Positions 1-64,000 of a stretch of 64,000 bases of DNA are shown here, one piece after another (position 1 is the first letter of the stretch; each line of letters starts with the position of its first letter). The position numbers and the translations under genes are program-made. Under the pieces are notes generated by a model, which worked only from the letters and a program-made list of their open reading frames with translations, searched no databases and had not been told where the DNA came from. The stretch spans positions 60,421,919 through 60,485,918 of the forward strand of contig OZ038385.1 of NCBI GenBank assembly GCA_964036045.1, written 5' to 3'. The DNA comes from Eutreptiella sp. 'Long Island Sound 2002' (lineage: Eukaryota > Euglenozoa > Euglenophyceae > Eutreptiales > Eutreptiaceae).

Positions 1-528
1 CCAGCCCAAAGGTAGCCAAACACAATGGGGTGCAACTCTCTTGACAATAGCACCTGTAGGCGGTTTCTTGCCTTCTCCATCATGGCTCTTGCCTTGGGCA
101 AAGGAATGTGGCCAGGATCCTGTTTCTTGAACTGTTCGTGTTCCGAAATTCCCAAAACTTGGGCCCTGACTTTTTCATCATCTGGGGGTCTACCATCACA
201 GGGGAAATTCTGCAAAAATCCCTGCCAGTCTTTATCCGCCACTGTGATTGCCTCCTTCGACGGGGCCATAAACTGATCCTCGTCTGCAAAGTCCGGCAGC
301 AGCCATTCCTCATCCACACCTTGGGTCAAGCCAGCTGCAGTCCCTACATAGGTGTGGGGGTTCCTATCACCATAACAGGTGGCACCTGCCACAACACCCT
401 CGGCTTGCCCAATCAGGGGCTGTGTACACAATGCAAAAGCACAGCAAGCAAAAGGCTCAACAGTGCTTTTCACAACATAACCTGCAGATGAGCATTGAAG
501 CAGTGCGAAGAGAGGGTATCTCGTCTAT
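1..528 (-). CDS. Open coding-like frame at left edge, unrecognised
   Basis: About 175 codons stay open on the minus strand from near 528 to the window edge. The frame is preceded by a TAG at about 529-531 and by a possible acceptor AG. The translation contains CYGDRNPHTYVGTAAG near 390-350 and an acidic stretch (DEEWLLPDFADEDQF) near 300-260, followed by a charged helical region. I do not recognise the family. It lies downstream of the RT frame on the same strand once element A is removed, so it may be the C-terminal part of that polyprotein or the next exon. The protein continues beyond the window, so its true end is unknown. Confidence 0.4.
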
Positions 529-639
529 CGTTCACATGATCTTTCTCCGGTTTTCGCCTAAACTCTTAACAAAGGATATGCATTTCATATTGTTTCACAT
601 GTCATGGTGCCCACCCTGCCCTGCCCATTGACGTCCCTG

Positions 640-837
640 GTCGTACCACAGCTTGGCTGCATGTAAAGGTATGACATGCAACAGGTTTCTTGCTTTGAAC
701 CTCACTCGGATGTGCATCCACCACCAGCACCATCTGTTTTTTTTCTGAAGCCACACCCCTGGATAATACAACGGACATTTGCCTCTAAAGATGTGAGTGA
801 CCCATGGAGCTGGAATGTCGTATCCCTAGTGACCTAG
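640..837 (-). pseudogene. 3' continuation of the RT frame, left of element A
   Basis: When element A (838-5414) and one copy of its CTAG duplication are removed, the minus-strand RT frame that ends at 5415 runs on into this stretch. It continues for roughly 60 codons (SRGVASEKKQMVLVVDAHPS is part of it), with one in-frame TAG near 787, and stops at a TGA near 638. From there to 528 I see no coding evidence. Frame continuity across the excised element is what I see; membership in the RT gene is inferred. Confidence 0.4.
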
Positions 838-958
838 ATTAAAGTCAATATGTTAATTTGTAATTTTTAATATATGAAGGCGTTAATATATCAATCTCGC
901 AAATATTAAGAGGTTAAAGTCAAATTTTTGAGATTGGGCCATTTGTACCCATTTTTCC

Positions 959-2220
959 ATGCACATATGCGGACCTATAAGGGGTGTTACGTGGTATATT
1001 GTTGCACAACGGTATGGTAGAGAGGTTCCAATGTTGTGTTGGTGGGTGTCTTGGACATCCCCCCTTCCCGTTGCCCGCATCCCCCCCCCCCTCCACACCA
1101 CCATGTTCCCTTGTATAGCCCTTGTTATGCCTTTCTCTCGGGACACCCTTACCGAGCTTAACATGACGCTCGTGCGTTTGAGTGGGGCCAAGAGTTTGCG
1201 GGACCCTTTGGTCTTCCAACTCCTTGGTGAGTGGGTGGCTTCATCTCCCTCGGCCCGGGCCCGATGGTCCGAGGCCACGGTGGTTGGCTACCCCTCCCTT
1301 ATTCGCGAAAAGCAAAAGGAGGCGGTGAAGCCATATGCATCCCGCCTATTCCCGACCCCGGACCTCATCCGCCTCCTCATGGACTTAAACGTCCCGAAGC
1401 TTGGCTTCCGGCACGTGTCGGAGTACATGAGCCGCCGGGGGTCGGCCTACACGGCCGCAACGGGCCTCCCGTTCCCCCGCCCCATTTCCACCCGGGTTAC
1501 GTTCACGGACACGTGGAAGGAGTTGGTCACCCCCCATGACCTACGGCCACCCGTGTCCGTCCCGTATCCCCCCGCGAGTGGGCGCTCTTGGCCGCTACCC
1601 TCATGGGCCGGGTACGTTCAATCACGCCCATCACTAGTGGACACCATCGATTGGACAAGGCCCCTCACCTTCATTGTGCGTGGGGATGCGTACCCGTGCG
1701 CTGGTGGTAGTTGGACCCAACTCTCCATTGGGCTCCTCAACCACGGCGCACGGGGCCGCACACCCGCGTACTAGTGGGTGATAGGGATGGCCGTGTGTGG
1801 GGACAAGGACATGACGGCACTAGCAACGATATGGGCGGAGAACTTGAAGGTTTGTGGCCCATTCGTTGTTTGTTAACTTTTGCATTAATTTCTCGAGATT
1901 CATATCCAGATTTCGGTTAATTTTAACGCCGACTGAAAATTTAACTTAATATTAATCTCGAGAAATTAATGTAAATATTAACACATGGTTTTTTTGGAGG
2001 TGTTGAAGTCTATTGATGACCGCAAGGGGTTCTAGTGGGCAACACCTAGGGTGCGGGGTGTGGTAGCCATTCGGGATGACCACCCCCTAGTGCACTGCTT
2101 CATTGGCGCCTCTAGATGGCCCATAGTGGGCTCTACATATAAAGCATACAACATCAATGCACCTTTTCTTGTATGGAATGGGAAGAAACGCGCACACACA
2201 CACACACACACACAAATACA
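959..2220 (+). pseudogene. Transposase-like gene of element A, broken
   Basis: Exon 1 is open from ATG 959 to a TAG at 1772. The same frame continues (WVIGMAVCGDKDMTALATIW) to about 1860, so one nonsense codon interrupts it. An intron-like AT-rich segment (about 1865-2000) follows. A second coding stretch (about 2000-2185) then also carries an in-frame TAG at 2032 and ends NINAPFLVWNGKK before a (CA)n tract. The core RGDAYPCAGGSWTQLSIGLL, with an acidic residue and a conserved-looking following segment, resembles the start of a DDE catalytic domain. That is an impression of layout only; I cannot name the superfamily. The element's only gene, it is probably inactive. Confidence 0.5.
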
Positions 2221-2790
2221 CACACACACACAGAGACAAACAATGAGGTCGGCACCCCCCAACACACCCAACCCCTCCCACACACATCCCTCCTTGCTCC
2301 TTCCTCTCTCCTCCCGTTGCCCTTGCGCTTAAGGTTTGAGAGGGTATTCGCTTTCTTTCCACAGGTCATTTTTTTGAAAATATTGAAAATTGTTGAAGAT
2401 CGTTGAAAATTGAGCAAGGAGAAAAAGGTTACAGGTATGTGTGTGTGTGTGTGTGTGTGCATGCATGTGTGTCCATTGTGGCTAGTTTTTAGGTTGTAGA
2501 ATGCCCCAAACCAGATAAAGGGGCTAGTGCAAGTTTCATCGGCAATGCCACCCCCCCCCCCTTGGTATTGTGGTGTGTGATGTTTGGGGCTATGGGGTGT
2601 AGGGTTATGGTTCCTAGGGCTGTGGTGTGTGGGTGTGTGGGTTTGTGGGGTTGTGGTGTGTGGACCTATGGTACGTCTCGGTGTGGTTTCTAGGGCTTTG
2701 GTGTGTGGGGGTGTGATGTTTGGGACTGTGCTGTGTGGGGCTGTGGTCCCCCCCCCGGCAGTATGCAACCCCCCCCCCCCCCCCGGAAGT
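2190..2790 (+). repeat. Left arm of a large inverted repeat in element A
   Basis: Reading from (CA)n through a pyrimidine-rich stretch, a Phe/Lys-poor AT tract around 2360-2420, a (GT)n tract and a run of C, this arm matches the reverse complement of about 4035-4595 with scattered differences. Both arms hold the same order of landmarks: CA repeat, CCTTCCTCTCTCCTCCCGTT-type block, TTGAAAATTGTTGAAGATCG-type block, GT repeat, GGGGCTAG block and poly-C. No gene is apparent within it. Confidence 0.7.
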
Positions 2791-3014
2791 CTCCAGCCCA
2801 CTTCAGGTGCCTCAAATGGTGAGGTGGTTGTGCGTTATGCACTTTTTTTCACGTTAATTTTTGCGACGCTTTCGTTAATTTTTGGAAATTAATATTAACG
2901 CTCGCATCGATTCATAATTAATATATTAATTAATTTTTGGCTCGATAATATTAATTTCCAGAAATTAGTTCAGGGGGTCAAGAATTAACTTTTGGTTTTT
3001 TGTGTTTTTTTCGG

Positions 3015-3660
3015 ACCGCACAACCCCAACATCCCACAGCCCCACACTACAAACCCCAAACCCCCACAGCGCCAGTCCCCCATAGCCCCAAGCACCGCAG
3101 CCCCAAAGGGCACCGTGCCCGGCATACCATGACCCCACAGCCCAACAACCCACAGCCCCACACCCCACAGCCCCAAGCACCACAATCCAAATTGTCACAG
3201 CACGGCACACCACAGCCCCACACCGTACAACCCAACAAACCATGGCCCAACACACCACAGCACCCCAGCCCACAGCCCCATGCGCCACTGCCCCACACAG
3301 CAAACCCGCACACACAGCCCCATGCACCACAGCCCTGCACACCACAGCCCCAAACGCACCGCCTTACATCCCACAGCCCCACACCACGCAGCTCTACACC
3401 CCACGGGCCCACACCCCACAAGCCCAAGCACCACAGCCCCAAACATGCCACAGCCCCACCCTGCAGCCCAACACACCACAGCCCTACACCCCACAGGGCC
3501 ACACGCCACAGCCCACACGCCACAGCCCCACACATCACAACCCCAGAGGCCACAGCCCCACACACCCCAGGCCTGTACACTACATCGCCGCACCCCACAA
3601 CCCCACACAACCTAGCCGGACACCCCAAACGCCCACACACTTCAAGCGAACACACCAAAG
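3015..3660 (+). repeat. A/C-rich minisatellite, 10-14 bp units
   Basis: More than 600 bp of imperfect CCACAGCCCCACA-type units. All six frames show simple repetitive translations (for example Pro/His/Thr or Gly/Val/Trp), which I treat as artefacts. A related block with CACACACCACAACCCTAGAA units lies at 3840-4250. Together they form the spacer between the two inverted arms. Confidence 0.85.
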
Positions 3661-4034
3661 CCCCACATTTCCCCCATTGTTTGCGTTTAATTTTTGGACT
3701 GCAGGTGTTAATTTCTTGAGATTAATATTTAATTTTTGGACCGGCGTTCGAAATATTAAAAAATAACCGATAATATTAACTTACCAGAAATTAAAAAGTC
3801 ATCCCAAAAATTAATTATGCCCCCCAGTCCCTCGTGCACTGATTTTGTTCACCCACAATGCACCACAACCCACCACAGGGCTGCAATGCACCCCCACAGC
3901 ACCCCCCCCCCACCCCGTGCAAAAGCCCCACACACCAAAGCACCTGACACCAAACCCCACACATGTCCACCACACACCAATATACCACAGCCGTACCCAC
4001 CACAACCCCACACCACAGCCCCACAGACCACAAC

Positions 4035-4595
4035 CCTAGAAACCTAAGCCCCACACACTAGAATCCTAGAAACCAGTCCCCCGCACAGCACAGCCCCAAA
4101 CATCACACCCCCACACACCACAACCCTAGAAACCACACCGAGACGTACCATAGGTCCACACACCACAGCCCCACGAACCCACACGCCCATACACCACAGC
4201 CCTAGGAACCATAACCCTAGAACCCATAGCCCCAAACATCAGACACCACAATACCAAGGGGGGGGGGGGTGGCATTGCCAATGAAACCTGAACTAGCCCC
4301 TTTATCTCCTTTGGGGCATCCTACAACCTAGAAACTAGCCACAATGGACACACATGCACACACATGCACACACACACACACACACACACATACCTACAAC
4401 CATTTTCTCCTTGCTCATATTTCAACGATCTTCAACAATTTTCAATTGTTTCTTCAAAAAAAATAACCTGTGGAAAGAAAGGGCCCTCCCAAACCTTAAG
4501 CGCAAGGGCAACGGGAGGAGAGAGGAAGGAGCAAGGAGGGATGTGTGTGGCAGAGTTCGGGTGTGTGGGGGTGCCAATATCATTGTGTGTGTGTG
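4035..4595 (-). repeat. Right arm of the inverted repeat in element A
   Basis: Reverse-complement partner of 2190-2790; the spacer between arms is about 1.25 kb. It contains (CA)n at 4350-4390 and a poly-G run at 4260-4271 opposite the poly-C of the left arm. The homology may extend outward past the GT arrays. The minus strand at about 5030-5090 looks like a diverged version of the exon end at 2140-2185, which would mean a duplicated gene end was inverted. Confidence 0.65.
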
Positions 4596-4608
4596 TGCGT
4601 GTGTGCAG

Positions 4609-4651
<43 letters not shown>

Positions 4652-4803
4652 TGGGTGCGTGGGTGCGTGGGTGCGTGGGTGCGTGGGTGCGTGGGTGCAT
4701 GCGTGCGTGGGTGCGTGGGTGCGTGCGTGCGTGCGTGCATGTGTGGGTGCGTGGGTGCGTGCGTGTGTGCGTGCTTGGATGCGTGCGTGCGTGCGTGCGT
4801 GGG

Positions 4804-4835
<32 letters not shown>

Positions 4836-4891
4836 TGGGTGCGTGCGTGCGTGGGTGCATGAGTGCGTGTGTGCGTGGGTGGGTGCGTGGG

Positions 4892-4930
<39 letters not shown>

Positions 4931-4931
4931 A

Positions 4932-4989
<58 letters not shown>

Positions 4990-5003
4990 TGTGTGTGTGT
5001 GCA
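4580..5003 (+). repeat. Long GTGC/GTGG and GT microsatellite array
   Basis: About 420 bp of tetranucleotide GTGC with GTGG variants (about 4600-4936), passing into a pure GT run (4937-5003) broken once near 4989. Both strands are open in every frame because the repeats lack stops, giving long Cys/Val/Arg or His/Thr ORFs that I do not count as genes. Confidence 0.9.
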
Positions 5004-5414
5004 GAAAAAGGGGAAGGGGGGATACCCATTTTGGTAAGGCAAAACAATTATGCATGCCCCCTAGCATGTTTGGCTTGTTGCTGTGCATTTTTATGGAGGG
5101 TTAATATTTGGAGAATAGGGTTAATATTTGTGAGATTAATATTAATGCCGGCGACCCTTTAATTTTTAACTTTTCAAATATTAATGGAAAAATTAAAAAC
5201 AAAAATTAAAGCCGAGAGCCATTTTAACGTTTTGAAACAACCACATGGGTAGGACCCCCCCACCAAGCCCAGGGGGGAAATGACACCCAAGCCCGTAAGG
5301 CAACCCGTGGGGGTCATAATTTTCACGGCAAACCCCCTAACCCCCCCCAAAAAAATTGAAATTTGAGATTAACGTGTTAATTTTTGGCCAAATATCAAAC
5401 ATATTGACTTAAAT

Positions 5415-7608
5415 CTAGGGCACCAGGGATGTGTCAGGGCAGGTATCATAGACTGTAACACAGATGGGCAGTTTGGCGACCATGGGTCAGGCCAACGCTG
5501 CCAGACCCTCACAGCCGGTCCCATGCCATTGCATATGGGCACTCCCTTTACACACATGTCAAAGCAGGTTCAGTAAGCAGGCTGGTGCCACACCAATCCG
5601 TTGTTACTCCTATGGTCTCCCACTTCATCGGTATGTCGTAGCTGGCATGGTGCAGAATTTCAACGAACAGCGAGCTCTGTGTGTGTGTGTGTGTGGGTAT
5701 GTTTCCCAGGGCCACGCATTATCCATAAACCTGGTCGCCGGGCCCCGCACCTGTACATGTGCCATGTGGCATCTGACACTGTCAAACTGTAAAAAATAAT
5801 TGCGCAAGAACGCATGATGCGTGCGTGGACTTCGCTGTACGATCTCGCCTACGCGCCCATCGGGGTGCGAGTCCCATAGCCCCATCGCTGTGAAGTCCAC
5901 CTGTGTGTCACCGAATGTGGCCTGCAGTAGTAGACATTTGTCTGGGTGGAACCACCCACGCATACCTTTAGTGTACAGGACCTGTTTGTTCCGTGGTACA
6001 TATGCAGGATCAGGGAAAGTGAGCACAGGGCCTGGCTTTATCGCAGGGGTAGGCAGGTGTTTCGGCCAGGCTTTTCGTATCTTCCTGATCAAAAATTCTT
6101 TTTTTGGGTCTTCCAGAAAAATCATCTCCTGGCTGAGTGCCCAGATGCACATTAATTGTGCACTCAGGTATCCACCGATGGGCACTCCTTGCTTGGCTTG
6201 TTTCATTACGACCCCCCACAGAGTGAACAGGGTCGAAGTCTAGGACGTTATCGATAGTAAAGACACAGAAGTTTTTGTCCGCAGCGTGCCCTATCCTATC
6301 CAACATGCGCATACCTCCTTGCGCAATGGAAAAGCAAAAAGTGTTGTGGATTCGCCGATATGCCTTTACCGTCGCAGCCGCCTTGCGCACAGCATGTGCT
6401 ACCTTCTTTTTGTTTAAATTCCAGTAGGCGTTGTCGATGTCCCTCTCCCAGACATCTAAGAAACGTGGGGGATTCGTATGGATATGGTTCCACATGTCTT
6501 TAACCCCTAACATCGAAGGGCTACCCCAGAATGGGTAGGCAATGTGCAGTTCTTTCAACAACACAGTGAGGCACCGTCCGATCTGCCTTGAAATGCACTT
6601 CAAGGGGTGGCTAGCATGTGTAATCGCAAGCCGAAAGCGCCAGTCCCACTGCTCTTCGGCAGTTTTTCATTTTAATAAATGGAAGGCCGACAGCGCTGCG
6701 CACGACGAGCAAAAAGTGGAGAGTCCTGCCTGTATTCCTCCTCCCTCAGCAGGCTTTTAGGCCACAAGCCCAAGCCGTTGGCCATGCCCAGGATGCCTTT
6801 GCGTGATGCAGACAGCAGGGTTTTGTGTATCACATACGCCCGCGCACCCTGCGCCTCTTTTTGAAACCCTATGATGTGAAAGTTGGGATCGGTGACCATG
6901 AGGTACGCCAGCTGGCGTTGCATATGTACAGTGCAAGTCGCCTGGACCTTGCAAGGCTCCTTATCCCACGTTCCTGCTTGGAGCCCGCAGTTTCTCAGCT
7001 TTTTATTTATGCGTGTGAACACATCAGGGCTCATCCAGGGGAATTGGCGTGTGTACTATGCGTTGTGCCTGTCGATTGTACTGGTAATCGTTGCATCATC
7101 AATGACAGGCACATCGGTTACATCAGAGTGGAACACACATGCTGTGTGCAAGCGCTGGAGAGTGTCCTGTATGATCTGTTTGGAAGGCAGAGTAACATTC
7201 CTGGCATTCTGTGCGGCGCACTGCATCTCCATTGGTGTTAGAATACGTCCCAATTGTGCACGTGTGCGGAGGACCACATGGTCCTGGTTGCCCTGCAGCA
7301 GGCCGGGATATTTCCGGTTCATGGACGCGCACGCACAGGGTATAGAGGACAGCACTCCCGCCACAGTTTTTTTGACGTGTGTCTGCGTGCCCCTTATAGG
7401 GTACAGCTCACTCCCACCTTTTCTCCTTACGTGTGTGTGCAGTGTGTTAATCACCTACTTCATGACCACCATGCTGTGCGTGCCGCTGATTGCCTTTCCC
7501 ACACGCAGTGTTTTTCTCGGCACTACAGTGACAGACATGCATAGCCACTTCTCGAGTGGCTGCGGTAGCTGGTGTGAGTGTACTTTTTTAACGCATGCAA
7601 ATCGTGCC
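5415..7608 (-). pseudogene. Reverse transcriptase frame, decayed, 5' end at the E1 insertion
   Basis: The frame starts at the ATG abutting E1 (7608) and reads leftward with in-frame TAGs near 7455 and 7052, a TGA near 6670 and a frameshift near 6240. RT-like motifs appear in order: RDIDNAYWNL (about 6440, the first Asp motif), then GVPIGGYLSAQLM (about 6190), then RFMDNAW (about 5730) where a YxDD motif would be expected. The last is degenerate (MDN for xDD). A GT tract at 5674-5697 has expanded inside the coding region and shifts the frame again. The C-terminal part reads to about 5419, where element A interrupts it. The RT class is unassigned. Clearly non-functional. Confidence 0.6.
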
Positions 7609-7984
7609 ATATTCCTTTGTCTACCATCTGTACGTTTCTGGCCGGAGGCGCGCTTTTGTGGCCAACGGTGTTGCACGTAAGGTTTTGAAAACGCGTAGAG
7701 CGCGCACAACGCGCACAACACGCACAAACCAAGTAACATGCACAGAACGCGTAGCACGCCGAACACACGCCTCCAGAGGCACGTGCAGAATTGAAATACC
7801 GGAACGCGCAGAACGCGTAGCACGTCGGTTTGCACACGGGCGCACATGGAGGAGGGGCCGCGTCCTCACAGTTGGGTATCGAGCCTACGCGGTTGTCCCC
7901 CAGGGTTCGCATTGGTCCCATGGGTAGGAATAGCAGAGGCTCCGCCTCCATGACCGTCTCGTTCAAGCCCCCCATTCCACCACA

Positions 7985-9266
7985 CTACTCCTCATCTTCC
8001 TCATCTTCCTCATCCTCCTCAGCCTCCTCGTCCTCCTCATCCTCCTCATCCTCCTCGTCCTCCTCATCCTCGTCATCCTCCTCATCCTTCTCGTCCTCCT
8101 CGTCCTCCTCGTCCTCTTCATCCTCCTCAGGGTCCTCCTCCCACACCTTCTCGTCCTCCTCGTCCACCACCATGTCGTGTGCGCCTTGCACACCACCATA
8201 GCCATGTCCCGGTGCAAAGCACAATACGTGGAACGCCTTTCCACAACCGGTACATTCATAACCGGTTCTTCCCCTCTTGCAAAAGTGGCACACACGCCGC
8301 AGTTGTGTCGCCACCGGCACGTGCACCTCTTGTCGGAGGGGGTGGGCAAAATACCGCCGCCGCAACACATGCCATTGCCACTCCCATATACTAGTGGTCT
8401 CTTTGCAAAGTCCCAATCGCCGGCAAGTTGCGAACGAATTCACAACCGCGTAGCGGAGCACGAACGCACGCACCGCGTGGGCCAATGTCATGTGGCGGCC
8501 AACCTGCCTCATCTGCAGGACCATCTGGTTCACACCATCGACACCGCGCGACAGTGTGCGGTACGCCGCCACCACGGGATGCACTTCGAGCCCACTTCGC
8601 CGGTGAGGTGGTCCCTTTCGGGCAAACCACACATTCGTCAACATCGGCACAACGCGGTGGGGGGTTGTGCCCGACCTTCGGATTCTTGTACACGCACAAA
8701 CTGTACTTCGAATCCGCGACATTGCAGTGCAGTGCAGTGCAGTGCAAACCGCCGTGTGCCCCTCCTGCACCAGCTCCCCGGCCCATGTCACGCCGTACGT
8801 GGACCTCTTCGTCATCACGAGGAATGCTAGCTTGTTGGCGGCCAATTCCTTTGCGAGGCCGTGGGACCCGAAAAAGGAGTCGGCACGTAGCACCGTCCCC
8901 TCGGGTAGCAATGATGCCCACAACTTCATGATGTTTTTGGCATCACGGTTTCCCGCCGCGGTGCCGTAGCCGCGTAGCGTGCCCCGTGCACCGGTGTACA
9001 AATACATGTCCGCCACATACCCCCATGTTGTGTCCACCAGGCAGTACAACTTTATCCCGGTTGGGTGCGGTTTCCGGGCAATAAACGTTTTCAAGGGGCC
9101 CGCTAGCATCCCCTTGTGGGGCACCACCGACTCATCGCCGCAGGCCCCAGCCCCCATGCACCACGATCCCGCCCATTGGCCATTGCAGTTTGGTAGTAGT
9201 GAGACCACATCGGTACGTAGCAACCGTTGCAGCAAGTAATATTGGCGACGCGTCAGCATGTTTGCC
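7985..9266 (-). pseudogene. E1 TnpA, 3' part: piggyBac-like DDD transposase core and tail
   Basis: Starts inside the catalytic domain after the E2 insertion (first residues MANMLTRRQYY). It then shows CGDESVVPHKG (first Asp), GIKLYCLVD and DMYLYTG, ADSFFGSHG (second Asp) and SRGVDGVNQM (third Asp position). A zinc-ribbon-like CHFCKRG..ECTGC..HVLCF follows and an Asp/Glu-rich tail of about 60 residues ends the frame. This order matches the DDE_Tnp_1_7 plus cysteine-rich plan of piggyBac. Between about 8650 and 8740 the frame is shifted and shifted back. The shift starts at a GCAGT repeat and ends near a C run, so the segment expected to read FKNPKVGH is garbled (YKNPKVGHN survives in another frame). 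The element cannot make an intact enzyme. Confidence 0.8.
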
Positions 9267-9655
9267 ATATTCCATTGTCTACAGAGGGGACGTTTCTGTC
9301 CGGAAGCGCTCCGCGCGGCACAATACGTGCTGCGCGTGTTGCTTCATAACGCGCAGCACGCGCAGCGCGTGTAGAACGAAAACAACAAACGCAGAACGCG
9401 CAAAACGCGCAGCACGGCGTTCTAGAGGCAGACTTAGAAGCAGACTTCCGGCACGCGCAAAACGCGTAGCACGCGTAGCACGTCACTATTGCACACGCGC
9501 ACACTTTTGGGGGGCCGCGTCCTCACAGTTTGGGTATCCAGCCTACGCGGTTGTCCCCCAGGGTTCGCACTGGTCCCATGGGTAGGGATGGCAGAGGCTT
9601 GGCGGCCATGAAGTTCACGATTCCACCACGTCCGCCCTCCACCACCTTCTCCTTC

Positions 9656-11283
9656 CTAATCTTTGTCATCCTCCATGTCCTCGTCCTCTTCCCCGTCACT
9701 CTCCTCCTCCTCCTCACTCTCTTCCTCCTCATCCTCCTCCCCCTCCTCCTCACTCTCCTCCTCCGTGTCATCCTCACTCTCCTCCCTTTCACTTCCATCC
9801 TCCTCGGCCTCGTCGCTCTCCTCCTCCACATCCGCTTCTACCACCCCGGTCACCCCATGCGCCACGGCAAAGCACCCCACATGGTACCACTTGCCGTACC
9901 CACAACAAACGTAGTGGGTCTTGCCCCGGTTGCAATGGGCGCACACCCGGCGGCCCGGCATCCGCACCGGCACGTGTATGGGCTTGGCCACTGCCGCTGT
10001 ACAAAATCGGCGCCGTATAAGGTCCCACTGCCAGTCAAACATGGTACCCGTTCGCCCCCCCCCCGAGGGACCGGCACGTCGCGTATGCGTTGACCACGGC
10101 ATACCGGAGGACAAACGCACACACCGCATGCGACCACGTCATCTGATGTCCCATCCGGCGCATCTGGAGCGCCATCTGGTTGACGCCATCCACCCCACGT
10201 GATAGCTGGCGGTAGCTGGCGACCACCGGGTTCACCTCATTCCCGCTGCGGCGATGGAGGGTCCGGCTTGTGGGAAGTGGACGTTCGTGAGCATTGGCAC
10301 TACGCGGGGCCGCTTGTGACCCACCTTTGGGTTCTTGAAGACCACCATGGCGTACCTCGCGTCGTCCACAGTGCACGTGGCGGTTTGTCCTTCACCTAGA
10401 AGCTCTCCTGCCCGGTCCACCCCGTACGTGGAGCGCTTCGGCGTCATCAAGAATGCGTGCCCCTCCGCAGCGAGGTCACGCGCTACCTCGTGCGATCCAA
10501 AAAAGGAATCCGCACAGAGGATGGTCCCGGAAGGGAGGAGACCTGCCCACATGGTCATGATCTGCTGGGCATTGTAGTTGCCCGCACTGTTGCCGAACCG
10601 CCGCAGGTGCCCGCGTCTACCCGTGTACAGGTACATGTCCACCACGTACCCACTAGTGGCATCGGCAAGGCAATAGAGCTTGATGCCGGTGGAGTGCGGC
10701 TTGCGGGCGATGAACATCCGTAGTGGGCCGGCACGTATGCCTTTGTGCGGCACCACTGACTCATCCCCACAAGCCGTGCCACCCAACCGCCAGGCACCAG
10801 CCCACTGCCCATTGCACTCCTCCAGTAGTTCAACAACGTCGGGCCGGATGTTACGGCGCAAGACGTAGTACTGCTTGCGGCTTAGCAATTGTGCCATGAA
10901 GGGGTTGTACAATAACCCGTCCCGTTCCCAGATGCCGTCTTCTTGCATGGGCCGTACCATGCCTAGTAGGAGGATGAAGGCGTTGTACCTACGGAAATGG
11001 AAGCCACTGCTACCATCGATTGGGGCAAACACTGAAATCGATAGGCCGAACCGCTAGAATCAAGTGGGACACACCTTGGTACTAGGGGGATCAAGTGGGA
11101 GAGGTTCGCCTTTCGGAGGGATGCTCGCTGTAATTCCTGGATGGGAGCCAACATGTGGTCCCACACCTCATCCTCGGTGTACCCGACTAGTTCAGTTTGG
11201 CCTGGCCGGACTCCATGCATGATATTTGCTGCACAGTCCTCCACGGGGAGTGAACCCGCCCAAAGATTCGTGGGAAATGGCAT
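9656..11283 (-). pseudogene. E2 TnpA, near full-length piggyBac-like transposase with two frameshifts
   Basis: The likely start MPFPTNLWAG (ATG 11283) is just downstream of an acceptor-like GTTGTGCAG. It leads into a segment with GYTEDEVWDH, also present in E1. From 11032 come RRYNAFILLLGM, DGIWERDGLLYNPF, CGDESVVPHKG, DMYLYTG, ADSFFGSHE and FKNPKVGHKRPRVVPM. A frameshift near 10258 precedes SRGVDGVNQMALQM (third Asp). A second frameshift, in a run of G near 10055, precedes the cysteine-rich CAHCNRG..YVCCGYG..HVGCFA. The acidic tail ends at TAG 9656-9658. Both shifts lie near repeats or homopolymers, so assembly error is possible. The Asp triad is intact. It acts, or acted, in the nucleus on TIRs like those at 9271 and 15497. 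Confidence 0.8.
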
Positions 11284-11884
11284 TTTTGAAGAGCGGTGTG
11301 TCTGCACAACACGGAACACGGACTTTTGGGCTCCAGAGGCAGAACCGGAGGCAACGCAGAGAACGCGCAATACGCGCAGAAAGCGCCACACGCAGTTCAG
11401 AGGCACAGTCAGAGGCAACACGCAGCACACGTAGCACATGGGGGGGGGGGGGTGGTTTGAGCCTCAATTCCCCTACCACATAGCAATCTGCAGCGGAGGG
11501 GGGGGGTTTCAACCTCGATTCCCTGACCACAGAGCAATAGGCAACAGGGGTGGTATCTTTTTTTGCGGGACACCACCAGTTCGCTTGTGCTCGGCGCCGG
11601 GCACTACATGTTCGATCGCCATAATACTCCGTTATCGTACAGCCAAGAAACCGGGTATAGCTGCCACATATTACGACACCACCAGTCCGGCGCCCGTTGA
11701 GAAAAAGCGCCTGTCTGCGCTGAAACTTCCCGAGGGGGGACCCGCAAAGCGGGCTGCGAACTCTGCCGCCCCCGGGACTCGTCGGGGTCCGGCCATCCCG
11801 GACTCGGTTCCCCAAGCGGGGAGAAAAACCCCTGGGACCCCTCCCCCTCCCACCCCTGCTCCCCCTCCTAGCCCTCCCAACCCT
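11284..11884. other. E2 intergenic region between ORF-B and TnpA
   Basis: No gene is supported. A short degenerate tandem duplication lies at about 11440-11540 (two copies around ATTGCTATGTGGT and poly-C runs). A G/C-rich stretch at 11690-11880 is open for about 70 codons on the minus strand but low in complexity. Any 5' exon of TnpA upstream of 11283 would be here. The private motif appears at 11350-11430. Confidence 0.5.
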
Positions 11885-14800
11885 CTACACTTCTTGGATT
11901 TCGCCGTCCGTCATCTTGCCCTCGCCTACCGTCTCCATATCTGGAGACCCCTCCGGTTCTGCATGGCGTTCCGAGGAGTCGGGGGGCTCCTCCTTCACTC
12001 GCACAGGCGCCTGCAGAACGCGGAAAACGGGGTGCTGTCCTCCAGAGGAAGGCCGGAATCGAGACACGTGTAACGCGTAACACGCGCAGAACGCGCAACA
12101 CATGCCAGGGCGGATTCGAGAGGCACAACAGAACCATATGGGCATGACGCGCAAACAGCACTGACCCCGCAACGCGCACCTGCTCACCTGCCTGACCACC
12201 ATCGCCCCCCGCTAATACCTCCGCACGTGCGGCAGCGCCTTGTGCAGCGCCTTCTGCGGGCACCTTGGGTCCTTCTTTGGCCCCCTGACCTTTCGTCTCC
12301 GGGGGAGGCTTCTGCAGAACGCGAACGACGTGACGTCTGTCCTCCAGAGGCACGGCGGAGGCAAGACATGTAGAACGCGGAGAACGCGCAACACGCGCAA
12401 CACGGAGCGCACCGGCCTCTGGAGGCGACAAAGAAGCACGCGTGGAGAACACGCAGCACGGCGACCTGCTCCTCCTCCATCCCAACGGCGCGAGATCCTA
12501 CTGTTTTGATGCTCCGGGGATCGTCCCGCGTCTCCCCCGTCTCCTGCACATCCTGTGGAAACACAAGGGGGGCAACCAAGTGGATACATGTGACTCACGG
12601 CTCCGTACAAACCACGCATTGAAAGCCGCAACGGAGGACGTACGATCGGGTTGGTTCCGCAGCCGCCCACGCACCTTCTTGCTCTCAGCCACATTGGTGA
12701 ATGGGCCGAGCAGCGCCTTCGGACGAAGCTCCGGCGGCTCGCCCGATGCGCCGGGGGGCGCGCCATTGGGCAGGGGAGGCGGGGGACCCCGCGGCGGCGC
12801 GCCATACGGCAGGGGAGGGGGGTGGCCCCGCGGCGGCGCGCCATAGGGCAAGGGAGGCGGGTGGCCCTGCGGCGGCTCGGCATGCGGCGGCGGCGGAGGG
12901 GGGCCCCGCGGCTGTGGCGGATAGCTGGGCCACTGCGGGTTTTCGTCGTACGACTGCTGGTACTGCGGTGGCGGGGCTGGCAGGTGCGGGTACCCGCTCA
13001 TGTGCGGGGGCGCCCAATCCCAAGCGGCAGTCTGCACAACGTGTAACACGGCAAGTCCTCCTCCAGAAGCGTGCAAGGAATCATACGTGTAACACGCGTA
13101 GAACGCGCATCACCCTACCATGGGCCTCCAGAGGCGGCGCGGAGGCACCAGCGCGCACACCACCGAGACCGCAAAGCACACAGATACCCGCGGTTTCTTC
13201 GCCGCCAGCTCTCGGGTGCGCACCAACGACCATGCTCCAGACGCCGGAAGTTCGAGTTGCCGTTCCTCTTCCAATTCGTACGCCATCAGGCCGGGCATCC
13301 GGACAAACCGGACAAACTTGTCCTGCAGAACGCGGAAAACAGGATTGGTCCTCCAGAGGCACAGTAGAAGCAAACACGCAGAACGCGCATGACGCGCGGA
13401 GCAACTACGTAGAAACACAACACAGGACGGGCGCCACACCTGCAAAACATCCGTGTCCATGTCAACGATGTCTTCGATGCCCATTGCGCTCACCCGATCG
13501 CTGACCCCACCTCCACGACCACCTCGCAGGCCCTCCATTTTAAGCTTGACCAAACTGAGGCCCTCCACCAGCGGGCTGAGGTCCACCGGCCATTGCGGCG
13601 CGGCGGCGCAACCCGTACAAACCGACAGGCCGTTCAAAATCCCCTCCGCTACTTGTCTCGGGCTGCTCGATGGGTAGCGCTTCTCGAAGTGCTCACGGGC
13701 TGCTGCAGCCGACTGGGCGTTCTTGGTCCCGCATCTCAGCACGCTTTGCACGCTCAGGGGCCGCACACTGGTGTGCAACAGCAGGGCCAACCCGAGCTCT
13801 TGCTTGGACTTGGGTTCCTCCGACAGGCACTCCTTGTAGTGCATCACCAGGCGGCCCACGGTCGCATTGAACTCCGTCTCCAAAATTCTCTGCATCGTCT
13901 GCAGATCACGGTTGTACCCGCCTTCATGCTGGAACTTTTCTGCTCTTGTCGGTGCGGCGCTGATGCTCTTCTGCGGGCCCTTCCCGCCGATCGCAAAGGA
14001 CACGTTCCCACGGGCCGGCTTGTCCCTGTCCTTCTTTTTCTTGGGCATCTCGGCCTCGGACTTCTTCGGTGGCACCTTGGGCGGGCTCCGCTCCTCTGCC
14101 TTCCGCTTCTTCTTCTGTGCCATGGTCTGCGGCTCCTGCTTGACCTCCAGCATGGTGGACCGTGCTGCGTTTGCAGAAGCCTTTGCAGAAGAAGAGGAGT
14201 GTTTCTCCGGCACATCATCTGGCTCGTCCTCTGAATGCTCCCTCTTCATTGTGCCTCGGGCCTGCTTCCTGCCATGGGGTGTCAATGGCACGTCGTCGTC
14301 TTCCTCCTCTTCCTCCTCTTCCTCCTCCTCGTCTCCATCGTCCGCTGCCTCCTCCTCCTCCTCCTCCTCCTCCTCACTCTCTTCTGCCTCGCCCTCCAAC
14401 CAGGTCCACAACCGGTTCGCTTGGATCATCAGAACGCGCAGCACGCGTAACACGGTGGTGGTGCCCCCAAAGGCGGAGCGAGAGGCACATCGGAGGAACG
14501 TGCAGAACGCGCAACACGCGCAACACGCGTATAACGGGGGGCAGAATCACGTACAGATGCAACACGCAACACGCCTAGAACAACCTTTGTGTACTCGAAC
14601 CATCCATCCGGCTTGGCGCGGCAATCTTGGACTTTTGCGGGATCCCGGGGCTTGCTTGGCTTCGTCTTGATCTGCAGGCAGTTGGTGGGGTAAGCAGCTT
14701 ATCGAAAATGGAGACTACGGACCGTCACGGTGCCACGTGACGGAACATAATGGCATGCATACTTGATATGCGGTCACGTTGGTGAGGTACATCTCATCTT

Positions 14801-15109
14801 CTCGGCGATCCTTGCTGCCGGGTTTCTTGCGGTTGACCCAGGCTGCGTGCCACCCAGCTGTGCAGAAATGTGTGGCACGGCCCAGAAACAGGAACAAAAA
14901 ATGTGAAATGAATGACATCGACGTGGGAGACATCCAAAGGCACAACACCCGTACTCCACCCCATTGAACAATCATATACATGTCTGTTGTTTGATTTGGA
15001 ACACGATGAACGTGTTGTGCTTCAGCGTGGTCGCGTTCCCCCAACTGCCCAGGTGGCCCCCCTTGGCCAGCCACTGCTTGTGGCTGTCCGGGAAAAGCGG
15101 TGCGGGCAT
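11885..15109 (-). CDS. E2 ORF-B, multi-exon acidic/proline-rich partner protein, unrecognised
   Basis: Start ATG at 15109 (MPAPLFPDSHKQW). Supported exons, in order: 15109-about 14980; about 14870-14765 (GWHAAWVNRKK); about 14660-14590 (KPDGWFEYTK); about 14430-13443 (WTWLEGEAEES, long Glu/Asp run, Lys-rich nuclear-signal-like part, then a conserved helical block with LRCGTKNAQSA, SSPRQVAEG and CTGC); 13322-about 13200 (RMPGLMAYELEEER); about 13030-12670 (PPPPLPYGAPPRG-type proline repeats); about 12560-12480; 12315-12182; 12012-11885 (KEEPPDSSE, end QEV, TAG). The exon 4/5 intron (13442-13323) is GT-AG, and its acceptor CGCGTTCTGCAG is itself the family motif. No known domain; acidic and basic blocks suggest a nuclear DNA- or chromatin-associated role, which is inference. 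E1 and E3 have homologues. Confidence 0.7.
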
Positions 15110-15497
15110 AAAGAAAGGGCTGAGGTACAGGAGGACGCGTAGCTCGCGCAAAACGTGGGTTCCGGCCTCCAGAAGCGTGATGTCGGTTACGTGCGGAACG
15201 CGGAACAAGCCTTGCACGGATATGCGACACGAGTTATTCGAGTTCCAGAGGCACACCTAGAAGCGAACGCTTAGAACACGTAACACGCGTAACACGCGCG
15301 GCACACGGAGCACGAAAGCCAAGGTAGAGGCAACGGCAAAATACGCTTCTCACATGGAAAACGGTGGAAATGAACAAAACGGATGCTTCCATGACGTCCG
15401 GCACGTTCGAAAACCCCCCCGGAACAACAAAACTTTATGGATTCATTTTTGACGAACAAAAAACGTTGATTCCGTTCTGCGCGTGGTAGACAAAGGA
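15110..15497. other. E2 upstream end: UTR/subterminal DNA
   Basis: No gene. Contains clusters of GTAGCACGCG/GAACGCG motif copies (15130-15320), the block shared with E1's right end (CGGCACGTTCGAAAACCCCC near 15395) and the right terminus. It lies immediately upstream of the ORF-B start, so it probably holds that gene's promoter. No TATA-like box is convincing. Confidence 0.5.
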
Positions 15498-15501
15498 ATA
15501 T

Positions 15502-15835
15502 AGGGATTGTATAATAGGCCCTTGCGGTCCCAAACGCCATCCACCTACATGGGTCGCACCATCCCTGATAGAATTAGAAATGCATTGTACCTAGGTACTA
15601 GAGGTACCAGATCTGGCCTTCCGTGGTCCCGTAGGGCTTGTCATTGTAGATTCTCTATGGGGGCCATGATATGGTCCCACACCTCGTCCTCGGTATAGCC
15701 GATGAGCCAGGACTCCCCTGGCCGCATACCGTACTGAATATCGGCCGCACAGCCCTCCCGTGGGAGCCTATGGTCGTACAGCGGTGGCTGAAATTTTGGT
15801 GGCATCACAAAATAAGATTGTTGAGAAATGGGACT
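15502..15835 (-). pseudogene. E1 TnpA, 5' part, cut off by E2
   Basis: The exon begins at 15835 after acceptor GTGTTCTACAG, reads MPPKFQPPLYDH, then GYTEDEVWDHIMAPIENLQ as in E2. After a frame change it reads RYNAFLILSGMVRPM, an in-frame TAG where E2 has Gln, then VDGVWDRKGLLYNPY up to the E2 boundary. It continues at 9266. Truncation by E2, the TAG and the frame change make it dead. Confidence 0.75.
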
Positions 15836-16460
15836 CTGTAGAACACGCAACACACCAGTGGCAGTTTGAATCTGGATCCAGAGGCAACAGCAAAGGCAGC
15901 ATGGACGGAACGCGCAAAACCCGCAGCACACGACCGTAACACGACCTCCACAGGCAAAAGCTCACGTGGACACGTAGAGCGCGTACGACATGAAACACAC
16001 ACATGACACGTTGCGGGAACATGGGCTGGGCAAAGGGCCGTGGGGATGGGTGAATGCGGGCGGCAGCACGAACAATTCAATTGTTGCTTTCTTGAAACGG
16101 TGTCCGTGCACCCTGCATGGTCCGCGCAAGGCAGCGGTCGCAGCGGCCACCATTCATCCGAACGTCGAAAAAGTTTTCAAAACGCAATGAATAAAGGCGT
16201 CAAAAAAAACCATGTTCAGCGGTGCCCCAATGGAAGCGCCGCCTGCCGATGCCACCACTGTGGGGTTGGCTGTGAGTGTGCTTGCTGGGCCAACGGCAAT
16301 GGCCTTGAAAAGAAGAGGGGTTGTGAGGTTTGTCTGCCGCGTACCTCATCGGGGTCGGGCCACTCATCCCCATTCGCATCCCCAACCCCATCCCCATCCG
16401 AAAACTGTGTGTTTGAAAATATGTTGCCTGGGCTGCTCCAATTTAGGTCGGACCGATTTA
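15836..16460. other. E1 region between ORF-B and TnpA
   Basis: Contains intron-like DNA rich in the family motif (15845-16010). A minus-strand stretch (about 16150-16020) reads MVAAATAALRGPCRVHGH and could be an upstream TnpA exon. Otherwise nothing supported. Minus-strand simple repeats around 16365-16400 give a Met/Gly-rich frame that I do not count. Confidence 0.4.
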
Positions 16461-19247
16461 CTAAATCTGCACTATCTCGTCCTTCTCCATCTCCTCTCCC
16501 GCCGCTGCGGCTTCCTCCGGGGGCTGCTCTCCCATCTCCGCATCGCTCTTCGCCGCCCCGGCGCTCTCTTTCTCGGCTGCCTCCGGCTCCCGCGGTGGAT
16601 CCACTGGCGGGGTTGACTCCTCCTCCGGCTCCGTTTTGATTGGGTGCTGCAGAACACGAAAAACGCGTGACACATGCAACCCACCTCTAGAGGCAAGCCG
16701 AGAGGCAGCAAAACGAACACGTGGTCAACGCGCAGAACGCGGAGAACACGGGGCCTACATCCAGAGGCACAACCGGAGGCTACGTGCAAATCCCCTGGAA
16801 CGCATAGTACTAATGTGCAACGCGCACCTGTGCACCTTCCGTGCGCGGGGGTTCCATCTCCGGCCCCATCTCCGGCCTGCCTTGCTGCTCCCCGGAGTCT
16901 GACGGTGGTGGTGGTGGTGGCTGAGGTCCCCGCGCTAGTGGCGCTGGTGGGAGTAGTGGCGCTGGTGGGAGTAGTGGCGGTGGCGTTGGCGGCAGCGTGG
17001 GTTGCGGTGGAGGATACGTGGGTGGCGGCGGGTACGCGGGGGGCTGGTACTTGTGCAGGTCGGACCCATACGGGAGGCTGGAAGGCATTTCCGGATCCGT
17101 CTTCATCGGCTGGTACTCGTACCGCGGCTCATACTCGTACCGCGGCTAATACTGATACCCATACTGCTGTGGCCACTCCTCCCAGCTTGTCTGCAGAACA
17201 TGTAGAGCGCGCAAAACAGCTAAAACATGGGAAGGCAAATCCAGTCCCAGTAAAAGAATCGAACGTGCAGACCGCGTAGAACGCGTAAGACGCGCAAAGC
17301 AGACAGGAGGCAACTCCAGAGGCAAGTGGAAACACCAGTGCCACAACGCCCAGCACAGGAATGCACACCCGCTGCATCTTTGCATCCTTGGTCCTCACGA
17401 GTGTCCATGCCCCTGTGTCGGGCAGGTCGACACCTCTCTCCTCCGTTAGGGTGTAGGCCATGAGGCCAGCCATGCGGACCGTGAGCGACAGTTTGTCCTG
17501 TACAAACCACGCAAAGCGCGTGCAACACGGGAAGGCACCCCCAGAGGCAACGAAGAGGGGCAACATCGGGACCACGTAGCACGCGCAGAACGCGGAAAAC
17601 GCGCTGCACGTTGGACAGGAGGCGTTAGAGAGGGAACACGCAACACATGCAGTACACATGCAAAGCGTCAGTGGGCATGTCAACAATGTCCTCCGCACCG
17701 AACGCACTCAATTGGTCCATGCTGCGCCGTGGTCGGTATTCTGACGAAAGGGGCTCCCCCTTCAATTTCGCCAACGGCAGGCCTGCAGCTGCAGGGTCAC
17801 CAAAGTCCGTAGGCCAGTCTGGGGCTCCAACACAGTTCGTGCACACGGACACCCCCTTGATCAACACGGTTGCGACTTGGCGGGGTGAGCTGTTGCGGTA
17901 TCGCTCCTCAAACAGTTCTCTGGCAGCGGCCGTACTTTTTGCATTCTTCGTGCCACATCTGAGGACCATCTGCACACTGTACGCCCGCACGTCAGTCACC
18001 AAAAGCAGCGCCAGGCCCAACTCGCGGCGGGCTTGTGTTTCCTCGGCCAAACTCACTTTGTAGTGTTGGCATACTCGTCCGAGTGACACTTCGTATTCCG
18101 ACTCCAGGGTGCGCTGCATGACCTGCACATCGTTGTCGTAGGCGGCTCCGGCTTAGTACTTCTCCCCTCGGGTTGCACCTTTGGGCACCTTCCTCTGCGG
18201 TTTGCCTTCCACTGCGTAATGTATATGGTTGGGCTTCTCCTCCACTTTCCCCTTGCCCTTGCTCTTCTTCTTTGGTGGACTGTTCGCCTTTTCTTTCTTC
18301 TTCTTGGACAGCTCCTCCGGCTCTGGCTTTGCCTCTGGCTTCGCCTTGACAGGGGTCCCCTTTGGCTGTGCTTGTGCGGCCATGCGGGCAACCTCCGGGT
18401 GGGTGCTGCGGGGGGCGCGTTGGGCGAGGGAGGGCTCGTCCTCGTCCTTCACACTGGCAGCATCACTGCCCTCCTCCTCCTCCTCGTCCTCCTCCTCTGC
18501 CTCCTCTGCCTTCTCTTCCGACTCCTCTTCCGACTCCTCCTCATCCGAACTCTCCGTGGTTCCCTCATCTTGGATCCACGTCCACAGCCGGTCGCGCGGA
18601 ATCTGTAGAACATGCAGAACATGCAAGACACATGGAGGCAACCCCAGAGGCAACGGCAGAGGAAGCGCGCAGAGCGCCTAGAACGCGCAAAAAGCATAGC
18701 ACACAATGAGAGGCAGCTCCAGAGGCAACGAAAAAAGGAACGGATATAACGCGCATAACGCACAGAGCACCTTTTTGTATTTCAAGAAGCCATCCTTCTT
18801 GTTGCGGACGTCTTGCACCACGTGTGCCGCGTGTGGCTTGCCCTTCGGGGCCTTCACCTGTGATAAAAGGACGCAAAAGGCGGTAGGGGACAACGGGCAG
18901 CGCAAAATGGTGCTCACATGAACCGCAAACCCGTGAACGTGGTACACCCGATACGTTGTGAGGTTCGTCAACCAAAATTCTTTGTCCTGCTTGTCCTTGG
19001 CCCCTTTCTTCTTCTGGTTGACCCATCCGGCATGCCACCCCGCTGCGACACAAGGGGGTGAGGAGGACAGCGGTGCAAGGCGAGAAGCGAGACGAAAACG
19101 GAGACACACACACATACTCGTGGCTTGTTTAATTTGAAAGACAACAAAGGCGTCGTGCTTCAGTTTCTCCGGATGCTTCCACTCTCCCAGCTTCCCACCC
19201 TTCTGCAACCATTGAGAATGTGTGGCGGGGTACAGGGGTGCAGGCAT
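16461..19247 (-). CDS. E1 ORF-B, homologue of E2 ORF-B
   Basis: Start ATG 19247 (MPAPLYPATHSQW), then GEWKHPEKLKHDAFVVFQIK. Exon 2 about 19045-18920 (GWHAGWVNQKKKG); exon 3 about 18855-18775 (KKDGFLKYKK); exon 4 about 18605-17655 (LWTWIQDEG, Glu/Ser-rich acid block, KKKEKANSPPKKK basic block, LRCGTKNAKSTAAA, SSPRQVATV, CTNC, AEDIVDMPTDALH); exon 5 about 17500-17385 (RMAGLMAYTLTEER, GAWTLVRTK); exon 6 about 17190-16825 (Tyr/Pro-rich, PPPPTYPPPQP); last exon about 16640-16461 (KTEPEEE, EKDEIVQI, TAG then TAA). A TAG near 18150 interrupts exon 4 just before the helical block, or marks an extra splice. The same exon order and block order as E2, with moderate divergence, show a conserved second gene rather than captured sequence. 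Confidence 0.7.
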
Positions 19248-19831
19248 GGCTCCTACACCATAAAAGCAGAGCGGCCTATGAATGTTGAGGCAAAAACATG
19301 CTGCAGAGCACGTAGCACGCGTAGAACAGCTCCAGAGGCAACGTCACAAGCGAAAAATGACAACACACAAAACACCCAACACACGTGGGCAATGTAGCAC
19401 CAAGGCAAAGGCATAGGCAGAAGGCAATTGTCGTTCGAACACGCACGTTTGAGTTCCATTGGGAACCAGTGCAGGTGTGTGGCACAGTACACGGGTGCAA
19501 GCATGGCAAAAAAAATAAAATCGGGTGTGGTATGATAGGTGTGAAGCAATTAGCCCTTGCAGAACGCGTAGCAAGACTTCCAGAGGCAGACTCAGAGGCA
19601 CCGGACCGAAACACGCAGGACGCGCAACACACGCAGCACGCGTAGCACCAAGACAGAGGCAGAGGCAGGAGGCAATTGTGCTTCTCTCCTCAAAAATGGT
19701 TGAATTGAGCTGAACGGATAGTTCCATTGCGTCGGGCACCCTCGAAAACCCCCCGGAAGCACAAAACAATGATAAAAGCAAAAACGCGAGAAAATTTTGT
19801 GCTATGCATTCTACGCGTGGTAGCGAAAGGA
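19248..19831. other. E1 upstream end: UTR/subterminal DNA
   Basis: No gene. Holds two diverged copies of an upstream segment (about 19260-19510 and 19520-19700), each with motif copies and the phrase AGGCA(A/G)AGGCAGGAGGCAATTG-like sequence. Then come the block near 19735 shared with E2 and the right TIR. The partial duplication explains why this end is longer than E2's. Confidence 0.5.
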
Positions 19832-19887
19832 ATATGTGAGGGGAGGGGAGAGCAGCAGCCCCTGGGAGTCAACTGCCATTACCACCA

Positions 19888-20502
19888 TCACGGCCTCTGC
19901 AACCGCCACTGCTCCACCGCCTTGCCTAACTGTAGACTCTGCACAATGTACTTGTCCCTCAATGATGTAAGGGCACGCAGAGTCTTATCCCCTTGTGTCG
20001 ACTCCTTGCCTCTTGCATCGCTGAGTGAATCCCTCGGGTCCTCAATGGATGTGGTGGCCTGGACAAGGCCATCCCTGATTTCCATTGCTGCCGGTTGCAA
20101 AAAATTCTTCTGGTCTTCCACATCTTCCCGCCCCTCCCCACGGCCAGGGCTGGCTGAGCCTTTCCTACTTGCCCTCACAGAGGCATCCTGCAGCTTCTCT
20201 CTTAAACCCCTAATCTCATTGTCCTTTTCTTTTCGCTCATCCTCCCACTTTGCACGCTCCTCCCTCAGCATGTCCTCTACAGCTTTTTGTGCCTCGTCAC
20301 TCTGCTTGCGCACCTTCTCATGTTCCTCGATTCGCGCCCTTATTAATAATAGCTGCTGCTGTGTGTCTTTGAGGTGCTCACGCAGTGGTGCTGAAGGGGA
20401 GGCGATGGGCCCAGTGGGCTTTGTATCTGTGGGCCCTCCCTTGGCACCAAGCTTTGGTTTCTTGGCACGGGACACACGACAACCGTGCCGCGATTCCGCC
20501 AT
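19888..20502 (-). CDS. Coiled-coil ORF upstream of the RT frame
   Basis: A 204-residue frame from ATG 20502, stopping at TGA 19888. A basic N-terminus (RVSRAKKPKLGAKGG) leads into a charged helical stretch (DTQQQLLLIRARIEEHEKV, then EERAKWEDERKEKDNEIRGL) typical of coiled coil, then Ser/Gly/Glu-rich sequence. Its end is about 55 bp before the site where E1 entered, and the RT frame starts there on the same strand. The arrangement resembles ORF1-ORF2 of a retroelement, with ORF1 as a candidate nucleic-acid-binding or assembly protein. That role is inferred from position and composition only. Confidence 0.55.
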   Translation of the reverse strand: MAESRHGCRVSRAKKPKLGAKGGPTDTKPTGPIASPSAPLREHLKDTQQQLLLIRARIEEHEKVRKQSDEAQKAVEDMLREERAKWEDERKEKDNEIRGLREKLQDASVRASRKGSASPGRGEGREDVEDQKNFLQPAAMEIRDGLVQATTSIEDPRDSLSDARGKESTQGDKTLRALTSLRDKYIVQSLQLGKAVEQWRLQRP

Positions 20503-21088
20503 TCATAGTTGTGAAAAGTGCGTCACGCTCACCAACACTCAAACTAATGGAAACCATGAGCAAACGCTCACCCACAAACTCAAACAAAGCAGCAGGGAGA
20601 ATGGTGTGGGGCATTGCATCGGCATTGGGCCGTGCAAGAACGGAACGACTATCAACAACAACAATAACACCTTGTGCTTGCGCATTCACATCCAAAAGCA
20701 AAACATCTTGCCATGAACTTGGCAATTCTGGAAGACCCTTAAGGTCTTCGTCACCCAACGTTAAACGAACAACAACAACACCATGAACACCGTGTGCAAG
20801 ATCTCTTGCCTCACGAGTGTCCGTAAGCCAACGGTCCACCGTTTCATCCGCGTCCAACTCCCCGACCTCCAAGGCCCGCTTCACAATCTCGGCGGGCCTA
20901 TTACCTTCGGCCACCACCTCAACATCCTCCTCCTCCTCCTCCTCCTCCTCCTCTTCCTCCGAAGGCACCACCACCGCTCAACCCTCACTTGTCCTCGGCG
21001 CCTTCTTTGCGATGGCCCCAGCTTCGGCGGCAGGCAGGGCGCCTTTCCTTGCCACCTTCTTCTTTGCCAGTTTTTTCTTTCCACCCAT
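20378..21088 (-). pseudogene. Leader ORF with basic start and poly-Glu tract
   Basis: ATG 21088 gives a Lys/Ala-rich start (MGGKKKLAKKKVARKGALP). After 36 codons comes an in-frame TGA, and the same frame then continues through a Glu run (20965-20930) and an ordinary-looking part (VDRWLTDTREARDLAHGVHG, NAQAQGVIVVVDSRSV). It overlaps the start of the coiled-coil ORF in another frame. No family recognised. Either a nonsense mutation or two short ORFs. Confidence 0.4.
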
Positions 21089-21128
21089 ATGGTGCAAAAA
21101 AGCAATAAGAAAAGGAAGACACACATGA

Positions 21129-21391
21129 AGCAAAGAAAAAGATTTTCTTTGTCACGACGAAAGGAACACAATTCAACCGCCACAACTGCAAACAGTGTAC
21201 GGGCACCACAGGCAGCGCGTACGCGTTGCAATTTGAGTGCATACGCGCTAAAATAGCAACGCGTACGCGCCAAAATACCAACTCGTACGCACTCAGATCA
21301 CAACGCGTACGCACTCAGGTCGCCACGTGTACGCGCTGGTTCGCTGGTTCGTGCGCGTTACGAAATCCGTGCATACGATAACGCGTATACA

Positions 21392-21422
<31 letters not shown>

Positions 21423-21487
21423 GTATATGTATATATGTATATATACGCATACACGTGAACAAAATGGGGCAGATCTTAGCAGTTACA
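21129..21487. repeat. ACGCGTACGC motif cluster, AT microsatellite and an element terminus
   Basis: Between 21195 and 21345 there are about eight spaced copies of an ACGCGTACGCACTCA-like motif. An (AT)n/(GTATAT)n tract lies at 21385-21445, and the terminus GATCTTAGCAGTTACA ends at 21487. The same terminus and motif bound the MITE at 51970-52220. No gene here. Confidence 0.6.
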
Positions 21488-21600
21488 AACGTCCTCCTCC
21501 ACATCCCTCACCTCTTGGTTGAGGTTGGCGGAGATGTCCAAGCTTCTCAAAAAAGCCTGTTCATCCCCGCCATCCGTGCAAAACCATGAGGACCATAGCT

Positions 21601-24055
21601 TCACCTTCGAAACATACCTTGCCCTCCCCCCCATACATTGAGCCATACATCCGCACGGGTTGATTCACAGGACTCAGAGGATGCCTTCCACAAGGAAGTG
21701 GCATCAACTGAAATGACAACAATGGCAACGCCACTAGGGGGGGGTTTCCCAATAACTCGTGCCATAGATATTGCATTTTGCAGAATTGACTGCAAAGGCA
21801 CATGGGCAGCGGCCCTATTGCGGCCTGTGGTAGACTTTACAATGGTTGCTTGGGGAAAGTAGGGCATGACCCGTTGCCAAACGGTCCTTAGGTCCGGTCG
21901 GGTACAACGGCGGGGCATTCACAAAAGGGCCCGCTGGGAAGATGCATGCTGCGTGCCATGCGTAGCATGCTCAGGGCCTCATGCTCCTGAGCTATGAATG
22001 CAAGATGGCCACCAAGTGGGCTACACAGGGCAGTGCACGACCCACCACTTAAACAAACTTCTCCTTTGGTGTTGGTGCCACACACAATGTTGGGATCCCC
22101 CAATAGAACTCGCACCAGCCGCTGAACAGCCTTCAACCGCCGCTGCCGGGCCTTGGGGCACTGCAAATCGGTGTACCGCCACAGGTTAGTTGAGTTCAGA
22201 GCCCTCAGGGCCTCATTAACTGTATTATCCATGAAAAATAAGAGGGCCTGGGCAGGAAATGAGGGAGGGTTTTGAAGCAAGGGCCCAAAAAACACACGCG
22301 ATAACCAACGCGATAACCCCCGCGGTAACTAGGTTATCGCGCGATAACCCCCGCGATAACCCCCCGCGATAACTAGTTAGAGCGCGATAACCCAGCGCGA
22401 TAACTAGTTAGAGCACCTAGTTAGGGCGCGATAACTACCGCGATAACTAGTTGGAGCAGAGGTTAGTGCGCACTAACTGGAGGGGTTAGAGACCCCATAC
22501 TACTCACGCTCCCACTCCCTTGTGGGGCAAAGGGAGTGCATGGGGAGCTTGGTTTCGGGGTCGTCGGTGCATACCCGGCGGGTGTTGTGGGTGAGGGGTT
22601 GGAGGAACCAACCATCCGACTTCCCCTTCCCCTTACCAGGTTGGATCCTTACCTTCTGGACACTAATCATGAGGGGGTTGTGGGCCGGGTTTGTCCTTCC
22701 CCCTCCCACCCCCCACCTCCACCACCTCCTCCACTTCCTCCTCCACTTCCTCCTCTTCCTCCTGACCCACATAAAGAGTCGTCTTCGTCCCCGCACCCTT
22801 CTCAGTATGAGCGGTGACAGACTCCACCACCGCGTCCACATCCTCGGGATGAAGCTGGATCAAAAATCCAGCAACCCCTGGATTTACCTCTAGCAACTCG
22901 AAGATGTAGTTGATGAGAACTAGGGGGTCTTTCTCGTCGGCCATGAAGGGGGACTTATGGACGATGAGTCCAAAGTCCACACCATGTTAGAAACGACTCG
23001 CCACAGGGCGCCTCACATTGATGTCACCCATCGTAAACCCCTCGGGACCGCCAAGCCGACGGACCCAAAGGAGCTTTTGATGGTGCTCGCACCAAGCGTG
23101 GGCAGCTGCAAGGGCCGTTGTGGATTATTTGAGAGCTAAAGCAAAGAGGGGAAACAAGGAACCACAGAAAATGAAGCGCGACAACCTACGCGATAACTCG
23201 CGCGATAACTAGTTATCGCGCGATAACCCCTGCGATAACCCACGCCATAACTAGTGCTCTGACCCCGTTCTAACCCCGTTCTAACTAGTTGGAGCACAAA
23301 AAGACCAAATCGCAAAAAGTGCAAAACGGGCAATACCGAGCAAACGAGACATGCAAGGCACATTGTTGCATCATAGTGCACCCATGTAACATGTGAAATT
23401 CCAGGTTCCAACCATATTAACAACACCCAAAATCGGGGGGGTTCCGCACCACGCCCTAGAACAGCGCATCCCAATGCCAATGCCAATGTCAAGGGTCAAT
23501 GCAGGCAAAGCCACAAACTTGGATCCTGTGTGGGCCACGGGTGTTGGCTGTCCACTCATGTCGTCAATCCACATCCTATCAGGCTCAGTGGTGAGGCTGT
23601 GCAGAGCGGATGTCCTATGCATGTCCTCCTTTTCAACCATCCTAATGTTGTAGTGTTGTGACTTTTTCCCCTTAGCACTATGGATGTTCAACGCCCCATC
23701 AGCCGCCACATCACCATAATTCTGCCTCTGACCCACCTTGTCCGGCAGCGATTCCTCCAAACCTTCCAACAAATCATCCATATCAGGAACGGGGAGGGCA
23801 ACGCTAAAGGCGGCGAGGTGGGGGTTGTGATTGTATGTGGCCCCAAGGAAGTTGGTGAGGGCACGGGCTTGTTTGAGGGCAAGGGAGCGTCGCGCCACTG
23901 TGATGCGGCCAAACATGGTGCCGGGATCAAAATGCGGAAGTGTCCGCAAATCATCGATGGGGCAGACCTGGGTAGTACTGCCTTGGGGGCCATGGAAAAT
24001 CCCTTGCCCAACCTGCTGGCGGCATGTGTCCACCTTATCTTGCAGGAGGTCCTAG
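21601..24055 (-). CDS. Gene D, multi-exon, unrecognised
   Basis: Three coding blocks on the minus strand. Block 1, about 24055-23371, has CPIDDLRTLPHFDPGTMFGR, TNFLGATYNHNPHLAAFSV and DRMWIDDMSGQPTPVAHTGS. Block 2, about 22985-22500, has MADEKDPLVLINYIFELLEV, a Glu/Val-rich run, then KGKGKSDGWFLQPLTHNTRR and TDDPETKLPMHSLCPTREWE. Block 3, about 22295-21601, has NTVNEALRALNSTNLWRYTD and KSTTGRNRAAAHVPLQSILQ. Exon junctions were not fixed. The two gaps (23150-23360 and 22310-22495) are filled with copies of CGCGATAAC / TAGTTATCGCG, as other elements' introns are filled with theirs, so D is probably also transposon-borne. I recognise no domain and found no terminal repeats. Confidence 0.55.
22310..22475. 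repeat. GCGATAAC motif array in a gene D intron
   Basis: About ten copies of GCGATAAC or its complement GTTATCGC, many joined as CGCGATAACTAGTTATCGC-type palindromes. A second, shorter array lies at 23180-23290 in the other gap. Variants such as AACTAGTTGGAGC also recur. Absent from the flanking elements. Confidence 0.8.
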
Positions 24056-24114
24056 GCGGCGGACATTGTGAAAAAGGAGATCCCCCTCAGAGTAGGATGA
24101 AAGAAGCATGAAAC

Positions 24115-24506
24115 AAAGGTGACCAAAGGGAAAGATATTTGAGAAGAAAGAGGATGGCACACTGAGTGTAACTAGGCATGTGGGATTGCAGAACGCAAGT
24201 GGGAAATTATCTGGGAAACACCAACTACAAAAGGGTGCACGAAAGGGGTACGAAGGCACATCTAAGTTGTAGAAAAGGGTACGAAAGGGTGTACGAAAGG
24301 GGGTACAAATCCACCCCTTTCGTACGAAATCTATGAATGCCCCCCTGTCGCACATGGCTTTCGTACACCCTTTCGTACCCCTTTCGTAGACCCCTTCGTG
24401 CAAAAATGGATGTTGTGCCAAAAATGCTATCTTTACCCTAGGCACACGCAACAAAGAAGTAAGGGCACCAAAAGGCTTCCACATGTACCAAGTTAAAGTT
24501 AAAATA
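24115..24506. repeat. GGTACGAAAGGG motif array
   Basis: Between 24235 and 24400 there are about a dozen copies of (GG)TACGAAAGGG or its complement CCCTTTCGTAC, arranged so the left half reads in one sense and the right half in the other. The whole array can therefore fold back. No gene is supported in the interval; a 170-codon minus-strand frame across it is a by-product of the repeat. Confidence 0.7.
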
Positions 24507-24870
24507 CCCTGTGTGCGCGCAATGGTGCATTTTTTCCATAGTGCGCGCAAATTCTGAAAAATATGACCTTTGTAGCGCGCCTATTGCGCGCGCTGGACCG
24601 CGCTATATTGTCCTGTTTTTCAAAACCTGAAAATGTTTCAAAACCATGCTTTTTCCAGTGTCCTGTGTTTCTCAAAAACCCCTTGCTTTTCAAAAACATT
24701 ACCTGTTGCTCACCCATCCCAAGACACATGCAAAAAAACTTTCTGAAAGGTCTGAAAAGTGTGCAACACTACAGGTCCTCATGGGCAACAACAGTGTAGC
24801 GCGCGCAAAATATTTACAGCGCGCGCTATGGATCTGACGGCGCGCGCTATATCAGGTATAGCGCGCACTA

Positions 24871-27225
24871 TCATCCAGTGGTCTCCTTAATGTTTGTGAC
24901 CACCACTTCGGACTCCCACTGCGTCTCCCATGCTGCTCTTTGGTCTTCTGCCCCGGCTGCAGCTGGGGCTGTGTCCCCTTCTTCTTGTGCACTTGGGTCG
25001 CCTTATGGGGTTGCTCCTTCTGGTGCCTCTTCTTCTTTCGGGGCTGCTCCTTCTCCTTCTGTTGTCTCTGCTTCTTGTGGCGCGGCCGCTGGTGCCTCTT
25101 CTTCTTGTGGTGGGGTTGGTGCGTCTTCTTCTTGTGCAGCTGCTGCTGGGGCTGGTACTTCTTCTTCTTGTGCAGCTGCAGCTGGTGCTTCTGCTTGTGC
25201 CTTCTTCACGTTGGGGCCAGTCTTGCTTGCCTGGAAAGAGAAGCGCAGAGGCATAGCACGCGCAGTACACGGCATAGCACGCGCGACGAAATGCATAGCA
25301 CGAGCAATGACACCGATAGCGCGCGCTGCAGCATTACCTTTTCTGCTTTCTCCTCCTCTGCTTTCTTCCGTCTCTTCTCCTCCTCTTCCTTCTCCTTCTT
25401 GTTCCTCTTCTCTTCCTCTTCCTACTCCTTCTTCTTCCTCTTTTCCTCCTCTTCCTTCTTCTTCTTCTTTATTTCGTCCTCTTTCTTCTTGTTCTGTTCC
25501 GTTGGACGTTGGACTCTCTGTGCCGCTGCTGCCATCAGCTGCTGCTCGGCGGTCTTCTGGGCAAGGACCTTGCCAGGCGGGTGGGGGGGCTTAGCGGAGT
25601 GGGAGGCGGAGATGGCTGGTGGTAGGTGGCTTGTGGCTGGTGGCTCCTCGGTACGCTTCTTCTTCTGCCTTGGGGCTGTCACGGGTTCCTCTGCCGGCAT
25701 GGCAAAGGCGTCGGCCCAGTCCACCTCCAGCTCCTCCATCTCCCGCTTAGCCCGGGCCAGCACCGGGGAGGGGCCTTGCTCCTTCCGTCCGTCAACCCAC
25801 TCGGCCGCATGCTTGGACTGCCCGGCAATGTCCGCGGGCACGCTGATCATCAACGGCCCTCTGCGGGATCCCAGGCACAGGAGCTGCTCAAAGCTGCCCA
25901 CCTACGTGAAAACAAGACAGACGATGGGGCCGTAGCGCGCGCAAACGGTCAAATCGCGCGTGCTACGGCAAATGAAGCGCGCGCAACAATGTCGGCAGCG
26001 CGCGCAATGGCAAACATAGCGCGTACTTGTTGTTGTTGTTGTTGTGGTCCTTGCAGTTGCTGTTGGGCCATCATCTGCTGCTGGGCCATCTGCTCCCGCT
26101 GCTGCTGCTGAAGCATGGAGTGTCCCACAGTAAGGGGGTCAGATACCAGCTTGATCCTACTAGTTTTGCCCGACTTTTGCCCCCTTTTTGGTTTAGATAC
26201 AATGTGATGTGGGTCAAAATGCATTCGTCACACCCAAATTGAGGGGGTATAGGGAGTGAGACACCATCTCCCACAAAAAGTGCTGCATAGTAAGGGGGGG
26301 CTCACATAAGGATACCTTACTATGCACCCCCTTACTGCGGGACACCCCGCAATGTTGCAGTGTTGCCTGCTGGACTGCTGCCTGCTGTTGGAGCTGCCGC
26401 TGTTGCTGCACTTGCTGCTGCTGCGGCTGCTCCTCGTCCTTGACCGCCGTGGTTTTGACTTTGGCGCCGGTTGCAAGTGCCCTTGCTGCACTGGCTCCTT
26501 TCTTGGCTGACCCCCGCAGCAAACTGGCCCCCGCACTTCTCACCGAGGCACACTCGTTCTTGAAGGCCATTGCCCCCGCGTCCGTCGCATTGATAAAGCT
26601 CAGTGGATCCTTGTTGAAGTAGAAGTGGTGGACGGTCTTTGCGGTGGCACCCGGAGGCGTGTGAGTCTGAACGTGACCCAACCCATAACTTGCCCAGCAC
26701 CAAAACAGCAGCTCGTACTTCTCCACCTTGCAGTGTCCACAGGCAGCTTGTCCTTCTTGGGTTGGCACGGAGGGGTTCAACAGGTTCGCCAGACTGCACC
26801 AGTTGCCAGTAATGAATTCTCTCGTCATGCCAGCAGGGTTTCACAGTGAGTCAGCTCGTAACGGGGACTGCGGCGCGGGCCACAAATTAAGGCTGCGTTG
26901 GGGAGAACTGGGTCAGCTGCTGGGACAGCGTCTGCGGAAAACAAGACAAACGGCGTTAACAAGGACGCGCAACGAGGACTTGCGTAGTGCGCACAACGAG
27001 ACAGGTAGCACGCACAACAAGAGCGTAGCACGCGCAACCGAAACAGTAGTGCGCACGGCAAGAAACCTGTGGTTGCATGCTCCACGGCGTCGTCGACGGC
27101 TGCTGCAGTCCCGGTTGTACAGCTGCATGTGGCGGTGGCGGCGGCGCCGCAGCAGCTGGTGTTGCCGCTGCAGCAGTTGTCGGCGGTGCTGCAGGAGGCG
27201 AATACCCCCAGCCCGCGGGTTGCAT
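24871..27225 (-). pseudogene. Fa gene of F1, with internal deletion and MITE insertion
   Basis: Start MQPAGWGYSPPAAPPT (ATG 27225), end TGA 24871. Pieces in order: Pro/Ala-rich exon 1; motif-filled intron; a part homologous to F3 with TPPGATAKTVHHFYF and ATDAGAMAFKNECASVRSAG; a Gln-rich stretch broken by a 232-bp insertion (26117-26348); an exon with SVPADIAGQSKHAAEW and EELEVDWADAFAMPAEE; a Lys/Glu-rich run; an intron at about 25338-25231; and a repetitive Ala/Pro/Glu tail. Compared with F3, about 700 bp coding for the PRWIIYC and DDWSEFMPSCQVF region are missing. The region after exon 1 is also shortened. Function unknown. Confidence 0.6.
26117..26348. mobile_element. Short TIR element (MITE-like, 232 bp) inside Fa of F1
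   Basis: The ends GGAGTGTCCCACAGTAAG and CTTACTGCGGGACACCCC are inverted repeats of about 20 bp with two mismatches. F2 (about 39945) and F3 lack the insert at this Gln-codon stretch. It contains an inner palindrome (about 26285-26335, around AGTAAGGGGGGCTCACATAA and its partner). The target duplication is not clear. No coding. Confidence 0.7.
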
Positions 27226-27522
27226 GGGCAAGAGGGTTACATTAAAGTACCCCTGTTCCAGCAGTAATACAAAAAGGAAAACGCAGTAACAAAAAAATAG
27301 AAACCGACAAAAAAAAACGGACAGAAAAGCAACAAATCTCTGAGTCTGTCAATGCATTCGCAATTGGAGCCAAATCTGAAGTGTGTGGTCATAGCACGCT
27401 ACTTCTGATTGTATATCGCCATTTCAAGGGTTCCGGCGCTTGAAAACAGCATAGCGCGCGCGATACTGGCATTGCGCGCACTAGATAACATGTAGCGCGT
27501 GCTAAACAACAAATAGCGCGCG

Positions 27523-28340
27523 CTACCACAGTTCCTCATCCGCAAAATATGCCCGAACGTCGTCGGCCAATTTTTGTGCATTGCACAGGTTGCTTCTGGA
27601 GGTCCCGTTCCACCTTGGTACTTCAAAGTACAGGAACAGACGCTCACTAACCTGCCTCAGCATCTTAATGCGGCGCGACACTAGTCTTCCTGCCCCCCCA
27701 CCTCTATCACAAGAAGAGGACCAAATGTCCTTCAGCACCCTGTTGCTCCCTTCCAAAAGATCCCCCGAAAACTACCTGCCATCCAATGTGTAGTGACACC
27801 CGACAACCGACGCAGCCAAGGGCTATCCCCACCGCAGAAAATCCTGCAGCGTCTGGATGCACCCCGGATGGGAACCACACCACTGTCAATGGCACTCTGG
27901 AGAAAAGCAAGATTGTTAGCCCAGACCTCGGACAACACAGAGGTGGATTTCTCACCACAAAGGGCGACGTTAACAGTCCAGTGGTAGGACAACGTCCTTG
28001 CCAAGTGACCATGGTTGGCAAAGGAAATGGACATCTGGCACCACGATTCCCCCCCACAAGGCAACCCATCCCCCCTCACAATGATCCACAGCTCTCCTTG
28101 GCACTCCCTGGGGTATTGGAGGTTAGAAACAATGGAATCAATTTAAAATTAAATTAAATTTAAAAGGAAAATATATAGTCGAAAAAGTGCTGCAGGGGCC
28201 ACTGTGAAAAGACCGTGACGCCATCTGTGTGCACGTCAACCTCTAAATGCTGCCTACTTGCAAGCTGGTTCCATTCTGTGGCGAAACTAGCATAGGACGG
28301 TAGAGAAAAAAGGTGTGTGGGGACCTGACTTCGGGTCCAA
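27523..28340 (-). pseudogene. Fb gene of F1, partial
   Basis: The minus strand contains the SLPSYASFATEWNQLASRQH segment (28330-28240), an AT tract (28140-28165) absent from F3, then WCQMSISFANHGHLARTLSY and RRLSGVTTHWMAGS (28060-27770). It then departs from the inverted copy and ends with LRQVSERLFLYFEVPRWNG..AYFADEELW and TAG. Exon 1 of Fb is missing because F1 stops at 28520. Relative to the inverted copy (30469-30868) the middle-to-C-terminal part differs, so deletion or template switching has occurred. Confidence 0.55.
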
Positions 28341-28708
28341 GTAATCAAATCTTCGTACCTGAGGAAAATAGCGCGCGCAACGTGAGAACGTAGCGCGCGC
28401 AGAAGTCAACGAAGCGCGTGCTATGAGCGGAAGTGCGCGCAGTGTCACATGCAAAGCGCGCGCAATGATACCTTCTTCTCGGAATCTTCAGGAGCAGGAC
28501 CAAGTCCACCACCGACAGGGCCCTGCGTGCGCGCTACAGGGTATTGCCACGCAATGGCTCAGTGCACACTACAAAGACATAGTGCGTGTCATAGCGTGCG
28601 CTATGGCTCGGGGGCTTGGGTTTGTAACCCCATGTCCTAATAAGCAGGGCAAAAACGCCTATTTCTCTAAAGTTTCAGATGCTTCCGGCACCGCAAGTGA
28701 CGTTGCCA

Positions 28709-30868
28709 ATGTCAGGAAAGATTGCAAACATTTTGGGCCCCCACTATGGGCCGGTGGTCCTTGTGGAAGAACGAGGACCTTTTGGCGGACCTAGTTGAGT
28801 TTTTTTGCTCAGGGTCTGCCGTCCAACGGTCTTTGTGGGCCAAGTTGGAAAAAAGGGTCCCCGTGTCTGAAGCAGAGAAGAGGCGTCGCAAGACCGAGGC
28901 TGCCAACGCCGTCACACCTCTGTCGGTGGTGGACTTGGTCCTGCTACCGAAGATTCCAAGAAGAAGGTATTATTGCGCGCGCTTTGCATGACATGTGACA
29001 TTGCGCGCACTTCCGCTCATAGCACGCGCTTCGTTGACTTCTGCGCGCGCTACGTTCTCACGTTGCGCGCGCTTTTTTCCTCAGGTACAAAGATTTGATT
29101 ACTTGGACCAGAAGTAAGGTCTGTAACTACGAAGCCAAGGGACATTCGCCAACTTGCTTCGGAATGCAGCCAAATCATGGCGGGTGTCTAATATGTTGTT
29201 ACACTGGCTACCTAGGGATTTTTTCCTCCTTTTGGTGTAAATTAAATGGAAACTTTTTACCCTGAAAAACCCCGGGTTTCATGCCCCTCTCGTGCTGAAA
29301 ACACTCCTACACGGTGAAAAAGTCCCAAAGTTGGCTTCCCGGGCCTTGGCTGGCCCAAATTCACAAGTTGGCGCGCGCCAACTCCAGAGTTGGCGCGCCG
29401 AATCCGGACTTGGCGCGCCAAAACTGTCAAGGTGGCGCGCCGAAACTGTCAAGTTGGCGCGCGCCAAGTGTCCCCCCGCCGATCCAACTGTTGGGCGCGC
29501 GCGACCGGGCTGTTGGCGCGCGCCACAGCCGGACTTGGCGGACGCCAAGTTGACAGTTTTGGCGCGCCAAGTCCCGATTTGGCGCGCCAGCTCCGGAATT
29601 TTGGCGCACCAACTTGCGACTTGGCGCGCCAACTTGTGAAAAAACTTTTACTTGGCTTCCAAAAAGTTGGCTTCGACCCAAAAAACCGACATATTGCAAA
29701 ATAACAACAAAGCAACGCAACCATAAGCTGTAAAATATAGATAGTTCCTCACGTTTCATGCACAAGTTGTAGCAACAACACAGTGCACAAGTACAAGCAA
29801 ATTGAATGCTCTCGACATGGAGTTGACCAAGAGTTGGCGAATGTACAGTATTAATATCAGGGGTTGGCTTCGTAGTTACATCCCCACACACCTTTTTTCT
29901 CTACCGTCCTATGCTAGTTTCGCCACAGAATGGAACCAGCTTGCAAGTAGGCAGCATTTAGAGGTTGACGTGCACACAGATGGCGTCACGGTCTTTTCGC
30001 AGTGGCCCCTGCAGTACTTTTTCGACTATATATTTTCCTTTTAAATTTAATTTAATTTTAAATTGATTCCATTGTTTCTAACCTCCAATACCCCAGGGAG
30101 TGCCAAGGAGAGCTGTGGATCATTGTGAGGGGGGATGGGTTGCCTTGTGGGGGGGAATCGTGGTGCCAGATGTCCATTTCCTTTGCCAACCATGGTCACT
30201 TGGCAAGGACGTTGTCCTACCACCGGACTGTTAACGTCGCCCTTTGTGGTGAGAAGTCCACCTCTGTGTTGTCCGAGGTCTGGGCTAACAATCTTGCTTT
30301 TCTCCAGAGTGCCATTGACAGTGGTGTGGTTCCCATCCGGGGTGCATCCAGACGCTGCAGGATTTTCTGCGGTGGGGATAGCCCTTGGCTGCGTCGGTTG
30401 TCGGGTGTCACTACACATTGGATGGCAGGTAGTCTGTTCACTTACATGACGTGGTGCAAGTCCACTGCAACATGGTTGCAACATGATGTGGATAGAACCA
30501 CCGAGCGAGATGAGCAGTTGCTAGGGCTCATTGCACGTGGGGCCAAGTGCAGGCCCATGGATATATTTGGTGTTGTCCGGAGCAGGTTGTTAAAGGTGCC
30601 TCTGAGGAGGCGTCACCTCATACCATGTGTTCTGCACCTTCTGATTTTTGTAGGGAGGGAGGTCACTGCCTTGGTACGCAGATTGGCCAAGTCTGTGTGT
30701 CCTAGGACTAGGGTCTCTGTTCAGGCTATTCTTCACAGGTCGGGTTGTCACATAGCACTACAGGGGACGGCAGAGCGAGATGGGGAAGAGACTTGGTGCC
30801 TTATTAAGGTTTGGGAGGAACTGGCCCCCCTCGACATGAGGATGCACACAGCAGTGGTTGTTTTATAG
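28709..30868 (+). pseudogene. Fb, the longest version, interrupted by element G
   Basis: Exon 1 is about 28709-28966, with KNEDLLADLVEFFCSGSAVQ and a frameshift just after the start relative to F3. A motif-filled intron runs to the acceptor TTTTCCTCAG at about 29090. Exon 2 is split by G and resumes at 29882: YASFATEWNQLASRQH, HTDGVTVFSQWPLQYF, a TAA in an AT-rich insert at 30042, then from 30125 ESWCQMSISFANHGHLARTL, WLRRLSGVTTHWMAGSLF, GAKCRPMDIFGVVRSRLLKV and IPCVLHLLIFVGREVTALVR. It ends HTAVVVL at a TAG that is the first three bases of a TAGCGCGCGCTA motif copy. Only this copy keeps the last 130 residues. It is the best candidate for the F transposase, but no superfamily motif is certain. 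Confidence 0.55.
29122..29880. mobile_element. Element G, 759 bp, non-autonomous, full of TTGGCGCGCCAA
   Basis: TIR TGTAACTACGAAGCCAA at the left and TTGGCTTCGTAGTTACA at the right. TC on both sides (29120-29121, 29881-29882) against a single TC in the F sequence (compare 28325) gives a 2-bp duplication. Between 29365 and 29635 there are about twelve copies of GGCGCGCC-type palindromes in TTGGCGCGCCAA context; the TIR itself contains TTGGC. No convincing gene. It interrupts Fb exon 2. Confidence 0.85.
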
Positions 30869-30937
30869 CGCGCGCTACATGCTATCTAGTGCGCGCAATG
30901 ACCACTATGGCGCGCGATATGCTGTTTTCAAACCGAG

Positions 30938-31468
30938 GTTACACATCACATTTGGGTTACATATGAAAATTTTTATGTTGATTTGAATAGGGGGTATTTG
31001 CAAATTACCCTGCCGGTGACCCACTCCCGTAGTGTAGGTCAAGAAGGCTTTTTTGTTTTAGGTTTTTTTTCAGGTCGTCGACGCGTGTGTCACCCGGTGT
31101 GTAAACCCTAGTGTTAGCGCACACTCATTTTCCCTTTGCTAGGGGCGGTTACACAGGGATGTCGCCGGTTACACCAACGGTTACACGTTGCCGTCTAATT
31201 TCCTTTTCGTTCTTGGGTTCCAAGGTTTTTATAAAATGCCGTTGCCCCCAGTCCCCAAGAAGTTCAAGCAGTAGCTGTCGGCGAACGCTGTGTTCTCGTC
31301 GTGCAGTTGGTCACATGTTGCGACGCCCATGACAAGGCCGCGATTGTCCTTATGGTATGTGTTTTGCATTTGGTGTGCCACGAAGGTACCTGTACGAAAG
31401 CCCCCCTTGAGACAAGAAACCACAAGTAACCCACCTACGTGTTGAGTTGGGTCACAACCCATGAACTA
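30938..31468 (-). other. Segment with GGTTACAC motif and one coding-like exon
   Basis: GGTTACA(C) occurs about six times (30945, 30956, 31150, 31168, 31180 and complements), a motif not seen elsewhere in the window. On the minus strand 31462-31229 reads GGLLVVSCLKGGFRTGTFVA, YHKDNRGLVMGVATCDQLHD and FADSYCLNFLGTGG with normal composition, probably one exon of another element's gene. Family unknown. The rest is intron-like and T-rich. Confidence 0.45.
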
Positions 31469-31867
31469 CCCTGCGTGCGCGCTACAGGGTATTGCCGCGC
31501 GATGGGTCAGTGCGCACTACAAAGACATCGCGCGGGTCATAGCGCGCGCTATGGCACGGGGTCTTGGGTTTGTAACCCCATGTCCTAATAAGCAGGGCAA
31601 AAACGCCTATTTGTCTAAAGTTTCAGATGCTTCCGGCACCGCAAGTGACGTTAATTGTCAATGCCAGGAAAGATTGCAAACATTTTGGGCCCCCACTATG
31701 GGTGGTCCTTGTGGAAGAACGAGGACCTTTTGGCGGACCTAGTTGAGTTTTTTTGCTCAGGGTCTGCCGTCCAACGGTCTTTGTGGGCCAAGTTGGAAAA
31801 AAGGGTCCCCGTGTCTGAAGCAGAGAAGAAGCGTCGCAGGACCGAGGCTGCCAACGCCGTCACACCC
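31469..31867 (+). mobile_element. F right-end fragment, inverted, abutting F2
   Basis: 399 bp starting CCCTGCGTGCGCGCTACAGG, nearly identical to 28521-28920. It covers the start of Fb exon 1 (WKNEDLLADLVEFF in the plus sense) and stops at GTCACACC, where the left terminus of F2 begins. F2 therefore seems to have inserted into, or recombined with, an inverted F copy. Confidence 0.7.
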
Positions 31868-32261
31868 CCCTGTGTGCGCGCAATGGTGCATTTTTTCCAT
31901 AGTGCGCGCAAATTTTGAAAAATATGACCTTTTAAATTGTAGCGCGCCTATTGCGCGCGCTCCACCGCGCTATATTGTCCCGTTTTTCAAGTTTTTCAAA
32001 ACCTGAAAATGTTTCAAAACCATGCTTTTTCCAGTGTCCTGTGTTTCTCAAAAACCCCTTGCTTTTCAAAAACATTCCCTCGTTGCTCTCCCAACCCAAG
32101 AAACATGCAAAAACACTTTCGGAAAGGTCTGAAAAGTGTGCAACACTACAGTTCCTCATGGGCAACAACAGTGTAGCGCGCGCAAAATATTTACAGCGCG
32201 CGCTATGGATCTTACGGCGCGTGCTATACCGGGTATAGCGCGCACTATCATCCAGTGATCT

Positions 32262-32327
32262 CGTGTTTTGAGCTTGCTCAAAACGCTAGTTTAACTTAAT
32301 ACATCTACATTAGGCATTTGTCCGTTT
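32262..32327 (+). repeat. A1, left terminal repeat of the YR retroelement
   Basis: Begins CGTGTTTTGAGCTTGCTC (a near-palindrome GTTTTGAGC/GCTCAAAAC) and ends CATTTGTCCGTTTG. The same sequence recurs in reverse complement at 36810-36733 and, split by a nested element, at 37861-37806 plus 37252-37230. Because that part of the element has been inverted, these were direct repeats originally. Confidence 0.85.
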
Positions 32328-32341
32328 GTCTCTCATTTGCC

Positions 32342-33019
32342 ATGTCCGGTCTCAATGGAAGCAGTGGTATGCAAGAGGATATCGTTGTGGTTTCGGATGA
32401 TTCGGCGGTGGGTTCCGACACGGCAAAGGAGTTAGCCGAACTGAAAATGATGTTGCGCAAGCAAGATGCCGAGATGGATAAATTGCGATCACAATTGGCG
32501 GCGACGGAAATTGAGAAGCACAAAGAGGAAATGATCCCGGATTTGAGTTTGGAAGAAATTGAGCGATTTCTGAAAAAGGAGCGCGTGACAGTTTGGATGA
32601 AAGATATGTCTGAGGTCTTAAAAAATTATGTTGCTGCGGTGCCCAATCCATGTAGACCTACCGACGTGGGTGGCAGACAGGGACAGCAATTGGGTTTGGG
32701 CGATGCGTTGGCTTACAGGGTTTGGAAGGTTTTGAACGTTGCGCATTCTGCTTATGTCAAAAGGTATTCTCATGGTGAGAAGTCAGGACCGGAAGGGGCA
32801 TCGGAGACCTTGGAGCAGGCTATGGCGGCGGGCGGAGATGCGTGGCGTTACAAGAGCATTCAATTCAAGCGCAAGGATGGCGTGGCCTATTGGTTATCGA
32901 AGGCTGGAGATTGGATTCCCGTAGACGCGTCGCCGAGTGAGGATTGCCGGAGGTGTGCTGCTGCCGGGAAAACGGAAAACTTGCGCCATTGGTGTTTCAA
33001 GTGCCCACTTTGGTCATGA
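32342..33019 (+). CDS. Gag-like first ORF of the YR retroelement
   Basis: ATG 32342 (MSGLNGSSGM) to TGA 33019, 225 residues. An N-terminal coiled coil (AELKMMLRKQDAEMDKLRSQ) leads to a central region with AYRVWKVLNVAHSAYVKR and a C-terminal cysteine/histidine cluster (CRRCAAAGKTENLRHWCFKC, C-x2-C-x12-H-W-C-x2-C) that could bind nucleic acid. Position before the recombinase matches ORF1/gag of DIRS-type elements. The frame is intact. Confidence 0.65.
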   Translation: MSGLNGSSGMQEDIVVVSDDSAVGSDTAKELAELKMMLRKQDAEMDKLRSQLAATEIEKHKEEMIPDLSLEEIERFLKKERVTVWMKDMSEVLKNYVAAVPNPCRPTDVGGRQGQQLGLGDALAYRVWKVLNVAHSAYVKRYSHGEKSGPEGASETLEQAMAAGGDAWRYKSIQFKRKDGVAYWLSKAGDWIPVDASPSEDCRRCAAAGKTENLRHWCFKCPLWS

Positions 33020-33097
33020 AAGAACAACCCGTGGCGGTACCGGGACGCCGTCACGGGAATACCAGCGCCAGGAGAAGAGAGGCCGACGTTCCGGTGG

Positions 33098-34705
33098 TTG
33101 GCGATGGAGTTTGACTCGCTCCAACGTGAGGAAGAACCCACTACACCGGTGGGTATTGCAATTCGGAGCTGGAAGGCATCCACAACGGCAGGGTATGCAA
33201 CCCATCTTCGGGGATTGGCGGATGTCGAGGATGAATTGGGAGAAGAAGGGTGGTTGCCCGAAATTTTGTCGCACCGGCTTGCGAGGCATGTGCAACACGG
33301 AGGCAGTGCGAGTGCGGCCAGAGGCATTATATCAGCGGTCCGCGCGTGCGAGGATTTACAGTGGATTGCAGGAAGGGTGCAGCCGCTCCATTGGAGATTG
33401 GCCAAAGCTGGAGCGCAGTCTGGTGCCCAAGAGTATGCTAGTCCTGTTATGCTACGGCATTTGGTTGAGGCAGCGAAGTCAGCAGATGATAGGGCTGTGG
33501 TGGCTATGGCATTGGTTTCGTATGTGTGCTTTTTGCGAGTGGTGGAGGCAGCTAGTGTTCGAGCTGGGGATGTTCGTGATAGTTGCTACGTGGTTTTCTG
33601 GAATAGCAAGACCGGGGATGAAGGATGGCAGCGGAGACCTGTGCCGGAGTGGCTGCGGCCTTATGTGGAGTGGCTTCTCGAATGGGCCAAGGACAGAGGG
33701 CTGGCCCGGGATGATCTCTTGTTCCCTGCAGGGGCAGCTCAATTGGAAAGGTCGTTGGCGGACCTGGTGCGCGGAACGACTTGGACTCATCACAGGTGGC
33801 ACTGCTTCCGCAGAGGCGGGGCAGCGGCTTGCTGGAAGAGAAGTCCGGAACTACCGCATTTCAAGTGGTGGGGCCGGTGGGCAGCCACGGCCACGGCAAT
33901 GGCATACGCCCTGGGATATAGGGATGAGGATGTTGTCGCCCCGCTTTGCTTGCCGCAGGTTCGGAGTACGGAGCCGAGATCCCTGTTTGTGGAGCCCCAA
34001 AAAGTGTGGGGTGATATCATGTACGAGGGTCCACGTCGCGACAAAAACAAGCCGGTTTGGGGACGTGGCGAACAAAGGAGGGCAGCACCAAGCATGTTCA
34101 AGGGCAAGAGGTATGCCGGTGAACCGCGGTCTGATGCAGCGGATCTGGGCAGCTCGTCGGACGATTCCGACTCTGGGGTTTCGGCGGACGAAGGTGTTGT
34201 GCAGCGTCCAGGTGTCCGACAACCTCCGGGAGTTGTTCAAGCGGCAGCGGGAAAGAGAGGCTCCGGGCGAGGCGGCGGCGCAGGGACCAGAAGTGTGGGT
34301 GACGGTGCCCAGCGGGGTGCCGATCCAGACCCCCGGCGTGCAGGACAACAAGCGGAACAGTCAGGTGCGGGGTTAAGCAAACAACCGACAAGAGATGGTG
34401 CGGAGTTCAAGTTCACAGCGCCGCCCTCGGCCAAGCCCAGGGCCGGGGAAATCCGGGATCCATGGCGTTCTGCGCACGCTGTTCAGGGAGTCCCAGGAGC
34501 CAGGAAGAGACCGCTGGGTGGCCGAGCCTTATCAGTGCCACCAAGGAGGACGCGTGGCGAGGCGTTGGAGGTGGCGCAAAGTTCTGCGCGGGGAGCCGGT
34601 GCCCGAAGGGTGGAGAGACCTCAACGGCGAGACCGGACGAGCGATGGCGAATCGGGACCCCAACGAAAACGATCCAGGACTCTACCCCGTGGCCCCATCA
34701 AGTGA
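33098..34705 (+). CDS. Tyrosine recombinase of the YR retroelement
   Basis: The 535-residue frame begins near 33098 (MAMEFDSLQ; the first codons may be downstream). An N-terminal core-binding-like region (SWKASTTAGYATHLRGLADV, the usual short phage-integrase SAM-like start) precedes the catalytic part: FLRVVEA (Arg I), HHRWHCFRRGGAA (His-x-x-Arg), FKWWGRW, and AMAYALGY with the likely Tyr nucleophile. The last 200 residues are low-complexity, Arg/Gly/Ser-rich and overlap the RT frame. It would integrate circular DNA intermediates by strand exchange, without target duplication. The frame is intact. Confidence 0.8.
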   Translation: MAMEFDSLQREEEPTTPVGIAIRSWKASTTAGYATHLRGLADVEDELGEEGWLPEILSHRLARHVQHGGSASAARGIISAVRACEDLQWIAGRVQPLHWRLAKAGAQSGAQEYASPVMLRHLVEAAKSADDRAVVAMALVSYVCFLRVVEAASVRAGDVRDSCYVVFWNSKTGDEGWQRRPVPEWLRPYVEWLLEWAKDRGLARDDLLFPAGAAQLERSLADLVRGTTWTHHRWHCFRRGGAAACWKRSPELPHFKWWGRWAATATAMAYALGYRDEDVVAPLCLPQVRSTEPRSLFVEPQKVWGDIMYEGPRRDKNKPVWGRGEQRRAAPSMFKGKRYAGEPRSDAADLGSSSDDSDSGVSADEGVVQRPGVRQPPGVVQAAAGKRGSGRGGGAGTRSVGDGAQRGADPDPRRAGQQAEQSGAGLSKQPTRDGAEFKFTAPPSAKPRAGEIRDPWRSAHAVQGVPGARKRPLGGRALSVPPRRTRGEALEVAQSSARGAGARRVERPQRRDRTSDGESGPQRKRSRTLPRGPIK

Positions 34706-34834
34706 CAGCGGAGTACGCGTTGTTTTGGGCGATGAGGGAGCGGGGTCCGAGATGAAGGTTTCGGGTGTTCTGGAGAGTGTTGTTGGCCTCGGTCCGGGGC
34801 TTCATTATAAGGGAGGCGTTTTTGTCACTATAAT

Positions 34835-35717
34835 GGCCGAGCTAACTCGGCATTTTGTTTGGATGGCTATTAAGCTGGCTTGTGCAGAGGCCCTTCTAGT
34901 GCACATGCTCTGGATTTTTTTGCTTAGATTGACCAGTGTATGTGAGGATTTTAGGCTTGATGAGCCGATGGCTGTATGTCTCATGGCTGTGCGTTGTCTT
35001 TCACCGGAGGCTTGGGAATCCTTGAATCATCTTTCTACCTCCCCCAAGCCCAAACTGGCTAGGGTTACACCTGAGATCTTGGCGGCAGGCATAGGGGAGG
35101 TCGGGTGTTACCAGACGACCGAGAGGGAGTGGGACGAGATTGTGCCCCCGAGGTTTCTGCGGTTCATGGGATTTTTTGATCTGTGTGAGATGCCCAAGGG
35201 TAACGGTAGGGTGAGGAAGCTAGTCCTGGGTATGACCGATGCGATTCGCAGGACGGGTGTGTTACACGACGAAGACCCTTCGATGACCCCAACGTGCTTC
35301 CCCTTTGTGATACCCAAAAATTCCGTGAAGTGTTCTTTGATCCTGAGTTGTGTGGGTATACACGAAGGCTTGCCTCTGAAACCCCCAAAGTTCTCTTTGG
35401 CGTCGTGGGAGTTGATAGGGCGGTGGATGGCAGAGCAAGACCCTTCCAGAGAGTTGTACGGGACACATGTGGATCTATCGAATGCGTTTTGGTCATTCAA
35501 ATTACCACGAAAGGCCAGCAGAATTTTTAGGTTTTATACCAGGCAGGGGGGGGGGCCGGTGTCACTGGACCGGTTGCCTTTCGGTTGGGCTTTTTCGCCT
35601 TTTATCTGCCAGGAGTTGCTGGGCAGGGTTGTCCGTGGCATCGTGCCGGAGTGTGTTTATTTGGTGCATTATTTAGATGATTTTATATTATTGTCTTGCG
35701 ATTGTGATTTGTTGGAG
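34835..35717 (+). pseudogene. Reverse transcriptase, 5' part, cut at the inversion breakpoint
   Basis: The frame is open from 34395, with a probable start MAELTRHFVW near 34833. RT motifs: RFMGFFDLCEMPKGNGRVRK (fingers), CFPFVIPKNSVKCSLILSC, GTHVDLSNAFWSFKLP (first Asp), SLDRLPFGWAFSPFICQ and VYLVHYLDDFILL (YxDD type, YLDD). About eight codons after YLDD the frame runs into gene Fa DNA (QQGEEEEEEDDW), forming an artificial fusion open to about 36540. The true continuation is on the minus strand from 38934. Confidence 0.85.
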
Positions 35718-36317
35718 GGTGAGCCCCGGCCAACAAGGGGAGGAGGAGGAGGAAGAGGACGACTGGTCGGAGTTCATGCCCAGCTGCCAGGTGTTCTCCG
35801 CCAAAAGCAAAGCGCATGAGGAGTTGGACAAGTGGCAGTCGTGGTGGGAGGTGTACGAGCCCGATGAAATTGTGGACCTCAACCCCGACCCAAAGACCAT
35901 GAGGATGTCCCCGTCAAAGCCACCAACCCCAAAGAAGAAGCAGCCCCAAGGAGACCCACCAGCCCAGCCACCAGCCCCCCCACAAGAAGACGAGGGACCT
36001 GCCGAAGCTGCAGCACAAGCAGGAGCACCAGCTGCAGCTGCACACGAAGGAGAGACACCAGCCCCAGCAGCAGCTGCACAAGAAGAAGACGCACCAGCGC
36101 CACCACAAGAAGAAGAGGCACCAGCGGCATCGGCACAAGAAGGGGAGACAACAGAAGGAGAAGGAGCAGCCCCGAAAGAAGAAGAGGCACCAGAAGGCGA
36201 CCCAAGTGCACAAGAAGAAGGGGACACAGCCCCAGCTGCAGCCGGGGCAGAAGACCAAAGACCAGCATGGGAGAAGCAGTGGGAGTCCGAAGTGGTGGTC
36301 ACAAGCATTAAAAAGTT
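35718..36317 (+). pseudogene. Inverted 3' piece of gene Fa of F2
   Basis: Reads DDWSEFMPSCQVFSAKSKAH and PKTMRMSPSKPPTPKKKQPQ, then an Ala/Pro/Gln/Glu-rich repetitive tail and WEKQWESEVVVTSIK, collinear with the C-terminus of Fa in F3 (47830-47280) but on the opposite strand from the rest of F2. At 36317 it meets the retroelement end TTTAACCCTAGGGC, so the last codons of Fa are lost. It is fused in frame behind the RT piece. Confidence 0.8.
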
Positions 36318-37925
36318 TAACCCTAGGGCATGCACGAAATCCAGGCTGACTCAAACCGAAAATGCTTGCCTCGGGCTCTCCGGCCCAATCAGTTGCCACT
36401 CGCAATGGCTAATAGTACTTCGATACTGCACATGTGTTCCGCCGCCTCCCCGCAGGGGACCCCACCTTACCCTACACGTTCATACACACTCTACACTCGC
36501 ATGCGGCGGGTCTCATGTCATTCTCGAATCAAGCACGTAACATATAAGACCGCTTGTCTCATCCCTTGCACTGTCGCCGCAGGGGGGGGGTGGGTGGGGT
36601 ACAGCCGTACGGGTGCCCACGACCCCCTCCCATGTGGTTGATGTGGGGGGCTGACATGGTCACTCAGCAAAACAACGCTGTGCCTCAGCGCCGGTCGTCG
36701 TGAAAAAGCGGCCGGGGGTGGGGGGGAGGGAAACAAACGGACAAATGCCTAATGTATATATATATAGATGTATTAAGTTAAACTAGCGTTTTGAGCAAGC
36801 TCAAAACACGAGTTTAACCCTAGGGCATGCACGAAATCCAGGCTGACTCAAACCGAAAATGCTTGCCTCGGGCTCTCCGGCCCAATCAGTTGCCACTCGC
36901 AATGGCTAATAGTACTTCGATACTGCACATGTGTTCCGCCGCCTCCCCGCAGGGGACCCCACCTTACCCTACACGTTCATACACACTCTACACTCGCATG
37001 CGGCGGGTCTCATGTCATTCTCGAATCAAGCACGTAACATACAAGACCGCTTGTCTCATCCCTTGCACTGTCGCCGCAGGGGGGGGGTGGGTGGGGTACA
37101 GCCGTACGGGTGCCCACGACCCCCTCCCATGTGGTTGATGTGGGGGGCTGACATGGTCACTCAGCAAAACAACGCTGTGCCTCAGCGCCGGTCGTCGTGA
37201 AAAAGCGGCCGGGGGTGGGGGGGAGGGAAACAAACGGACAAATGCCTAATGTATATTCCTTTGTCTACGACGTAGATGACGAAATGGGCGCTTCTGGGGG
37301 TCGGGAAAAACACCCTTGTTTTTACAGCGCTTCTGGGAGTTTTTGAGGTAGCCCGACGCACTCGCGCATGAGTTTTTATGCGGTTCAGCCACTTTCAAGG
37401 AGAAAAGCACTTTGCATGTTGCCTCCCGCTTTGCTTCCACCGTTCTTAGCGTCGTATGGGGTTCGTTTGTTGGCCGCGTTTTCTACGTTCCGCTTGTGTG
37501 CTTCCGGTGGTGCTTCTGGAAGCGGTTCCCTCGTTTTCTGCGTTATCCGCGTTATCCGCGTTCCGGTTTTCTGCTTCTGGTCGTGCTTCTGGAAGCGTGT
37601 TCCGCGTTATCCGCGTTATCCGCGTTCCGGTTTTCTGCTTCTGGTCGTGCTTCTGGAAGCGTTTTCCGCGTTCTCCGCGTTATCTGCGTTTCGGAGCGTT
37701 ACGGAGTGTTATTGTCGTTGTGCGCGTTCTCCTAGCTTACGGGGATAACGTACGGAGCGGAGGCGGGAGCGGAGGCCCAAAAATGGCGCTTCTGTAGACA
37801 AAGGAATATATATATAGATGTATTAAGTTAAACTAGCGTTTTGAGCAAGCTCAAAACACGAGTTTAACCCTAGGGCATGCACGAAATCCAGGCTGACTCA
37901 AACCGAAAATGCTTGCCTCAGGCTC
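36318..37925 (-). repeat. Split direct repeats of the YR retroelement, with an extra tandem unit
   Basis: Blocks read in the element's own sense (minus): B1 (about 37925-37862, ending GCCCTAGGGTTAAAC), A2 (37861-37806, split by the 549-bp element, finishing at about 37230), B2 (to 36811), A3 (36810-36733) and B3 (36732-36318). The 36318-36810 and 36811-37256 units are near-identical over about 440 bp. PAT/Ngaro-type split repeats have A1..B1-A2-B2, so one additional A-B unit of about 497 bp is present here. Plus-strand ORFs of about 100 codons repeated within the units are not supported as genes. Confidence 0.75.
37257..37805. mobile_element. Non-autonomous piggyBac-like element, copy 1 (549 bp)
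   Basis: TIR TCCTTTGTCTAC at the left and GTAGACAAAGGA at the right, with ATAT at 37253-37256 and 37806-37809. Subterminal GGGCGCTTCTGG is on the left and GGCGCTTCTG on the right. The interior holds a tandem block (about 37540-37690) with CGTTATCCGCGTTCCGGTT and GCTTCTGGTCGTGCTTCTGG units. No gene; Phe/Arg/Ser-rich frames are repeat artefacts. It is mobilisable in principle by TnpA of E1/E2 type because the TIR is shared. Confidence 0.85.
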
Positions 37926-37982
37926 TCCGGTTAACTTTACCCTACAGACGTCTTTCACCCGAAGCTCGATGACCCACAGACA

Positions 37983-38934
37983 TCAAACACAGGCCAATCC
38001 CTGGACCCAACACAAATCCGGGTATCGCTGGATCACATACCACCTGTTCCACGCATCCTCTTCCGCCCGCAAAAGACTGCCCTCAAAATCAGCGTCTACC
38101 CGGCTCATGGGATCAGCCGGGTGCAGAATGGACGGCACCCATATCGGCTTAGCAATCGGGCCAGAAGTATGCAAAGCCCACGTAAGCCCGCGTAACACAC
38201 GCAATTGGGTCTTCAGGTAAGACGCCGCACGCAACCGGACCGTCTGTGAAATACCGACCAAGCTGTCTGCAAAAATCGTGGCTGTTTTCCAGCCCAGGCG
38301 CACCGCCAGCCGAATCGCCCAGGCAATTCCCATGAGCTCCGCTACTTGCTGATTGCACGGCCCCTCCGGACACAGCCAGGTTCGTACCGCATGCAAGAAA
38401 GGCAGCACACCCCCTACTCTATACCGGCGCACGTCCTTTGCCGCATCAACGAAAACCAGATTACCCAAAAAATCAGACGGTGTCGCCTGTCGCTCCTGCA
38501 AGCACCACCCTCCCTAATGGCTCACCCTCTCAACTCTGTAGCAGGATATGGGCCTCCATCTGTGTCCTATACGCGTGATCCCTGTAACCAATCCCTCCAG
38601 CACCTTCAGGGGGGTGGCCCTGGCGCGCACAGGTCCGAATCGAGACCAGGCATACGCCCTAGCAAGAATCCCAGAAAAACCCTTGCGAGGCCGAAGATGC
38701 CACTGCAAGGTTCCCAACAACTTATCCAAACACTTTTTGGAATAACCACACGTGGCCAATCGAATCCAAGCCACCATAAGCTGCAGGAAGACAAACGGTT
38801 GCACCTGGATAAACCGCTCCCGCAAATTTACAACCTTTTCCAGCGCCTGCAACACCTGCATAGGACTCAGGGTACTTTTAGAACTCACTAAAAAGCCTGC
38901 CTGCCGAATCCGCACCGCCACCGTCTCCGTCACT
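37983..38934 (-). pseudogene. RT connection and RNase H domain of the YR retroelement
   Basis: From 38934 the frame continues the RT palm/thumb (AVRIRQAGFLVSSKSTLSP, LGTLQWHLRPRKGFSGILAR), meets an in-frame TAG at 38516-38514, and goes on in the same frame to the RNase H core. The core motifs are NLVFVDAAKDVRRYRVGGVL (first Asp), QQVAELMGIAWAIRL (Glu), ATIFADSLVG (Asp) and VPSILHPADPMSRVD (final His/Asp). It ends at TGA near 37984. Apart from the TAG and the inversion, the catalytic set is complete. Confidence 0.8.
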
Positions 38935-39879
38935 CCAATGATCATTGGGGATGATGACGGCCACATGGTCCTGAGGGGCCCTCCTGGCCCCTGCTGGCTT
39001 GATTTCGGCTCCTTCCACAATCATCGGCGCGATCGCAGTGGTGCATGCAATAGATGATCCACCGAGGCTTGTAGCCGTCCTTGTAGGACCAATAGCACGC
39101 GCGACGAAATGCATAGCACGAGCATGACAATGACACCGATAGCGCGCGCTGCAGCATTACCTTTTCTGCTTTCTCCTTAGACTCCTCTGCTTTCTTCCGT
39201 CTCTTCTCCTCCTCTTCTGAATCCTTCTCCTTCTTCCTCCTCTTCTCTTCCTCTTCCTTCTCCTTCTTCTTCCTCTTTTCCTCCTCTTCCTTCTCCTTCT
39301 TCTTTGCTTCGTCCTCTTTCTTCTTGTTCTGTTCCGTTGGACGTTGGACTCTCTGTGCCGCTGCTGCCATCAACTGCTGGTCGTCGACGGCGGTCTTCTG
39401 CGCAAGGACCTTGCCTGGCGGGTGTGGGGGCTTAGCGGTGTGGGAGGCGGAGATGGCTGGTGGTAGGTGGCTGGTGGCTGGTGGCTCCTCGGTACGCTTC
39501 TTCTTCTGCCTTGGGGCTGTCACGGGTTCCGTCTCCGGCATGGCAAAGGCGTCGGCCCAGTCCACCTCCAGCTCCTCCATCTGCCGCTTAGCCCGGGCCA
39601 GCACCGGGGAGGGGCCTTGCTCCTTCCGTCCGTCAAGCCACTCGGCCGCATGCTTGGACTGCCCGGCAATGTCCGCGGGCACGCTGATCATCAACGGCCC
39701 TCTGCGGGATCCCAGGCATAGGAGCTGCTCGAAGCTGCCCACCTACGTGAAAACAGGACAGACGGTGGGGCCGTAGCGCGCGCAAACGGTCAAACGCGCG
39801 TGCTACAGCAAATGAAGCGCGCGCAACAATGTCGGCAGCGCGCGCAATGGCAAACATAGCGCGTACCTGTTGTTGTTGC

Positions 39880-39913
<34 letters not shown>

Positions 39914-41253
39914 GCTGGGCCATCTGCACCCGCTGCTGCTGCTGGAGCAGCTGCAGTGTTGCCTGCTGGACTGCTACCTGCTGTTGGAGCTGCTGCTGTT
40001 GCTGCACTTGCTGCTGCTGCGGCTGCTCCTCGTCCTTGACCGCCGTGGTTTTGACTTTGGCGCCGGTTGCAAGTGCCTTTGCTGCACTGGCTCCTTTCTT
40101 GGCTGACCCCCGCAGCAAATTGACCCCCGCACTTCTCACCGAGGCACACTCGTTCTTGAAGGCCATTGCCCCCGCGTCCGTCGCATTGATAAAGCTCGGT
40201 GGGTCCTTGTTGAAGTAGAAGTGGTGGACGGTCTTTGCGGTGGCACCCGGAGGCGTGTGAGTCGGAACGTGACCCAACCCGTAACTTGCCCAGCACGAGA
40301 ACAGCAGCTCGTACTCCTCGGATTTGCAGTGTCCACAGGCAGCTTGTCCTTCTTGGGTTGGCACGGAGGGGTTCAACACGTTGTGGAGACTGCACCAGGT
40401 GCCAGTAATGCTCTCGTCATGCCAGCAAGGTTTCACAGCTCGTCGGGGATCCTGGCAATCGCCGTAGCCCTTTTGCGCCAGAACTTGTAGAAGGCCACCT
40501 CGAAGAGGTAGGCCGGTGTGACGTCCTTCAGCCATGCCCAGTCGGGGCCTTGGGCGCAGATGGTGCTGTTTTGGTGGGGCTAGATTCGGTTCTTGAAGTC
40601 GCTGCTGAAGGCGAACCCCGTACGTGGCCCGGGTGGGGGAGACTGAAACGGTGCTTGCACTTGCTGTTGCTGCTGTCTCGGTTGGACTTGCTGCTGCTCC
40701 TGCTGTTGTGGGCTGCCGGCTTGCTGGGCCGTAGCCTGCACTTGCCGGCTGCTGCAATTGCTGCTGCTGCACTGGCAGTGGGCCGAAGAGCACTTGCTGC
40801 ACTTGCCCCACTGGAATTTAAAGACTGCCGCGCACTGGGCAGCCCAAGGTCTGCGTCCCGGCGGGGAACAGCATGGGAGACAACTGCTGTGAGGCAGCTC
40901 GTAACGGGGACTGCGGCGTGGGCAACAAAGGCTGCGTTGGGGAGAGCTGGGTCAGCTGCTGGGACAGCGTCTGCGGAAAACAAGACAAAGGATGCGCAAC
41001 GAGGACTTGCGTAGTGCGCACAACGAGACGGGTAGCACGCACAACAAGAGCGTAGCACGCACAACGGAAACAGTAGTGCGCACGGCAAGAAACCTGTGGC
41101 TGCATGCTCCACGGCGTCGTCGACGGCTGCTGCAGTCCCGGTTGTACAGCTGCATGTGGCGGTGGTGGCGGCGCCGCAGCAGCTGGTGTTGCCGCTGCAG
41201 CAGTTGTTGGCGGTGCTGCAGGAGGCGGATACCCCCAGCCCGCAGGTTGCATG
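38935..41253 (-). pseudogene. Fa gene of F2, 5' part
   Basis: Start MQPAGWGYPPPAAPPT (ATG 41253), Pro/Ala-rich exon 1, intron about 41090-40985 with GTAGCACGC motif copies. Then TLSQQLTQLSPTQPL, an in-frame TAA near 40820, VQQVLFGPLPVQQQQLQQ, a Gln-rich part, HHFYFNKDPPSFINATDAG, a poly-Gln run coded by a TTG array (39870-39915), exon SVPADIAGQSKHAAEW and a long Lys/Glu-rich run (39440-39180). The deletion near 39093 then removes the intron acceptor and part of the next exon. Finally the YKDGYKPRWIIYC-type region runs to the inversion breakpoint. Non-functional. Confidence 0.65.
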
Positions 41254-41463
41254 GGCAAGAGGGTTACATTAAAGTACCCCTGTTCCAGCAGTAATACAAA
41301 AAGGAAAACGCAGTTACAAAAAAATAGAAAACAAAAAAAACGGACAGAAAAGCAACAAATCTCTGTGTCTGTCAATGCATTCGCAATTGGAACCACATTT
41401 GAAGTGCGTAGTCATAGCACGCTACTTCTGATTGTATATCGCGATTTCAAGGGTTCCGGCGCT

Positions 41464-41773
41464 ACATAACAAGGAAAGGTATCAAACAAAAATGGTGACC
41501 AAGTAAGGTTGGCACTCCTTTGTAGTCGTTGTCATGTTGTAGCTTGGAGTAGCCACTTTTTGAGGTGGTTTGTTGTGCCACTCCAGGACCTCCAAGGGAC
41601 TTTGTGTGGGCCTTCGTGTGAGCCTTCCTTGGTCAGCGGTGCCTTTTGGTGTTACAAAGACCTCTTAAAGACAAAAAGAACACCCCATATCACACCTTAC
41701 CATAAGAGTACATCTTACCACAAGAGTGGTGGGGTAGAAAAGTGGCACCCTAGATTACCAACTCTAGAGTGCT
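41464..41773. other. Unassigned DNA between F2 and E3
   Basis: 310 bp with no recognisable gene or terminal repeat. A short direct repeat (CATATCACACCTTACCATAA / ACATCTTACCACAA) is seen at about 41690-41725. It is the left flank of the E3 insertion; the right flank resumes at 51915. Confidence 0.5.
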
Positions 41774-42159
41774 ATATTCCTTTGGCTACAATACGTACAT
41801 TCACTACGCATCCACCCCTAAAAACCTGTTGGGAACGTACGTTGCCAACGCATGGAACGCACTGTTGGGAACGTGTGCTTTTCACAGGGGGAACAGGGGT
41901 GGATGCATATTGGCGTGTGGATGCAAAACCCGGATGCACGTATTCTACGTTTCCTACGTTCCCAACGTTTTGTACGTTTTCCTGCGCTTTCCACGTTCAT
42001 TACGTTTTCTAGGGGGGGACGCAAAAAGGCGGGTGGATGCAAATCCCGGATGCACGTTTTCTACACGTTTTCTACGTATCGTACGTTTTCTACGCATCGA
42101 ACCCTGTTTTCTGACCCACGAGCAACGTTGCACTGCACTTCAGTTGTCACGGTGACGGT

Positions 42160-42920
42160 CTACACTCCATGGTAATTGGCAAAACACCGGGTGTGCAGTG
42201 GCACACGGCAAGCTGCGCAGACCCAGGCAACACGCCCCGTTTTACAATATACACACACGCCCCGCTTCACGGTCGCCCTGATGCAATGCACCTCTTTTTT
42301 GGCAAACCGTTCCTCCGGAAAAAAATCATCGAGCAACATGCGTTGGAAATCCCAAAGGGAAGTCTCTTCTGGCACCAGGCACAGATCCTTGCACGTGCTA
42401 ATAGTGTTCACTACTCCGTACCGAAGCACAAAAGCACGCAGTGCTCTAGACCACGTTTGAAACCTTTGGATCTCCCGAAAATGCAAGGCTAGGGCATTGG
42501 CTTGGTCTACGCCGGCCGCTAGAGAACGGTAGGCACCCACCAACGGAGGTAGCCAATGGCCTCTGGGATGCTGCCAGAGCGCTGGGTCTACACTACAATT
42601 TGTATACATGGGCACCACGCGCGCAGCCTTGCCACCTACTTTCGGGTTCTTGAAACAATGCAAGGCAAACGGGAGGTCACAGGCCACCGCACACTCCTCC
42701 TCCCCTTCACGCAAATTCGCACCCAGCAACGGTTCCAGCATGTGTAGGAAGACCTCACTCATGGTTGACGTCATGGGTAGGGTGCTGCTCCCTGCGCTGA
42801 ACTTCTGGGGGATGTGCAACGCAGCATCAGTCCCAGCTAGAGGTCCAGTGTTGTAGCTGCGTGCCCGGGTGGCAACCGTAGGTGCAGGCATTGGTGTGGG
42901 CCCTGGTAAAGTAAGTGTGG
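42160..42920 (-). pseudogene. E3 TnpA remnant: C-terminal part only
   Basis: Reads FALHCFKNPKVGGKAARVVP, AGVDQANALALHFREIQRF (third Asp), AFVLRYGVVNTISTCKDLCL, then the cysteine-rich CVYCKTG..WVCAACR..HTRCFA, and stops at TAG 42160-42162. The first two catalytic Asp blocks (ESVVPHKG, ADSFFGSH) are absent anywhere in E3; the segment upstream (TGPLAGTDAALHIPQKF) does not match them. A deletion has removed the catalytic core, so E3 depends on other copies. Confidence 0.75.
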
Positions 42921-43466
42921 ATGCAATTTGACGGGTGGATGCGAACCGGGGATGCACGTTTCCTACGTCTTAATGGATACGTAACCAACGGGGATGCATT
43001 TTGACGGGTGGATGCAAAAGGCGGATGCACGTTTTCTACGTTTTCTACGTTTCGAACGTTTTGGGCTCTGTTTCATTGTAATTCACACTGTTCATGGGCA
43101 GGCAAGCATGCGCAGCAGTCAGCAACACAGCCAATCTTCATTCTGGAATCGCCAAAAATCAGTGTACGCTTAGTATCACCATCGTTCACCATCGTTCACC
43201 ACCACCATATCACACTGCAGTGATCAACACAGCCATTTTTCATTATGGAATCGCCAAAAAGTAGTGTACCGTGACCGGTTGGCACTGAACTTTGCTGGGC
43301 GCGCCAGGCGTGCACCGCAGGCATGCGTGATGCAACAGGCTTGAACAGAAATGATCATTGATTCTACAAAAATTATAGCATACGTCGGCGGTTGGCACTT
43401 GTGTATGAGGCAACACATGAACACGTGAACGTAACTTGCGGCGCAGTGCTAAAATAAAAAAAATAT

Positions 43467-44006
43467 TCCTTTGTCTACGACGTAGATGACGAAATGGGCG
43501 CTTCTAGGGGTCGGGAAAAAAAACCTTTTTTTTACAACGCTTCTGGGGGTTTTTGAGGTAGCCCGACGCACTCGCGCATGAGTTTTTATGCGGTTCAACC
43601 ACTTTCAAGGAGAAAAGCACTTTGCATGTTGCCTCCAGCTTTGCTTCCACCGTTCTTAGCGTCGTATAGGGGTCGTTTGTTGGCCGCGTTTTCTACGTTC
43701 CGCTTTTGTGCTTCCGGTGGTGCTTCTGGAAGCGAGTCCCTCGTTTTCCGTGTTGTCCGTGTTATCCGCGTTCCGGTTTTCAGCTTCTGGTTGTGCTTCT
43801 GGAAGCGTTTTCCGCGTTATCCGCGTTCCGGTTTTCTGCTTCTGGTCGTGCTTCTGGAAGCGTTTTGTGCGTTTTCCGCGGTATCCGCGTTCCGGAGCGT
43901 TACGGAGTGTTATTGTCGTTGTGCGCGTTCTCCTAGCTTACGGGGATAACGTACGGAGCGGAGGCGGGAGCGGAGGCCCAAAAATGGCGCTTCTGTAGAC
44001 AAAGGA
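43467..44006. mobile_element. Non-autonomous piggyBac-like element, copy 2 (540 bp)
   Basis: About 90 percent or more identical by eye to 37257-37805, with the same TIR (TCCTTTGTCTAC) and ATAT at 43463-43466 and 44007-44010. It has one fewer GCTTCTGG/CGTTATCC block. It lies in E3 between the TnpA remnant and ORF-B, in a different flanking context from copy 1, which confirms the boundaries. Confidence 0.9.
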
Positions 44007-44269
44007 ATATAGCATACGACTCTGCCGCAGGCATCACTGTCGAGAAAACACAAACAGAGAAGGTCGGCACACGTGTCCCATTAGGATAATACTCTGGTCC
44101 AGTCTACGGGGAACCATCGGCAGTGGCCTGCACGGAAACAGGGCAAAAAACGTTAAAAACGGGGTACTGGGCGGGTGGATGCAAATCGGGGATGCATGCA
44201 TTGTACGTGTTGGACGCGTCGAAGTGCACTGGTTGGCAGTGGTAGGGCAGAGACATACCAAATGGCCAA

Positions 44270-46585
44270 CCGAAGCACCAAATGCAGTCGGTGAGGGAAT
44301 AGCGCCCTCCGGATTCAACAACTCATCCTGCGTGAGCAGCGGTGCCCCCAGGGCCGGTGGTGGCAAGTAGACCTGTGTCAAAAACGGTGAAAAACGCAAC
44401 GGGGATGCAAAATGGTGCGTGGATGCAAAACCCGGATGCATGTAATAAAACACGTTCCCAACGTCGGTTACGTTACCGACGTCTGCGGGGATGCAAAACG
44501 GCGGCTGGATGCAAAAGGCGGATGCACGTGTTGAAAACGTCGGGAACGTTCATTACGTGTTTCACGTCGCGGGGATGCAGAATGGCGTGTGGATGCAAAA
44601 CGCGGATGCACGATTGCTACGTTTTCTACGCATTGTGCGCATGTCATGCAATGGAAGGCACTGCGCACACCACCACTTTGCCGTCCACGGTTGCCGATGG
44701 GGTGGATCGCTCGTCCTCGGCCTTGGCGTCTTCCTTGGCCTTGTGTTCCTCCTCGGCCTTGCGTTCCTCCTCGGCCTTGCGTTCCGCCTCGGCCTTGCGT
44801 TCCGCCTCGGCCTTGCGTTCCTCCTCGGCCTTGCGTTCCGCCTCGGCCTTACGTTGCTCCTCGGCCTTGCGTTGCTCCTCGGCCTTCCGTTGCTCCTCGG
44901 CCTTGCCTTGCTCCTCGGCCTTGCGTTGCTCCTCGGCCTTCCGTTGCTCCTCAGCCTTGCCTTGCTCCTCGGCCTTGCGTTGCTCCTCGGCCTTCCGTTG
45001 CTCCTCGGCCTTGCGCTGCTCCTCGGCCTTGCGTTCATCCTCGGATCAAGCCGAAGAGGAACTCGTAGCGCTCGAGGTGGAGGACGATGAAGAGGACGTG
45101 TCGTACTTCCCCTTCTTCTTTTCGCGCTTCTTCTGCTTTTTGGCCCTCTTCTTTTCCCGCGTGCTCCTCCTTCGCTGAGCCGACGGCACTAGGCAACACA
45201 CCGGATCCTTGCGCGCTGGCACACGTGGGGCAGTTTGCGATCTTGACGAGAAACAGCACTGTGGAAACAGGTGCAGGTGGATGCAAACGTGTGGATGCAT
45301 TCGGTGGATGCACGTCATGGACGTTTCGTGCGCAGCGGTATAAGCGGGGATGCAAAATGGCGTGTGGATGCAAAACCCGGATGCATGTTCTAAACGTATT
45401 ATACGTCTCGTGCGCATGTGAAGTACCTGCATAGGCATCAGCGTCTCCAAAGGCGGCGTTTGTCTTGTGCATGTTCTGCAGCAGCATTCTTGCCGTCGGG
45501 AACGCCTTGCAGTGGTCTGCCCGCATCCCAAACAACTCCATCAACTGGTCCTGTGCCCCGCCAGTCACCAAAGTCGTGCAGAGCCCAATTTCCCGACGTT
45601 TGAATCCTGCTGTCTGCGGATCCAGCCCATCGTGGCACCTCTTGTAATGCGCCTTGAGCCTTGCTGGGGTGATACTAGTCTTCTTGATCAGCTGCTCGCC
45701 ACACGCCGCCATCTTCTCCACGTTCCCTTGCCGCTGCATGCGCTCGTTGCTCTGATCGCGTGGGCTTTGTGGTGATGCTCTTTGCGGTGCCTGCCAGTTG
45801 AATGCGCACCTTCGGACCTTTTCCTTTTGCCTTCTCTGGGTTCTCGATGGCCTTGTCCTTGTTCCTTCCCTTGTCGTCTGTGTCCTTCTTCGGCTTGGAG
45901 AGAGACTGCGCCAAAGGAACGTCATCGTCAGGGTCGTCCACAAGTTCGTCATCGTTGTCCCCAGCAGCGGCATCCCCAACCGTCCCATGGGCGAAAAGGG
46001 CAGCGTCGTCGTCATCTTCGTCGTCAGCGTCCTCTTCCTCCTCGTCCTGCTCATCCTCCTCTTCCTCGTCTTCCACGCTTGGTGGATCGTCGTTTTTGTA
46101 AAGTGCCCACAACTTGCTAATGCTTGAATACTTGTAAGTCTTCTCCCCACAATTTCTCGTCGTGCCTGCCATAATCCTGTCGCGATTCTCCGTCACACTG
46201 TATTATATGATTTCGGTTTTGTCAACACCAGTTCGTTCTTGGCAGGCCTGTTCTTGTCCACCCATCCGCAGATAAAGCCGTTGCGGCTACGAGGCTTCTG
46301 CAAAAGGTGGATGCAGAATGGCGTGTGGATGCAAATAGTGGATGCACGTTTTGTACGCAACGAACTCACTGTTGTCAAGACGTAGAAACGGTGGATGCAA
46401 AAGGGCGGGTGGATGCAAAAGGCGGATGCACGTTGGCAACGTTGTGTGCGCGCAAAAACAGATACCGAGAGAACAACAGTGTGACCGGGCTTCACAATTG
46501 AGGGATCCGCTGGGAACAAGGAGCAGTCGTCTTGGCGCCAGTCTGGGGGAATGGGCGGCACCCATACGGCCATTTGAGGAGGCAT
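44270..46585 (-). pseudogene. E3 ORF-B, divergent homologue of E1/E2 ORF-B
   Basis: Start ATG 46585 (MPPQMAVWVPPIPPDW), matching the PAPLxPxxHxQW start of E1/E2. The second exon about 46295-46205 has FICGWVDKNRPAKNELVLTK (compare GWHAGWVNQKKKG), and next come YSSISKLWALYKND and a Glu/Asp-rich run (46110-45960). Then come LSKPKKDTDDKGRNKDKA, LKAHYKRCHDGLDPQTAGFK with RADHCKAFPTARMLLQNM, an intron with GGATGCA copies, a basic REKKRAKKQKKREKKKGK patch and a Ser run. An in-frame TGA (45048-45046) is followed by a (KAEE[QE]R)n coiled-coil repeat to about 44700. A short exon VYLPPPALGAPLLTQDELL (about 44370-44275) may be the proline-rich part. No known domain. Confidence 0.6.
44715..45045 (-). repeat. 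18-bp coding minisatellite in E3 ORF-B
   Basis: About eighteen tandem units of CTCCTCGGCCTTGCGTTG (plus strand) coding on the minus strand for six-residue KAEEQR-type repeats with E/Q, R/G and A/E variants. It predicts a single long charged helix. E1 and E2 ORF-B have acidic runs but not this repeat, so it expanded within the E3 lineage. Confidence 0.85.
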
Positions 46586-47266
46586 GGAACAAAGGGGCTG
46601 GTACGAGAGACAAGGGAGCCCGTCCAGACGTTGCCAACGTCTGCGGGGATGCAAAACGGCGTGTGGATGCAAAACGCGGATGCATGATACGAACGTGAAA
46701 TACGTGCGGAACGCTCCTGGGGTGGATGCAAAATTGAAAAATACAAAAAGCATCAAAATGGGTCCAAATTGAGTTGCAACCATCAAATGCATTATTGTGG
46801 ACACGCACATTACCTTCACCTTCCTAGAAAGCAATGGCATGCAGGCAAAACAAAAAAACGTCCAGATGGATGCAAGGTGGATGCGCGACCTACCCCTGCG
46901 TGCGCGCAAGGTTGCATTTTTTCCATAGTGCGCGCAAATTTTCAAAAATACGACCTTTATAGCGCGCCTATTGCGCGCGCTCTACCGCGCTATATTGTCC
47001 CGTTTTTCAAATTTTTCAAAACCGGAAAATGTTTCAAAACCATGCTTTTTCCAGTGTCCTGCGTTTCTCAAAAACCCCTTGCTTTTCAAAAACATTCCCT
47101 GTTGCTCATTCAACCCAAGACACATGCAAAAACACCGTCTGAAAGGTCTGAAAAGTGTGCAACAGTACAGGTCCTCACGGACGAAAACAGTGTAGCGCGC
47201 GCAACATATTTACAGCGCGCGCTAGGAGCCTTATGGCGCGCGCTATACCAGGTATAGCGCGCGCTC

Positions 47267-50200
47267 TCATTCAGTGATATCCTTAATGGTTTGGACCACC
47301 ACTTCGGCCTCCCACTCCTTCTCCCATTCGGGTCTGTGGTCTTCTGCCCCAGTGGCAGCTGGGGCTGCATCCCCTTCTTTGTGGTCTTCTGCCCCAGTGG
47401 CAGCTGGGGCTGCATCCCCTTCTTCTTGTGGGCTTGGGTCGCCTTCTGGGGTTGCTCCTTCTGGTGCCTCTTCTTCTTTCGGGGCTGCTCCTTCTCCTTC
47501 TTGTGGCGTGGCCGCTGGTGCCTCTTCTTCTTGTGGTGGGGCTGGTGCGTCGTCTTCTTGTGCTGCTGCTGCTGCTGGGGCTGGTGCTGGTGCTGCAGCT
47601 TCGGCAGGTCCCTTGTCTCCTTGTGGGGGGGCTGGTGGCTGGGCTGGTGGGTCTCCTTGGGGCTTCTTCTTCTTTGGGGTTGGTGGCTTGGACGGGGACA
47701 TCCTCATGGTCTTTGGGTCGGGGCAGAGGTCCTCAATCTCATCGGCCTCGTACGTCTCCCACCACGACTGCCACTTGCCCAACTCCTCATACGCTTTGCT
47801 TTTGGCGGAGAACACCTGGCAGCTGGGCATGAACTCCGACCAGTCGTCCTCTTCCTCCTCCTCCTCCCCTTGTTGGCTGGGGCTCCACTGATCGTTGGGG
47901 ATGATGACGGCCACGTGGTCCTGAGGGGCCCTCCTGGCGCCTGCTGGCTTGATTTCGGCTCCCTCCACAATCATCGGCGCGATCGCAGTGGTGCAGTAGA
48001 TGATCCACCGAGGCTTGTAGCCGTCTTTGTAGGACCAATCTCGGCGCTGCATGAGCTCATCTCTTGCCTCCTTGTCCGCGTCGGCTCTGCTCTGCTGCTT
48101 GGCCTTGGGAGCCGTACTGGGTGGGGTGGAACCGCACGGACCTCCTTGTTCTTGTGGCTGGTCTGGGACTGGGACAGGCTGCTTCGGTGCTGGCTTTGAT
48201 GCGAGCTGCGGCTGGGGTGCCTGCTGCGGTGCCGTCTTGCTTGCCTGGAAAGAGTAGCGCGGAGGCATAGCACATGCATAGCACGCGCAATACGGAACAT
48301 AGCACGCGCGACGAGATGCATAGCACGTGCAATGACGACGATAGCGCGCGCTGCATTACCTTTTCTGCTTTCTCCTCCTCTGCTTTCTTCCGTCTCTTCT
48401 CCTCCTCTTCCTTCTCCTTCTTCTCCCTCTCCTTCTTCTTCCTCTTTTCCTCCTCATCCTTCTCCTTCTTCTTCCTCTTTTCGTCCTCTTCCTTCTTCTT
48501 CTTCTTTGCTTCGTCCTCTTTCTTCTTGGCCTATTCCGCCTGACGTTGGACTCTGTGTGCCGCCTGTGCCATCAGCTGCTGGTCGGCAGTCTTCTGGGCA
48601 AGGACCTTTCCAGGCGGGTGGGGGGCTTAGCAGTGTGGGAGGCGGAGATGGCTGGTGGTAGGTGGCTGGTGGCTGCTGGCTCCTCGGTACGCTTCTTCTT
48701 GGGCCTTGGGACTGTCACGGATTCCGTCTCCGGCACGGCAAAGGCGCCGGCCCAGTCCACCTCCAGCTCCTCCAGCTGCCGCTTAGCCCGGGCCAGCACC
48801 GGGGAGGGGCCTTGCTCCTTCCGTCCGTCAAGCCACTCGGCCGCATGCTTGGACTGCCCGGCAATGTCCGCGGGCACGCTGATCATCAACGGCCCTCTGC
48901 GGGATCCCAGGCACAGAACCTGCTCGAAGCTGCCCACCTACGTGACAATGGGACAGAAGGTAGGGCCGTAGCCACGCAAACAATCAAGTTGCGCGTGCTA
49001 CAACAAATGAAGCGCGCGCAACAATGTCGAAAGCGCGCGCAATGGCAAACATAGCGCGTACCTGTGGCTGTGCCAGTTGTTGTTGTTGTTGCTGCTGTTG
49101 CTGGGCCATCTGCACCCGCTGCTGCTGCTGGTTGCAATTGCCCTTGCGGCACTGGCTCCTCTTTTGGCTGACCCCCGCATCAAACTGGCACCCGCACTTC
49201 TCACCGAGGCGCACTCGTTCTTGAAGGCCATTGCCCCCGCGTCGGTCGCGTTGATGAAGCTCGGTGGGTCCTTGTTGAAGTAGAAGTGGTGGACGGTCTT
49301 TGCGGTGCCACCCGGAGGCGTGTGGGTCCGAACGTGACCCCACCCATAACTTGCCCAGCACGAGAACAGCAGCTCGTACTCCTCCACCTTGCAGTGTCTA
49401 CAGGCAGCTTGTCCTTCTTGGGTTGGCACGGAGGGGTTCAACACGTTGTGGAGACTGCACCAGGTGCCAGTAATGCTCTCGTCATACCAGCAGGGTTTCA
49501 CGGCTCCGTCTGGGATCTTGGCAATGGCCGTGGCCCTTTGGCGCCAGAACTTGTAGAAGGCCACCTCGAAGAGGTAGGCCGGTGTCACGTCCTTCAGCCA
49601 TGCCCAGTTGGGCCCTTGGGCGCAGATGGTGCTGTTTTGGTTGGGCCAGATTCGGTTCTTGAAGTCGCTGCTGAAGGCGAAGCCCTGACGTGGCCCGGGT
49701 GGGGGAGACTGAAACTGTGCTTGCACTTGGGGTTGCTGCTGTCTTGGTTGGACTTGCTGCTGCTGCTGCTGCTGCTGCTGTTCTGGGCTGCCGACTTGCG
49801 GGGCCGCAGCCTGCACTTGCTGCTGCTGCAATTGCTGCTGCTGCTGCACTGGCAGTGGGCCGAAGAGCACTTGTTGCACTTGGCCCACTGGAAGACTGCC
49901 GCGCACTGGGGAGCCCAAGGTGGGCTACCCACCGGGGAACAGCATGGGAGACAGCTGCTGTGAGGCACCTCGTAACGGGGACTGCGGCGCGGGCCACAGA
50001 GGCTGAGTTGGGGAGAACTGGGTCAGCTGCTGGGACAGCGTCTGCGGAAAACAGGACAAAGCACGCGCAACCAGGACGTGCGTAGTGCGCACAACGAGAC
50101 GGGTAGCACGCACAACAAGAGCGTAGCACGCGCAACGGAAACAGTAGTGCGCACGGCAAGTACCTGTGGCTGCATGCTCCACGGCGTCGTCGACGGCTGC

Positions 50201-50322
50201 TGCAGTCCCGGTTGTACAGCTGCATGTGGCGGTGGTGGCGGCGCCGCACCTGCTCCTGTGGCCCCTGCAGCAGTTGTTGGCGGTGCTGCAGGAGGCGGAT
50301 ACCCCCAGCCCACGGGCTGCAT
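47267..50322 (-). pseudogene. Fa gene of F3, most complete copy
   Basis: Start MQPVGWGYPPPAAPPT (ATG 50322), end TGA 47267. Exon 1 Pro/Ala-rich; GT-AG intron about 50163-50048 (donor CAGGTACTTG); exon 2 TLSQQLTQFSPTQPL with an in-frame TAG at about 49930; Gln-rich part; FSSDFKNRIWPNQNSTICAQ; WLKDVTPAYLFEVAFYKFW; a possible metal-binding CRHCKVEEYELLFSCWASYG; KTVHHFYFNKDPPSFINATD; intron about 49060-48940; SVPADIAGQSKHAAEW; Lys/Glu run with a frameshift near 48620; intron 48359-48245 (GTAATG...TTTCCAG, 115 nt, five motif copies); WSYKDGYKPRWIIYC, VAVIIPNDQWSPSQQ, WSEFMPSCQVFSAKSKAYEE; Ala/Pro/Glu tail with a duplicated EGDAAPAATGAEDH unit. Role unknown. Confidence 0.65.
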
Positions 50323-50597
50323 GGGCAAGAGGGTTACATTAAAGTACCCCTGTTCCAGCAGTAACACAAAAAGGAAAATGCAGTAGCAAAAAAATCGAAA
50401 GCACCAAAACAAACGGACGAAAAGGAACAAATCAATGCATTCCAAACGCTTTAAGTGCGTAGTCATAGCACGCTACTTCCGACTATATATCGCGATTTCA
50501 AGGGTTCCGGCGCTTGAAAACAGCATAGCGCGCGCGATAGTGGACATTGCGCGCACTAGATAACATGTAGCGCGCGCTAAAAAACAAATAGCGCGCG

Positions 50598-51704
50598 CTA
50601 CCACAGTTCCTCATCCGCAAAATATGCCCGAACCTCGTCAGCCAATTTTTGTGCATTGCACAGGTTGCTTCTGGAGTTGCCATTCCACCTTGGTACTTCA
50701 AAGTACAGGAACAGACGCTCATTAACCTGCCTGAGTTGCACTGGACTTGCACCACGTCATGTAAGTGAACAGACTACCTGCCATCCAATGTGTAGTGACA
50801 CCCGACAACCGACGCAGCCAAGGGCTATCCCCACCGCAGAAAATCCTACAGCGTCTGGATGCACCCCGGATGGGAAGCACACCGGTGTCAAGGGCACTCT
50901 GCAAAAAAGCAAGATTGTTAGCCCAGACCTGGGACAACACAGAGGTGGACTTCTCACCACAAAGGGCGACGTTAACAGTCCGGTGGTAGGACAACGTCCT
51001 TGCCAAGTGACCATGGTTGGCAAAGGAAATGGACATCTGGCACCACGATTCCCCCCCACAAGGCAACCCATCCCTCCTCACAATGATCCACAGCTCTCCT
51101 TGGCACTCCCTGGGGTATTGGAGGTTAGAAACAATGGAATCAAAGGAAAATATATAGTCAAAAAAGTGCTGCAGGGGCCACTGCGAAAAGACCGTGACGC
51201 CATCTGTGTGCACGGCAACCTCTAAATGCTGCCTACTTGCAAGCTGGTTCCATTCTGTGGCGAAACTAGCATAAGAGGGGAGAGAAAAAAGGTGTGTGGG
51301 GACCTTACTTCTCGTCCAAGTAATCAAATCTTTGTACCTGAGGAAAATAGCGTGCGCAACATGGGGACGTAGCGCGCGCAGAAGTCAACGAAGCGCGTGC
51401 TATGAGCGGAAGTGCGCGCAATGTCACATGCAAAGCGCGCGCAATAATACCTTCTTCTTGGAATCTTCAGGAGCAGGACCAAGTCCACCACCGACAGGGG
51501 TGTGACGGCGTTGGCAGCCTCGGTCCTGCGACGCTTCTTCTCTGCTTCAGACACGGGGACCCTTTTTTCCAACCTGGCCCACAAAGACCGTTGGACGGCA
51601 GACCCTGAGCAAAAAAACTCAACTAGGTCCGCCAAAAGGTCCTCGTTCTTCCACAAGGACCACCCATAGTGGGGGCCCAAAATGTTTGCAATCTTCCCTG
51701 ACAT
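50598..51704 (-). pseudogene. Fb gene of F3, internally deleted
   Basis: Exon 1 from ATG 51704 (MSGKIANILGPHYGWSLWKN) to 51451. The intron 51450-51338 (GTATTA...TTTTCCTCAG, 113 nt) is filled with GCGCGCGC motifs. Exon 2 carries YKDLITWTRSKVPTHLFSLP, TEWNQLASRQHLEV, IVRRDGLPCGGESWCQM and RRLSGVTTHWMAGSLFTYMT. After KSSATQAG the frame stops (50722), and a different frame supplies LRQVNERLFLYFEVPRWNG..AYFADEELW with a TAG belonging to a TAGCGCGCGCTA copy. Compared with the inverted copy (30469-30868) about 390 bp are missing here. The two-exon structure is well supported by three copies. Confidence 0.7.
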
Positions 51705-51969
51705 TAACAGCGTCAGATGCGGTGCCGGAAGAATCTGAAACTTTAGAAAAATAGGCGTTTTTGCCCTGCTTATTAGGACATGGGGTTACAAACCCAAGAC
51801 CCCGAGCCATAGCGCGCGCTATGCTGCGCGCTATAGTTTTGTAGTGCGCACTGAGCCATCGCGCGGCAATACCCTGTAGCGCGCACACAGGGACGTATTC
51901 AGCCAAAGGAATATCCTACAATAAAAAGTGTTTGGGTGCATAAGGAAAGGATAGCTTGGAAAGCTTGTA

Positions 51970-52220
51970 TGTAACTGCTAAGATCTGTTCACATGGACAC
52001 GTACGTGTTAAAAGCCCGACACGTACGTGTTGAAATCCCAACTCGTACGCACTGATTTACCAAACTGTACGCACTGCGTACGCGTTTGGCGCAAAATCGT
52101 ACGCAGCGCGTGCGCGTTTGGTACCCAGTGCGTACGGTGTGGAAAATCAGTGCGTACGAGTTGAGATTTCAACGCGTACGTGTCCATGTGAACAAAAAAG
52201 GCCACATCTTAGCAGTTACA
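51970..52220. mobile_element. MITE C, 251 bp, TIR about 40 bp, TA duplication
   Basis: Left TGTAACTGCTAAGATCTG continuing to CATGGACACGTACGTGTT; right is its inverted partner, ending AGCAGTTACA. TA lies at 51968-51969 and 52221-52222. The interior has about six copies of a CGTACGCACTG / ACGTACGTGTT motif, the same private motif as at 21195-21345. No coding. TA duplication and size fit a Tc1/mariner-like MITE, but the TIR was not matched to a family. Confidence 0.85.
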
Positions 52221-52285
52221 TAGGTTGATGTTAAAGCCCCATGAGATATTATGCAGAGATATTGAAGTGCAATAGTTACCAATAT

Positions 52286-53400
52286 TCCTTTATCTACGGT
52301 TGCGTCATTCCGTGACCAGTCGGAATGCAACCCCTATTTTGGTTCTTTCAAAATACTACTTTTCACGTGCAACCGCCTGTTCTTGGGCTTTAAAAATTGT
52401 GCAACCGCCTTATGCAACCGGTACCCTATTTTGCAACCGCTTCATGCAACCCCTTGTGCAACCCATGGGTATTTTTGTGCAACCACCTTATGCAACCCCC
52501 ATGCAACCTGCAACCCCTAAGCGAAAATCACTGAATCGGGCAATGTTCTCTTAGACCAACCCATGGTGTGCCAAGAAACAATTCTTCACATGCAGATGTA
52601 CACCACAACCCTTGCAGACCTAGCAGGTTCGCTTCCCACACACTTTGCAGGTGCCACGGGTAGGAGACTTCACTGGGCAATGGATCTCTTGAGGTGGGAC
52701 ATACATAGGGGGCATCACGGAATGCATGAATCCAAGCTGAAAATCCCACAAAGATGTGTTTTCGGGGATCAAATCAATGCTTTTGCATGCAACAAACGAA
52801 TTAGAGATGGCGTATCTCACGACAAAAGCCCTGAGTGCCTTCGACCATGAGCGGAAACGACCTACTTCTCTATGCTGAAGCGCTAATTGACAATGCGACA
52901 ATAGGGGAGAACCTGTAAAACAAAAGGGGAGTCCTTCTTCAGCGTGTTCTTGGATACCACTGCCGTGTAGTGGTCCGGCATGCGGTATGCCTTCGGTACA
53001 GGCAGTCCCGGATCGTCATCGTCGGCGGACATGGGTGGAGGAGAAGAAAGCTAACATTGCAAAAGGGGGACAACAAGAGTGTGCAACCCTCATGTGCAAC
53101 CGCCACAGAATTTGCAACCTGCAGGAACCGGAAATGATGGAATGCAACCGCTTTATGACACCGCTTTTTTTAGTCTGCAACCTGCAAATTTTGGTCTTTG
53201 GGGGTCCCCATGGGTTGCAAGGGGGCGGAAAACACCTTCGGTACGGGGTTGCAAAAATCAAAAAGTGGTTTTTTGATGGAATTAGACAAAACGGACGTTT
53301 CCACGAGGTGGTTGAGGTCCAAAAACCTAGGGTTCCCAACTTTTCAAAAGTTTTTATTTTTTGGCGAAGGGGTTGCACATATGGGGCTGTAGATAAAGGA
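52286..53400 (-). mobile_element. E4, deletion derivative of a piggyBac-like element, 1.1 kb
   Basis: Termini TCCTTTATCTACGGTTGC and GTAGATAAAGGA, with ATAT at 52282-52285 and 53401-53404. It retains the last 370 bp of a TnpA gene plus ends filled with GCAACC (about fifteen copies at 52325-52515, more at 53085-53260 and 53375). The motif sits directly beside the TIR as its complement GGTTGC. The only gene is the TnpA remnant. Confidence 0.85.
52553..52901 (-). pseudogene. E4 TnpA remnant: C-terminal cysteine-rich domain
   Basis: Reads REVGRFRSWSKALRAFVVRY and LIPENTSLWDFQLGFMHSVM, then CKVCGKRTC, an in-frame TAG, VCKGCGVHLHVKNCFLAHHG and a TAA stop (52553-52555). The TAG falls where E1 and E2 have Tyr and E3 has Trp. 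The cysteine pattern of the zinc ribbon is otherwise kept. There is no catalytic core. Confidence 0.75.
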
Positions 53401-53404
53401 ATAT

Positions 53405-54478
53405 AGGTTGACACTAACTTGTACTCAATGGGGGGGGGTGGAGTGGCACCCCTAGCACCCCAACACCGCCGCAATAGTGTCCCCAAGCCCGCCTCGTGAT
53501 GTAAACGTCTGTGGTCCACATCAAAAGCACTTAGAAACGTGTTGACTGACCATGACTTACCTTGTGCAGGCAGGTGCAAGCCACATTTTGGTGGCAAAAG
53601 CAAACAACCAACATGTGCAGAATTGGTGCAAACTCCCCAACGGGCGAATAACCATGTTACACAACTTGTGACCTATGGAAAGGGACCCTAACCGCAAGTT
53701 AAACCCATAAAACTTACGTCACCCTGTGGCCACACACCCAAAAAAGAACTTCTAAACTCGAAACATGCGACATGTCCAGATGCAATCCATCATGTCTCAA
53801 GGACATGGCATGTCTAGGGCACATAACCAATGACCAAAGTTTCATTTTAAGGGAACAAACCCCCAACAAGTGTACACAAGTACAACACACGACCAATCCA
53901 AAGACAACTGAAACCACGGTTTCGACATGACTAGACGGTTGCAAGTTGTCGGTTGCAAGTTGTCCAATGCAAAAAAACACCACTTCGAACGCAAACAGTG
54001 GCACAAAGTTATTCAAATGCGTCTTACATACAACTCAGTCCAAGTTAGTGGGGTTGGGGTAAAAAGTGGTCCTCCAAGTGTCTGAAAGTTTGACCAAATT
54101 ACACTGCGAAATTGACGACATTACAAATAGCTCACCTAGTAAACAGACACCTGAAAAAGACATTCTCAGCGTCTCAACCTTTCATCTGCCAAAATTTTCG
54201 AGAAAATCTCCAAGGGTGCCAAGCGGCCGAGCCTTCGCAAGATTGCCAAGACAAGGACCAAGACTCTTGCCAAGACTGGCAAGACGTTTGCGCGTTTGGT
54301 CCCAAGTTTTGTGTGACTCCGTCCCATTCGTTGTCCAATAGCTTCCCAGACAACATAATTCAACTGAATGCTTCACCCCATTCATTTTGCACGACTAAGT
54401 CTTCGACAAATTTCGGAACAACCTGGACGTTGTGAAAAACATTCTGCGTGTGTTACAGGTGGGCAGTTTTTCCACACC
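53405..54478. other. No gene seen; GCCAAGAC motif near 54230-54295
   Basis: A short Gly-run tract (53430-53440) and mostly unique, moderately AT-rich DNA. Between 54195 and 54300 the words GCCAAGAC, CCAAGACT and GGCAAGACG recur about seven times, ahead of a possible acceptor TGTTACAG (54452-54459). It looks like another motif-bearing intron, but no upstream exon could be defined. Confidence 0.4.
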
Positions 54479-54799
54479 ATGCCGACCACGAAGCAGGCGG
54501 ACGACCTTCCAGCCAGCTGGTTGCACATGCCTGGGTATACCTACGTGAGCTGGTGCATGACACTTGCACCGTTCATGCTGGTTTTTGAAGGGTTCTACCG
54601 AGCGTGGCACCATCGGAAAACCCCTCCCAAAGGCCGAACTGTTCTTATGAAGGGTATCAAGATGCACATGTTCGGTTTGGGGAAGCAGTCAGGACCAAGG
54701 ATCGTCAGCCGACAGTATGATACTTATATTGGACACGGACTGCAATACGTGAGGGACATGTCCAAGATACAGAGTGACGTGTTGAAGTTGATTAAATAG
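54479..54799 (+). CDS. Small ORF, 106 residues, one possible membrane segment
   Basis: ATG 54479 (MPTTKQADDLPASWLHMPGY) to TAG 54797-54799. Residues about 20-38 (YVSWCMTLAPFMLVFEGFY) could span a membrane, and the rest is basic (RAWHHRKTPPKGR) and hydrophilic. An acceptor-like TTACAG 19 bp upstream suggests it may be a terminal exon. Composition is normal and it is the only compact intact ORF in the right third. I do not recognise the protein; a host gene or another element's exon are both possible. Confidence 0.4.
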   Translation: MPTTKQADDLPASWLHMPGYTYVSWCMTLAPFMLVFEGFYRAWHHRKTPPKGRTVLMKGIKMHMFGLGKQSGPRIVSRQYDTYIGHGLQYVRDMSKIQSDVLKLIK

Positions 54800-56845
54800 G
54801 CGCGCGCACGAACTGCAGGAAGTAAGCAAACTAGTCATCGAAAGGGAAGGAAGAAAGAACTTGTCACCTTGCAAACGCTTTCGGACACGTGTGTAGGTGT
54901 ACACATCGTACAGCGCTGGTGCTTTCCAAATTTCAGCTTCTTTGTGGTCGTTTGCTCTTGCTTTCAACTGCGGCACAAGGGGGAGAAAGCTTACTGGTTG
55001 TCATTTGCCCTGAAGGTAGTATGGCCTCGGCTTCAGCGAAATGTACCCACCCAATTTTCAACTGTGCCAATTTTGCCCCTGCCCACAGCAGCAGACGCGT
55101 ATGCCAACAATGCCGGCTGAGTACTGCCACAAGTCGGAGAATACACGTCTCTCATACCCAGCAGGAGTGTTTTTGGTGAGTGTGTGGCTGGTGGGTCTGT
55201 CGTCTTTGTCTGTGCTCCCATGAAGTCCCCTTTTCCTTGGTCCTCAAGTGAGGGATATGGAAGTGTGCTGTTCATCATCAAAAGAGATAGTTGGTGCCTC
55301 GCAAGGGGCAGTAGGGGCGGCACACCAGAGCTGCCTGCCTTTGGGCTGCCATCATAGGGAGGAATATTTGATTGACAGAAAACAGCGCAAAAGATCACTT
55401 TTCTGGTGACTCAGTGACTCTCTTGGTCCAGTACATACCAGTTGACACTGAGTGCAAAAAAGTGACTGAATGATTAGGCTTTACAAAAAAGTGGCATGTG
55501 AAAAATGGCAGCTCGCACAGCCCACAAATACGACAGCAATCTTCAACGTTGAGCTCTCTGCAGAGCCACAACTGTGCTGTCTTTGAATAATGATTGGGAT
55601 TTCCAGGACAGTAGATGCTCATGGATCATTTCTGCTGTCCTGTGGTGTGCTATAGTCCAGCACTGCCACCAGAACCTGGATATTATTTGCCTTATCCAGA
55701 CACAATCCACAGAACTGCTCCCCTGTTCTGCAGCCAATTTTTCGTCAATGTACCACTGTGCATTTCTGTCATTTTCCGAGGAACTGTTTCCTTTTGTTAT
55801 GACATCAATGACATACGTGCAAATAGAACATGCTTCAAATCTGCACCACTCCATCAGTAGCAAATCATCAGTGTGACAGAGAGGGGTTGTACTCTGCAAG
55901 TCTAAAATTCGGGAAATCGCCTCAAAGAGTGGTCATTAGATCAAGTGCAAGCACAGACGCCATATACCGGCCTTTTGGGGGGTATTTCACATGGCATACC
56001 CCAGTGGATGATATGAGATCATCATCGCGGGAAAGGGTGGTAGAAAGCCCAAAATAAAAAACTGCTCTGGGGATTTTCCCAACAACAAATTGCTTTTTAA
56101 TTCTAACCATTGTAATTGATTTGCTTTCCAAAATTGGCCTCAATCAACATCAACACAGTCAAACATGAAGCAAATGGAATCTTTGTGTCCCTGAAAGTGT
56201 ATCAGTTTCAACTCCGCTAAAGAGTTCTCACCAGCGGTGTACACAAATAATCAAAAATCGCAACTTGCTAGTAGCACAGAACCAAATCCCAAATTATGAA
56301 TGCGGCCTAGATTAAGCATGGAAAATGGTTTTTAAGTTTTTTATTCGTCATAACACAATGAATAGCTTGAGGTAGTTCATGAAGCACGGGCGTCTATTTT
56401 AGATTCTATTCTAGAAATTTTTGATATTTCGCTTTTCTGCCACCCGTCGTGCCCAGGTGCCTTTGTTTTTGCGAAAGGGGGGAGGGTCAAAATTTTTAGC
56501 ATATTGCAAGTGCTCTGCATTGATGTACAATGTACAATTTTTCTTGTACATGGAGCCCAAAGGAATGGCAAGGGCATCAAATACAAACTCCGGGTACGCT
56601 CGGTCGGCCTCTTTACAAGCTCTTGCTGGTGAGGACTTAGAGAAAAGGTTTCTGGTTTACCCTTGTTGTGCTTGTTCTTTGTTTCTGATGATGAAAACCT
56701 TGATGATTTTCCGCATTGCAAAATCTTAGTCACAAAGTAGTTGAGCAGGGCAACCAAACACTAGATCGAATCAAATCAGGATGTACTTTTTCCAAATCAA
56801 AGCATAAGTAGCAAAGAGGGGCTGCAAATGAACAATACGGGATTA
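54800..56845. other. Gene-poor stretch with weak ORFs only
   Basis: Short open frames occur: plus 55018-55180, with a Cys/His-spaced CTHPIFNC..VCQQCR; minus 55899-55395, split in two with CCRICGLCELPFFTC; and plus 56421-56729. None has a recognisable domain, consistent codon pattern or splice support. No repeats longer than about 30 bp were seen. Confidence 0.4.
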
Positions 56846-56854
56846 AATACAAAG

Positions 56855-57300
56855 CTTCAATCTTTTATAAACAAAGCAAATGGTTTTATAGTGAAAACTG
56901 GCATAAGTCTGGCCGAATAGACAGTCATAAGCACTTCATGTGCAGAGTTTGGAATGCAATGGAGTTGGTTAGGAACCCGGGGCAAGTAGGTTGGGCCAGA
57001 CACAGGATACGGCTTGGGCAGCTTGGCCAAGCAACTGAATTCAGAAACAGTTACAGAATAGGACCACAAAAAGTAGATCAAACATTTGAGTACCTAGGTC
57101 CTGAGGTGGGAGACTACTAAGCTTAACCTCTAAGGAAAAAGGCATGAAGGGCCTAGCTTGTTTCGGTATTACCTCCATGAAGGAAGATACCTCCGCTCAC
57201 TTGAGTGGTAGGGGTGCACTTCATGGCGGGCGAGGGTTAATACCCTAGTTACTTTGAAAAATGTACTTTTATGTTTCAAAAGAGTGATAAAAATGATTAA
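56855..57300 (-). repeat. LTR-like copy, inverted relative to 61998-62420
   Basis: The reverse complement aligns with 61998-62420 over about 420 bp. Shared landmarks are TATCACTCTTTTGAA, CAAAGTAACTAGGGT, GAGCGGAGGTATCTTCCTTC, GGAGGTTAAGC, AACTGTTTCTGAATTCAGTT and CACATGAAGTGCTT. Divergence is perhaps 20-25 percent by eye. It may be a solo LTR or a 5' leader fragment of the Gag-bearing retroelement at the right edge. No coding. Confidence 0.65.
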
Positions 57301-59980
57301 GTGTTCGTCTTTATTACTTACTAAAGAATAGGCACGGTTTGGCCGGGATTAAGTCCCCCACAAAAGACGTGGAGTGATGTTTTCTTACTCCCGTCTGCAG
57401 CACTAGGTGATCAAGGTTGTAGGACCAAGGAAAAAGGCTCTCTCTTGAAATTGCATCAGAAAATATTTGTTTGATTACCTGCGCCAAACAAGAGAAGAGA
57501 AGGCCCAAATGTCCACGTGACGCTACGAGAACAACCCCATCGTTTTAACGAAACGTACAAAACACGTGCGTAATGACAAGGACATATCTGAATAGCGGGT
57601 TGCCCGTCTGTTTTGCCTACTTCTTTTCCGTCTCCTAAAGTTTACAATTTTAATGAGGCAATTGAGCAAAATTTTTGTTTAAAAGCTTTCAAAAGCACGG
57701 TTCACACCTTTGCTTTGGTGTGCCATTATGCTTCCATGTTCCCTTTTGTCAAGCGCGGCTATATTGCGCTTGTCTGCGACTGTTAGTTTTGAGGAAAATT
57801 TGACGGTTTCTAATGTCTTTACGTCCAATTTTAGCAATTTGACTTTGAAAATTTCTAACCCTTCCACGACTTGGCAGAATTCACACCCCGTCAGTTTCAT
57901 TTCCTATTTTTTGTAATAAGCTTTTTATTTAGCCTGGGTGCTCAGTTGGTTGCTTATTAATCTCTGTTTCTGAATCCCTTGCTGGTTGCATTTTAGCTAG
58001 TGGTTCTTTTTGGACTTTTTTAGATTTTGAAATTTTTTTTGAAAATGAAAATCACAAGTCCCTACCAACAGCAAAACAGCAACAAGCAAGACAAGTCTCG
58101 AGGCACACGTACTCGGTTGATCCCAGTCCAAGTCCGTGCTACTCCTTAACCATACTCGTAGCCTCGGAATCCAAATCCACGTTGATATATGAGCTTGTAG
58201 ATTGAACGAAATGAAAGGATGGCACGAAAGGAGTCCTGAATGAGGAATCAAACACAATAGCTATAATCAACTTGAGACATTGGGAACGGTTGAGTGGGGA
58301 AGAGATCGAGAGAGAGAGGGAGAGACATTGGATTGGATCAATTGGACATGTGAATTGCACTTATGCATACATGTCACCCACATGAGTTGAAGTTGGGGGG
58401 AGATCAATGATATTGTCATATCATGCCCTAGGCACCCGAGCATGGAACTCCTAAACTACCTCCAACCTCAATTGCCCCAACCATAACTCCAAGAAGCGGA
58501 GAGTGACGGAGAGGCCCTTTTGCCTAGAGAGCGAGGGATAATGAAACATCTCTTCTCCTGGAGATTGAGGGAGATCGAGGAAGAGAGATCCTCACCCGAG
58601 TATGGGAATTCTTGATGTCCTTCTCACCCTTTGACCAATTGAATGAAAAAGAAAACAAATTCGTCATTCATTTGTATTGGATTATGCATGGGCACACATA
58701 CACATACATGCATGCATACATGCATGGACACCTTGACCTCCTTCACATATCATGCACCAAGCTTGTCTCAACCCACGTGTCATGACACTTGACCTCCTCA
58801 CTCCTAATTAACCTCTCGCGGTTGAAATCGGGATTAATTGGAGTGATTCGTGCATGCAAACTTTTAACCTAAATGCACTCACACTCATGTCATGACATTC
58901 CAAAACAAACTTTCACATCCACTCGTCATTATCAACACACATGTGGCACACATGAATGCATCATTGTGCAGCACTCCAAAGGAAGTCATGTTGCAGAGCA
59001 ACAACCGACTTACTTACCTTCCTTTGGTGCGCCTACCTCAGTCACTTCTAATTCAACTTCACTTCCACTAGGGCTCCTCCAGCTTCAAGGGACTCGTGGT
59101 CCCCCATGCACGTAGGCGTGGCACTGCCGAAGCAGATGCGCCCATTAACGTACACCGGTCTCCTCCCAAGTGCAGTGATGTACCCAAGGTCGACAGCCGG
59201 TGTGGGCGGAGGCACCACACCAAGGTTTAGCCAGATCATTAATTCCGGGCCTTCTATCATCCACTGTAGTTGCCCTAGCTTCCGATTCGTATCCTCTTCA
59301 GTGACAGGATAGAACTACCACTATTAGCACCTCCAGAAGGAGTTTTCGATCGGCCGGCCTGCATTACAGCGCGACCAGACAGGCACGCGCGCGAACACAG
59401 GCATCCGGCGATTGTCCATTCCCGCAGTACATTGGAGTCTGTCCTACCAAATCACAATTTCTGATTTTTGATTTAATTCGGACATCTAAATCTGAATTCT
59501 GCCTGCTGCTCTGTGCAACGGTGACTGAATTCTGTCTGCTGCTCTGTGCGACAATCACCTAGTATCCTAACCTATTACACCCCCTTTCTAAGCTTCTAAG
59601 TATCCACTTACGGGCTGGTAACTTCTTTAGTTGGATACCTGTGAGTGTGGCGCTTCGAATGAAGAAGGCAGTTTGACACAACGATCCCACATGGCTCTCA
59701 GGTGTACACCATGTCCCGTCGGTACAAACAGGTGGCAAAGAATCATGAGATTGCCAAGCCACTTGAGATTGGTGCTGAAATCGCAAAATGGGGGCCTCAG
59801 GGGTGAGATGGTGACGAACGGACCTCATCAGTGTGTCCGGCAACCGCAAAAAAGGGAGGGGGTTGTGCAGAAAATTTGAAAAAAAATTTGAAAAATTTTT
59901 TTTTTTTCATCTCACGAAAAATTTTCCTTATCCTTGAAAATTTCTGCCCTGCGGTGACCGATGGGCTGATGTAGCCATCA
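57301..59980. other. AT-rich, no supported gene
   Basis: Contains AT-rich unique DNA, a purine tract (58300-58325, GAGAGAGAGGGAGAGA-like) and a (CATACATG)n-like tract at 58690-58720. A minus-strand frame 59260-59048 (YITALGRRPVYVNGRICFGS) has normal composition and could be a fragment of a retroelement pol, but no motif confirms it. A direct repeat of about 45 bp (CTGAATTCTG.CTGCTGCTCT) lies at 59487-59550. Confidence 0.4.
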
Positions 59981-59984
59981 AACC

Positions 59985-61450
59985 ACATGAATGTAGTACC
60001 ACCATCGCATCCGGCACCCTAGAATTAGGGGGGGGGTCCCGGACACCATTGGCCCTATTTTCTCGCCTAATGGGCAACAAAACGGCATATCGGAACCTTA
60101 ATTCGATGCCCAAGTGATTTCTGGGCACAGAAATGCGAGTTTGTGCTGACCCAGCGTCTCGTCGTCGAAAATAGGTGTCGCCAGTGAATTCAGCACCGTC
60201 AAATTAGGGGGGGTACGGCATGTAGACGAAATACGTCTACCGGAAATGTAAGACTATTAAGGCTGGAACATTCCATACTGTTCCACAAGACGCGAGAGTT
60301 GTTCCAGAAGACGTGATACGTACCAATATTTCGCTAAAAAATTCAACAGATGACCACCAAACGGAATTGTCTGGGACACTGTGGGATGGATCATGGATGA
60401 CGGATCATAGGAGAGCAATGACGATGGTCAGCAGCTGGCAGAAGCAGTGAGAAAATATTCTGCCAGAGTTCTTGCAGCTTCGGGTTTGTTGAATCAATCA
60501 CATGAAAACACATACATATGTCGAAACAACACACATTACACATGTCTCTTGCACATGGTTACACATAACATAACATATGATAACATAATATAACATAGTG
60601 GGTGGGTCTGGGCTGGAGTTGGTTGGTAGAGGTGGATCTTATGTCTAGCTTTCTGTCTTACTGTTCCGGTAGATGTATCACGTCTTTTGGAACAACTCAT
60701 ACGTCTTGTGGAACTGTATAGCTTTTCCAGAAATAGCAGTCTTATTGTTCCGGTAGACGTATTTTGTCTACCACTCGGGGGGGTACCCATCTGAATTGCC
60801 CAAATTAAGTAAAAATTGCAAAAATCTCATTTTTGGCACCAATTTTTGGTTTGCGCTCTGGAAATCTGAAATCTGTCAATCTGTACATGTTCTGCGGCCT
60901 ATAGGGGCTTGTAGGCGTCAATTGACAAGAAACAGATGTTGCCAATGCGTCGGGCACCCTGAGAATAGGGGGGGTAGTACCTTTTTGAGCCCGGCGGGGT
61001 CCGTCATGCTAAAAACCCCATTTTCGGCACCTTTTGGGCGGGGGGGGGGGCTGCAGAAACCAGAATTGCAAAACTCTGTACTCCCAGTGTCAATTCAGGT
61101 GAAACTGACCTCACCATTGCGTTCAGCACCCTCAAATTAGGGTAGGGGGGGGTGCTTCAGGTCCGTTCTGGACAATTAGCCCAAAAAGGCCATTTTTGGC
61201 TCCAAAAATTGTGTAAACATGACAATATGTCACAAATTTCACAATCTGGACGCCTGGTGCAGTCAACAGTGCAGTCAACAGCCGCCCAGGTGTCAATTGG
61301 TGGGAAGATAGTACCACGGTTGCACTCGGCATCCCTAAAATAGGGGGTAGTGTACCCTATATCACCCGCCCGGGTCCCGAAGGTGAAAAAACATACTTTT
61401 TTCCCGGAGGGGGGGGGGTGTCAGAATTCTGGCTGACAGCTGGCTGATTT
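59985..61450 (+). repeat. Degenerate repeat GGCACCCT..AAATTAGGGGGGG
   Basis: Five spaced copies of CGGCACCCTNAAATTAGGGG-like sequence, followed by a G run, at about 60010, 60195, 60950, 61120 and 61325. Each is preceded by a GTCAATT..ACC-like segment, and several are followed 40-70 bp later by CCATTTTTGGCACC. This is an old, diverged repeat with unit spacing from about 185 to 750 bp. No gene. Confidence 0.6.
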
Positions 61451-61997
61451 CCTGATGTCGACCAGGAATGGCGCCAAAAATTGAAAACGGGTCAAAATAT
61501 GTTTTCGTAAAATTCTAAGGGTCTTTTGGGACCCCATTGAGGTGTGCAAAAAAATTTCAGGCTCACTGTAACTGCCTGTGGGCCCCTGTGACCCTCACAA
61601 GGTGACCCTGTCAGGCTGTAAAAATTCTGTAGCCTGAACTATGGGTTGTGAGGGGGGGGGGGTCAGACTTCTATGGCATCCATGGCTGAAATTGCAAAGG
61701 ACTAAAGTGCAGCGGCTTGGATGTAAGAATTCTGAACCACTCGTCACCCTGGACGGATTGTTTACCGTGCGCGCCCGCGTTCTCGGCGTAGTACACGTAG
61801 TCGGTGCACGCACCACAATCTGAATTTATGTACACCCATGTCAAGCAGGGGAGGGAAGACACATGGTTTACCATTCAATGCTCTCTTAGGAAAGGGAAGG
61901 GAAGGGAAGAGTAAGAAAAAGTCACTGCCTTGTCTTTCTTGGAGGGCTTGATCCAGGCCAAGCCCCCTTGAAAACCCTTGTGTTGATGCTAAGACTA
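61451..61997. other. No gene seen
   Basis: Unique-looking DNA with a G run (61653-61661) and a purine-rich tract (61890-61915, GGGAAGGGAAGGGAAGAG). It may include the outer part of the LTR-like sequence that follows. Confidence 0.4.
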
Positions 61998-62420
61998 ACT
62001 TAAGTATTTTTATCACTCTTTTGAAGCTTAAAGTACACTTTCTCAAAGTAACTAGGGTTGTAACCCTAGCCCCCCAGGAAGTTCATCCCTACCACTCAAC
62101 TGAGCGGAGGTATCTTCCTTCATGGAGGATATACCGAAATAAAATAGGCATTTCATGCTTTAGGCCTTGGAGGTTAAGCCTGGTGGTCTCCCACCCCAAG
62201 ACCCCTATGCTCAATTGTCTCTACCACTTATTGTGGTTCTACTTTTTAACTGTTTCTGAATTCAGTTGCTTGGCCAAGTCATATTCTGTGTCTGGCCTGA
62301 CACCTATGCCCCACATTCCTAACCAGCACCATTTCACCCAAAAGAGTGCACATGAAGTGCTTGATGCTATCTTTGAGGCTAGAGTCAGCCCAGGTTTCAT
62401 ATAAAATCTTTTGTATTATC
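61998..62420 (+). repeat. LTR-like/leader sequence upstream of the Gag frame
   Basis: Plus-oriented partner of 56855-57300, lying about 450 bp before the Gag start. Position and strand fit a 5' LTR or leader, but TG..CA ends, a target duplication and a primer-binding site were not identified. A 3' LTR would lie outside the window. A plus-strand frame of 127 codons across it is not supported as a gene. Confidence 0.55.
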
Positions 62421-62864
62421 CATTTGTGATTGAATCTTTGTGCTTTGTCTATCTGCAGACCTTCTGTGTTACACTGGATTTCAAACTATTCATTGATTCG
62501 ATCCACATCCTGTTCTTGCTCTACTTGCTCCTTTGGTTTAGGGATTTCACCATCAAAAACCTGCAGGATTTCATCAAAATCTATAGCGCACTAATCAAGG
62601 ACATCTTTCCGGTAGCAGAGGCAAACCCTGAGAACCTTTCGAACCGACTCTGAGCAGAAGCACAAGCAAAGCAGACTGAAAAGCACATTGAAGATGTCCA
62701 CTCAACTGTCCTCCCGAACCTGGCAGATCAGAAGTGTACAAGTGCAACATGGCAGTGTAGCCCACCCAAAGAGTGAACCGCCACTCAGAGCAGCATCCGG
62801 GTCTCAGGAAGATCCAGAGCACAGAAGGGCGGAACTAAATCCGCCCAGAACAATCCCATGAACC

Positions 62865-64000
62865 ATGGAAACCTTAGCGGCCCATGGTGAAGACAGCCTG
62901 CAAAGGCTCCGCAGGCGTGTCGAAGCTTCCATCGCCCGGTCGGCTTGTCCGGCGTCGTCTTCTACCATACTTGGAGTTGGTCCTGAAGAACAAGAGGACC
63001 TACGAAGGAGGATGGACGAGTTCATGCTCCTCGAAGAGGACCACAAGTCCACCGTAGGAGAAGATGGAGAAATACCTCTTGATGCCCTCGGGTCGCCGCC
63101 CCAAACTGAGATGGGCTCCTTCCTCTATTCTGGGCCATCTACAGACATGGCGGACACAGTCTCACTACCGAGACGACCGAGAGTACACGAACACCCGACA
63201 GCAAGGCATCGAGACCTGCCGATAATGCATCCTCTTCGCCCAGAGCGCACCCATGAAGCTCTGGATTGTACGGCCAAACTTTTGGCCAAACTTCTATCCG
63301 GATCGGAAGACCCGGATGTGACAGCTCTGTCAGAGGCTGTCAAGGCTAAATTGGGTATCACTGAACCCTTACCCAAGCCAGCGCTACTCTCCCCTTCACC
63401 CGGATTGAGCACGTTGGCTGATGATCTCAAAAGATCAAGGGTGTCCAGGTTGCTACCCAAGGTCACTTGCCCCAGCCCTTTTCATCCTTGCGCCAGGACA
63501 GTCCCTATTGCTGAACTATAGGACGTGCCGGTGACGGAGACTGAGAAAAGAGGGCTGTCAGCCCTGGCACCTCTTGCCGGCGTATCTCCTTCTCCTTCTG
63601 GCCTAACCCCGGGGGGTGGGAAGATGGGCGGACCTATTGCCCAGGCGAACATCCAGCTAGAACTGCCGGACTTCGACCCGAAAAATCTGCCTGAATGGGC
63701 AGAAGAATTTGCTGAGTTTCTTTTGCTCACTGGCCAATCCCATGTGGATGTGGCCACCAAATGCTCCTTGCTGAAACGCTCCTGCAAAAAGAAAATTTTG
63801 CAAAAACAGGTGAAACAGATTGTGAAAACCTGTTCAACCTGGGTAGAGGTACTCCAAAGACTGGAGAAAACATTCCCAGTCTATGAGACTGACCTCAGTG
63901 TGCGCACACAGATAGAGGAGCTACCTATGCTCCCTGAGTTTCCTTCCGCTGCGCGAGTCTCTGAATACGTGTGCGACCTGGAGTATCTGTTTTCACGGAT
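62865..64000 (+). pseudogene. Gag frame of an LTR-type retroelement, one in-frame TAG, runs off the edge
   Basis: ATG 62865 (METLAAHGEDSLQRLRRRVE) begins an acidic N-terminal part. The frame meets TAG at 63519-63521 and carries on unbroken in the same frame to the window end. The second part has LPDFDPKNLPEWAEEFAEFL, GQSHVDVATKCSLLKRSCKK, TWVEVLQRLEKTFPVYETDL and EYVCDLEYLF. These are helix-rich and resemble the capsid region of Gypsy-like Gag, which from memory I associate with dinoflagellate retroelements (not checked). Pol would be to the right. The TAG may be a nonsense mutation or a readthrough site. Confidence 0.65.

Follow-up and report, generated by a model that had tools for sequence, protein, structure and literature searches.

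The jumping genes in the analysed DNA (the window, a stretch of 64 kb) carry dense arrays of short words in their non-coding parts, each word being largely private to one family. The location, orientation and near-privacy of the words, their genome-wide recurrence, the differences in unit number among copies and the retention of words in the introns between E1 and E2 are established. With a probability of about 0.45, each array is a cluster of sites for a DNA-binding protein that the same family makes; this protein would recognise the word and act in a VANC-like manner.

Elements and word arrays in the window

One end sequence is common to E1–E4 and two MITEs, yet their words differ. The earlier note regarded the word-bearing families as unrelated; because one end is common to all, E1–E4 are not unrelated, nor are the MITEs, and this claim holds only partly, the E group being its limit. 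The members of the group are as follows.

7609-15501, minus strand: E1, piggyBac-like, from ends, flanks, Pfam DDE_Tnp_1_7 and word matrix
7986-11286, minus strand: coding part of the E1 transposase, set at 9659-11286 and 7986-9285 from two DDE_Tnp_1_7 pieces that overlap in part
15502-19835, minus strand: E2, of E1's group and with the same words, from ends, gene model and word matrix
37253-37809, no strand: MITE, ends of E type, in which CGTTATCCGCG and CTTCTGGAAGC are repeated and no gene is recognised
41774-51914, minus strand: E3, with the variant end ATATTCCTTTGGCT, extent inferred from two ends
43463-44010, no strand: second copy of the MITE, nested in E3, from ends and word matrix
52282-53404, no strand: E4, 1.1 kb, ends of E type, holding 20 GCAACC words, 16 of them in one orientation

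E1 is apparently inserted in the E2 transposase gene, as read by eye; E3 holds F-type DNA together with the nested MITE. As expected for piggyBac, the transposase of E1 has two Pfam DDE_Tnp_1_7 matches (E = 1e-16 and 4e-18) and resembles the transposase of PDB 6x67 (E = 0.0047); the E3 transposase piece has no Pfam hit of its own and is 46% identical to the protein P0212, which matches DDE_Tnp_1_7, and such a transposase is also found in the locus L009. The target duplication of piggyBac is TTAA, whereas ATAT stands at both ends of five E-group elements; a 4-bp duplication of ATAT also agrees with an empty site close to the MITE at 37253. The second gene, ORF-B, and the array-bearing introns also differ from piggyBac. 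The viral contigs searched gave no relatives. Of the 120 transposase relatives listed (141 were found), 6 lie on short jgi or lgn contigs, with 40-54% identity.

The other families with mapped arrays are the following.

21488-23473, minus strand: D, a portion of an element that is very abundant, from word counts and genome matches
24507-27560, minus strand: F1, with GCGCGC ends (CCCTGTGTGCGCGC), from ends and intron reading, limits approximate
29340-29640, no strand: G, in which TTGGCGCGC/GGCGCGCCAA units form an array enclosed by inverted repeats that bear F-type words
38900-41470, minus strand: F2, second F copy, limits approximate
46894-50620, minus strand: F3, third F copy, inside E3, limits approximate

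The arrays of CGCGATAAC in D occupy 22297-22439 and 23189-23219. The F1 introns at 26932-27066, 25902-26026 and 25231-25337 are rich in TTGYGCGYGCTA-like units, spaced by 20-21 bp in the two introns measured, and the word is absent from four stretches taken as coding (1.5 kb); all five printed F intron pieces, three from F1 and two from F2, are packed with the F word. The scanned reading frames of F gave no convincing domain, and no companion protein emerged for D. The units of G are mostly 20-22 or 42-46 bp apart.

Exact matches on both strands of the whole window were counted and compared with the mean of 60 dinucleotide shuffles. The counts were 11 against 0.12 for GCAGAACGCG, 19 against 3.1 for CCAGAGGC, 14 against 0.25 for GGATGCAAAA, 14 against 0.10 for CGCGATAAC, 6 against 0 for TAGCGCGCGCTA, 3 against 0.02 for TTGGCGCGCCAA, 4 against 0.02 for ACGCGTACGC, 5 against 0.07 for TACGAAAGGG, 6 against 0.08 for TTAATTTTTGG and 2 against 0 for GAGATTAATATTAA; the excess of GGTTACAC is weak (6 against 1.8, shuffle maximum 5). 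GCAACC, with 76 against 61.6 and a shuffle maximum of 76, is not private per se, and its signal is the density in E4, 20 in 1.12 kb. For the families A, 24.3 kb and 31 kb, the support is that of these window counts. An unbiased 8-mer scan was insensitive, flagging 5 of 13 tiles (7001 to 19001), several of them through coding repeats. Other simple repeats are also present in the window. A gag-like protein at 63.6 kb is reminiscent of dinoflagellate elements, but a dinoflagellate host was rejected, as the 21-base spliced leader of dinoflagellates is without an exact match in the genome.

The earlier claim of family-private motifs is borne out to the extent that many words lie far above the shuffles and that those of E1, E2 and E3 are rare in other families: the E1 word is absent from 31 kb of E3 loci, and 200 kb of E1/E2/L009 loci hold a single E3 word. 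However, privacy is not absolute. Apart from the weakness of GCAACC and GGTTACAC, CCAGAGGC occurs singly outside E1/E2 at 3543, 33318 and 42559, the MITEs have three copies of AGAACGCG and L045 has two, and CGCGATAAC is present in a few E loci.

In E1, whose genes lie on the minus strand, the words AGAACGCG/GCAGAACGCG and CCAGAGGC are found in introns, leader and spacers; in E3, the GGATGC arrays lie in introns and at 41.9-43.1 kb. The words of E1, E2 and E3 occupy introns, leaders and spacers, are almost missing from exons and keep one orientation (19:0 in E1 and E2 together, 40:1 in E3). AGAACGCG occurs 14 times in 2.87 kb of non-coding DNA and 0 times in 5.03 kb of coding DNA of E1, and 5 times in 2.07 kb against 0 in 2.27 kb in E2, while GGATGC in E3 occurs 41 times in 2.07 kb against 3 in 2.50 kb. 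The corresponding binomial p values are 7e-7, 0.025 and 2e-11, for words preselected from the same sequence and with approximate transposase coding limits.

The distance of the words to the ends was measured on six elements. The word had been described as touching the terminal inverted repeat, and in E1, E2, E3, E4 and one of the two MITEs at least one end does have a core word within 50 bp, while GCGCGC words stand at the ends of F; however, no core word lies within 80 bp of the left end of E1, the right end of E3, the right end of that same MITE or either end of the other MITE. Spacings of 12-13, 18-19 and about 31 bp (or 13 + 18) recur in D, E3 and E4, and spacings of about 21 and 42 bp recur in F, G and the 21.2-kb array. 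A palindromic second motif, with perfect 3-bp arms around CTGG, was rejected because such arms are infrequent (5/17 in E1, 0/14 in E2, 1/3 in E3, 0/1 in the MITEs, 0/1 in E4 and 0/15 in L009).

Recurrence in the genome and change among copies

The 2.28-Gb genome was scanned for paired or triple words against reversed-pattern controls, which gave 131 against 2 for E1/E2, 186 against 0 for E3, 60 against 0 for F and, for paired words of D, 24,284 against 0. These counts lie far above the controls. All 26 distinct sampled places with E1/E2 words hold ORF-B and/or transposase sequence, and all 10 chosen places with E3 words align to E3 DNA. In the opposite direction, each of the six tallied genome copies of E1 carries words in some introns (L012, L039-L042 and L044, of which L012 was itself fetched by the word; L043 was left out for length). 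The copies differ by 9-bp units: 36 read-through proteins that run into intron 4 vary in their number of units, and so does the DNA of L039 and L012.

The similarity between E1 and E2 was expressed as an alignment score z, with exons as the control. The exons reach z of 6.3 to 18; the word-free introns 1 and 2, at 0.6 and −0.3, are unalignable, whereas the word-bearing introns 3-5 have kept their similarity (5.4, 4.0 and 6.7). The score z, not percent identity, separates exons from shuffles, since identity after gapped alignment is 0.60-0.67 against 0.60-0.64 in shuffles, even exons not being separated. Within the E2 subfamily (17 sequences, the window and 16 of 20 loci, as L009, L012, L021 and L025 failed the length filter), the differences per site are 0.054 at word sites, 0.063 at other intron sites and 0.050 in exons, so that conservation at word sites barely exceeds that in the rest of the introns.

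ORF-B and the reading of the arrays as binding sites

The ORF-B gene models are as follows.

11885-15109, minus strand: E1 ORF-B, predicted, nine exons (15109-14980, 14857-14763, 14671-14585, 14426-13440, 13322-13188, 13031-12675, 12552-12466, 12311-12219, 12010-11885); the intron 3 acceptor reads ATG here
Minus strand: E2 ORF-B exons 19247-19118, 19042-18948, 18857-18771, 18602-17658, 17497-17369, 17190-16828 and 16646-16461, with two in-frame stops
44104-46585, minus strand: E3 ORF-B, predicted (exons 46585-46466, 46297-45427, 45258-44646, 44372-44259, 44127-44104); the frame is broken in this copy

Introns 3, 4, 5, 7 and 8 of E1 ORF-B carry words and introns 1, 2 and 6 do not; the four introns of E3 ORF-B carry 6, 6, 9 and 2 GCATCC words. 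Profile comparison shows that ORF-B of E1/E2 is homologous to that of E3 (probability 98%, E = 1.6e-13, 78 columns), and the words of E1/E2 and E3 differ despite this homology. ORF-B of L009 is 30% identical, yet GCGTTCTGC is common to E1, E2 and L009; the words do not simply track ORF-B divergence. L009 was found through the word and therefore is by itself no evidence of conservation. The large ORF-B exon has been amplified, with 122 scored copies, of which 30 have an identical score and 89 are free of stops (manual count). No relevant Pfam hit (E <= 1) was obtained for spliced E1 ORF-B, P0121 or P0127, the VANC domains DUF1985 and DUF287 being absent from their hits, and the fold search of ORF-B gave no significant match.

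Among the binders named in the earlier note, ORF-B, encoded beside the transposase, is a plausible one and the best candidate in the E group. Such a protein would recognise its own family through many weak sites at once and would cover the non-coding stretches of all copies, gene-less MITEs included, which may keep this DNA accessible to transcription and transposition, in the manner of VANC at VANDALs. The sites would multiply through tandem duplication of short units, the exons being spared, we propose, because they are under coding constraint, and the words would diverge from family to family along with the protein. We infer the identity of ORF-B as the binder, the opening or un-silencing of chromatin by binding, and the like behaviour of D and F.

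The family-specific protein-binding site put forward in the earlier note fits the non-coding location, the single orientation, the regular spacing and the gain and loss of units, as well as the word-bearing E1/E2 introns staying similar where word-free ones are unalignable, although the companion claim of unrelated families only half stands and that of no described system fails. VANDALs are Mutator-like elements. According to Hosaka et al. (2017, PMC5735166), VANC21 and VANC6 recognise short motifs in VANDAL transposons of Arabidopsis; the motifs are arrayed, all oriented alike, through introns, intergenic DNA and non-coding termini, and differ between related families. This is the anatomy for which no precedent had been recognised. 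A short (8-9 bp) family-specific motif in many copies, dense, chiefly non-coding and in one orientation, tandem gain and loss of units among copies, different motifs in related families and a further element-encoded protein besides the transposase are found here too. However, the elements here are piggyBac-like (E) or unclassified (D, F), ORF-B shows no VANC domain (DUF1985, DUF287), and several families of one genome are concerned at once, D with its 24,284 paired matches among them.

Alternatively, the arrays could be sites at which the transposase or ORF-B acts in transposition itself, the intron copies being a by-product of tandem duplication. Ac and En/Spm have subterminal repeats bound by element proteins, and the multiple short element-specific sites near the ends here are alike; the proximity of words to at least one end in E1, E2, E3, E4, one MITE and F, and the arrays kept by MITEs without genes, fit this explanation. 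However, many sites here are internal, well away from the ends and within introns and spacers, and several ends have no word within 80 bp, which makes it somewhat unlikely. That the arrays are neutral slippage repeats, gathering in the non-coding parts of transposons and spreading with the family, agrees with unit gain and loss, with the near-neutral decay of word sites in the E2 subfamily and with the other simple repeats of the window, but we consider it improbable, given the one-sided orientation, the recurrent spacings and the similarity that word-bearing introns keep, even between non-homologous introns, where word-free E1/E2 introns have lost any that is detectable.

Signals for intron splicing or expression are quite improbable: the word often supplies the acceptor of E1 and E2 introns (CGCGTTCTGCAG), and several word-bearing introns end in the word or a variant where word-free ones do not, but words also fill leaders, spacers, gene-less E4 and the MITEs, where the arrays are dense, introns 2 and 3 of E3 end in CCACAG and GACACAG rather than in the E3 word, and each family would need a signal of its own. 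Introners, mobile introns copied within and between elements, share related sequence among introns, some with splice sites (Gozashti et al. 2022, PMC9860276). As a group they would be related from end to end, with target duplications, and spread through host genes. By eye, E1 introns 4, 7 and 8 have some 45 bp in common at their 3' ends; the E1/E2 introns are alike only in parts and in some introns, with no end-to-end similarity seen, and the short-word arrays lie outside introns too. We consider this origin very improbable.

In the literature consulted, only the VANDALs of Arabidopsis are described as having a transposon protein with a sequence-specific anti-silencing action. If the arrays act like those of VANDALs, transposons in general would use private word arrays for self-recognition, a strategy to which piggyBac-like and other elements would have come as well. 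The E lineages, in which ORF-B is homologous and the words differ, would then offer suitable material on the co-change of a DNA-binding protein and its target. A broader proposal is that, outside Arabidopsis, several DNA transposon families of a single genome came to VANC-like self-recognition independently, each with a companion binder for its own word, and that it is the main strategy of the hugely amplified D. On this proposal, which is unlikely, the recurrence of the same distances in the words of different families would point to a shared binding geometry, convergent among the elements.

E-group elements and their second gene

Nested transposons are abundant in the first 53 kb of the window (C8:60,421,919-60,485,918 of the 2,280,300,865 bases searched). 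The 16-base end ATATTCCTTTGTCTAC occurs 12 times in the window at ≤3 mismatches, compared with 0.25 expected, and characterizes the E group of elements:

7609-15501: E1, bounded by ATATTCCTTTGTCTAC ends
19835: the one ATATTCCTTTGTCTAC-type end of E2, whose other side adjoins E1
41774-51914 (inferred extent): E3, with ATATTCCTTTGTCTAC-type ends; one MITE and F-type DNA lie inside
52282-53404: E4, bounded by ATATTCCTTTGTCTAC ends
37253-37809: MITE, bounded by ATATTCCTTTGTCTAC ends
43463-44010: MITE, bounded by ATATTCCTTTGTCTAC ends

ATAT was present at both ends in all five elements checked, and an empty site near 36.76 kb, in a neighboring tandem copy, is compatible with a 4-base ATAT duplication. 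The tandem copies, two almost identical versions of a 497-bp sequence at 36314-37256, adjoin the MITE and contain its empty site.

Pfam assigns the E1 transposase to DDE_Tnp_1_7, and there is a weak match to the solved transposase PDB 6x67 (E 0.0047). The E3 transposase piece itself gave no Pfam match; over 169 residues it shares 46% identity with a protein of the genome that matches DDE_Tnp_1_7. Read by eye, the E2 transposase frame apparently holds the E1 insertion (15501-15833), and an end like that of E1 at 9267 also adjoins a transposase frame at an approximately matching codon, as if one transposase site had perhaps been hit twice.

ORF-B, the second gene beside the transposase, was modeled with nine exons in E1 and seven in E2, giving colinear products, and its intron borders are GT..AG with the sole exception of the E1 intron 3 acceptor (14427-14440). 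This acceptor reads ATG in the window copy and, in six other copies, CAG (4/6), CAA (1/6) or unreadable sequence (1/6), which indicates that splicing of the window's E1 ORF-B is probably impaired there. The E2 copy is interrupted by two in-frame stops, and the E3 counterpart, at the corresponding place, is broken by frame changes in the window. The core of E1 ORF-B is 45-48% identical to E2-type proteins; the comparison of E1/E2 with E3 was weak between single sequences (E 0.015 and 0.003) and reached a probability of 98% between profiles (E 1.6e-13, 78 columns, 31% identity). Among 122 scored genome matches of the large E1 ORF-B exon, drawn from 18,839 first-look candidates, 30 have the identical score of 674 bits and 89, by our own count, lack an internal stop, so this exon has spread recently in intact form.

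Placement and spacing of the words

The family-specific words are arrayed in non-coding DNA, as the earlier note had proposed. According to the gene models, in which coding length exceeds non-coding length, AGAACGCG occurs 14 times in non-coding and 0 times in coding DNA of E1 (5 and 0 in E2), and GGATGC 41 and 3 times in E3. Orientation is mostly single (19:0 in E1 and E2 together, 40:1 in E3, 16:4 in E4, and 12:2 in D, another element with its own word, CGCGATAAC). Long words are rare or missing in two stretches, 54.5-64 kb and 32.3-35.8 kb, the latter being retroelement-like.

The number of units varies: 36 of 37 selected proteins read into E1 intron 4, with approximately one to three 9-base units, and at the DNA level one locus (L039) has one unit more than the window E1 copy and another (L012) an additional repeat in intron 8. 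In purely descriptive terms, successive words lie mostly 18 and 13 bp apart in E3; 12, 13, 18 and 31 in D; mostly 11-13, 18-21 and 30-33, also 7 and 42, in E4; 20-21 in F where measured; 20-22 and 42-46, once 59, in G; 22 and 44 in the 21.2-kb array; and 9 and 53-73 in E1. Distances of 12-13, 18-19 and ~31 bp thus recur in D, E3 and E4 (41890-53180, 22290-22460), and ~21 and 42 bp in F, G and the 21.2-kb array (25231-27066, 29340-29640, 21217-21340); the 31-bp distance comes close to three turns of the helix.

Genome-wide distribution and persistence

Paired or triple words were counted genome-wide against the identical pattern read backwards. The counts were 69+62 for E1/E2 (control 2+0), 105+81 for E3, 27+33 for F and 12,089+12,195 (24,284) for D, with controls of 0+0 for the latter three. 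E-type ORF-B and/or transposase was found by tblastn (E ≤ 1e-8) in 26/26 distinct E1/E2-word loci of 131, sampled as the first 8 and every fifth of 100 listed places (28 loci, two repeated). All 10 E3-word regions, chosen non-randomly and mostly solitary matches, aligned to E3 DNA, five of them to 44322-44793 only. The E1 word was absent from 31 kb of E3 loci, and 200 kb of E1/E2/L009 loci contained the E3 word a single time. The words are not strictly private to their families: AGAACGCG also occurs three times in the two MITEs and twice in the D locus L045, and CGCGATAAC clusters, which may be D insertions, are found in four further loci (L009, L026, L030 and L036).

A D relative, L045, is 87-91% identical to parts of 21488-23473. 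It has four arrays, ~2 kb apart, where one long reading frame gives way to the next, and some stop-to-stop frames extend slightly into the arrays; the long frames gave no Pfam transposase match.

In the comparison of E1 with E2, z scores above shuffles are 6.3 to 18 for homologous exons, 5.4, 4.0 and 6.7 for the word-bearing introns 3, 4 and 5 (6.0, 3.5 and 7.5 in a separate run), and 0.6 and −0.3 for the word-free introns 1 and 2 (1.0 and −0.2). When 20 intron or leader pieces from E1, E2 and E3 were compared, word-bearing E1/E2 pieces were alike within and between elements (z 1.6 to 17, mostly >3), and word-bearing E3 pieces were mostly alike among themselves (z 6 to 28). Word-free pieces were mostly without likeness, with exceptions that include E1.i1/E2.i6 (5.6), E1.i6/E2.i4 (4.6) and E1.i1/E3.i4 (4.3).

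L009 represents a third lineage (ORF-B 30%, transposase 52-53% identical), whose gaps contain GCGTTCTGC and lack GCCTCTGG. Having been found via the word, it documents the presence of the word in a distant lineage and does not by itself demonstrate conservation. Evidence against selection comes from the E2 subfamily (17 sequences), in which differences per site are 0.054 in the word, 0.063 in other intron sequence and 0.050 in exons. The copies decay nearly neutrally, which leaves comparisons between source lineages as the only basis on which to argue for constraint.

Comparison with VANC target sites

The earlier note knew of no described system of this kind; however, the target sites of VANC, the anti-silencing proteins of Arabidopsis VANDAL transposons, have the same anatomy (PMC5735166). 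As described there, VANC21 binds YAGTATTAY and VANC6 targets bear AGTTGTCC or AGTTGTAC. Such motifs lie densely and in single orientation in introns as well as in intergenic and terminal non-coding DNA, and change through tandem repeat formation (PMC5735166; PMC10398659).

The arrays may thus work like VANC target sites, a reading to which we give a probability of about 0.45 and whose binding and effect we infer entirely. It is limited to "works like" because ORF-B does not have the domains of a VANC, neither DUF1985 nor DUF287 being among its Pfam matches. Its strongest rival is a role of the arrays in transposition itself, which fits the dense arrays of the gene-less E4 and MITEs; these fit the VANC-like reading as well. 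The same gene-less elements speak against a purely splicing role. Fungal transposons reportedly encode a TET/JBP dioxygenase (PMC12730594), another means by which an element could influence methylation.

Outside VANDALs, no such arrays were recognized in the open-access literature by title and beginning of abstract, a scope that covers few subscription papers. The case stands out for the number of families that share a single genome, for its piggyBac-like context, in which the elements encode a companion protein with no significant fold match, and for the abundance of D.

Elsewhere in the window, gag-like retroelement frames at 62862-63998 look similar to dinoflagellate elements; the dinoflagellate spliced leader had no exact match genome-wide. 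Region A (2184-4990) forms a long, imperfect inverted repeat that contains CCACAGCC and GTGCGTGC repeats and the word TTAATTTTTGG, which was only counted. The long inverted repeat at 56892-62399 is possibly another element; its arms (281 and 129 nt; 81% and 71% similarity) lie ~5 kb apart.
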